Below are positions 1 through 64,000 of a stretch of DNA of 64,000 nt, one piece after another. Origin of the DNA: Pempheris klunzingeri. Its lineage: Eukaryota > Chordata > Actinopteri > Acropomatiformes > Pempheridae. The notes under the pieces are model-generated. The model made no database searches. It saw nothing but the letters and a program-made list of their open reading frames with translations, and was not told the DNA's origin. Each line of letters opens with the position of its first letter. Within the stretch, counting starts at the first letter, position 1. The stretch is taken from NCBI RefSeq assembly GCF_042242105.1, contig NC_092012.1, positions 2,568,970 to 2,632,969 of the forward strand, written 5' to 3'. The position numbers were made by a program, and so were the translations under genes.

Positions 1-1100
1 TGAACATATTTGTCACATTACTCCCCCAAAAGCAGCCTGAAAGTCCTGCAGTACTTTTATTTTCTCTTTTCATCAGATTGTTTAGAATAAATTTGTTCAG
101 ATGTTTAGTAAAGTTTAAAGAGTTTTAGAGTCACGGGATGTTTTAAAATCAGTGGATCCAACCACAGAAGCCAGGATATCAGACTGTCCTCTGATCTTTA
201 CCTTTATTTCTGGTCAAAATGTGGAATAATTTCCCCTCTAAAATTAAAATAAAGAAAAAACTGCAGTGTGGTTGTGTATCATGAGACTCGTGTTTTAAAA
301 AGGTGCCAAATGCAAAAAAAAGGGCATGAAAATGATCAATTATTGGCTTAAAATACTTAGATATTGATTGGATCAGCAGGCAAGAGCTGATATCTGCCAA
401 ACAGTCCTGTGTGGGACAAAGTCCAACAAGAGCTGATCAACTTAACCTTCACTTTCTGTTTGCACCAAACTCCATTCAAAAAACAGCCGTTTTTAATCAG
501 AGATGACTGGCAGTGCTGCTGGTCTTGCAAAGCTTCAAATAAGTTGTAGTTCCCACAAACGCGGAATTAATCACCCGATCTTTTCTTTTTTTCTCGTGGG
601 TTTTCATACAAGAGTCTGGAAAAAGATCTTGAAGCGATGAGCTGAGCGACACAATGAGAGTATTTTTCAGCAGAATGTGAAGGGAAGATTTGTACTGCAG
701 CAGCTCACTGAGTAACAAGTGGTCTGACAGTGAAGCTCCTCACCGAGTCACAAACACATAAATCACACTCGGGCGCCACATCACCAGCTCACCGCCTATA
801 AATCCACCAAACTGCGCCAAAACGGGAACAAACCAGCGATCAATCGATAAAAGTGCTGATCGATCCGGACCTGATCAGACTCTCATACTCACTAAAACAG
901 AGAAAGACGCACCAGAGGAGCAGAGTTTGCAGGAGAAGTTTCCCCAGCTGGAGGTTACTTACATGCGTGGGTCTGTTTGTTTTCTCCTGCGGGGATCCTG
1001 AGTGCGGGTCTGAGTGCGGGTCTGAGCGGACTGAGTGACCTCCGGACCGACGGGAGCAACAAAGAGTGTGTGAGGAGGAGCAGCAGCAGCAGGAGGAGGC

Positions 1101-1102
<2 letters not shown>

Positions 1103-1190
<88 letters not shown>
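1103..1190. repeat. (CA)n microsatellite
   Basis: About 44 uninterrupted CA units run directly after a CAG/GGA-rich stretch. The alternating purine-pyrimidine tract is long enough to be polymorphic and could adopt Z-DNA. Apparent Thr-His or Cys-Val open frames over it are artefacts of the repeat. Confidence 0.97.
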
Positions 1191-1192
<2 letters not shown>

Positions 1193-1374
1193 CTCCGGTC
1201 CACCGTGTGGCAGATATGAGAAGTAACCAGCCTGCTGCCCCCCCCCTTTAACCCCTGAACCCCCGCAGAGCTCATCAATAACTAAACATGCGTCAGTTTA
1301 TCATAATTATCACTCAGAGGGCTTCGATCAGAGAAAGGTTTCTGTTATTTCATAGGAAGTTTTCAATCATTTTG

Positions 1375-1745
1375 GAAAAGTTTCTTATTAATTTGATACA
1401 TTAAGTCATTATTTGGAGAAATTAAGTCATTTTTTAATATATTAAGTCATTATTTGGAGATATTACATCATTTTTTTAATATATTACGTCATTTTTTTAA
1501 TATATTAAGTCATTATTTGGAGAAATTAAGTCATTATTTGGAGATATTAAGTCATTTTTTAATATATTAAGTCATTATTTGGAGATATTAAGTCATTTTT
1601 AAATATATTACGTCATTATTTGGAGATATTACATCATTTTTTTAATATATTACGTCATTTTTTTATATATTAAGTCATTATTTGGAGATATTAAGTCATT
1701 TTTTAATATATCAAGTCATTATTTGAAGGTACTACGTCATTATTA
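1375..1745. repeat. AT-rich minisatellite with a TTAAGTCATTATTTGGAGA-type unit
   Basis: The motif 'ATTAAGTCATTATTTGGAGA' alternates with 'ATTAAGTCATTTTTTAATAT' more than a dozen times with small indels and substitutions (ATTACGTCA, ATTACATCA). Two degenerate units reappear near 1840-1880. No gene overlaps it. Confidence 0.9.
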
Positions 1746-2214
1746 TAAGAAAGTTCCCCGCAGCTCATCATGGAGGATTAAAAACAGGCTCCTCTGCAGC
1801 TGCTCCACTAAATATGAGCCTTGTACTATTATATAGTCATTATTTTGATATATTAAGTCATTATTTTGAGAAACTTTCATTATTTTGGAGAAGTTCTGAG
1901 TGTCACAGCCTATTATATATTCATGTACATATATTATATCTGTATGTTGTTAAATGTTGAGAGAAACAGAACATTTCTTGCATGTAAACACATTTTTGGC
2001 CAATAAAGCTGATTCAGCATTAAGAAAACATGCACACAGTGAAAAACATTACTGTACATTCACTTGTTTTTCATCTATTGATTGATTAGATATTTAAAAA
2101 GTCCTGGGATCAGCCGGTGAAACATTAAGCATGTTTTTGACAATAGATAGAGGAGAATAAAGACATGACGTCAGCGCTGGCGAGTACAAGGTCTCCAGAT
2201 AACAGTGGTCATAC

Positions 2215-2440
2215 CAGGAGGAGGAGGAGGAGGAGGAGGAGGAGGGTGATGAAGTCAGGGTCGGTCTGAAGGGTACAATGCTCCTCCACACACCACGACA
2301 CACACAGTCAGCGTGAGAGTGTGTGTGTGTGTGTGTGAGGCCCACGAGTGATGTTATTCTGGCTGGGTGACAGCGCTGTGTGATGAAGAAGAAGAAGAAG
2401 AAGAAGAGGAGGAGGAGAAGAAGGAGAAGAAGAAGAAGAG
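2215..2440. repeat. Cluster of purine-rich simple repeats
   Basis: A (GGA)n tract at about 2215-2246, a GT tract at about 2317-2336 and a GAA/GGA tract at about 2384-2440 lie within 230 bp. The Glu/Lys-rich open frame over the last tract has no splice context and is not called as a gene. Confidence 0.85.
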
Positions 2441-2885
2441 GCTTCTCTCATGGGCCTCACATGGTTTCATGAGCTCTGACTCACAGACGGGATCTCTTCT
2501 CTCTCTTCTTTCTCTCTCTTACGTCGCAGCCTCCTTTCTTTACTCCACAAACGTCATGGTCACGCTCAGAAGCGCTTATATCATGTCCTTAAAGGGCGAC
2601 TCCGCTAAAACAAACAAGAAGACCTCTGTAGCTCCTCATCTCTGCTGCAGTCAGATCTGTTACTACAGCAAAAGTACTAATATACTAATAATAAACTGTA
2701 GAAATACCAAATAACAAATAAAAGTCCTGCATTGAAAATGTTACGTCTGTATAATGAGGAAAAGGTTGTTAAAGTGTTTAAGCAGCAAAGTGTCCTGTTG
2801 TACTATTATATATTCTATCAGTAGATTATCATTGATTGAAAAGCAGGATTTTACTGTTGGAGCTCATTTTTATGTGTTTTTAACC

Positions 2886-3208
2886 AGAAACAGCTCTTAT
2901 ATAGTTCTCTTCAAAGCCACCAGACTCCATTGACAAAAACACTAATTTTACCTTGAGGGCCAAATGAGTTGCTGGTCTTCTGCTGCCTCGGTCGGTTAGT
3001 TTGTTTGTGTTATTTTGTGACTTTGGTGTTTTAAAGAGTTACTTGGGATCCAACTCAGAAGTGGTGTAACATATTTTAGCACAAACTAACTAACTGACTG
3101 AGGCAGCAGTAGGCCAGCAATGCATGTGGCCCTCAAGGTAAAATTAGTGTTTTTGTGAATGGAGTCTGGTGGGTTAGAAGAGGGCGCTATAATGGCTGTT
3201 TCTGATAA
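2886..3208. mobile_element. Foldback repeat, short form, copy 1
   Basis: The left arm contains 'CACCAGACTCCATTGACAAA' and a GCTGGTCT..GCTGCCTC block. The right arm is its reverse complement, ending in 'TTTGTGAATGGAGTCTGG' and then 'GGCTGTTTCTG', which mirrors the CAGAAACAGC at the left edge. The two arms read outward from a centre with ACTTTGGTGTTTTAAAGAGTTA. There is no coding capacity, so I infer a non-autonomous foldback or MITE-like element. Confidence 0.8.
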
Positions 3209-3721
3209 CTCCACATTAGTCTGAGAACAACCTACAGGGACTAAAAGTAAATTCATTTGCTTTATAGATTTATGGCAGATTCAAATGATAAAGCTGGTGT
3301 TAATACTGTATTTTTTTTATCATTGTGATCAAGTCTATGAGTGTAGAATCTACTGAAAGCATCAAGTGTCGGTGAACCGGCTGCGTTTATAGTTTTATAT
3401 TCCACTAATAAAGGGAATAAAAGACCAAACAGAATAAAATTAACCACCTGAATTCAAGAGATTTAAGCATGAAAATATTTTAAACATATAAACATAATGT
3501 AAACACTGATTGTTTCTCGGGTTGGAAAGTTATATTCTGATTAAATACTCACATTTTATCAAACCACTTTATTTAGCATCCAAGAAAACAGTTCAGTTAG
3601 TCTCGAATCAGACTGATGAGAAATTGTCCATATAAGTATTTCTTTATTTTATCTATTTGGTACCAAGTCAAGTACTTTTAAGCAGCATTTTAATGTTTGT
3701 GTCTTGTTTTTGTCCCTCTAA

Positions 3722-3782
3722 AGCACTTTGAACAGCCCTGTGTCTGAAAGATGCCATATAAATAAATGTGTCTTGCCTTAAT
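3722..3782 (+). repeat. LINE-like 3' tail fragment
   Basis: The segment reads AAAGCACTTTGAACAGC then GATGCCATATAAATAAATG. It resembles the 3' ends of fish L2/CR1-type LINEs and related SINEs, which usually end with a '..GCTATATAAATAAA' motif. Only the tail is visible and there is no ORF. The family assignment is from memory. Confidence 0.45.
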
Positions 3783-4507
3783 GTTGCAGCTGGTTTAGAT
3801 GAACTAAACACTCCATAAAAATTGAACGCCTCATTTAGTAGTTTAATCAGCAGCTCAGCTGAGGAAAATACACCAATATTTCCCCAAGATCCTGCTTATT
3901 ACATGTCTTTGTACTAAAAGCATCAATAATTTAACAAACATTGATTGAGAAATGATTTTATTGCTCATTTAACACAAATACAACTGTAGAACATTGTGAT
4001 TAAATCAGAATCAAGTACTCAAAAAAACAACTGCATAATAAAATGAAATCTTAACTGTACAAAAGTGCAGGACTTAGTGTTAAAACTTTCCCATCTGTTA
4101 CACTAAAACTAAACACATTTAAAGACTAATTTCTAAATGATGAGTGTTTTTGGTGGGTGAAACTTAAAAACCAGATCCAAAAGTTTGGTAAACAAGTTAA
4201 TAGTTTAACTTATGAACACAGTCGATGGTTCAAAAAAAATGAAACGTCCATGAAATGAGGCCAAATCCTGCATGTGTGAGATTTAACACAGAGAATTTCA
4301 TTTAAATTCCAGTTATGTCCAGGTTTTTTTAAGATAAAGCAGCATGAGGGAGGAAAAAGAACAAAGTTTAGTGCTGAGAGTTCATCCTGGTGACCCAGAG
4401 GTTGATCGATCAATAAAAAAGCTGCACTGGAGTAAAATCTGTACCTTTGAGTTGCGCCCACATTTCTGAACAAACCACAAAGTTTGGATCAAAAATTATA
4501 AAAACAT

Positions 4508-4513
4508 TTTATT
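4508..4513 (-). terminator. ccnb2: Polyadenylation signal of ccnb2
   Basis: Forward TTTATT gives AATAAA on the minus strand, about 75 bp past the ccnb2 stop codon. It is the first canonical signal downstream and implies a short 3' UTR. Confidence 0.6.
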
Positions 4514-4587
4514 AAAATCTAGTCTCCACAGGTCGTGATCGATCTAAAAATAAAGTGCAAGTGAAATGTCGGAAGGAAACGTCGTCC

Positions 4588-7500
4588 TCAGGGGTCTTTG
4601 AGCAGAGCGGCGGCCATGTTCCTCACGATGGAGCAGCTCAGCTGAGGGATGAGGCTGATCTTCATCAGCTTGCTGCTCGAGTACTTTCTCTTGATGGCCT
4701 GGAAAAGAAAATATAAAATAAATGTAAGAGCATCTAATAATTGACCTGAGAGCTCTTAGTTTAATACAGGAATGTTGGATCATTCCACCACACCAGACTC
4801 CATTGACAAAAACAGTAATTTTACCCGACAGGACATGTGAGTTGCTGGTGTACTGCTGCCTCAGTTTGTTAGTTTGGATTATTGAGAGAGTTTGCTTTTT
4901 ATTAAAGGGTTTACTTTGGATATGAACCAACATGTTAAAGACTCTAAAGTCAATGCAATCAGACCAAGAAACTCCAGGGTTCTGCGAGGTAAAATTACCA
5001 TTTTCATCAATGGAGTCTGGTGTGTTTGCAGAGAGCGATATAACGGCTGTTTGTGGTTAAACCAAAAGGATCTTCCAGGTCTCTCTCTGTAGGGATCCTT
5101 TCCATGATGCTGTCACACACTTAGAATAACACTCTGAGCCTGTCAGTGGCTTTGTCATTCACTCCGTCTAGTTCTTGTGCTTCGTTTCTCACCTGGAACT
5201 TTGTTTTCCCGTCGTTAACCATCACAACGTTTTTGGCGATGTGCTGCATGACTGGCTTCAGGTGGGCCTCGTCGTAGGCGGAGTAGTGCTGCTGAGTGGA
5301 CGACTGAAGGGGAGGAGACCAATTAAAGAACACAGCTTTACTAAAAAGCGTCAATGAGGCAGATTAACGACATTAAACTGCTTCAGTTCTGTCAGACTGA
5401 CCCACGGCAGCCCGTCGAGCAGCAGCTGGGAGAGGCAGAGGGAGGCTGCGGCAATCTCAGAGGGCCGGTAGTGCACCATGTCGTAGTCGATGAGGGTCAG
5501 CTCCATCAGGTACTTGGCCAGCGTGTGTCTCTCTACGTCAGACTGAGACAGAAACAGTCCAGGTGTTAAACACACAGCTACACTCATGAATTCAGTCCTG
5601 GAAAATTATGGCTGCAGCAATTAAGCAGTTTGTCAAAATGAAATTAGAACATCTGAGTTTCCACTGGAAGGGTTTTAAACTGAGAAGAGCTTTTCTCAGC
5701 AGTAAAAAAAACAAATTCAGATAAATAAAACTAATGAAATGCTCAAACCTGCCTGTAATAGAGTCTGATGTTTGCCTTTGTTTGTTCTACACTCCCTTAA
5801 ATTCAGCCTGCTCATAGAAAATGGCTGCTGGTCTCCTAGAAGACCTTGAAGGTTATATTGTTGTGGCAAACGTATCCAAACACTCACATTAGCCACCTTG
5901 GAGGCCCGTCTGAGGAAGTGTAAAGGAAGAGGACGTCCCAGCTGAAAGTTGAGGCTCCTTAAAACCACCTGCTCCATCTCCAGGATCTGAGACTTGGTGA
6001 AGGCGTTGTCTGTGATGTAGGCAAAGTCTCCGACCTCCGGAGCGTACATCTCCTCGTACTTGCAGGCCACCAACATGGACGTCACGCCGACGAGCTGCAG
6101 CTTTCTGCGAGAGACCGGCTGGACCTGCAGCACAGCGAGGAGAAGAGGGGTTTTCAAACAGAGCTCACAAATCCCCCAGAGAGACGAGCACGCAGGCGGT
6201 TCTTACCTGGAGGAAACGATCCAGGACGGCAACTGTGAGGTACAGAGTCTCCTGCAGCAGCTGGAACCTGGAGTGGACCTGGACCAGCCAGTCGATCAGC
6301 AGAGCTCGCATGCGTTCTGTGATTTCATAACCCTGCATGTAGTTTGCTCGTACGGCCTGCTCCACCTGAGGACACAGACGGAGACGTGAGACAACCCCAC
6401 GCAGGGCGAGAGCCCAGAGTTCGGCCCCCAGAGGGATTAAGTTACCTCCAGGGTGTGCAGATAGTGGTAGATGTCTTTGACATATTCGGAGCAGAGCTGC
6501 GGCAGGTCCGAGTCCTGCGCGTCCACGTCCTGCACGGTGAGCAGCGCCTCAGAGAAAGCCTGGCACAGCTCCGCCTCCTCCCTCATGGACACGTCGGCCG
6601 ACTCCTCTGACACCGGGGGGAGGGGGTCTGCGGGTGCTTGGACCTCCCGGACCGCTGGAGGCGCCGCCTGGACCGCAGCAGGTTTGGCCGCCAGGGTCGA
6701 CGGTTTGGCTGCTGCTTTGCCTCGTCCCGTCCTCTGAGGAAGTGAATCAAATGCAGGGTTATTTAAAAATGGATGTTTGAGTTTTGGGCTGTGAGGCTCG
6801 TTTAGCACAGCTTTCAATTCAGCTGTTTAAAGGAAACTTAATTTGCAGCCAAACTGTTGTGAAAGCACATTAGTCATTTCAGGTAAAGACGCCGTCCAAA
6901 ACCTACTTTTACATCTGTAAAACCTTTATTCCATTTAAAACCAGTATACTTTGAACCAAAGCCGTCTCAAATCAGAAATTTCTAATCTGGGTTTTTGTTC
7001 TCAGCCTGGTCTGATGTGGTTTACCTGTGGGGAGGAATAAAGCAGTGAAGTGTCCTTTATGCATTTAGAAATAGGGGTTTTAAAAAAGTGAACGTGGGTT
7101 TGAGACAGTGTTTAAGTCTTTAGCTGACACGTTTAACACTTTCACAACCGCAAGTGCTGCAAAAACGCCAAAAGCTGGAAGTTTCTCTTAACTATCAAAC
7201 TGACTTCAGTGTCTTTGCTTCTCTGTACATTAAAGAAGGTTGGAGTTGGAGAACAAAACCAGATACTTTAGTCCAGCTGCAGTCAGTGAACACTACAGCC
7301 TGATGATGGTTTAACAGCCTCCACACATCGGACCATGTGGAGCAGCTTGTGTGTCTTCCTGTGAGTCATCATGTGATCCACAGAGCTGATTACAGGTGAA
7401 TCACAGCCCAGAAGCCGTGTGTTGCTCCCTGATGTTACCTTTGTGTTGACTGCAGCAGGAAAGTTGGTGATCTCCCCCAGAGCAGCTCTCCTCAGACCCG

Positions 7501-7786
7501 CTGCGGTGCTTTTACCCATCTTCACCGGGTTCTCTGCGGCTGAAAGCTGCTAAAAAACAGACAGACACAAAACTAAAAACGTCAGAAAAACACAAACGCT
7601 GTCTGGTTTTCACTGACAGTTAAATTACCTGCATTATAGAAGCACAGGTGAACTAAGAGCCGAACAGGCAGGAGACGCTGGTGTTAGCTAACAATGCTAG
7701 CTAGCTAGCTAAAGTTAGCTAAACGCAGCAAAGCAGCGAAATAAACTCACTTTACTCACCGCAGCACGAACTTCAACAGAAGACAT
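4588..7786 (-). CDS. ccnb2: Cyclin B2
   Basis: This is a G2/M cyclin that activates CDK1 and is removed by the APC/C in mitosis. Coding exons on the minus strand are 7786-7760, 7549-7439, 6733-6446, 6365-6207, 6124-5888, 5542-5402, 5303-5193 and 4698-4588. They total 1185 nt, or 394 residues, against about 398 in mammals. A destruction box of the form RxxLxxIxN sits at residues 30-38 (RAALGEITN). The cyclin core begins near residue 140, with [13 protein letters not shown] at about 161. Cyclin B2 is preferred over B1 because of [32 protein letters not shown] and the [15 protein letters not shown] tail. The start is the first ATG, 9 codons before intron 1. For exon 2 only the CAG|CTTTCA-proximal acceptor (exon starting at 7549) keeps the frame; using the next AG hits a stop. 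Intron 7 contains a foldback repeat. Confidence 0.96.
4786..5152. mobile_element. Foldback repeat in ccnb2 intron 7, copy 2
   Basis: The left arm starts at CACCAGACTCCATTGAC. The right arm, ending at TGGAGTCTGGTGTGTTTGCA, extends into the long-form outer sequence (AAACCAAAAGGATCTTCC, GTAGGGATCC, CCTGTCAGTGGC). The left outer arm is missing, so this is a truncated long-form copy. It lies wholly between coding exons 7 and 8 of ccnb2. Confidence 0.8.
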
Positions 7787-7924
7787 CGTTAGTGTCCGCA
7801 GCTACGAGGCCAAACTGTGACTCAGAGAACCGAAAAAAAAAAGAGGATTCAATTTATTTACCGATAAAACAAAAGATCCGTGGACGCCAATTTCTGCACG
7901 CTAACAACACGGAAACGAGCAGCT

Positions 7925-7984
7925 TTCAAATAGCGCTCCGTCAAATCTGATTGGCTGCAGCTTTGATAGGACGCTCCTGATTGG
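7925..7984 (-). promoter_or_regulatory. ccnb2: ccnb2 cell-cycle promoter: CHR plus two CCAAT boxes
   Basis: On the minus strand a TTTGAA (7930-7925) matches the cell-cycle genes homology region bound by MuvB/DREAM and B-MYB complexes. Two inverted CCAAT boxes (forward GATTGGCTG) lie upstream at 7950-7954 and 7980-7984, exactly 30 bp apart. Mammalian cyclin B2 promoters are known to combine spaced NF-Y sites with a TTTGAA CHR. The block lies 140-200 bp upstream of the ATG. Confidence 0.7.
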
Positions 7985-9064
7985 CTGACAGCCTGAGGTC
8001 ACATGAGCAGGTCTGCAGGTGCTTAATAACAAAACAAACATGTTATTATTTGTTACTGTGACAACACGTGAAAATAAACAGATGAATAAGGTAGAAAACA
8101 TATAAACTAACTCATTATTAAATTAATTAATATAATTCTCTCATTAGGGAGTTTTACTGGATGATGTTTAATGGAAATATCTTTACTGAAAAGTCTGTTT
8201 TTATTCCGTTATTTCACCTTTAGTGACAGTGGTGATGTGGTTAACATAATTATAATTAAAGGTAAATCTCATTTACATAAATGGGAAAACTATAAACCCT
8301 TCATTTGTATGAAAAATGTAAATACTGTGTATTATCTATAAAAACTGTATAAATGACTGGAGGTATATGTGTGTGTATAAATGTATATTATATATTATAC
8401 TATATATTATATTATATCTTCCCTTCATGAGATTAAGTCATTATGAGTTAAAAACAAATAAATTAAAGTGTTGATGTCAGCGCCGTCCGACCTGTCAGCC
8501 AATCAGATGCCTCCTTTCTCTGACAGCCAGGAACTAAACCTCTTTATTTTAGCTAACGCTAACTAGCTAGCCCAATATAAAGATGTTTCTTAGTGTGTGT
8601 GTGGAGACTTTAGCAGATATTTGATTCAGCACGACTGTGACGTCTTTTCCCAGGAGAAAAAAATTACATTTAAATCTATTATTTTTTGGAGACTGGAAAC
8701 ATGAAAGTGAAGAGAGTCGATCAAAACAATAAAGCTGTGAGCCATAAAACCAAAACAAGAGGCTGAAAGACGCCAAAACTAGGAGTTCATATTAAGAGGC
8801 GAAGAATAACGACAGCGAGGAGTCTTTTGTTTAGTCTAGAGACGTTCGGCAAGAATAAAGTTTTCATTCTGTATTTGTTAGAAAAATGAACACAGTTTTG
8901 TTTTTACGACGCTGGAGTCATCGGCATAAAGTTACACTTTTAACGTTAATACATTTTGGTGACTGAAACTTTGAACTCATCAGCTGCTAAAAACAGAAGC
9001 CCCCATTTCTGAAAAACAACAATCAACAGCAGCATCTGAGTTTTACGACTTTTTTAGGACATAA

Positions 9065-9365
9065 CCAGTTTTTCGTAGTTTTTTACGTTATATAAAGCAG
9101 CATTTTAATATTTTATTGGAGTTTTTCGACTTTTTTAAGGACATAAACAGTATTTTTCGTAGGTTTTCACGTTATATAAAGCAGCATTTTAATATTTTAT
9201 TGGAGTTTTTCGAGTTTTTTAAGGACATAAACAGTATTTTTCGTAGGTTTTTACGTTATATAAAGCAGCATTTTAATATTTTATTGGAGTTTTTCGAGTT
9301 TTTTAAGGACATAAACAGTATTTTTCGTAGGTTTTCACGTTATATAAAGCAGCATTTTAATATTT
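9065..9365 (+). repeat. 84-bp minisatellite
   Basis: About 3.5 copies of an 84-bp unit run in tandem, each with TTTTTAAGGACATAAACAG, TTTTTCGTAGG and ACGTTATATAAAGCAGC. The landmark TTTTATTGGA recurs at exactly 84-bp spacing. Because 84 is a multiple of three, one frame stays open and would encode a 28-residue repeat, but nothing else supports translation. Confidence 0.92.
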
Positions 9366-10278
9366 TCCTCACTCACACATCAGTCATTCAGGAGGAATCT
9401 ACGTTGGAGGAAACTTTTCTTTCGCACACTAAAGCTGCTTCAGGAGCAAGTTGTGGTTCAGTTTCTTGTCACGCTGACTCAGAGGAGGATCGAACTGCAG
9501 ACCCTCCCATTGATGGACGACCCACTTTACCTCTGGGACACAGCTGAACGGTGCTTTTCAACTTTTTTGTGACGTAAAAAACAGCGTTTAGCAAATATTG
9601 TACGAAAAGCGACGGTATTTGGCACTTTTTGAACATTTGAAGGCAGCATTCGAATAAACCTGTTCTGTATTAATGCGCCGCTGAAAGTAGTCCCCAACAA
9701 ATGCACCATTTTCTTCTGTTTGAGTAACATTTGATTTAAGCAGTTTTAGGAAGTTAATGATCCTTACGAACGTCAGAAAATACTGACAGAAAGACTAACA
9801 CACTGTTGGTTTTGGTCTTTTAGTTGGATTTGTTCACAGGAATAAAAAATATAGAATATAACTAAGGTCAGACACTGCGACGGCGATTAAAGGAACATTT
9901 CAAAAAACTAAAAACTTTGACGTCAAACATCCAGCCGACCTCAAAACAGGCTCAGGAAACAAGAGTCACAAAGAAACTTTATATAGTTTTCAAGTATTCA
10001 AAACTGTTAAATAAGTACAAGATGTGTTCACATGATTTACATATTGGACAATATATGCACTGCCCATTTTTAATTCTCTTTACATGTTTCCCACTACCCA
10101 CGCAACACGCTAAAATGTCCGCAAACTATTCACATTTGTTTTACTTTTTTTTTTCTTCAGTTTTTTTTATTTTTTAGACTTTTTGAATCAATTGGAAATC
10201 TTGACAGCTGTCTATTGGACAAAGACCACACAGACGGTACACCTGGAACAGTTTACAGTGTAGGATGGAGACGTCCGA

Positions 10279-10345
10279 CGAAGGTGGTGGGGGTGGTGGG
10301 GGGGGCCGTGGGGTCGGGTTTAAGGGGGTCGGGGGTCGGGGGTCA
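10279..10345 (+). other. G-rich tract with G-quadruplex potential
   Basis: The plus strand carries at least eight runs of three or more G within 67 bp (for example GGGGTCGGG and GGGGGTCGGGGGTCGGGGGTC). This satisfies the usual four-tract G-quadruplex pattern several times over. There is no gene on the plus strand here. If the region is transcribed as kmt5b 3' UTR, the RNA would be C-rich instead. Confidence 0.7.
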
Positions 10346-11493
10346 CGGACTGAGCCAGGTTCAGAACGGCGATTAGCTGCTGGTGATATGAACAGTACAT
10401 ATTAAACACAGGAAAAGTGGGGTTAACATTCGGTCTCAGTTGATCCCTTGATCTGTTGGACAGTTCGTTTACTTCCACACAACAAAAATAAAATAATATA
10501 CAGAAGGACTGACGCGTTTCTGACGGGGGGAGGGGGGCAGATGGTGTTTGCATTTCCACTCGTCGCTGATTAATGCGGAACAAATTTGGTCTAAATGTGT
10601 CAAAAAGCTGTTCGTTAAGGCACCTAATGCTGTTGGATAGACTGTTTTTTTATGTTTTTTTTTTTGAGGGGAAACTAAAACAAACTGAACGTGTGTGAGC
10701 ACCTGCGAAGACATAAAACAAAACGTTAGGAAACACTACAGATATAACTGATAAGAATTTGCATTTCTGGCGTAAAACTGGCGTGTATTTCTACAGAGAT
10801 GTGGCCCGTTGGAAGTTAATGCTGCCACCATCTACCAATAATGAGGAACACAGGACAGATGAGGAAATAAAAGTAGCACCATTGAGAAAACAATACATGA
10901 TTATAAGCTAGTGAGAATGTGATTTTCCTCCCCAAACTCTAGTGTCAAGAGACATTTGTTAACTTCCAAAATCAGATTCGGGAAATAAAAAGTGAGAATA
11001 AATGTCATGGTTGAGCTGAGGGACAAGGAGCCAGTCTTTCTGTACATTACTTTCAGAATTAAAAAGCATATAAGCAGCCGTTATAGATGGATTTTGCCTT
11101 TTCAGTCATTTTTTTTTTTTAAAAGGGTCGAACCACCATGTTACCATTATACAGTAGCTCCGAAAACAAAGAGGAAACACCGATCCATTTATTCTCCCGT
11201 CTCAACTGTACTCAACTGATTATAAAAACCTTGTGTGCTTTTATTTCTAGGGGTTTTGCAGCTTAGACAACTTAATTTATTTACAGAGCTCTGAATAAAC
11301 CGCAGGAGGTCGATTCAGTGGAAAATAAAAATTGTGCGACGCCGTTGCAGCGCTCATGAATGTGTGACGACTGCAGGCGAACTAAAAACACACACACTGT
11401 AGTTCCTCATGCACATATTGTTACGGCCGACGTTTCATTATGATTTTTCTTTCATGTGAGATTTGTGCGTCAACACTTGGACGTGGTTTTGGT

Positions 11494-12362
11494 GCATGTT
11501 GAATCCATAATATACATAAAACTGTAAATCCTGCTTCAACAACTCTTTCCATCAGACCCAAGTGTCCAACATGATAGCATAGACTGAATAACTGAAGTAT
11601 CTTTAAACCTGGGCCCCATTTTTTTTTTTTTTTTACATATTTTGGTGTCCACAAGACTGGCAGGTACAAAAAGTGTTGGAATTGGTCGACGAGTGCCGCC
11701 AAAATGGGGTGCAATATCTGTCATGTGATCCTTTGGGGCAACTTAAATCAAAGTAGGTCCACTAAAAGTGCTTGTTTGATCCACTGACAGGCTCAAATTG
11801 TTATTCTAAGTGTGTGACAGCATTATGGAAAGGATCCCTACAGAGAGAGACCTGGAAGATCCTTCTGGTTTAACCACAAACAGCCGTTGTATCACTCTCT
11901 GCACACACACACCAGACTCCATTCACGAAAACAGTAATTCTACTTCACTGAACCCGGGAGTTGCTGATCTATCGCTGCCACGATTGATTGATTAGTCTGT
12001 GTTGCTGTGTGACATTGGTGTGTTTAAGAGTTAGTTCGGATCTGAACCAACGTGTTAAAACGCAAAAGTCACAGCAACTAAACCAGCAACTCCTGTGTGT
12101 CACCCTGGAAGTAAAATCCCTGTTTTAGTGAATGGAGTCTGGTGTGTGTGCAGAGAGCGATATAATGGCTGTTTGTGGTTAAACCAAAAGGATCTTCCAG
12201 GTCTCTCTCTGTAGGGATCCTTTCCATAATGCTGTCACACACTTAGAATAACAATCTGAGCCTGTCAGTGGATATTTTGACTAAGAGTTGTTCTCCATGA
12301 TCCTAAACAGTCACTTAGACACCAAAATATGTAAAAATGAGGCCCAGGTTTAAAAAAAACAA
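11494..12362. mobile_element. Foldback repeat, full-length long form, copy 3
   Basis: The outer left arm (TTTAAACCTGGGCCCCAT, then ACATATTTTGGTGTCC) is mirrored at the right end (GACACCAAAATATGTAAAAA, then GGCCCAGGTTTAAA). Moving inward, both arms carry TAGGTCCACTAAAAGTGC, CACTGACAGGCTC, GGAAAGGATCCCTACAGAG, GGAAGATCCTTCTGGTTTAA and CACCAGACTCCATTCAC. Left flanking DNA from about 11494 is also shared, in reverse complement, with the copy at 22.98-23.89 kb. No ORF encodes a transposase. Confidence 0.85.
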
Positions 12363-13121
12363 AAAAACAAAAGAAGTTCTCCTTTAAAAAAACAAAAAAG
12401 GTTCAACATTGTGTGATTGGACTTTACAGAGACACATGATTAACTTACACAGTACATCCTGTTGACAATTAATGAATGACTGAAACTGAAGCAGGTCTTT
12501 ACCAGGAAAGCTACTGGGATAATGAGAACATGGCAGCTGAACCCACATGAACTGACTGACTGATCTTATAATGCCTCTGGACCAACCACACCTTGCTGCG
12601 CGCTCAGCACGGTGCGCCACACACAAAAGTTACAAACTATGAGACAGAAATCAAAGTTCAATAAAAACCTGCCTATGAGACAGAGGGGATAGTCACCATA
12701 CTGTACACTTTCTACAATATCCATGTCCATTATGAATATAACAAGTGCATTCACTTAAAGGAATAGTTGAACTTAAAACAAAATCTCGTTTTTCACTTAA
12801 AATACGGCCAAAAGTTTTACAGAAACGATGAGGACAAACTCCTGAAGTTAACTTTTAGCGTGGGGTGCAGATTAAATGCCAGAGAAATGTACTGGGTGAG
12901 TAAACTTCTGCTTAAATGTACTTTGTATTTATAAAAAGAACTCAAATTACACTAGAAACTTAACAAACACAACTTAAGTGAATAACAGAGATTTGTTTTA
13001 GGACAACAGCACCCTCTAGTAACGTTCGTTCGGATTCTTAACTTTTCAGCAATTTTTTTTGTTTGTTTTTAAATTACTGTACTTCTTTTACATCAACACA
13101 ACAGTTGATTAGCGAGTCGTC

Positions 13122-13127
13122 TTTATT
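13122..13127 (-). terminator. kmt5b: Candidate proximal polyadenylation signal of kmt5b
   Basis: Forward TTTATT (AATAAA on the minus strand) occurs about 35 bp downstream of the kmt5b stop codon. A longer 3' UTR with distal sites cannot be excluded. Confidence 0.45.
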
Positions 13128-13161
13128 TACAGGGGAAGGTGGGCCTGACGAGCTCCACAGC

Positions 13162-18430
<5,269 letters not shown>

Positions 18431-18519
18431 GCCCACAAGCCCCCTGGTCCAGTTGCATTTAGTCTCCGAGATGAAGAAACACTCTTGCGTGGGGAAGACT
18501 GGGGTCTACAGTTTGAAAC
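18431..18519 (-). other. kmt5b: 5' UTR part of the first coding exon of kmt5b
   Basis: On the minus strand TTTGTTTTCAG precedes position 18519 and is a strong splice acceptor upstream of the start codon. The exon therefore carries 89 nt of 5' UTR before ATG at 18430. Confidence 0.75.
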
Positions 18520-20417
18520 CTGAAAACAAAGCAGAAACAACACACAGTATGAGATGCACAGCCAGGATGTAGCAGGTGGATTTGTTGTTAGCTCAAAGAC
18601 TGCCAATACAAAAATAAACAGAAAAAAACTCATACAACTAAAAAGCTGTATTCTCCTTGTACCTGAGAATGAATTAAGACTCTTTATTCGTTGCCCTGTT
18701 TACACTTCACGCTACATTGATTGTGATCATAAGCTTTAAACATAAATATGGCACTGGGATACAATCACTCAAGACATGATCAGGTGTGTAGCGGAGTGAA
18801 TGCTTGAAATGTGTGGTCTGGCCGCTTTGCAGGTTTGTCCAAAACAACCTGGACAAGGTTGCCCATCGGCTTGCAAATACTCTGCAACCATCAAAACCTT
18901 CGACTGGCAGCTGCTGAAGTGCAAACTGTGTCCAGCATCAGTCAGCTCACCAACCAGAGGCGGCTGGTGTTGTTTACACTATGGTGGGGCAAAGACACAG
19001 AGGGAAGCAGTGTTGGTGAAACTAGTCTAAAATGATCCTGCAGCGCCGCTCAGTGGTAACCCCAAATAACGCACTGGCTTACTGTCAAGTGCAACAGTAA
19101 CGTCTTTGGTTCATCCGTATATCTAAAGTATCGCTTTCATAATTTATGGATCATATAATCACCTCACTTCACGTCCACCTTTATAGTTGCATAATCACGT
19201 GGTGCAGCGTGAACGCTCCTATCGTCCCGGTAATGTGGCATTCACACCGAAAATGCGTCGCAAAGAGCATCATCTTATTTGCAACCGATGCATAAAATGC
19301 TTGGCGTTATTTAGCCCAGAGGCTAACGCTAGCCACGGTTAAAACACAGCACGCCACGGGGATCGGGGGCGGCCGTGGAAACCCGGAAGGCCACACCGAC
19401 AGCTGGGGCCGAGATTGTATCGGAGTTATCAATACAGCTTGCATTGTTTGCTAACTGTCGTCTCTCCACCCATACAGCCAGCGTTAGCATGGAGCTAACC
19501 ACCAACGGCGACGCCAGGGAGATGTTCGGCCGTGGTGGCTAGCTTGCAGCAAACGCCGGCGTTGTGCCATGACCGTTTCAAAACCAGCCAGTTGACCAAA
19601 CCTCAGAAACACTAGCAGTTAACTTGTACTTCAACACAAAACCCGGAACATTACCATTATATTCTAATGATGTGAATATTTAATGATAGTATTACAGGAG
19701 AATGCAGTCACTCATGCACACTTATGCATCCAAGCTGCCAGCAGTCACAACACAAAACCCCCTTGTGACTAACTTAATAACACTTATTAAAACTCACAGT
19801 ATTCAGAGTACAAAATCGTGGTGAATTATCCGACATTACCGCACTTCTTACTTTGTGTTAGCTAGCAACTGATGCCAGCTAGCATCAAACTAAACTTCAG
19901 CAGGCTGCTAACTTAGCTTCGTTAGCTCAGCCAAGGCAACACCACAACAGTCAATACAAACACAATGTCGTTACCTCTTCTCCCGTTCACTTACATGCGC
20001 ATCAAGTATTTGACGACAATAGCAAACAGCTGTATTTGCACACATGTCCCAGTAAATAAGGAGCTAACGTTATGCTAACTGACTGCAACACACTGGAGGA
20101 GAGCAGCTAGCTAGCTAGCTAGCTAACGCTGGCTAACATACACTGCGTTAGCTTTGGTTGTTTGATGTACGGAAGCCATTAGCTAGCTTAACAGGATAAA
20201 TCTATAATTTGGAAGCGAATTAAAAGTTAGTTTGAGTGCCGATAGGTCAACAGATACGATGAACAGTCGCCACCACAGCCAGCGGCTCAGTGCAGGTAGC
20301 TAATGTTATTTATCATGATAGCTAGCAGTTAAATAGCAGTGAGCTCCGTTCACGCGTTGGGAGCGTTAAATGTCTCCAGTCGACAACAGAAACGGAACAA
20401 ACACAGCGTTTACTCAC

Positions 20418-20600
20418 CAGGTGGCTCCGCGAAACAACGGCGAAATAAAACACTACTCATCAAACTAATCCACATTTGGCACGACACCCTAAACGAAAAT
20501 ATCACAGGAAACACATTTTTTTTTTTTTTTTTTGGGAAATTAACATTAAAATTCAAGATGGCGGCCTAGCACCGGAGCGAGAGCGAGAGAAGGGCGCAGC
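20418..20600 (-). promoter_or_regulatory. kmt5b: Candidate non-coding exon 1 and promoter of kmt5b
   Basis: On the minus strand CACCTG|GTGAGTAAACG at 20418 is a near-perfect splice donor. About 140 bp upstream lies GGCCGCCATCTTG (forward CAAGATGGCGGCC, about 20555-20567), the YY1 motif often placed at transcription start sites. The surroundings are GC-rich with CGAGAGCGAGAG. I infer that transcription starts near 20570 and splices to 18519. Confidence 0.6.
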
Positions 20601-22019
20601 ACAGCCGTCCAAGAGAAAGTAGATCCAGGCAAATACGCACCCGTTCTCCTCCGTCGGGACCGAAAGGAGCCACGGCGCCCGAAAAATCAGCCTGAAACTC
20701 AAAAAACGAACATTGTTGGAGACTTTTTTCTAATTTTTAAAAGAAGATGTCGAAAATCCCCATCTTAGTGTGTGCCAGTACTTGTCGGATGTACACAAAA
20801 GTAGTGCTGCATAAACAAACCCCTCCACTGAAGGATCCAGAGGACGGACAGCGGTGGGTTCTACCCGCTGGACCCGCACAGAACCCCTCTAGAACCCTGC
20901 TAGAACATACATCCAGACCTGACACTTTATGACATGTTCTCCCATTGACGTCCCCTCCCTTCCCTTCCCTTCCCTTCACTCATCTCTTGTTAATGCAGGC
21001 AGTGGAGGCTGAGAACAGGCTGGTTCTACTACTGCAGAACCTCACTGTGTTAGCATGTAGCCGAAGCTAACTGTTCCATTAAAACTGATTTATCCTTAAT
21101 TGCATTTAAAATAGTTAATTAAAAGTTAATACCCATCAGTCTGGGATCATTATGAGATATTTATTTCCACCAGTTCTAATTAATGAATGATAGTGTTTGG
21201 ACATTATTGCTTCAAGACTTTGTATTTTTATTAATTTTATTTATTTAATCTTTATTTAGTCCGTTTATTTCATTTATTATGAGTAACCCATTGAAATTAA
21301 GATCTCTTTCACAAGAGAGAACAAGCAACATTCACAAAAACACACAGAACAAAACACAAAACATATTTAGACAATAAAAAATTAAACTATAACAATAAAT
21401 AATGAGTCGGTTACATGAAGCAGATCAACAAAGACATCAGGTAATAAGGTTTTTAATTTATCTAACGGTGATGAGTGACTCCAGTTTGAGGGCAGGTTTA
21501 TTTAAAAAGGTGCATAAGACCTGAACCCAGTTCTGCTAACGTTAGTGAACAACACTGGATCAAGTGCTGAGGTTAGTGGATTAATAAATAAAAATAAAAT
21601 TATTATTACGTGATGGTGTTGTTATAAGTCCACTTTAATATTATCCATTATGTGACTATTTTAATTTATCATGCAGTTTGCTGATCAGACAGATAAGAAA
21701 TAAGATATTTTGTCCTTGTCCTCTATTTTATTAATATTACCTCATTCATGTCACATGGGCTGTGGTCGTCTTGCTATTTGTTCGATCTAGAGTCATTATG
21801 AAATACATAAAAGCCTCTAAAATGTATTTTTATAATAATACATGGAGTCAGTTTGCCGACTATTCATATTTAATAGGTTTTCAGACGCATGTGTCATTTA
21901 AAATAGGCCATTATAATTATACTCTCCTGAATGCACCACAGTTAAATCATGCAAACCTTAAATATAATCAGAGTTAATGTTGCAGTCACCAAGATGAACA
22001 TTAAATGAGAGATTCTGTA

Positions 22020-22750
22020 TTTTCTTTAAACCTGTTTTTACATATTTTGGAGTCTAAATGATAAAGTACATCCACTAAACGTGCTTTTTTTGCCACTGAC
22101 AGGAGCAGATTGTTATTCCAAGTGTCTGATAACATACACCGAAGTCAAACACCAAAGATACACAATAATACAAACAAACTAATCGATCGAGGCAGCGGTA
22201 GACCAGCAACTCCCATGTTCTTCAAGGTAAAATGACTGTTTTTGTGAATGGAGTCTGGTGTGTTTGCAGAGAGCATAATGACAGCATTATGGAAAGGATC
22301 CCTACAGAGAGAGACCTGGAAGATCCTTTTAGTTTAACCACAAACAGCCGTTTTATTGCTCTCTTTAAACACACCAGACTCCATTCACGAAAACAGCAAT
22401 TCTACCTCACTGAACCCAGGAGTTGCTGATCTATCGCTGCCACGATTGATTGGTTAGTTTGTGTTACTGTATGACTTTGGTGTGTTTAAGAGTTAGTTCG
22501 GATCGGAACCAACGTGTTAAAACGCAAAAGTCACAGCAACTAGACCAGCAACTCCTGTGTGTCACCCTGGAAGTAAAATCCCTGTTTTTGTGAATGGAGT
22601 CTGGTGTGTGCGCAGAGAGCGATATAACGGCTGTTTGTGGTTAAACCAAAAGGATCTTCCAGGTCTCTCTCTGTAGGGATCCTTTCCATAATGCTGTCAC
22701 ATATTTAGAATAACAATCTGAGCCTGTCAGTGGCTAAAACAAGCACTTTT
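22020..22750. mobile_element. Foldback repeat, long form, copy 4
   Basis: It begins with CTTTAAACCTG and ACATATTTTGGAGTCT. It has both inner arms (CACACCAGACTCCATTCACG and GTGAATGGAGTCTGGTGTG), each also present in an extra inverted half at 22225-22265. It ends with CTGAGCCTGTCAGTGGC and AAGCACTTTTAGTGG. The left half is rearranged: an inner arm is nested between 22170 and 22290. It is non-coding. Confidence 0.75.
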
Positions 22751-22984
22751 AGTGGTCTTTGGTGGTGGTGTGTCTTTGGTATTGTCCAAAAACAGCGATC
22801 AATACCTTTATCACACCTGTTAGTGATGTGTGAAGATACACTGAGGCTGTTGTAAAGAGAGAAAAGGTGTGATAGTCTGTTCATTGATATCTGTGGATTG
22901 ATGTAATATGAACCTCTCCTTGAAAACTTCTTTAAAATCTTTTAAAGAGAGAATCATCTTCACACCTGCTGCAACTAGTGGACA

Positions 22985-23889
22985 TGTTTAATTCCTGTTT
23001 TTCAAAATCTGGTCCTTATTTGCACATATTTTGGTGTCTTAGTGATCAGACTCCATTGATAAAAACAGCGATTGACCTGACTCGATCAAAGTAGGTCCAC
23101 TAAAAGTGCTTGTTTTAGCCACTGACAGGCTCAGATTGTTATTCTAAGTGTGTGACAGCATTATGGAAAGGATCCCTACAGAGAGAGACCTGGAAGATCC
23201 TTTTGGTTTAACCACAAACAGCCGTTATATCGCTCTCTGCACACACACCAGACTCCATTCACAAAAACAGGGATTTTACTTCCAGGGTGACACACAGGAG
23301 TTGCTGGTCTAGTTGCTGTGACTTTTGCGTTTTAACACGTTGGTTCCGATCCGAACTAACTCTTAAACACACCAAAGTCATACAGTAACACAAACTAACC
23401 AATCAATCGTGGCAGCGATAGTACTCCTGGGTTCAGTGAGGTAGAATTACTGTTTTCGTGAATGGAGTCTGGTGTGTGTGTGCAGAGCGTGATACAACGG
23501 CTGTTTGTGGTCAAACCAAAAGGATCTTCAGGTCTCTCTCTGTAGGGATCCTTTCCATAATGTTGTCACATATTTAGAATAACAATCTGAGCCTGTCAGT
23601 GGTTAAAACAAGCACTTTTAGTGGACCTACTTTGATTTAAGTTGCCCCAAAGGATCACATGACAGATATTGCACCCTATTTTGGCGGCACTCGTCGACCA
23701 ATTCCAACACTTTTTGTACCTGCCAGTCTTGTGGACACCAAAATATGTAAAAAATAAAAAAAAATGGGGCCCAGGTTTAAAGATACTTCAGTTATTCAGT
23801 CTATGCTATCATGTTGGACACTTGGGTCTGATGGAAAGAGTTGTTGAAGCAGGATTTACAGTTTTATGTATATTATGGATTCAACATGC
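22985..23889. mobile_element. Foldback repeat, long form, copy 5 (inverted relative to copy 3)
   Basis: Its right half, through CAAAATATGTAAAAAA, GGGGCCCAGGTTTAAAGATA and TTATGGATTCAACATG, is the reverse complement of 11494-11760. By eye the two copies are nearly identical, including flanking DNA outside the apparent terminal arms, so the real element boundary is wider than the palindrome. No ORF of transposase type is present. Confidence 0.8.
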
Positions 23890-24205
23890 AGCAACTCCTG
23901 GGTTCAGTGAGGTAGAATTAATGTTTTTGTCATTGGAGTCTGGTGTGTTTGCAGAGAACGATATAACTGCTAATTGACCTGGAAGATCCTTTTGGTTTAA
24001 CCACAAACAGCCGTTATATCGTTCTCTGCAAAACACACCAGACTCCATTGACAAAAACAGTGATTTTACCTCACAGAACACAGGAGCTGCTGGTCTGCCG
24101 CTGCCTCGTTCACTTAGTTTGTTTGCGTTGAATTCCTGTGTTTTGTCAATGGAGTCTGGTGACTTAAACACCAAAATATGTCTCTAAAAAAATAAAAATA
24201 GGACT
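23889..24205. mobile_element. Foldback repeat, rearranged copy 6
   Basis: This copy abuts copy 5 directly. It starts inside an arm (AGCAACTCCTGGGTTCAGTG) and runs through TGGAGTCTGGTGTG. It then restarts with AGATCCTTTTGGTTTAACCA and CACCAGACTCCATTGAC, and closes with GTCAATGGAGTCTGGTGAC and ACACCAAAATATGTC. The order suggests insertion or recombination between arms. Confidence 0.7.
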
Positions 24206-24829
24206 GAGGTTTTAAAATAACAGAATTACCATTTAGCTGAGCACAATGGACGTGTGTGTTGCAGCAGTGATATTTCCATCAACATCGATATACCTCAGCT
24301 CAAGAAATTTTAGTATCCTGGAGCGCTGCCCAGAAAAACAGCTACAGACGCTTGAACCTGGTGGGCGTCGAAATTCACCTTTCACTGCATATCCCTACTC
24401 TACAGAGTGGTTTACAACGTGTGGGCTGCATCGCCTCCTGCATGCGCGAGGAAGCCAGCTGCCATGGAAACCACCTAAATACCCCCCACCCACCCCCAAC
24501 AAACCCTGACCTTCTCCGCTCGGTTTGAAACGAAGGTGTGAGCTGAGCTGTACGTCTGCCCAGTGGAGTTTTTAATATTCAGCATATGTGTGACGAGGCG
24601 AGTGGAAGTATTATCACTTCGCCGTGGCCTCTTGGTTTTACGTTTAAATGATGGGACAGCCCACTGAGGTGAACCACTCCACACACAAGTCAGTTGGGAT
24701 AATTTGAAGTGGGGTTATATGAGGTGTCCACAGTTGGACGAGGGCTGCAGAAAATGCTATATGTGTGTACATGTATTCTATATTTAAGATCAGACAGCTC
24801 TGATGGGGAACCGAAGTCCTTCTATCCAT

Positions 24830-25185
24830 CTAGGCTCTCTTCAAAGCCACCAGACTCCATTGACAAAAACAGTAATTTTACCTTGCAGGACTTGAGAGTT
24901 GCTGGTCTACCGCTGCCTCCATCAGTTAGTTTCTTTGTGTTATTGTGTGACTTTGGAGTTTTAAAGGGACTACTTCGGACCCAGCCAAATATTTGTGTTA
25001 CACACAATAACTTAAACAAACTTCCCAATCAAGGCTGCAGTAGACCAGCAACTCCAATGTTCTCCAAGGTAAAATTACTGTGTTTATCAATGGAGTCTGG
25101 TTGCTTTTGAAGAGAGCGATATAACGGCTCTTTCTGGTTACAAACAGGATCTTACAGATTTATCTCTTCCGGGATCTTTTCTATC
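24830..25185. mobile_element. Foldback repeat, short form, copy 7
   Basis: The left arm GCTCTCTTCAAAGCCACCAG is mirrored by CTGGTTGCTTTTGAAGAGAG on the right. The inner blocks GTTGCTGGTCTACCGCTGCC and GCAGTAGACCAGCAACTCC are also mirror images. It has a tail with GGATCTTACAGATTTATCTC. It is non-coding. Confidence 0.78.
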
Positions 25186-25460
25186 CATTTAGGCTCTCTT
25201 CAAAGCCACCAGACTCCATTGACAAAAACAGTAATTTATTTCACCTTGCTGAACACAGGAGTTGCTGGTCTGCCGCTGCCTCGATTGGTTAAATTTCTTG
25301 TTTTAATTTGTGATTTTGGTGTTTTAAGTGGTTGGTCCAGATATGAACAGCGTTAGCTCACAGATCAAAGCAGCAGTAGTACAGAGACCTCCCTGGTTCT
25401 GCGCGGTAAAATTACCGTTTTTGTCAATGGAGTTTGGTGGCTTTGAAGCTAGCAGATAAA
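25186..25460. mobile_element. Foldback repeat, short form, copy 8
   Basis: This copy is head to tail with copy 7: TTTAGGCTCTCTTCAAAGCC starts the left arm and TCAATGGAGTTTGGTGGCTT ends the right arm. The right arm is more diverged (AGTAGTACAGAGACCTCCCT). The two adjacent short copies suggest insertion beside a pre-existing element or local duplication. Confidence 0.75.
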
Positions 25461-26229
25461 GATAGAGAATGGCCTCAGTTCTGTGTCTGACAGCAATATA
25501 AAGCGGTGAAAATGCTGTGAATATAATGTGCACTTTAACAGATGGTGATTTGTTTAGGTAGTTTAGGTAGGTCACTGTAGTTTTTAACAAATATTACTCA
25601 AGTAGGAGGAAACGGTGCATTCATCAGGGACTATTACCAGAGGCGGATTAATCCACAGTTGGTGCTCTAGTGAGCGTTTGGTGTCATACAGTGCAGCCTT
25701 ACTGTGTCAGCTGATGAATACTCTGAACGATTACGTGATGATGATGATGATGACGTCTCACTGTGGCTCACTGATGACTGGCTGTGGTCTTTAAACACTT
25801 TAAACGTTATCTGTCACGGTTAACGGGCGTAACCTGGAGTTTTTCTCTCAGCCCTAAAATACAGGTTTGTGCGTGGAAAACTTTATAATAATATGTACCT
25901 ATGAACGTCATGGCTCATCATAAATAGACTTAAGACTTAAACACACTTCAGTCTACAGAATACAAGATAAAATACCTCAAATTTAAAAACACGAACGCAT
26001 AACACGAAATAACTTGGAGCTGATTTGTTGTACTTTAGCATGACCAAATTACAGTGACAGGATTTACATTTATTCACGTATTTACGTTTAAATTTATAAT
26101 AATATTGTACTTTCTGCTTCACTACATTTATCTGATAGCTTTAGTTACCTTTAACATACAAAACATATGAAGAGTTTATGAAATATGATGTTTTGTTATA
26201 AATTAAACTCACACTCAACAGTACAGCTG

Positions 26230-26520
26230 AAACAACTGGCCAATTAATCAGTTAGTCCATTGACAGAAAATTTATTGGCAACTAAACGACATTTAATGCT
26301 TCCAGCTTCTCAAATGACAGGATATGCTGCTTTTATTTTGAATTATTTTAATAATTGTAGTGTATTTTTTAATAACATTGAGGTTTAGCCTGTTGATTGG
26401 AAACAACAAACATTATGAAGGACTTTTCCAAACCAAACAATCAATGTATTGATGGAGAAAATGATCAGCAGATGAATCCAGAATGAAAATAACCATCAGC
26501 TGCAGTTTGATACTAAACCG
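26230..26520. repeat. Dispersed teleost repeat, diverged
   Basis: It contains GGAGAAAATGATCAGCAGAT and CCAGAATGAAAATAACCATC. The same motifs occur in reverse complement near 41130-41215. They resemble the common percomorph repeat with '..GAAAATAATCGTTAGTTGCAG'. No coding content is visible. Confidence 0.6.
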
Positions 26521-27145
26521 TTCAGAATGAGCTCCAACTTTCATGCTATTAGGTAACATGTTCCTGCAGACCTTTACTTGAAACTGAGTGTTTTTACTGA
26601 ACATGAAACATGAAACATTAAAAAATCCTTATCAAAGCAGTGATGTCAGCATCTTTATTGAAAAGCAGCGTGACAAACATAGACGCCATGTGAACAAACA
26701 TTGCCAGAGATTGGACCATTAACATAAATCACATCAGCTCATAAATATGTTATAGTGGGAACATACAGTATGTTCCGTGTTTTGACTTTGAATTTAATTG
26801 TGTGACTTCATTTTCAAACATTATACAATTTGGTTTATGATTGGAAAATTTTGATTTATGAATAAGTGATTTTGCAAGTAATAACATCAGGTTTATTTTG
26901 GTAGATGGACATTTTTTAAAAAAAAGCCAAACAACAGATTTTTATAGGAAAAGGAAAAATATGAAACAATCTTTTAGTAAATAAATGAGCCGATATCTTT
27001 CTACAACAACAAAGACCAAAATAAATGAAAAAATCCTCTGGGTTCACATGATAAAATTAACTTTCCACTATTTTATATTTTATTATATAATACAGCTCCT
27101 CACTCTGAGTGTACATGTTGTTATATATTATTAGTAGTAGTAGTG

Positions 27146-27147
<2 letters not shown>

Positions 27148-27183
<36 letters not shown>
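27148..27183. repeat. (ATT)n microsatellite
   Basis: About 12 ATT units are followed by imperfect ATTACT units, next to a GTA-rich stretch. It lies about 500 bp upstream of the pole3 start codon. Confidence 0.95.
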
Positions 27184-27188
<5 letters not shown>

Positions 27189-27229
27189 TACTATGTGTTT
27201 GAAGTTTATTCTTATTCTTTTGGAGCTGT

Positions 27230-27288
27230 GTGTAACAAAAAGCAATTTCCCCCTGGGGATTATTAAAGTAATTCTGATTCTGATTTTA
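27230..27288 (+). mobile_element. LINE/SINE 3' tail ending in ATTCTG repeats
   Basis: TTTCCCCCTGGGGATTATTAAAG followed by ATTCTGATTCTGATTTT is typical of a fish retroelement 3' end with a short tail repeat. A copy in the opposite orientation is at 63.36 kb. Only the tail is present. Confidence 0.5.
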
Positions 27289-27330
27289 TATTTTATCTGG
27301 TTATTTCCTGTGTTGATTACGTAACCGTGG

Positions 27331-27350
27331 ACGTGCGTCACGCATGCGTC
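27331..27350. promoter_or_regulatory. pole3: NRF1-like palindrome in the pole3 promoter
   Basis: The sequence TGCGTCACGCATGCGTCA contains a GCATGC core flanked by CG steps, resembling the NRF1 site (YGCGCATGCGCR) with one changed base on each side. It lies about 330 bp upstream of the pole3 ATG in a CG-containing stretch. Confidence 0.45.
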
Positions 27351-27670
27351 AGAGGTCAGAGTTGAAAGGTGACGGAGGAGGGCTCGTGCTTGGACGGTTC
27401 GCGGGAAACGTCCCAAAACAAATCGGTTCTGGTGTCCACGCGAGCGACTTCAAACACAACCTGAACTTCTTGATCAATCAAACTAATCGACCGGATCGAT
27501 AGCAGCCCGCCAAAAGTGAACATCGCCGTGGAAGTGCTAGTAACTAGTAGAGCTAGTAAGGTTAGCTAGCTGCTGCAGGTAGCCCGGCTAACCGGCTAAC
27601 TGGTTAGCTTCCACCAGCGGGCGGAGAGGAGACCGTGACCGGCGACAGGACTCTGTGAGCGGCGAGAGAA

Positions 27671-30359
27671 ATGGCGGAGAGGCCGGAGGATCTGAACCTG
27701 CCCAACGCGGTGATCACCCGGATCATCAAGGAGGCGGTGAGTGGACAGAGACCAGAACCAGGACCAGGAGGTGTCCACACACAAGGAGTCTGACTCCGGA
27801 TTAAAGTTACTCACTAATACAGAAATAAACAGACAACTACGGAAGAGGATTAGGGCCACGTGTGGGAAAATGAACTCTGTTAAATGTTTCACATGTGGCT
27901 CTAAAGTCTTTACAGACATAAATAGAGATAAACATTTACCTTTTAGTACAAGTGGGTAAAGAGTGGGTGTTTAAATATAAACAGTGAGCTACATTATAGT
28001 CTGTAGTCTATTTAACTGGTCCAAGTGTTTCTTTACCTGCAAACCAAAACAAATGGAGCAAAAGAATAAACACTGAATAGCTCATTTTAATATTTATTCC
28101 TTTGTGTTGTTTGTACTTAAACACCAAGAGGTGGAAGAAAAAGCGTTAACGTTATGTTCGTTACTGATTTATCTCATTTTCTTAATTATTAGAATTGTTA
28201 ATTATTGAATAAACAATAAAAATATTAAATTTACTATAATTTCAGTCCAAGGAAAGCAGAAAATCTCATTTGAGAACCTGGCGGTGTGTCATTTTAGGCA
28301 TTTATACTTGAAAAGTAACTTTTAACGATTAATTAATTATCCAAATAGATGCTGGTTAGTTTTTTCATGACTAATCTTTACAGCTGCAATGCAACAGTGT
28401 AAAAATACTCAATAACAAGACTTCCTTTCATAATGTGACTTAAGTAAACGTAGAAAAGTGTCTCAACATGTCAGGTGAGGTCCCTCCAAAGGGTCATCAG
28501 GTGACACTGAGGGGTCGTCACATGATTAATAGGAGAGAGAAGAGTTCTTATACACATATCTGTGTTGTATTCTTATTGTTTCTTTGATCCCTTTTGGCCT
28601 CAAAGAATTATTTACACGAAAATGTGAGCAGTTTGTAGAAAAGGTCTCCTCAGTGGTTTTTCTCCGCCTGCCTGTGTGTTGTGATAAAATGTCCTGCAGC
28701 TTGGAGATAACTCCTCCGCACCGTTTGTTTTCTCATCAGCTCCCAGATGGGGTGAATGTGTCGAAAGAAGCCAGGAGAGCCATATCCCAAGCTGCCAGCG
28801 TGTTCGTGCTGTACGCGACGTCCTGGTAAGAATAAAAACAGCCCACTTGGATCGTCTGACAGACGAGAATTGATTCACAAAATTCTGCTCGATTCAAGTT
28901 CTGTTGTGATTTCACACATTTGAGACGCCGAGAAAACAGAGTAAGTGTTTTTTCATCTGTTCATCTTCTCAAAGCGCAAACAACTTTGCCATGAAGGCCA
29001 AGCGGAAAACTCTGAACGCAGGAGACGTTTTGGCAGCGATGGAGGAGATGGAGTTCGAACGATTCCTGGAGCCCCTCCGAGAAGCTTTGGAGGGTCAGTG
29101 ACGGTTTCAGGCTTTTAAGGAAATGTGACAAAGAACAAACCGACTTCTGCACTTTAAACCACAACTTAAGTGTTCAGCTGGCTCAAATTACAAAAAAACA
29201 ACACACGTGACATAACGGCTTGTTTCCTACAGGTGAGGACACGTCCTTCCTGAGCCACAGCAGTGTCCTCACTACGTCCAACCTTTAACAGAACAGCTCA
29301 GGTGTTTTTAAACCTGGGCTCTGTTTTTACATTTACACTATTTTCACATATTTTGAGTTTGAAAAGACTGGTGGGTACAGTTTTGGAATTGGTCCAGTAG
29401 ATCACTTCAGCCAGCAGCCGCAAAACAGGCTGTAATTTAATCCTTTGGGGCAACTGCACCTGATAAAAGTAGGTCCACTAAAAATGCTTGTTTTAGCCAC
29501 TGACTCTCTCTCTCTCTCACTCAGAGTGTTATTCTAAGTGTGTGACAGCATCATGGAAAGGATCCCTACAGAGAGAGACCTGGAAGATCCTTTTGGTTTA
29601 ACCACAAACAGCCGTTATAGCGCTCTCTGCACACACACCAGACTCCATTCATAAAAACAGTGATTTTACATCACAGAACACAGGAGTTACTGGTCTACTG
29701 CTGCCTCAATCAGTTAGTTTCTTTGTGTTATTGTGTGACTTTGGAGTTTTAAAGGGACTACTTCAGACCCACCTCAATATTTGTGTTACACACAATAACT
29801 CAAACAAACTTACCAATCAAGTCTGCCGTAGATCAGCAACTCCCATGATCAGCAAAGTAAAATTACTGTTTTTGTCAATGGAGTCTGGATGCTTTTGAAG
29901 AGAGCGACAAACCAGCTGTTTGTGGTTACAAACGGGATCTTACAGATTTATCTCTGCAGGGATCTTTTCAGCGGCTAAAAGAAGCACTTTTGGTGGATGT
30001 AATGAGCCGAGGCACTTGCCCCAAAGGCCGTTCTGCAGCTGCTGGCTGAGGCTGATCTACCGGACCAAATCCTAAAAGTTTTAGCACCTACTGGTCTTTT
30101 TGAAGCCAAATAAAAATAGGCTCCAGCTTACATAATACTGCCGTTATCCTTTTAAATATGCAGTGAGAGACTCTTGCTCTACTGAAGCTGAAGCTCTGAA
30201 AGTTATTTCCTGACTTTAATCTAATTTTAATGATGTTTAATTAACCACAACGTGTTCCTCAACAGTGTACAAGAAGGGCCAGAAAGGAAAGAAGGAGGTG
30301 TCTGAGCAGAAGCGCAAAGATAAAGAGAAGAAGACCGACTCTGAGAACGACAAGAGCCG

Positions 30360-30390
<31 letters not shown>

Positions 30391-30453
30391 CGCATGGAGG
30401 AGGAGCCTGAAGCCGAGAACGACGCTGAGGAGGAGGAGGAGGTGGAGAACTGA
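27671..30453 (+). CDS. pole3: DNA polymerase epsilon subunit 3 (CHRAC17)
   Basis: This histone-fold protein pairs with POLE4 in the leading-strand polymerase and with CHRAC1 in chromatin remodelling; it acts in the nucleus. Exons are 27671-27736, 28740-28825, 28975-29093 and 30266-30453, totalling 459 nt, or 152 residues, against 147 in human. Exon 1 encodes [20 protein letters not shown], which is essentially the family N-terminus. The histone fold runs over residues 8-90, with [38 protein letters not shown] and [11 protein letters not shown]. Residues 95-120 are Lys-rich ([18 protein letters not shown]), and the C-terminal tail of about 30 residues is mostly Glu, as in orthologues. The exon 3 donor is GTCAGT, weaker than usual but required by phase. 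Intron 3 hosts a full-length foldback repeat. Confidence 0.97.
28230..28395. repeat. Degenerate dispersed repeat in pole3 intron 1
   Basis: AACGATTAATTAATTATCCAAATAG and CATGACTAATCTTTACAGCTGCA resemble the 'TAATCGATTAGT...GTTGCAGC' end of the common percomorph repeat seen elsewhere in the window. It is strongly diverged, so the assignment is tentative. Confidence 0.4.
29318..30130. mobile_element. Foldback repeat, long form, in pole3 intron 3 (copy 9)
   Basis: It runs from AAACCTGGGCTCTGTTTTTAC and CACATATTTTGAG, through GTAGGTCCACTAAAAATGC, GGAAAGGATCCCTACAGAG and CACCAGACTCCATTCAT, to the mirrored arm (GTCAATGGAGTCTGG) and out to AATAAAAATAGGCTCCAGCTT. A CTCTCTCTCTCTC insertion lies in the left arm. 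The whole element is in the sense intron of pole3 and could fold into a long RNA hairpin when transcribed. Confidence 0.82.
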
Positions 30454-31389
30454 CGAGGCTCCGACGACAAAATGCACTCCCGTCGCCTCCCCGGAGGTCA
30501 TCGCCGGCCGGGCGTGATGCGTTTAAGGGACGCTGGGTCATCACAGAGCCACACACGAACCAACACATCCAGGTTCCCAGTGTGATGAGCTCATTAGAGG
30601 TCAGTCCTGCGTCTTGTGGCGGTGCAGCTTCTGTCTTCCAACCCAACGAACAAAGCACAAAGAAACCACTGCGTCACGCACTTCCTCATCTTTGTCTTGG
30701 TCCATTTTGTATTTTTATTATTATTTTTTTTTTATACGTGTCACCTTTTGATAAAAAGGCTGTAACAGGATTTTTTTGACAGAAATATTCAGTAGTTAGT
30801 TAACCCTAACCCATAGAAAGTTTAATACAAAGACGCCCTCAGTGAACTAGTACTCTGCTAAATGAGCTTTGCAGTCAGTTTACCACTGGAGGGAGTGAGA
30901 ACACAGGCAGCAGACTGACTGCTGTCCCTCTTAGAAAAAGGCTTCGTGAGTCCGTTACACCTTCACACTTGGAAGCACATTCACAGAAACCCTTTTTTTA
31001 ATTTAACAAAATAAGTTCTCGAATGTCTGGATACAAGAAGCCAGAGGCTCATTAAATCACAAACTTCTTGGTCAAAGAACAAGAAAAACAAAAACACCAA
31101 ACTGACCTGAGATCTGACGCTTTTGGTACAAAATCTCAGGCTGGTTTTGAATTTAGGGTTTTTGTGTCTTGTTCTGTAACACGGTGCTTTTTTTTTTGTC
31201 CTGCCCATTGTTTGACAAAATACTAGAAACAAACACTGAACTAAATGTGAGTACTGATTGTCTGTAAGTTCAGACCCGGTAAGAACAGCTGCACCACATT
31301 CGCAGGCCTTTTTCTCTTCCTGATCTGCTGAGTTTTTGAACCGTTTGTACTGTTTTGTAGAATTGTATATGACTGGCTGAGAGTTTCAA

Positions 31390-31395
31390 TAAATA
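31390..31395 (+). terminator. pole3: Polyadenylation signal of pole3
   Basis: AATAAA in GTTTCAATAAATATTTTGT lies about 940 bp past the stop codon. It is the best canonical plus-strand signal downstream, implying a 3' UTR of about 0.95 kb. Confidence 0.6.
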
Positions 31396-31522
31396 TTTTG
31401 TATAAAAAGCAAAGCTGGACTGAATCCTGACTGACCTAAAGCCTCCTCGGGCTGATCTGGGTCCTGCTCTACATGAGAGGCTCTTGTGAACGATGTATCA
31501 GAGTTCGGAATTCTGTGATTGA

Positions 31523-31574
31523 AGTCGGAATTCTGAGAATAGATTCTTAGAATGTTGTCAGAATTCCGACTTTG
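31523..31574. repeat. 15-bp perfect inverted repeat (hairpin)
   Basis: AAGTCGGAATTCTGA and its exact complement TCAGAATTCCGACTT are separated by a loop of about 21 bp. Partial EcoRI-like GGAATTCTG motifs repeat just upstream (31506) and downstream (31583). It may be the core of a decayed foldback element. Confidence 0.7.
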
Positions 31575-31728
31575 GTCTCAGAATTCTAAGGACGTCAGAT
31601 TTAGTTTTAGTCTTTTAAGTCCAAATCTGCAGAAGTGCAGCTGACTGAGTTACATTGACATTTTTCTTAGATTTAGAATGAAATAGTGCCTGTTATGATT
31701 CAGAAGAGATCGGGGTTGTTGAAACATC

Positions 31729-31770
31729 CACGACCTGTCGATGTTAATGCAGAGGATCCACAGGTCGTGG
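31729..31770. repeat. 11-bp perfect inverted repeat (hairpin)
   Basis: CCACGACCTGT and ACAGGTCGTGG are exact complements, about 20 bp apart. The pair lies downstream of the pole3 polyadenylation signal. Function is unknown. Confidence 0.65.
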
Positions 31771-32620
31771 AATAAAGAAAAGCCTCTTCCAGAGGGGAAG
31801 TTGGGGAATTCCGGACTTACATTCACCACACCAATATTTCAGTATTCTTCTGTTCTGGACATTTGTTTAATGCACTTTCTGATGGGCTGTGGTTCCCTGA
31901 AACCTCTGACTCAGATCCTCAGTCACGATTAAGAAACTCACTTCACATCCACAACTGTATTTTTACTAAAATAGTAATAACTGCCAGAGTGACTCACTTC
32001 AGTTATAACTGAGTTGTAGATCTGATGTAGGACATTTTCCCATCAATAATTTTACTGCAAACATCCAGGATGTTGGTGATTGTTTTTAGTTTTGTTCTTG
32101 AGGAATTGAAATACAGATCTGATGTCAGAGTATTAAAACACCTTTTAGTTTAGACTATAAACTTGTAGACGTTCAAATACAATCTCTGCCAGTCAGATTG
32201 TTGGAATAGATCTTGGATTACCATTTTGACTGGGAGAAAAGCTGTTATTCTTAGTTTGAGGTCTACATAAATTACTCTTCTGGTTTTTATCTTGTTTTAT
32301 GTACATTTTAGATTATTAAGTAAATAATTCTGTTCCAGCTGTCTCAAATTGAGACATTACATGAAATCTGATTAAGAAATAAATATGCTCAAATAGCCTA
32401 AATCTGGGTGCATTAAGATCTATATCCTCATCACTTTATGGGACATTTCTGCAATAACAGATGATTACCAGTTTTCAGACCTTTAATGTTGTAGTACTTC
32501 AGTAAATTGGCTTGAAACACTTTTATATCCTGAGGTTTTAAGATTTTATAGTAAAACCTGAGGCTGTAACATCATAAGGAAAAAAGAACAGTTCACAGTA
32601 AGTTCTCACTTCACGAACAC

Positions 32621-32626
32621 TTTATT
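32621..32626 (-). terminator. rpl12: Polyadenylation signal of rpl12
   Basis: Forward TTTATT (AATAAA on the minus strand) lies 10 bp past the stop codon. This gives the very short 3' UTR that is usual for vertebrate ribosomal protein genes. Confidence 0.75.
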
Positions 32627-32635
32627 TGTCCTCAT

Positions 32636-36286
<3,651 letters not shown>

Positions 36287-36401
36287 GTTGATGTCTGGTG
36301 GTGGAGCTCAGTTCAGCTTGGTTGGTGAGGGTGTCGGATGAACCCGGACTCGGGACGACCGATTACTGTTGCACCTTCACCGCTAACGGGGAGGGAGAAA
36401 A

Positions 36402-36454
36402 GACTGAACAGAGGGCCGCGGCGGGCTTTTATACGGCAGCCAAGTCTCGCGAGA
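36402..36454 (-). promoter_or_regulatory. rpl12: rpl12 core promoter: TOP start, TATA box, TCTCGCGAGA
   Basis: On the minus strand the inferred start is the C at 36402 of a pyrimidine tract (CTTTTCTCCCTCCCC), a 5' TOP motif. TATAAAAG lies at 36433-36426, about 31 bp upstream. The 10-bp palindrome TCTCGCGAGA at 36445-36454 follows just upstream. This places the start about 116 bp before the ATG. Confidence 0.75.
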
Positions 36455-36999
36455 GGTGGTGATTCAAATCTCGTGGCGTAGCTTCAATGGATGGATGGAT
36501 TTATTATACATTTAGGTTATTTATTTTGTTAGTTTGCTTAGCTATTTTTAATCAGTGGTAGAAGAAATATCCAGCAAGTAAATTATTAATTAATATTAAT
36601 GACTAATATTAATATCACACAGTAATATGACTTCACTACAAGTAATAATTTGGAGTATTATTAGTATTAAATGTTATTAAAAAAGGAATAATACTAATCA
36701 ACGAATTAAAAGTAAATTAAAATACTCATTGTTTCCTGTCAGAAGTATATAACTGCATAAAATGGAAACCCTCAAGTAAAGTACAAGTACTGCAAACTAC
36801 TTATGTTGCACTAATGTGTATTATGATGACTGTATGCAGTAATAATGTAATCCTCTGAATAATAGAAGCGGAAGATAATACAATGATAGTAACCAATGTT
36901 TTCAGTCCCTCACTGCTGTTCCATAAATTCACCCCTTCAACTGAAATAAGATATGAGGAGTTTTCACGGTTCTCCTCACAATTTCCTCACAAAACCAAG

Positions 37000-37400
37000 A
37001 TGGTGGCGCACATAAATTAGAGATGGCTTAGAAGAGACGCTCCACTTCAGAGTGACTTCCTGTACCTGTAGACAGTCTGTCAACGTGAACAACAGCTGAC
37101 TACAACCTCCACTAAGCTCCAGTCTGACCGTCATTAAAATACTAGGAACAGCTGCTAGCCTGTTGTTGTTGTTGTTGTTAGCTTCCATGCTAACTAGCTG
37201 TGAACCTAAACCCACCTGAGACAGATACAGGAAATAACTCTTCAGTGAAGTGTCTCTTTCCTGTTTCCATGTTAACCAAAGACAAACTAATGTCCTCAGT
37301 GACTCTGAAGCTGTTTCTGATAGAAAGCTGTCACTCTGCACCTGGAGCCTAAAGCTAGTTAGCATGGAAGCTAACAAAAACAGCCTGTCATGTGTCATCT
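37000..37400. repeat. Hairpin-forming repeat with 25-bp perfect arms
   Basis: The arm at 37175-37199 (TTGTTAGCTTCCATGCTAAC...) is exactly complementary to 37353-37377 (...GTTAGCATGGAAGCTAACAA). Looser complementarity continues outward and inward (CTTCAGAGTGACTTCC; GTGACTCTGAAG). It looks like a MITE or foldback unrelated to the main family. Confidence 0.65.
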
Positions 37401-38958
37401 TCAGTTATCAGAGGATCTTTGGCCAAACTAGAGGCTTCAGAGCGACACCGACGGGTGACGTCACCATGGCGACGTACACAACGCAGGGGAGGCTACCTTA
37501 TGACCAACCAATCAGAGGCGGTCTTCGTGAAACGAGTCACTTCTGGCTCCAAACAAAAACCAAGATGGCGACGCCCATGAAGCCGTATTCAGAGCTTCCA
37601 AGATGGCGGCCTACAATCCAACAGGTCACGTCATGGTGGCGACATCCACTTCTCCTGATGACCGAAACAAGTCAGTGTGACAATATATTGGCTCTGCATC
37701 AAAATAAACAAATCCCCTTTGTATTTCTTAATTATATTTATGTTAATTAATGAAAATATTTTCTCAGAAACATAAATTATTCTGATATTTAACTCTAAAA
37801 CTATTAAATCAGCTTGAATTGTATAAACAGACTAATGGCAGCTGCAGTAGAGAGGCAGTATATGATGATTATATTCATTATTGTTGCTATTATATAGTGT
37901 TCTAAGCACTATAATTCAGACTTTTGTGATGGACGTTGCATGTGTTTAAAGGACTTTGAGATGCTGAGAGTTTCGCCGATGCCGGAGAGTTATTTTCTGA
38001 ACTGGTTCATGAACTGAGAGGAGGCCAAAGTGCTGCATGTGGGTGCTGAGTGGATGAACATCCTCCGTAAGGATAATGGGCCTGAAGCTGCATCGCCGAG
38101 CACTCGCTGTAATTTACAGAAAGGTATCATGTCAGTGTGATTGTGTGTGTTTTAACCGCAGGTGTTTGCCACGTCTCCAGGTGGTCGTTAGCTGAATCAC
38201 CACGTCCGTCCGAGCGGCGTGTAGAATAAAACCGACGTTTTCCTGTTTCTGATTCCTGCAGGACTTTTTGACTCAGCGCAGCTCTACAGGAATAGAAACA
38301 GAACACAAGAGGGAGTAAGTGGGTGAGAAGCAGAGATCATCACTGTGGCGCTGTTTAATATGCATCATGAAAATCTGTGAGGATAGTCAGAAATTCACAG
38401 CTCATATTATCAAAGGATAAGCTTTATCTGTGTTTTCAGAAAGTCCTCAACACTTACAGGGAATGTCACGTCTGAATAATCTGTTTCATTAGACGCTATT
38501 TGTTTTTTTTCAAGCTCTAATGCCCAGAAATCCTTTTGTTTTTAATTTGAAATGCTCTTTGCTTTGGTAGAAATGTTCTATTTTTCTGCACTCTGCTGCT
38601 GAGAAGCTGAATATTAAGTTTTCCCTCCTGTTTTATTCTGTCATCTGGTCAGTTTTATGTTGTTTTTAAGTGGTGAAAGTAAAGACAAATAGCCGAGGGA
38701 GATAATACCTGTTGTCTGGCATGATTGTGACTCACCTGTGTAATGTAATGGACACTAAACATGATTTAACGTCGTTTAAACCGCCCTTAAAACACCCAGT
38801 GTTGTTGTTTTTCGGTATGAGGTGGTGCTGAAGTATAAGGTAACATTAAATAGAAATACTCAAGTAAAGTAAAAGTACTTGAGTAACTCTTCACCACTGG
38901 GGCGTGATGAGGACGTGTTATTTAGATTATGGTCCCCACAAGCAAACAGAGACAAACA

Positions 38959-38962
<4 letters not shown>

Positions 38963-38994
<32 letters not shown>
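38963..38994. repeat. (TG)n microsatellite
   Basis: About 16 TG units are preceded by ACATGTATG. There is no gene context. Confidence 0.93.
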
Positions 38995-38996
<2 letters not shown>

Positions 38997-39514
38997 CAGG
39001 GTGAAGGCCAGCTGTTATTTCTGCATAAACAAACTGAGCCCGAAGCAGAACCGGCGAGCCAATGTTGACACACACACTCATGGACACACTCGACAGCTCA
39101 TTTGTTAAACTCTGGGGAATGATTCGATTTCAGGAGAGTTCCTCTCCTCCATCTTTTCGTCCTACTTGACCTTTTCCTTGTGTTTTCCAATCAGCAGCTC
39201 TTCTCCTCTTGTTTCTTCTGTCTGATTTTCTCTGCTGTACAATTTCCTCTATTGATTTTTTTTCTGGAGCCCGGCTACAGTCGGGGGAGTCGGGGGCTCA
39301 GTTCGCAGCTTGTCTCTTTTAACTGGATTCAAAAGAGGAGAACAAATTGTCTTTGGATTTCTGCCACTCATCTGTGTCAATCTATAAGAATCTATCAGCA
39401 TCTACAGGTTCATCAATAGCTACAAAGCCCAGAGCAGCTGATTCATGATTGGGTTTGTGAGAAGGGAGTCGATGACGCAACTTTAATCTCCACTTCATGT
39501 AGTGCAGATCTGAT

Positions 39515-40100
39515 ATTTTTAAACCTCGGTCCTATTTTTTTTAACAGATTTTGGTGTCTAAATGGGCCGGTAGGCGCAAAAAGTGTTGGAATTGGTCCAG
39601 TAGATCACCTCAGGCAGCAGCTACGAAACGGGCTCCTTTGGGGCAACTGCACCTGATCAAAGTAGGTCCACTAAAAGAGCTTGTTTGATCCACTGACAGG
39701 CTCAGATTGTGGAAAGGATCCCTACAGAGACAGAAGAAGATCCTTTTTGTTCAACCACATATCGGCCTCATCAAACACACCAGACTCCATTCACAAAAAC
39801 AGCGATTTAACCTCGCAGAACACAGCAGTTGCTGGTCTACTGCTGCCTTGATCGGTTAGTTTGTTTGTGTTTTTTGTGTCTTACACAGATATTGTGTTGG
39901 ACACGAAAAACTCTTTAACACACAGAAGTCACACAATAATAAAAAACAAACTAATCAATCGAGGCAGCGGTAGATCAGCAGCTCCAGAACTCTACAAGTT
40001 AAAATTACTGTTTTTGTCAATGGAGTCTGGTGGCTTTGGGATCCTTTCCATAATGTTACACTTAGACACTTAGAATAACAATCTGAGCCTGTCAGTGATA
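39515..40100. mobile_element. Foldback repeat, long form, copy 11
   Basis: It starts with TTTTTAAACCTCGGTCC and AGATTTTGGTGTCTAAATG. It includes GTAGGTCCACTAAAAGAGC, CACCAGACTCCATTCAC and the mirrored arm GTCAATGGAGTCTGGTGGC. It closes with GGGATCCTTTCCATAATG and CTGAGCCTGTCAGTG. The right outer arm is incomplete. Confidence 0.78.
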
Positions 40101-40796
40101 CTTTACTTACATTTAGCTTCTAAATGCTTGTGTACATTTAAATAAGAATGATTGCAGGACGATATTGAACTGTATTTTCACAGTGTTGTATTGATACTCA
40201 CACAAAAATACTGAAATAGACACAATATGTATACAAAGTCAGACATGCCAACCCTCACCAGCACTGTTTGGTATGTTGATCTGTTTGTTTGTTTTCCATG
40301 TTGACAAATGGTTTCACTCTCTATTGACTTGAGCTTGTTCAGGTGGAAAACAAAAAACAGGACATCGCTGCGCTGAAACAATCTCCCTTCCCTCTAAGGC
40401 GCTTTAAAGATAAGTCGTTCTTCTTTTATTTTTTGTGTCTGAGCTAAAACATCTGCAGAGATTTGTTTTCCTGACACGGAAAAAAGAAAAGTATCAACAT
40501 TTAAAGGAGATGGATATTTAGAAAACGAGGGATTAGATCTTTACAGATTAAGAGATTACATAACTACAAGTTTGTGAAGACCAATCTGAGTTTTTATTCT
40601 GGCAGGATATCAGGTCTCGTTTTACCGCTAGAAGCCATTTGAGTTGTCAGTCACCTCATGCCCAGAAATTATCATCCATAATTTACTAAAAGTAATTAGT
40701 TAATTTTAGGAATCAATGGACGCTTATTCACTTTCTTACTGACAGTTAGTCGATAAGACAAATAACGCTCACGTCTGTGTTTTAAGTATTGAGCTA

Positions 40797-40905
40797 CAGG
40801 CGGGGGGTGATTAGCTTAGCTTAGCATAAAGACTGGAAGCAGGGGGAAACAGCTAGCCTGGCTCCGTCCACGTTCAGAAACACACCTAAAAACACCTCTA
40901 AAGCT
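40797..40905 (+). repeat. Common percomorph repeat (TTAGCTTAGCATAAAGACTGG type)
   Basis: The core GATTAGCTTAGCTTAGCATA, AAGACTGGAAGCAGGGGGAA and AACAGCTAGCCTGGCTCCGT is a signature I recognise from many percomorph genomes. It is followed by ACACCTCTAAAGCTGAC. It is probably a SINE or MITE fragment, with no coding content. Confidence 0.65.
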
Positions 40906-41094
40906 GACAAATTATAAAATATCGTGTTAGATAGGAACAGAAAATTAAAAACAAAACAAGAAAAAACATCAAAAAACTACAAATGATGGTTTAACAGGGG
41001 GTTATGAGCTATAACTACTTGCTGAAAAGTCCTCTATAAGCAGAAAAAGTCCTTCCTGTGACTTTACTATTATATTTTCTATCATTAGATTATT

Positions 41095-41260
41095 GATCCT
41101 CATCATTGATGGAAAACAACTGTTTAGCATCGAACTGCAGCTGATGGTTATTTTCATTCTGGATTCATCTGCTGATTATTTTCTCCAACAATTCATTGAT
41201 TGTCCAAACCTCAATATTATTAAAAACATATTAAAATTATTAAAATCAGAGGAAAAATGA
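41095..41260. repeat. Dispersed repeat, inverted relative to the copy at 26.2-26.5 kb
   Basis: AACTGCAGCTGATGGTTATT and CATCTGCTGATTATTTTCTC are the reverse complement of sequence near 26450-26510. It is non-coding. Confidence 0.6.
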
Positions 41261-44200
41261 CAAATCTTCACTTAAGAAACATAAACATGATCAAAAATAA
41301 GTTAAAAAAACTATTAAACTGACTTAAATGACATAAATCTCTTTTTTTAAATATTCTTTATTTTAATATTTATTTCTATATTCTTTATTTAAATATTCTT
41401 TATTTCTATATTCTTTATACTCCTTGTTTTCGTACTATTTCTGTTAGTGACACTTTATATCCTTTTCACTTCAACAGTGATCAAATATTATATTTCACAA
41501 GAAAAAAGAAAAGACTCCAAATTGACGGACTAATCCTTTAAGGGGCCCTGCTGTTGAGATGAGGACGTCTGGTTTTGTTTGTTTTGGGGAGAAGTGAACG
41601 GAGCTGTGACTGTTCAGACTTCAGCCGAATGTCTCCTCAATAAAACACCGTGTCCTTGTTCTGGTCCGTCTCCGAGCTCGGCTCAGCTCCATTTATCTCT
41701 GACAGCTCTGGGAAATATCAAATCGCTGCCGTCCCCACAGGATCACCTCCATCCCATCATGCATCTCTTCCCCAAAGATAACAGCGGCGTCCGGCGTCCT
41801 CCTTCTGAAAATTAAAATCTCTAACGGTCGTCTTGTGCTTTGATTCTGTGGTTTTCATGGACTAAATCTTGTCCAGTTTGGTGACGTCGGTCCTGCAGCT
41901 CTTGCAGTTTGGATTTTGTAGTTTTGTGTAGTTTTGTTTTGTAGTTCTGATGTCGCACAACCCGATGTGGCGCCAAAAGCCAAAGCGTGTAATAAACCCG
42001 CTGTTCCACTAGAGAATCTGCGTCAGTTTTGTCCTGAATAAGCATCAAAAATACGTGTTTTCATTCATTAGCCGTGTGATAAACGGGATAATTCACAACG
42101 AGCTGGTTATTATTCCAAAACAAACCCGACAAGGTGACTGAAATCATCCTGAAGTTGTTCTTTGCAGTAATGGCCGCCGCTTACTCTACACAGTTAGGCT
42201 TATTTGAACAAAAGAAATGAACAATTTGACACAAATTACTGACTTGAAAATGATTTTTATTGCTTTTGCTTTCAAACCTGCGTCCATGTCAACGGCCTGT
42301 TATACAGAAATAACAATAATACTACCACTAAGATAAGATAAGACTGATAAGATACAATAACAGTAATAATAATACATAACGTAGTAACTGACCAATCAGA
42401 GTCAAGTGTTCAACAAGGCCAAGTAATAAATATACACCCTCCTGTGATGGAATTTACTTTTACAACACAACAAACATTTTGAATCTTGAATCTTAAATCG
42501 TCTCAAAAGCCCTCGAACACACCGCAGCCCCAACTCAGGAAACTGGACGATCCGAGCAGCACCTGAATGCAGCAATAGTGCAGTAAAATTCAATATTTCT
42601 CTCTGAAACGTTGCAGAGTAAAAGTATAATGTGACACACAAAGCACATTCAGCTCTGTTTACAGGAGGACGCACTCTGTTTAAGACTGTCGAGCAGCTTG
42701 TAAGCCGAGTCGGGTGGCCAAAGGGGGGCAGTTCGTCAATAACCGTAAAAGGACACCTGACCTATATAATCTGATTCCTGTCGGAGGGTTTTCCTCCGCG
42801 GACTTCCTCCCTTTCTTCATCCCATTAGGAGAAACAGGAGACAGACAGGAACGGCACAAACAACACCTGAATGCCAAATGAAGCAGCGCTCACATGTAAC
42901 ATGCTTTATTAATGAAATACAGTTCAGCAGCATTTGGAAGTAGACTTTGGGAGACCCGATAAGGCCGGGATTTGAGGCGGGGGGGTTAATTAACGCGGAG
43001 TGTTTGTGCTGAATCAAGGGTGAGTTATCGGTTGCCCTGCTGCACGGGTCCCCCGGCGCTTTGGTGCAAATTGAGAGAGCAAAGCAATTCCCCAGGAGTC
43101 TGGTTTAATTTCTTCTGCGAGAGATTCCACTGAACCATGTTAACCCCCCCGGCAACGTCAGGAAATTAAGTTGCAAAAGAGGCTTAAGGTTTTCCAAACA
43201 AAATGAAATGAAAGGCCGGCCGTCGTCTTCTTGTCGCCGTGCGGCCGAGAGAACAATATTTCAAAATGTAAATGAGCTGCGGGAGGAGAATTATTTAAGT
43301 GGCTGCTTCCTTGTTGGTATGAGAGATGCGGCGTGAAACAGGAAGTAGTTTAGGACCGAAACATCCCCGTGGAAAGCCAGGGAGTCAGATTAACCTCCTC
43401 CTACTCTGCCTGAACTGTTATCACAACATGTAGGTGCAAACTGTGCAGATTCTCCTCATAAAAAAACATTATTTTTACATCTACCTATAAGTGTTTAGGT
43501 GAATACAGAGGGGGAGGATGTATTCAGGTCCTTTATTTTACTAAAAGCACTAATATTATTATTATATAAGTAAAAGTCCTGCAATGAAAACCTTACAAAA
43601 GTGCAGCAAAATGTTCCCGTCAGTGTTTCCCAGTTTCACCTAATTAATATTCCTGCTGCATTAATGTGTTGTTGCTGCAGATGTTTTAAGGTTGAGCTCA
43701 TTTTATCCTCTCTTCATATCCCGTTGGGTAGTTTAATCTACAGCAAAGCATCATGGGATATAAGATCACCATATGTTTGAGGGAAAGAAAACAAAAACAA
43801 TCCGGCCTGTTTTTCCAGCTGATCCAAGAGGGTTTGAAACGAGGAGGAACTCTTCATCCTCCATCATCATCCTCCATCATCATCATCATTCTTCTGTGGT
43901 TTTCACTGGACAGGAAGTAAAAACTGTGTCATGTGACTGAAAGGTGTTGCAGGACGAGATAAAGCTGCACAAAAAGGGAGAAATACTGATGTAAAGCACG
44001 ATCTGTCCGAACCGGCCGCTCGTTTAAGATGAGATTTTGTTTCCGTTTTTCCGTTTCGGTCACTTTGAGATGCCGTAATCGACGAGGAACAGCTGATGGA
44101 TGACGTTGAAATGAGGAGTTCCGTCCAAAATTTCAGTATAAAAGCTGCTGTCAGTGGTAGCCATCTTGGTTTGTTTCCATGGTGACGGCAAAAGAAGCAC

Positions 44201-44827
44201 ATATTTGACGTAATTGAAGGCGTAATTGCCCTTTAAAAAGGTGATGACATGTCAGTGCTCACAACATGTTGAATACAAGCAAACAAAAAGAAACAAACAA
44301 AAGTTACTGCGGCTTTAAATATCTCAGAAAATACGTAGAATTTAAAATGTCCTCAACTGGGAAGACGTTGAAGGTCATGCGATGTGACTGAAAGCTCCAG
44401 AGCAGCTACTAAAAGGTCTCCGTTAAGGTCAGGACTGAACTTTGGGCCTCTGCTGTGCAGTTGTTTTGTAATTTGCTTCCAATGCAAAAAAAAAAAAAGA
44501 TAAATAAATGCAGTGTTGACCCCAGTGACATCACTGTGACATCATCAGGGTAAACCAGGCGCCTTACTCCCTCGGACTCGGCGAAAAAATGCGCCGAGAG
44601 CCGCCGGAGACTTTACACGCCGCTGTGAGCCGAGGCTGAGCGGTAGCAGGGGTTGTGCTACTGCCCTCTATGTGAGAAATTGGTGGAATGGCCCTTTAAT
44701 ACTCTGGATGATAATCTGTGTTTGTCTGGATCAGCGTGATTCCAAATCCTGTTCACACTTGATTGATTACTGTCTTACTACGTTTTCCCTGCTGCAGGTT
44801 CGTCGTGTCCCAGCATGCTCTCTGGTG

Positions 44828-44872
44828 CCCCCCCCCCCCCCCCCACCCCCCCCCCCCCCCACCCCCACCCCC
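44828..44872. repeat. Poly-C tract
   Basis: Long C runs are interrupted only by single A bases (C-runs of about 14, 14, 5 and 5). The plus strand could form an i-motif and the minus strand a G-quadruplex. It is also a likely site of sequencing or assembly error. Confidence 0.9.
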
Positions 44873-45024
44873 AGCTGGTGGATTATCATGTAATCCCTGA
44901 TATTCATCAGCCCGACAGGTCAGAGGTCGTCTGGTTATAATCGTCGGCTGTGATGTGGATCAAGACGGTTGTTCTGGTCCTGAGGACACGGCGCCAGGTG
45001 TGGAGCGCCGCAGGTAAAACAACC

Positions 45025-45280
45025 ACGCATCGCTGTTCAAATGCACGTCAGTAAGTGAACGCATCACCATTGAAATTTACTTCAGTAAGTGAACGCAACG
45101 CTGTTCAAATTTACTTCAGTAAGCAAACACATCACTGCTCAAATGCACGTCAGTAAGCAAACGCATCACCATTGAAATGTGCATCAGTAAGTGAACGCAT
45201 CATCGTTCAAATTTACTTCAGTAAGTGTTCAAATGCACGTCAGGAAGCGAACGCATCACCCTGCAAATATACATTAACAA
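45025..45280. repeat. 34-bp minisatellite
   Basis: Seven or so units of the type ACGCATCACCATTGAAATTT plus ACTTCAGTAAGTGA follow each other; successive ACGCAT starts at 45025, 45059, 45093 and 45127 are exactly 34 bp apart. Each unit includes CAGTAAGTG, close to a splice-donor consensus. Confidence 0.9.
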
Positions 45281-45822
45281 TCGAAAGCATCATCAAAAAT
45301 GCATTTAAATACGTTTGTCAGTGAATTCATGTAATTAATCTACACTCATGTCAGTTATTCATATTATCATGTGCAAATTACCAATCCAGGATTTATCTCA
45401 TCTCTGCTCCATATCTTTGGTATCAGGTGATTTTATGAACATCTTTGCATGTAAAACCTGTCCTGGAGCTGTTAAACTGAGTCGTACCTGCTGAATAAAA
45501 TAAAAATATTAAATATATGACGAACTTTAAGGATTTCAGATGCAGGTGTTGAGCTCGTCGTCCATGTTTCTGAAGCTTACAGGAGAGTTTATGTGGCGTA
45601 AAACCCTTTGAGAGGAGGTCAGCTGGTGTTCATCAAACTAGACAACCAGCCACAGGAACAAAGGTAAAAAAAAATAAAGCTGTGTGTGTGTGTGGAAATA
45701 AATCCTCATCTCATGAACTAAAACACCAAACATTTGTCACAGAGGTCGAGGACGCCGCCGTCAACGCCGCTGGACGGAAACAACCAGCTGCTTCATGTAA
45801 AGCAGATCATTAATGACATAAT

Positions 45823-45869
45823 ACTGTGTGTGTGTGTGTGTGTGCGTGCGTGTGTGTGTGTGTGTGTGT
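45823..45869. repeat. (TG)n microsatellite, interrupted
   Basis: TG units are broken by GCGTGCG in the middle. They lie about 200 bp upstream of the 50-bp minisatellite. Confidence 0.93.
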
Positions 45870-46077
45870 GACAGGATGAAGCTCTGTGTTTTATCCTCTG
45901 TCCGTTGTTATTAATCCGCTCTGTGTTTGGACGTCTGCCGGCACCAACGTGGTCGATCAGCGTTCAGCTGCATTCAAACAAAAGCTTTTTCAGTTTAAAC
46001 CAAAGAAACTGTAAAAAAAACAACAGCAACAAACTCTCTATTTTTTACAGTGTTTGTTCTGTCATTATACAAATAAT

Positions 46078-47025
46078 AAGACTTTTACTCCTATTGAAGT
46101 ACTTGTACACAGTGATACTTGTACTGCAGTACTGGTACTACATGACTTTTACTCCTATTGAAGTATTTGTACACAGTGATACTTGTACACAGTGATACTG
46201 GTACTGCAGTACTGGTACTGCATGACTTTTACTCTTGAAGTACTTGTACACAGTGGTACTGGTACTGCATGACTTTTACTCTTGAAGTACTTGTACACAG
46301 TGGTACTGGTATTGCAGTACTGGTACTGCATGACTTTTACTCTTGAAGTACTTGTACACAGTGGTACTGGTACTGCATGACTTTTACTCTTGAAGTACTT
46401 GTACACAGTGGTACTGGTATTGCAGTACTGGTACTGCATGACTTTTACTCCTATTGAAGTACTTGTACACAGTGGTACTGGTACTACAGTACTGGTACTA
46501 CATGACTTTTACTCCTACTGAAGTAGCTACTTGTACACAGTGGTACTGGTACTGCAGTACTGGTACTGCATAACTTTTACTCCTATTGAAGTACTTGTAC
46601 ACAGTGGTACTGGTACTGCAGTACTTTTACTCCTACTGAAGTACTTGTACACAGTGGTACTGGTACTGCAGTACTACTGGTACTACATTACTTTTACTCC
46701 TATTGAAGTACTTGTACACGGTGGTACTGGTACTGCAGTACTTTTACTCCTACTGAAGTACTTGTACACGGTGGTACTTCAGTACTTTTACTCCTACTGA
46801 AGTACTTGCACACGGTGGTACTGGTACTGCAGTACTTTTACTCCTACTGAAGTACTTGTACACGGTGGTACTGGTACTGCAGTACTTTTACTCCTACTGA
46901 AGTACTTGTACATGGTGGTACTGGTACTGCATGACTTTTACTCCTATTGAAGTACTTGTACACGGTGGTACTGGTACTGCAGTACTTTTACTCCTACTGA
47001 AGTACTTGTACACGGTGGTACTGCG
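46078..47025. repeat. 50-bp minisatellite array upstream of kcng4
   Basis: About 0.95 kb of units contain CTTTTACTCCTACTGAAGTA, CTTGTACACGGTGGTACTGG and TACTGCAGTA. The landmark CTCCTACTGA recurs at exactly 50-bp spacing at the right end. Left-hand units vary more (CACAGTGG instead of CACGGTGG, TGCATGACTTTT). The array ends just before a GA-rich, CpG-containing stretch that may hold kcng4 exon 1. Confidence 0.93.
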
Positions 47026-47095
47026 GCCTCACCTGGTAAATTTAGCACGTGGGCACCTGTTCCGCCATGTTGTGAGTTGCATTGAGTTGCCGTCG

Positions 47096-47441
47096 TTTTT
47101 TACAGTGTAGAAGAGGAGAGAGCTGGGAGGAGGGGGTGAGGAAGAGGAGGGAGGGGGCGGAGGAAGAGGAGGAGGAGGAGGAGGAGGAGGACCGTCCTGC
47201 TGTCAAACACAGATGAGAGCTCCGGTCTGGAGGAGGACGCCGCCGTTAGATGATCTCAGCTCTACCGGCTCCTCCGAGGCGGCGGAGACCGAGTGGAGAC
47301 CGAGTGGAGACCGAGTGGAGACGAGCGGCGGCCGAACAGCAAATCATCTCATAATTCAATTCCCTCCAACTCCGGAGATGCTGCACAGACACACGTCGAG
47401 CCTGCAAACTTCAGAGAGGATTTATAAACTGTAGGAACACC

Positions 47442-47475
<34 letters not shown>

Positions 47476-47612
47476 TTCTTCTTCATCACAGCAGCAATTA
47501 TACAATTAACATGGATCAATCAGAGAGGAGCGTCTTCATCACAGCAACAGATGGGAGGATGAAGCAGAGGCGGTGAAGAGCTCCGAGGAAGAGCACCGAG
47601 GAAGAGGAAGAG
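47096..47612 (+). other. kcng4: Candidate 5' UTR exon and promoter region of kcng4
   Basis: A CpG-rich, purine-rich stretch ends in GAGGAAGAG|GTGGGTCAG, a plausible splice donor at 47612. The coding exon of kcng4 is preceded at about 50273 by TTGTCATTGCAG, a good acceptor, so an upstream non-coding exon must exist. This is the best candidate I see. A 73-codon frame starts at 47213 and would be an upstream ORF. (GGA)n and (CCT)n tracts lie within. Confidence 0.4.
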
Positions 47613-48559
47613 GTGGGTCAGTTTAAACTTTACCTCCATTTCATTACACAGGAAACACTGAGGCTGGAAAATAACATCAAGTAGAGTTAAATAATAAATA
47701 TAATATAATGTAATGTAATGATAAATAAAATAAATACCATATAATGTAATATACAGTAATATAATATAGGGCAAAAATTAATATCAACCAATAGAGTATC
47801 ATGTAAGATAAAATAATGGGAAATTAATGTAATGATAATACTAAATAATACATACAATATATAATAAGTAATATAAAGTGGTATAATGTAATTTAGAATA
47901 AGATTAAATAATATAATTACAATATAATTCAATGTAATATACAGTAATATGATATAATTTAACACAAAGTAATATAATGTAAAAATAATACAATATCATG
48001 TAATAAAGTATATGTCACATAATGTAAGGTAAATATAATAGATATAAATATGAAGTAAATAGTATAAAATCATAATATAATGTCATGTGATGTAATATAA
48101 TAGTATTTGTTAAAAAAACTTTACTGGTACAAAGTACTCGTGTACTTAAATTTTGAGGTATTTGTACTTGTACTATTTGCATTTTCTGCTGCTTGATGTT
48201 TCTGCTTTTTTTTTTCTTTACCACAGTAATTTGCCACCTTTGGTTACTTTGGATTAATAACACAAAATATAATCCACTATTGAATATATCATTATAGATT
48301 AGAAATACTGCGTTAATCTCTCATCCAAATGGTCAAAAATACACCAAATAAATCACATATAATTAAAAATAGATTAACTTTCTGTCTGTTTTGGTTTATG
48401 GTTCCAAGAGACGAGTTTCACGTGTCCTCCAAACTTAAATATTTATTGATCCTGAGGGGAAATCCACATGTGAGCTCCACCTTTATCAGCTGCAACATTA
48501 ACGTAATTAACGCAATAAACATTATAATCCATTTACGTTTCGATCGGTTAGTTTCGAGG

Positions 48560-48660
48560 CAGCTGTAGACCTACCTGTGTTCTACGAGGTTAAATTAGTG
48601 TTTTTGTCAATGGAGTCTGGTGTGTTTGAAGAGAGCGATATATCCCAAAGGATTACGTTA
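48560..48660. mobile_element. Foldback repeat, half copy (copy 12)
   Basis: Only one arm is present: GAGGCAGCTGTAGACCTACC, then TTTTTGTCAATGGAGTCTGG, TGTGTTTGAAGAGAGCGATA. The opposite arm is absent or decayed. Confidence 0.65.
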
Positions 48661-50124
48661 CAGCCAACATTATACTCACATACTTTTACTTAAACATCAT
48701 AACAGAGTATCTTTACTGTGTACTTTTACAGGTAAAGTATCTGAATATTTCCTCCACCACTGCTATTTATCTAAATGATGTCCAACATGTAGAGTTTACT
48801 GTAATCCTTAAAGCCTAACCTGCATAATGTGACAGCTAGAAGATTATTTCACTTATTTATTTTTCACTAATTAGTGGAAATCCAGCATCGGTAATTTCAC
48901 TCAAATAGAAGTACAGAAGTACTGCGAAATGCTTATAATTATTTATTGTTTACAGTAGATATATAAATATAATACTGATAAATTAATATGTTAGTAAAAG
49001 TTTAATAGTGAGTGTAGTTGAGATGGAACTCACTAAAATACTTTGAGTATTTTATACACAGGAAAATCTAAACTCTGTTGAGGAGTACGAGTACAACAAG
49101 TACAATATTTACCCCTGACATGTAGCGCAGTAGAGGTAGAAAGTAGTATAAAATAAAAATACTAATGTAAAGTACTTGGTAATTGTACTTAATTGGATCT
49201 GCGTCTCATCAGGAAGCTTTCAGTGATCCAGAAAACACATCAGAGCTGCAGTTTGTTGTCAAAATGACGTATTTATTCCCCTGAATTACAGGAATAATCA
49301 GTGTTAAGTCACTTGGTGTAGCTGTGAAGGCTCAGAAGAAAAAATAAAAGCTTGAACCCAAAAGCAGGACTGAATCAATAAACAGGCGAGGGTCAAAGCC
49401 AGGAAGCCAGGTAACGTGTCCGAGGGGGGTTCGGGTGGGGAATCATCAATCCAAGGGTCAGGCAGGCAGAACAGATGCCAGGCTGAATGCCAACTAGTTC
49501 TTCTGGGAGGGGGCGAGTGGAGGTGGGCCGGTGCAGGTACTGGATCTGCTATGAACCTGTAGTGGTACCTGTTATATTTGTGTCCTACTGTCACATGACG
49601 TGGTTATAGCTACGTTTGAGTCAAAACAAATGAGCTGAAAGAGAAGTTATGATGAAGCAAATAGTGATAATGAAGTTTATTAATTAGACAGTATATAAAC
49701 CAGTAAATGCAAGGAAGAATACAAGATTTTTTTTTACTGGATTGGAGCATGTGTGCTAAAAGAAAATATGATATAATAAGAGTGTAACGACATATAGCCT
49801 ACTGCACATAAATAGGAAGATGTCGTTATCTTAGTATCGTAGAATATTTTAACCACCACCAGGTAGGCTGGATTGTTATTTTCCTTCAAGATGGTGGACA
49901 TATAAAATAAAACCCTCAGGACTGTAGTCCAAAAAACAATGTAGTCTAAAGTTTTTGTTTTAATTGGTGGAATTTCCTTTAAACACTTCTTGAGTCTTGG
50001 TTTTAATGTCCTGCAGAAAAGCTGAAGACTTTGAGAGTGTTTGGATTTTGCATCATGTCAATTTACCACCAAATTATAGGTGACAAATCTCTGTGTTATG
50101 ATCTTTAAATAAATATACTTTAAC

Positions 50125-50215
50125 TCAAGCGGTGTGTCATCTGCATAGAAGTGAAAGTCGAGGGATGATACTGGTCAGAAGTGGACCCAGGACGGAGCCC
50201 TGTGGCACTCCAGAT
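50125..50215 (-). mobile_element. LINE reverse-transcriptase remnant
   Basis: Read on the minus strand, GGAGTGCCACAGGGCTCCGT and CCTGGGTCCACTTCTG translate to the RT motif GVPQGSVLGPLL. Further on, CACTTCTATGCAGATGACAC gives HFYADDT, the catalytic FYADD box. The segment that should separate the two motifs is largely deleted, so this is a dead fragment, probably of an L2-like LINE. Confidence 0.7.
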
Positions 50216-50359
50216 AGTTTGTATTGATAGAAAAATACAGTTTTACAAGGAATTAAGATGCTTTTGTCATTGCAGCTTCACTGTGGATCCTCCTCCAAAC
50301 TTCCTGTCAACTAGACATACAAACACGTCTTCCATCCCGTCACACATCCTGAAGCCAGC

Positions 50360-53300
50360 ATGCCCATCATCAGCAATGCCAACCACGACTTCGGCACCTA
50401 CTCCATCAGCAGCGATGACAGCAGCCTCGACCGGTTCTTCACCGAGATCCCGGAGACCGAGACCATCAAGGGCGTTTACTTCCAGCGCGCCCAGCTGCTT
50501 CGTGACCCCAAGGCCTCGTACGTGGTCGACCACACCCTGCAGGTTCTCATCAATGTCGGGGGCAACCGCTACACCTTCCCCTGGAGCACCTTGGAGCAGT
50601 TCCCCCAGAGTCGCCTGGGACGCCTTCGCTTCTGCACCACCCCTGAAGAGATCGCACGGCTCTGCGACGACTACGACGAGACGTGCCAGGAGTACTTTTT
50701 CGACCGAAACCCGACAGCCTTCAGGGTCATCCTCAATTTCCTGGCCGCAGGAAAACTGCGCCTGCTTCGGGAACTGTGTGCCGTGTCGCTGCACGATGAG
50801 CTTGACTACTGGGGCGTGGACCCGGGCCACATGGAGCGTTGCTGCCGTCGCCGCATGATCACCCGTGTGGATGAGGTGGCCGAGCGAGAGCGCAAGGAAG
50901 AGGAGTGGAGGAAGAAGAGGGTGATGCTGAAGAAGACCACCACGCAGGCTGAAAAGGGCTATCGCAGACTGATCTGGATGCTGCGGGAAGTGGTGGAAAA
51001 CCCTCAGGGGTCGGGGTTGGCCGGGAAGATGTTTGCCTGCCTCTCTGTCATCATGGTGCTGGTCACCGTCATCAGCCTCTGCATCAGCACCATGCCAGAC
51101 CTCAGAGACGAAGAGACCAGGGTGGGTAACATCCTGTCAAACCTGTTTTTCACACATGAATCACCGGCAGAGGTTTCATAACATAACATCACAGAAAGAA
51201 AGACGCATTAAGTGACACTATTTTATGTAAATTAACTGCTTAAGATTCAACGTTAGTTATATTTTCTAACTGTCTCCTAATATATTTCACAAAAGTGGAC
51301 GGAAAGACGCATAAATCTGCATTTTCTTTGGCAGATTTTTAAAAAAATTGTTGAAATCTGTCTTACAGTTAGATGGAGAGCTGGTTGTTAATTTATTGTC
51401 CGGCCCTCATCGCTCTCATCAGCAATGAGAAATCTACTCTATGCCACCTGAAAGGGCTCCTTCTTAACTCAAATGTGAAATCCCCTGACTTTTACTTGAG
51501 TTTCCATGACTAAAATTTTGCATTTCCATGACCTATAAATGTAACATGAGGTGCAAAAACAAATATTTTTAAACACACGGTTGATCAGTTGATCAGATCT
51601 CACACTCCTAACCTATTTATCATTAGTTTGTAACCAAAGCTCCAGAAATTTACGCTTTCTCTGCATGTTTATCAGCTCAGCATCAGTTTTTCATCCATTC
51701 AGTAGCCAAAACATCGCTAATGTTTGAGTGGGAGCTAAGGAATAGAAATGATTTCATGTAACCATAAACTAGGATGGTAGGATGCATGTGAAACTCCCCA
51801 AAAATGAAAAAAGTTTTTAACAATTTAAACAATAGTTTATTAAAGTCCCTGATTTTCCCGGTCTAGAATGAACTTTTCTTAATTCCACGACCTGCTCAGG
51901 ACCAAGCGACAGAGACAGTTAGCATCGAGCTAAACGAGGCGGAGAAATTAGCAGCTAAAGATTCAGATATTTCTCTCAGGGGTTGGTGGAGCGCTGAAGC
52001 TAAAAAGCGAGTTAATATCTAAACCATGCCGGCGTTACAAGGCTGTAAAATGCCAAAAACAAAATCACTTAATGAACATGTGAATAAGGACTCAAGGCCC
52101 ATTTATGTAAAACTCACAACAACAATCTCACCATAATCTGTTCAGTCTATTTTTCCTACTAACAGAACTTATAGATTAAAATGAGCTGCAATCTTGTAAA
52201 AATAAAACCTAAATATACTTTAAAGCTTTAAGTTTTTGTATGAATATATGATTAAATGAGATAAAGATGTTAAATGTCAATTAAAACCAAACACGGGATC
52301 AATTATGTTTATTTTAATAGCAATACAAATTGATAATTTACAGAAAGACAGTAAATAAATAATCACATCAACACAATATTAATATTATCAATATGTAACT
52401 AATATATAATTAATATATATATTATTTATATTAAACACAATACTTAATAGATTGATGATATACAATCATTACAGTAAAATAAATACAGGTAAGACACAGT
52501 AAAGGTTAGTGTTTGTAAAGCCGTGTGGGGAAAGGAGTTTAATTTTTGCTTTTCTTTTGTTAAACATGAGACTTTTTCTTGTCGGAGTTAACAGAAGCAG
52601 ACAGGCAGTCGAATTGATTATATAACTAATTGTCAGGCCGTGTGATTATGTTTCTAAGCTGGAGACGGCAGATTGATTTCTCCCCGGTGTACGTGCAGTC
52701 AATCGCACTAATCAAGAAACGAGAAAAATCAAAGCTCGGACGTGTTCAGAAACTGAAATCCACAAAATTGCTTTTCACATGTTTCGTAATTGACGAGCGT
52801 TCGAATGGACAAACATCTGGAGTTGTGTTTCTCGCTTCGGCTCAGAGGCAGAAGCAAAGCCAAGATTCCTTTTAATTCTTGGAAACCAGTTTTGTTTTGG
52901 CTTTGGGGTTTTTCTGGCAGACATTTGAAATTGAATGTTGGCCATCTGGTGTAATTAGCTGTTATTCAGCTTGACAGGCAAATAAGGCCGATCAGAATCA
53001 GATGAAGCTGAAAGCTGGTTTGTCCAATAAAGAAACTACAAAGGGACTCAAATTTGTACTAATTTATAAAATAACAAATGTGGTCTCCCTCCACTTGTGC
53101 TTATGTGCATTTGCAATTTATACATAAATCGTAAAAAGTGGATGGAAACTAGCAATCATTCACATTTTCTTTTTCTGATTATCAGTATATTGGCTCTTTG
53201 ACTTCAGAAGCAACATCTTAATTTGATTTTTCCAGCAGAAATATCAACTATCATGATCAGATTCATCTAATAGCTCATTTTTTAATGTCCCTGAAGACTG

Positions 53301-56300
53301 ATATGAAAATGGAAATAGTCTTAATTATGTATTTGATGACTTCATGACATCATGCTGATTCAGCGCTGCGTAATAGAAGCTTAATTAGCATAATTTATTA
53401 AAAGAACAGCATATTGTTCTTGTGTTTTGAAGCAAACATGTATTATCACTTTTTCACATTAAGTTGTTTGAATGTTCACACGACACGACTTTGCCAAACT
53501 CAGGAGCTACAAATGTAAGATACAGAGCTTAAAAAGTGATATTACATGTTTTCTTATAATGCTAGCTACTCCAAAACACAAGAATATGCTATTTTTTTAA
53601 ATTTATTATGCTAATTGTGCTAATGCTATTATGCAGCTCTGCATTAGCATTATGTCATGTAGTCAAAGAGTTAGATAATGTTAGCTTAAACTCTGCTAGT
53701 AGCATCTGGGACCAGTGGTACATCTTCTGCAACGTTGCAGATGTGTAAATCTTGAATGGGGCTTTTTCTTAAGTAACAAAACCCAAATTAACCATTTTTT
53801 CTTGGCTCCAAAGTAAGAAAATTAATTAATTAAGTTCGCTAATGACAAGCTAACTCTTAGCCTGAGAAGTAACGCTAGGTTCAGTATCAGATTTATCTAA
53901 TATGTAATATTTCTAATGTCCCTGATGACTGATATGAAAATGGAAAAACTCACTAAACAGTCTTAAATTTGTATTTGATAACTATAAGACACAATCTGCT
54001 AATCTAGCGTTGCATTAGTAGCATTAGCATAATTAGCATGATTTATTAAAAACAGCATGTTGCTCTTATTTTGGTGTAGCTAGCTAGCATTTAGCTAGCA
54101 ACATTTAATATCACCTTTTGACATTAAAAGGTGTCTAAAGTAATTAAACCTAAATTAACCATCTTTTCTTCAAGTAACAAAAGAAATTAATTTAGTTAGC
54201 TAATGATCAGCTAGGTTAGGTCGCTCGGTTACCGCAGGTGTTAGTTAGCCATGCTAACATTTTTTAGCGCAGATGAACAATTGCTCAGTATGATTTTTCT
54301 GTTTAATCCATTCGTTATGCTTAAGCCGTTTTATTTTTGATAAAAGAGACACCCCTTGAGGTCAGCTTTTCTTAGCTATGGCTGCTAATGCTAATTGATC
54401 TCAGTTTTGTGGAGGGCTTTTGGTGAATTGGCTAATATTCAAAGAAAAGTTTAATATCCTAATAGCCTCGATGTTGAGACAGGCAGCTTTTACAGCCGCA
54501 TATCGACGGTTAATTGGTTAAATTATGCAGTAAAACTATCAGCATGTTGGCAAACAGACGGTTCAGATCGAGTTCACTCTTGTTTCCTGAACCGGACTTC
54601 CTTCACAAATAATTAACTTATTCCCAGGTTTTGTATTTCCTCCGGTAACAAACGTAACACAGTAATGTAAGTTAATGTAGGTTAAAAGTATTGATGATCT
54701 AATGCTTAATGAAACCAGTCTTTTCTGTAAACACAGTGATAGAAGAGGTTGGAATTTTCTTATTTTATTTTTCGTGACTCTGGTATTTGTGACAGCGATT
54801 CCTCATTAGACATTATCTTGTTTTCTACCATCGCTCAGTCAGCTGAAATAGATTTTTCTTTTTACCATTGATTTTTTTAAATGACTGATCCTCATCACAC
54901 CGTACTCAGTTTTAACATCAAGAAATGTTGTATTGAAATCAATTGAAGCGCTGTGTAGACACACAACGCTGAAAAGATGTTGATTGAAAATACTTCAATA
55001 CATTTATCAGCGTGCTTCTGCTGACAACATGATTCATTGTCTGGTGTAAAATATTTTTTGCAACCAAAACAATAATAATGCAACTCCTTCATCAAACCTC
55101 TCCGCCTGATAAATGACCACGTCATTCGAGCAGCTCTTTATTATTCATTTGAGGTCTCGAGTCCAATTCAAGATCTCCTGATGAGAAAACATTGGCTCAT
55201 TAGACTTTAGGACAGTGCTGGGAGAAGTAGTGAGATCAGAGAAGTAAAAGTGCTAAGATATTACTATAGTAAAAGTATCCAAGTGTAATCAGGGAAATGC
55301 AGTTAAAATATTAAAGTGACTGTTCCTCATTCCTCATAATTCATAGAAAATCAGGATTTTACTGTTGGAGCTAATTTTTTAACAACTTTTAACCAGAAAC
55401 AGCTGTTATTTTGCTCTCTTCAAAGCCACCAGACTCTATTGACAAAAACAACAATTTTATCTGGCAGAGCACAGGAGTTGCTGATTTACTGTTGTCTGGA
55501 TCAGTTAGTTTGTTTGTGTTGTTGTGTGACTTTGGTGTTTTAATGAGTTAGTGTGGATCCAACACAATGTTTGTGTAACACACAATAACACAAAGCAACT
55601 TATTGATCGAAGCAGCGGTAGAGCAGCTACTTCTTTTCTGGTTCAGGTAAAATTAACGTTTTTGTCAATGGAGTTTGGTGGGTTTCAAACGTGACAGTGG
55701 AGTCGTCCTTTCACGCATGCAGCCACAACCAAACTGTTGTCTAAACAAACAACAGGAGACCGTCTGTGTCAGACTGTTATAACCTACTGAAATACTCTGA
55801 AATAAAATGGCTTTTATTTCACGAAAAGATCACAGGAAATCCTTTCTGTCATTAGTGCTGCTTCACAGCGGAGCGTTCAGGCTCAGTCAGAACTAACAGC
55901 TACAGCAACAAAACACCAGAGAACTACGAAAGATATTATAACTTACTACTTTACTGCACTCTAAATATCTGTGTGGTTGGTTTTCAGTCATAAAGAAGTT
56001 TAACTTGAGGTCTTTCTGCCAGAAAGAATTAAGGGAATCAGGTGACGTAGTTTAAAGTCCGATAAAGGCTCACAAAGTGGTGAGATCCTGATGGGTGAAC
56101 GGGTCCGTAGGATTTACGTTTTTAGGGTTTAGAGTTACTTTCCAAGTTTATTGTGGATCAGAGACTGAAATGCACACAATGTTGAATCAGGTCACAAACT
56201 AGGGTTAGGGTTAGCTTAACCCTTAATAAAGCTTCTTTATGAGTAGAAATATGTCCAGATGAGTTAAGAAGCTTCACAGTTTGTCTTTGCAAACTATAAA

Positions 56301-57551
56301 ATATCTGCATTACGTCACTCAGAGACAACATTTAATCCTTCACTCACTGCTGAAACTAGGACTCTCTTTATGGTGCAACATAAACCGAGCTGTATACTGA
56401 AAGAGCAGCTTCATTGCTCATGATTGGAGGCTTTATAGATTGTAGGAAATTACATCTTCTGGTTATAATTAAATGAAAATTTTCCTGCACCCTCACTTTT
56501 AACTGCAGCTCCTGCTGTTGGGTTGTTACATCATATTTTATGAACTCTTCTTATGTTTTGTGTGCACAAAATCTTAATTTATGACGTAAGTTAACTGTCA
56601 GATAAATGTAGTGAGTGAGTAAATGTGTACAACAGACTCAAGTAAAGTAAAAGTATCTCAAATTTGTGACGAATAATTGGTGGAGTGACCCTTTATCTCT
56701 GTCTGCAGGGCGAGTGCTCCGCCAAGTGTCACAGCATGTTCGTGGTGGAGTCCATCTGCGTGGCGTGGTTCACCTTGGAGTTCGTGTTGCGGTTTGCGAA
56801 CGCCCAGAGCAAGCTGGCCTTCGCTCGCGGGCCCCTCAACATCATCGACGCCATCGCCATCCTGCCGTACTACGTGTCCCTGGTGGTCGACGTCAGAGAT
56901 GAGTCGGAGGAGGACGTCATCATGGGCGCCGGCCGAGGCTACCTGGACAAACTGAGCCTGATCCTGCGCCTGCTGCGGGCCCTGCGGATCCTGTACGTGA
57001 TGCGGCTGGCTCGCCACTCTCTGGGCCTGCAGACGTTAGGACTGACCATGCAGCGCAGCATGAGGGAGTTCGGCCTGCTGCTGCTCTTCGTCTGCGTGGC
57101 CGTGACCCTCTTCTCGCCGCTGGTCCACCTAGCCGAGAGCGAACTGGCGCCGTTTGCCGCCACGCACCCGCACCACAGCTTCAGCAGCATCCCGGCCTCC
57201 TACTGGTGGGCCATCATCTCCATGACGACGGTGGGCTACGGCGACATGGTGCCGCGCAGCATCCCCGGACAGATCGTCGCGCTGACCAGCATCCTGAGCG
57301 GCATCCTCATCATGGCGTTCCCCGCAACCTCCATCTTCCACACCTTCTCCCGCTCCTACCAGGAGCTGAAGCAGGAGTACGAGCGGCTGTGGAAGGAGGA
57401 GAGAGGCGAGGAAATGGCCGCCGAGTCGGAGGAGAGTTGGTCCAAAGTCGATTTGTCGCCAGATGATCTCACGTCCGTGTCCAAGGGAGAAAACGACGGG
57501 CTGATATCAGGCCGGCGCCATCAAGCCACGCTTCCATCTACAGCTTTCTAA
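50360..57551 (+). CDS. kcng4: Potassium voltage-gated channel, modifier subfamily G member 4 (Kv6.4)
   Basis: This is an electrically silent Kv subunit that joins Kv2 channels in the plasma membrane and changes their gating. Exons 50360-51121 and 56709-57551 total 1605 nt, or 534 residues; the single coding intron is 5.6 kb and phase 0. The T1 domain spans about residues 60-165 (INVGGNRYTFPWSTLEQFP, LCDDYDETCQEYFFDRNP). S1 is at about 222-245, S2 264-284, S3 296-316, S4 334-357 with regularly spaced Arg, S5 372-396, the filter TTVGYGDM at 427-434 and S6 440-468. S6 has FPATS in place of the Kv1-4 PxP hinge, as in silent subunits. kcng4 is preferred over kcng1/2 for ETIKGVYF, ENPQ-SG, SLCISTMPDLR, SYWWAIISMTT and ILIMAFPATS. 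Fish have two kcng4 paralogues and I cannot say which this is. Confidence 0.92.
52600..53040. promoter_or_regulatory. Candidate conserved non-coding element in the kcng4 intron
   Basis: This stretch is less AT-biased than its surroundings and dense in binding-site-like words: GCCATCTGG (E-box), GTAATTAGC (homeodomain), CTTGACAGGC (MEIS/TGIF) and CCAATAAAG. It has no repeats and its best open frame (about 81 codons) has no family likeness. This is inference from texture only. Confidence 0.3.
53250..54240. repeat. Diverged intronic direct duplication
   Basis: TGTCCCTGAAGACTGATATG with following AAAATGGAAA near 53287 recurs as TGTCCCTGATGACTGATATG near 53919. GCATAATTTATTAAAAGAAC recurs as GCATGATTTATTAAAAACAGC. 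A third shared block is CCAAATTAACCATTTTTTCTT and CCTAAATTAACCATCTTTTC. The order is kept with indels, so this is an old local duplication. Confidence 0.7.
55375..55695. mobile_element. Foldback repeat, short form, in the kcng4 intron (copy 13)
   Basis: The left arm TGCTCTCTTCAAAGCCACCA, GACTCTATTGACAAAAACAA is mirrored by TTTTTGTCAATGGAGTTTGG and TGGGTTTCAAA. The inner GGAGTTGCTGATTTACTG and GCAGCGGTAGAGCAGCTAC are also mirrored. It is more diverged than other copies. Confidence 0.75.
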
Positions 57552-58070
57552 TGGACGCGGTGCAGAGCAGTCAGACTCCTTCATTCAGTGACTTTATGTT
57601 GAAAACGATGACACTTCATCCTGAATAAGCACATTTAGACTCCTAAAGGACTGTTATGATGTGGACAGCGTATCACAATTTAAGTTCTCGTCTTTTCATG
57701 TTACGAATTCACACTTAAAGCTTTCAACAAACTATTTAATCAGCAAAAAAACGTCACATACTAGATCAACATCGACTATAACCTTACCGCAACTATTGTG
57801 CACTTTTTACGAAAGTATCAAAAACAGGGTAAATATATTCAACGTGATTTTATGGGACGGCGTATAACTAGCGCACATTTTTAAAAAGGACATTTTGCGT
57901 GTCGTGTCGACGCATTTTAAGCGTTTCGCATCTCAGTTTCATGTCATGAACTTGCCCAGCGCTCGTTAAAATACCTCACAGCTTATTTCACAGTCTCCTC
58001 CGTACGTACGTGGCTTCGTTTTGATTGTTTTCTGTATGAGATTTGTGCGTAAAATGACACGCCGTCTCTA

Positions 58071-58076
58071 AATAAA
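58071..58076 (+). terminator. kcng4: Polyadenylation signal of kcng4
   Basis: AATAAA in CTCTAAATAAACGCT lies about 520 bp past the stop codon and is the first canonical plus-strand signal after it. Distal signals are possible. Confidence 0.5.
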
Positions 58077-59211
58077 CGCTAAAGGGCATGAAATTACATG
58101 TGAAAAGCAGAAAAATGCATAGACATGACACGTGGAATGTCCTTATGAAGGCGTGATATTCATTCACGTAGTTTGGTGACAGCGGGCTGATATATTATAT
58201 ACACACTGTATAACGCTAATAGAGCTAAAGAGACACTCGTCATGCTGTATAACCTTCGATAAAAAGGCTTTTTCAACAAGTTCACATAGCGTTAGCCGTT
58301 AGCAATTTAACCCGTTTTAACCCTTTACAACATCCACCGTTTGGAGTATTGTCTTGTTATGTTTGTGCTCCATTTAAATCCATTCACATCCCCGTCTCAC
58401 AGTCCAGCTGGTTAACTAAATACAACAATACAATATGAGGATTAATGTCAGATTAAATCAATGACCACAGATAAATCAATACAATTATTTTTATAGATAC
58501 AAATTTGACCAAACAGATTCACAAGTTAAAAGTATATTGTTCAATTTAACTACTTTAAAGATGAAATTTTTTGAAAGTACAGAAATAAAAATCAGCACTG
58601 AAAGATGAGAAAGTAAAATTCACTTTTGTTGTCGTGTTCATAACTTAAGTGTCTGCTTGTTGTTTGTCCTGTGGTGCTTTCACTTCATGTCACCAACTCT
58701 CACATTGTGGAGGGGTGTCCTTGAATGCACCATCGAGCTGAACTCAGACACACAAAGTAAATCTTCACTGTGATAGATTCAGTGGGAGTAAATGGCTGCC
58801 GGTCATTTAAAACCCTACAATATGCTGTTGCACACACGTCTTTTTAATGTGCAGATTAATCTTATCCTCCACTCCAACATCTTGTACCTCCTCCAGTCTG
58901 TTTGTCGAGCTTCCAGGCATTTTTAAAATAAAAATAAACTCTTTTGCTCTTTTGCTTCGCCTTAAAAGACTGTTTGTTCACACTGCATGAAAGTGATGCA
59001 TAATGAACTTAATACTGTAGCTCCAGACCACACAGGACTAATTCAACTACTTCAATCATTATTATTATTATTGATTTTTATTTTTTAATGATTAATTTTT
59101 TTTATAAATTTCATTTTTGAGGGACTAACTTACTATACTGTGGCATTAACTTGGAAATACTCCAAGCGAAGTACACAAAAGTACAGTACTTTGTTACTTT
59201 CCACCATTTTT

Positions 59212-59290
59212 TGGGGTTCCTCAGGGAATCACACTAGGCCCACTGCTCTTTGTCTTTAATATCAAAGACCTACCCCCCACATGTGTTCTT
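59212..59290 (+). mobile_element. LINE reverse-transcriptase remnant
   Basis: GGGGTTCCTCAGGGAATCAC and ACTAGGCCCACTGCTCTTTG translate to GVPQGITLGPLLF, followed by VFNIKDLP, the 'GVPQGSxLGPLLFxxxINDLP' block of non-LTR reverse transcriptases. The frame is lost on both sides. This is a short dead fragment. Confidence 0.72.
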
Positions 59291-60814
59291 TATACCACCA
59301 GAGAAGAAGTAATCTTCTTCTTCTCTATCAGTGTCTATCCTCATCCTCCATGTAAACAGCTGAGTCGAGGGCTTTTGGGGTTTTCCCACTTTTTTGCCAC
59401 AATCCTAGATGATTTTTTTGTAGATCCAAAGTTTGGGTGACTTTACCAGGCAGGAGGGTGAAAAGTTAAAATACTCTACAACAACAGTTTCACGGCCGAC
59501 TGACAGACAAAGTTGCTGTGAGCATCTCTTGAAAATATACAAATATATAGAGAAACTAAACTGCGGTATTTAAAGTTTTCCACATTTTCAACATGTTCTG
59601 CTCTGATTTTAGATCTTGTTTTGTGCAGATTATTAATTCTTTTGTCTCTGCCACACTGATTTCTAGCTGGCTGACCTGACTCCATGTTTGGAGAGCGCTA
59701 ATGTGGACCAAAGAGGCAGCTTTTCTTACTGGGGTCAGTTTTTTTGTTTACTGCACAATGAGCACTTTGATACTTTAAGTACATTTAATTAATACATGCT
59801 TTTACTTCAGTTATGTTGTAAATGCTTGTAGTATCGGGGTATTTTCAGTGTGGTGTTTGTACTTTTGCTCAAGTAGACGATGTGAAAACTTCTTCCACTA
59901 CTGCACACATGTACAAACTCCTTAAAAGACATTTAATGCATAACTGTGTAGCTTCAGCTTTAACAGTTCACCGTTACAGCCCACTATTGGTCGGCCACTT
60001 GGGATTTATTCAGACATAACAAAACAACCAAGACGCTGAAATCCAAAACCAAACAAATTAACTAAACGACAAACTGAGGCATAGAGGCCACAAAGCAATC
60101 AGTCCACTACTCAGAGGCTTCTTCTCTACTAATGGAGTCTGGAGCTTTTATCTCCTTCCTCACCTGCGCCAGCTGCACCTCATTGGGGAGTAATCAGGTG
60201 TGGCAGACCTGAGTGGAGCTATGGACAGAAGAGGAAAAGGGACAAACAGCACAGAGGACACATTCAACCTTAACAATTACGTGTTTGTTAAGTATTTTCA
60301 CTATTTGTCTGACATCAGTTATTAGTTTGTGCTTTAATTCGGCTGATGAGACGACTAAAGGCAGCGTTCAGCATCTCCTCTCTTACAGAATTATTATTTT
60401 ACTTAACACATAACACATAACAGCTATAAATTTATGTGCACTGATGCATCTGAAAGCGAGCAAACTCTCCTCCCGCTGACATCTGTTGTTATGACTGTTT
60501 CTGCAGCCACAGATGGAGTGTTTTGAAGAGCCTCTTTCTGTCTCCTCAGATCTTCTTAAAACACTGTTGCTGGCACTGATCACTTCCACTCAAATCAGAA
60601 ACAATGGAGACATTGAAAAGTCCAACAGTCACTTGTTCCTGTTCCCCCGCCACCTCTTCTCTTCCTCCAACCTGCGCTGCCTGCTGTCATCACCGAGGAG
60701 ACGAACACAAGGAAGGAAAGAAAACACAAAGGACGCGAGTGACACAGTGCGAACGACATGAATCAGGCAAAATTTTGCGAAAAAATTGGAGGGGAATCTC
60801 CAAACACTGATAGT

Positions 60815-61225
60815 CAATAAACCCTTTGAGGGTCTTCAGCACTTTCTAGTGTGTTATGATTTTTATATTATATTATATTATATATTATATTTTATCAGTT
60901 TTTCATGCATATTGCTTATAATTTTGCAAGATGGTGAATTTTTCAGAGTTCTCAATTTTTTTCATGTATTTTTTGTGTATTTTAGACCATAAAATGATGC
61001 GCATCATGACAAAAACATGGCAATTTAAGGGTTAATTTTTTAAAAAACTAATTAAAATTTGATATGTATGATTAGGGCTGATGCTGGTCTAAAAAACTAT
61101 TTAAAAAAAAGAAAAAAAAAAAGAAAGATTTTTAACATTTTTATGGCTTGTTTTTATGCATACACATTTATGTGTGTAAGGATCTTTAACGTGATTATTT
61201 CTGAGGACCTTCAAGGGGTTAATAA
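60815..61225. mobile_element. Possible MITE with imperfect terminal inverted repeats
   Basis: The left end AAACCCTTTGAGGGTCTTCAG and the right end CTGAGGACCTTCAAGGGGTT are near-complementary over about 20 bp and about 400 bp apart. The interior is very AT-rich and non-coding. TTAA follows the right end, which would fit a piggyBac-like target, but the left end shows TAAA, so this is unproven. Confidence 0.5.
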
Positions 61226-62015
61226 CATAGAATAACTGTGATGCTCAAAACTCAACACGTTACAGAAGAGCAGAAGAGGAAAGGTTTGGAGAAAAGGCCG
61301 TGAAAAAGTCGGACTACGTGTTAAATGCTGAAAATGTGTGTCCGTAACTTGATTGTAGCTTTTGGTTGTACTTTTCTATTAAGCAAGTTAGCATCAGCAT
61401 TAGCATTAGTCATTGTGTTACTGCGTGAAAGTAAAGTGAAAAAACAAAAAAAAGATCCAGAGATCAAATTTGAGGCTTTGGGAGGCGAATTTTCACGTTG
61501 CGTTTGGTGGAAACATAACTTTGCGCTTTTTCAGTCACTGTCGTGTGGATTCGTCTTCTGTAGGTAGGCAATGTGGACTTACACTCTTTAAAGGAACATT
61601 CCCTTTTTTGTTCTGGATTCACGTTCAATCAAACCTCAAATTTAGCTCAGTGTGGTTGTTAGTGTTAGTCAGTAAGGACATTTTAGAACATGCTAATTTA
61701 GCATGGTTAGCCAGTGGGACTTAATATCTCACTACAGTGTGCTGTCAGGAATAAGGTGGAGGACTTGAAGTGGAGTAAAAAGTACAACGTTTGCCTCTGA
61801 ATTGTAGTAGAGTAGAAGTATAAAGTACCTTAGCGTCGTACTTGAGTACTTCCTTCCACTGCTTTAATCACAGAGAAGTTGTAGTGGTCATTTCCCTTTT
61901 AAACTATAAGCATTCTTATTTAGTATAAATATTGAACAGCCTGAAGGTCACTCAGCGTCTCGACTGGTGGCCTCTAAAATAAAGCAAGCAGGTCAATAAA
62001 TAAAAGAATAAAGCT

Positions 62016-62021
62016 TTTATT
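62016..62021 (-). terminator. Polyadenylation signal of the chemokine-like gene
   Basis: Forward TTTATT (AATAAA on the minus strand) lies about 250 bp past the stop codon at 62271, with further AATAAA-like words nearby. Confidence 0.45.
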
Positions 62022-62270
62022 CAGACAGGGGCAGCACCTTGTGTCACAGTTATAAAAAATACATTCAAATATTCTCCTGTAATCACTGGAAATGTTGATA
62101 TAGGACACAACTGTATATGTTTGGCAGAAGTACCTTTTGTTATTAAGTCGTATTTTAACATTTTACATTAAATTTAATGCAGCTGAAAAGCAACTGTTTT
62201 AAAGTTACAATCATATCGTGTTAATAAAACAACGTAATCTTCATGTGACTGATAAAAGGGAACAGCGCCC

Positions 62271-63345
62271 TCACACTCTGTTTTCACACTTTGAGGAATT
62301 GAACTGGGCAAATGGTGACTTCTTGCCGACCTTCTGATAATCTGCCAACAGTTTCTTCGCCCAGGGCCAGTCGGGATCAAGGCACTGCTTCGTTTTACGG
62401 CACACAGTCGTGACTCTGTAGGAAAACACACATGAACATAAAACACAAGTTATTAGAAGAGCGACAAGTGGCGCGTGACGCCCTGCTAGGTCCTGAACAT
62501 AAAGAAATGCATCATCTGCAAAGAGTGTGACGTAAAAATGTGCTTAAAGCGTTGTCATCAATACTTTTATTGTATTGATGAACCCACAAAGACTGTGCAG
62601 TTCCTCCCAGCGTCATGGAGCTTTATAGCGTCTTTTAGCTTGTTGTTTTGGTTTTCTGGGTCACAGCTTTACTGTTTTGGTGTCAAATTCCGGTAAATAA
62701 AAACGGTAAAGAAAAAAACAATATTCACCCAGGTACCCAGGCGCATATAATTTTGAGGTACTTGTACATTACTTGAGTATTTCCATTTTCCATTCCATCC
62801 GACTGCTGATACAGATTAAGATTTTATATTTGAAACTGTGTTCAAATTATCCAATATTTCACCGAAAAGCAAAAAATAAATGGGACGTTAATACTACGCT
62901 AAAGCTTTTACTTGTATAGAAGTATTTGTACCTTGTGATGTTGCCCCCCCCTTTTTTTTTAGTTAATGTTTTTTTTTTTCCAAAACTGCATCTTTATTTT
63001 ATTTCACATTAGAGATTTTGGTGTTTTTGTCTCATGTCAATAAAAAATACCTTTACTCTTAAAGGTTCATCGCAAACATAATTTTTTTTTTTTACATACT
63101 GCACGTTTTTAAGTTGTCACTTCAATTAAATCATAAAAAAACCTTCACTCTGTACTTTATAGTAGATGTCATTAACGTGAACACGTATGCTGTGAAATAC
63201 GCGCCTGTGTTTACTTACATAATTGCCTCTTGTGAGCAGCTTCTCAAGGTCATCGCCACATGTGTCACCCGTCTCTTCGGAATGAATGTCTTATTGTATC
63301 CTGAGCAGCAGTCTTCCCACATCAGGGCCGATGGTCCCAGTGGAC
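62271..63345 (-). CDS. CC chemokine-like gene, partial (exons 2 and 3)
   Basis: This would encode a small secreted immune signalling protein acting on a chemokine receptor. Minus-strand exons are 63345-63219 (127 nt) and 62415-62271 (145 nt including TGA). The first begins after TGTTGACAG with two bases completing a codon, and reads ALMWEDCCSGYNKTFIPKRR, then LRSCSQEAI. After GT..AG splicing it continues IVTTVCRKTKQCLDPDWPWA, KKLLADYQ and ends CENRV. The adjacent Cys pair, the later single Cys residues, the EAIIVTT strand and the C-x-D-P-x-x-P-W-x-x-K-L helix start are the CC-chemokine pattern. Phase 1 and phase 2 introns are those of CC chemokine genes. The signal-peptide exon is not visible before the window end. 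I cannot assign a subtype. No single long frame covers it, so it is easy to miss. Confidence 0.8.
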
Positions 63346-63361
63346 CTGTCAACACACACAT

Positions 63362-63425
63362 TTAATCAGAATCAGAATCAGAATCAGAATTACTTTAATA
63401 ATCCCCAGGGGAAAATTGTTTAAAA
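63362..63425 (-). mobile_element. LINE/SINE 3' tail, inverted
   Basis: AATCAGAATCAGAATCAGAA followed by TTACTTTAATAATCCCCAGGGG is the reverse complement of the tail seen at 27230-27288 (CCCCTGGGGATTATTAAAG..ATTCTG). It lies 17 bp upstream of chemokine exon 2. Confidence 0.55.
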
Positions 63426-63429
63426 CACA

Positions 63430-64000
63430 TTTAAAACAGCTTTTAAACAAATTCAGACACATTAAACACACTTTTAACGCACAATGTGTTTGTGTTTAAA
63501 TGTGTATTTAAACACAAACACATTTTTGAACACAAACAAAAAAAACATGATTTTAAGCACAATTGACGACCTTTTAAACTAATTTAAACACACACGGACC
63601 CCCGTTTTGAACATAGACATATTTAAACACAAATAAACATATGAACACAATTCTAAACATACTTACAGACATTTAAACACATTTTAAACATTTAAACACA
63701 CTTAAACACACTTAAACATATTTAAACACACACGGACACCCTTAAAGACATTCAAAAACAAACACATGTAAACACATTTTTGAACATAGACATATTTAAA
63801 CACAAATAAACATATGAACACAATTCTAAACATACTTACAGACATTTAAACACATTTTAAACATATTTAAACACATATTTAACTTATTTAAACACACTTA
63901 AACATATTTAAACACACACGGACACCCTTAAAGACATTCAAAAACAAACACATGTAAACACATTTTTGAACATAGACATATTTAAACACAAATAAACATA
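63430..64000. repeat. AAACACA-type satellite-like array, runs off the window
   Basis: Short TTTAAACACA units are organised in a higher-order repeat. The block GAACATAGACATATTTAAAC with following AAATAAACATATGAACAC starts at 63609, 63782 and 63968. Successive spacings are 173 and 186 bp, so units vary in length. Any upstream chemokine exon must lie beyond or within this. Confidence 0.85.

Follow-up and report, generated by a model that had tools for sequence, protein, structure and literature searches.

The foldback repeats analyzed here form a family of Kolobok-type, non-autonomous palindromic MITEs of about 0.85 kb with TTAA duplications. The family is probably a widespread old element whose arms have been overwritten in place near chromosome ends, likely by ectopic gene conversion. 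Old termini are present on many chromosomes, including their interiors, and insertion of the element would have been widespread and old. Copies within 1-3 Mb of chromosome ends match one recent, nearly identical family sequence over part of one or both arms, and this part lies beside old sequence. Because this young tract has variable limits and adjoins old sequence of the same copy, it appears to have been replaced after insertion.

The window, which is the whole stretch of 64,000 nucleotides analyzed, comprises bases 2,568,970-2,632,969 of contig C1 in a genome of 646 Mb and 439 contigs. The foldback family of the original prediction proved real, on the evidence of inverted pairs, motif matches, and profile matches on both strands. 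The window contains 37 inverted pairs, with arms of 54-325 nt that are 73-99% complementary in the 25 pairs listed. These 25 span the copies at 2.9, 11.5, 22-23, 23.9, 24.8, 25.2, 29.3, 33.4, 39.5, and 55.4 kb. The copy at 4.8 kb is not in any of these pairs but has a family profile match on both strands. When up to 3 mismatches were allowed, CACCAGACTCCATTSAC was found 29 times in the window against 0.31 expected, a number reached in 0 of 100 shuffles. This 17-base motif has 4202 exact matches in the genome, and its reversed control has none. Family sequence was present at all 13 of the copy sites first proposed, that at 48.6 kb being a half copy. In line with the claim that no copy encodes a protein, the two open reading frames of at least 110 aa that overlap the palindromes of the window (24709-25110 and 4544-4933) were both without a Pfam match at E 0.001. 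Viral contigs gave 0 matches to family sequence, and one family 14-mer, searched in full-text literature, led to a single paper, on mouse diet.

The ends of the element were revealed by comparing the outer edges of the relatives of the 29.3-kb copy. The terminus originally proposed, TTTAAACCTGGGCC, is not the real end, which lies about 16 bp further out; the commonest form of this end is TTAA followed by AGGRTAACTYYGGTATTTTTAAACC, and variants occur. Among 26 termini, which include both members of a duplicated pair in the window and were collected with a model that starts inside the element and leaves out the terminus itself, TTAA is located 16 bases before the anchor in 13, 15 bases before it in 3, and elsewhere in 2; it is absent from the 45 upstream bases in the other 8. 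Four copies are full-length (847, 823, 859, and 863 bp); TTAA flanks three of them on both sides, and the fourth has TTAA and TTGA. Locus L031 is palindromic over its whole length (75.5%, 887 alignment columns), and the remaining full-length copies are palindromic in blocks. All 13 termini with TTAA at the exact position start with two purines, reading AGGRT in 6 and AGGRR in 3. Both ends of L031-L033 start in this way; the decayed window copy starts with CA.

The terminus of piggyBac elements is 5'-CCY. The 5'-AG/AGG ends of this family do not fit a piggyBac MITE, despite the TTAA. TTAA is described as a target of piggyBac too, and the Kolobok signature as a TTAA target duplication with termini 5'-RR...YY-3' (PMC9587614, the latter also PMC6004289). 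The family was filed as Kolobok-type because it combines the TTAA duplication with purine ends. It had been proposed as a non-autonomous element with its mobiliser elsewhere. The non-autonomous part stands, and the TTAA/AG ends make mobilisation in trans the natural reading; the mobiliser itself was not found. Genome-wide, 36 exact old termini exist. Even the nearest neighbours on a single contig are separated by 294 kb, so exact matching revealed no intact pair. We take PF20478 to be the accession of the Kolobok-linked protein family. The family with that link is described as the P2X7 C-terminal family (PMC9587614).

Long and short forms both exist, as had been suggested, but they are not simply two element sizes, many copies being mosaic. 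The inner palindrome is also found with other outer arms (L035). Near position 2780 of L035 and at 1-400 of L033, it lies within a second TTAA-AGG repeat type, with different outer arms that carry TTAAAGGAATAGTTCGG; module exchange between MITE families is a possible explanation of this shared palindrome.

The best full-length copy in the window, 863 bp long, occupies 29285-30155, with TTAA at 29285-29288 and 30152-30155. It has the homogenised core (arm columns 241-300) in its left arm and the old form in its right arm. The left core of this copy is almost the same as in many others, yet over most of the copy the best relative (best 40 of 5106 candidates) is 80% identical; thus, the copy does not look like a fresh insertion. 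A long copy at 11489-12387, with a left end decayed near 11581 and TTAA at the right (12384-12387), is matched by a long copy at 23080-23894, the outer terminus of which has no TTAA: 11489-12271 is an inverted duplicate of 23119-23894 (783 bp at 96%). Since the non-element flank is also common to both (11489-11581 and 23802-23894; 93 bp, 99% identical, inverse orientation), these copies are one insertion and its local inverted duplicate, not two transpositions. A partial copy followed by a second palindrome (22279-22755) is located at 22010-22755, with the homogenised core in both palindrome arms. The window also contains a rearranged copy with pieces of both arms (23889-24241), an inner palindrome with an old-type arm (24808-25184), another inner palindrome directly beside it (25193-25489), and a short form with an old-type inner palindrome (2863-3213). 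There is a further long copy at 39509-40104, with a mosaic left arm and a shortened right arm, and an inner palindrome at 4783-5151, with a homogenised right arm that stops at about 5151 against DNA without detected element similarity. The half copy, found by motif match, lies at 48554-48642.

The remaining two copies touch on the claim that copies lie in introns of four genes, which is supported for the 33.4 and 55.4 kb copies only. The former (33448-33995), with the homogenised core in both arms, lies between two SNORA65 genes (32895-33021 and 34318-34444, minus strand), the only Rfam matches in the window. This arrangement fits introns of a single host gene, presumably RPL12. The latter, a short form at 55387-55691, lies between a BTB_2 and an ion-transport open reading frame (50360-57551, plus strand, Pfam matches), which probably belong to one voltage-gated potassium channel gene. 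Elsewhere in the window, AT-rich and TTTAAACACA-type repetitive stretches unrelated to the element were noted by eye at 1362-1747 and 63514-63998, and about 0.9 kb at 46080-47023 matches other places in the fetched sequence at a depth of up to 15.

Copies near chromosome ends match one another at 93-99% in the arm middle, and identity drops toward both sides. Pairwise identity along the arm in the set from the end of C1 was 0.66, 0.79, 0.85, 0.89, 0.93 (core), 0.79, and 0.73; interior copies gave 0.79, 0.70, 0.68, 0.80, 0.78 (core), 0.75, and 0.71, with no peak at the core. Across 122 arms, a count that excludes the relatives of the 29.3-kb copy, identity to the consensus was highest in the middle (0.94-0.97), compared with 0.77-0.81 at the terminus and 0.69-0.85 toward the centre. 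The profile itself was built from loci of those relatives and a window copy. A two-state model was applied to the 98 of 195 arms with at least 150 aligned columns, and it beat a uniform rate per arm (225 against -416 for the best of 60 permutations, the reference being permutation within arms and not a constraint model). Its young stretches match at 99.4% and its old stretches at 84.3%; 76 arms were called mosaic, 12 old, and 10 young. The model itself placed 24 outer steps from old to young, at columns 33-252, with a mismatch of 22% outside and 0.1% inside. In addition, 20 tracts carrying an 18-bp deletion variant on C1, C3, C8, and C19 show few or no differences and stop at differing points.

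The surroundings of the core were compared in 68 arms. The tract reaches the terminus in 12, adjoins older arm in 21, and adjoins other element pieces in 9; the other 26 are followed by 420 bp without detected similarity to the element. Five of these 26 nearly reach the terminus, and 7 or 8 more keep a weak old terminus by eye. About 13-14 arms thus seem to abut unrelated DNA and would need a non-homologous joint or a deletion.

A search with a young arm found 40 places at 95-100%, its own included (best 40 of 1739 candidates). Fifteen of these youngest-arm loci were fetched, and their young arms show 99% identity across columns 71-300. Within the fetched stretch, which was short on that side at some loci, 13 of them scored only 10-13 for the middle of the opposite arm, where shuffled sequence reached at most 10.5; the score was clearly above the shuffled level only in L047 and L049. 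Because the opposite middle is at or near the shuffled level in 13 of 15, a locus usually combines a young arm with one that is not young.

Nearly all of the best-scoring matches lie near contig ends. The relatives of the 29.3-kb copy (best 40 of 5106, its own copy left out) all lie within 3.2 Mb of a contig end, at a median of 2.09 Mb, and fall on 14 chromosome ends; of the 40 young-arm places (best 40 of 1739, own included), 39 lie within 1.5 Mb, at a median of 0.66 Mb, on 17 ends, so that both counts are clustered, and the distances on C7, C21, and C23 depend on lengths bounded by neighbours. The young-arm places are nearer the ends than the relatives of the 29.3-kb copy (p=4e-13, best 40 of each, clustering ignored). 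When the two sets are pooled, both ends of C1, C17, C19, and C23 are represented. The 36 exact old termini are much more dispersed: 19 lie up to 3.2 Mb from an end, and 6 of them up to 1.5 Mb. An old inner motif has 239 exact places in the genome. The first 100, those listed, cover C1-C9 completely; of the 95 places there, 81 are no more than 4.2 Mb from an end, mostly in one half of each chromosome (C1 25:1, C4 12:2, C8 13:0, C9 1:10; C6 1:1). A control repeat from L035 has 7 places including its own, 1 of 7 within 3.2 Mb of an end; at 4.2 Mb, the old inner motif and this control did not differ significantly (81/95 vs 4/7, p=0.089). Telomere repeats are present at both ends of C9 and at neither end of C1, and C8 begins with N. 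A concentration of the family on C1 alone was rejected, the family being present in 6 of 10 stretches from other contigs; it was found in 0 of 3 stretches inside C1 at 10, 20, and 30 Mb.

End and interior copies were also compared at loci chosen by the same exact old terminus. Thirteen of the 36 were used, 7 from ends and 6 from interiors: 6 of 17 interior and 6 of 19 end loci were selected to be widely spread while their cores were still unseen, and a seventh end locus (L032) had a young core known beforehand. Arms with at least 45 core columns were counted, 9 per side; arms without an aligned core, frequent at end loci, were not. A core match of 0.95 or more was found in 8 of the 9 arms from ends and in none of the 9 from interiors (p=0.0004); without L032, the counts were 6 of 7 and 0 of 9 (p=0.0009). 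The values were 0.98-1.00 in eight end arms and 0.87 in the ninth, and 0.77-0.92 in the interior arms. The interior copies are old elements, diverged evenly along their arms. This test speaks for replacement after insertion, and against both a core conserved everywhere and a polishing artefact.

Replacement would most likely proceed by ectopic gene conversion or a related recombination-dependent copying between elements. Recombination between copies fits the variable limits, the changes to one arm only, the old termini, and the location at chromosome ends, where zones of active recombination may favour it. Crossovers in teleost males are described as gathering at chromosome ends (PMC8824383). 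The arm middle around GGAAAGGATCCCTACAGAGAGAGACCTGGAAGATCC is common to the replaced stretches and may mark the start of exchange. Ordinary gene conversion favours near copies. On C1, core identity shows no effect of distance (0.935 under 60 kb and 0.934 over 500 kb), and the two sister arms within a copy resemble each other no more than other arms do (0.926, 11 pairs). The lack of both effects counts against simple conversion. Local gene conversion is weakened by the distance independence, and conversion mainly between sister arms is not supported, since these are no more alike and often differ in state. It is speculation that the distance effect would be erased if copies drew on a common donor pool, for instance excised element DNA, or if exchange were very frequent.

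A bolder form of overwriting is possible, and we hold it tentatively: the element would spread without moving, an arm segment from a genome-wide donor pool overwriting old end copies in a drive-like manner from the telomere inward. Copying would then affect single arms and be independent of distance, and many ancient insertions would be kept young at one site.

Functional constraint would leave the arm middle selected, as a regulator-binding site, a small-RNA source, or a chromosome-end function, with the rest free to decay. When arm and column effects were fitted to 57 arms, these additive effects accounted for much of the variation: residual correlation at lag 1 was 0.064 against a simulated maximum of 0.050, and residuals at lags 5-20 were inside the simulated range. 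Since so little residual correlation is left, much of the mosaic follows common column classes, and this is the main statistical weakness of overwriting in place as an explanation. The independence of core identity from distance on C1 also agrees with constraint. In interior copies, however, the core is as diverged as the rest (pairwise 0.778; none of the 9 arms of the matched test conserved), and a function would therefore exist at chromosome ends only. The limits of the identical stretch vary from copy to copy, the element in L033 gave two Rfam matches, both far below the gathering score, and a tRNA scan of five element loci found none. A fixed constrained core is weakened by the diverged interior cores and the matched test, and we consider constraint unlikely.

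Recent transposition of chimeric young elements, formed elsewhere and inserted whole, seems equally improbable. The near identity of the 15 youngest arms would be expected of it, as would the 40 places that match the young arm at 95-99% (best 40 of 1739), and the youngest arms begin at or next to TTAA at several of the 15 loci. Yet the same copies hold old termini and young tracts, TTAA is lost at about half of termini, the middle of the opposite arm is at or near the shuffled level in most of these loci and the rest of that arm differs, and the 29.3-kb copy has no full-length relative above 80% (best 40 of 5106). Finally, that polishing or read correction drove high-copy arms to the commonest sequence is very unlikely despite the high copy number, since interior copies are not homogenised and the share of arms with the 18-bp deletion, as against the haplotype without it, declines along C1 with distance from the end (6/6, 2/3, 6/12, 2/6, and 0/12 of 39 arms, the last being the window), and polishing should not depend on position.

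Several known systems resemble parts of this picture. T2-MITE of Xenopus is described as sharing the TTAA site, purine ends, inverted repeats, the lack of detected coding sequence, thousands of copies, and old age (PMC6004289). Compared by description only, its ends are AGGRR (PMC6004289), whereas AGGRT (6/13) is more frequent here than AGGRR (3/13); unlike in T2-MITE as described, the arms here span most of the element and homogenised tracts occur at chromosome ends. Ectopic conversion of Alu likewise partly replaces old copies with younger family sequence and creates hybrids (PMC8230782, PMC6598467). The Alu comparison reports 98 clear conversion cases among 68,097 insertions compared, with a distance effect; here, by contrast, most of the sampled end arms are mosaic, the distance effect is absent, and the element is a DNA transposon, not a SINE. 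Tf2 of fission yeast is also described as renewed by recombinational replacement of resident copies and not by new insertion, but it is an LTR retrotransposon that uses cDNA (PMC6598467), and the present element has no known donor form. Tetris of Drosophila virilis is a non-autonomous foldback element with long inverted arms and modular, rearranged forms, and its arms are described as carrying tandem repeats of about 220 bp (PMC4079207). Full-text search of open papers found no report of a Kolobok-type palindromic MITE with homogenised arms confined to chromosome ends. Gene conversion among elements is already known from Alu and others; the scale and position dependence seen here would be new.

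The ages of repeats are usually read from their divergence. If end copies are overwritten, then ages, subfamily trees, and estimates of transposition bursts would be wrong in these regions. If the proposed replacement is true, the family would be a natural genome-wide record of ectopic recombination, and it would bear on the male crossovers described at teleost chromosome ends (PMC8824383), with a test of where exchange starts.
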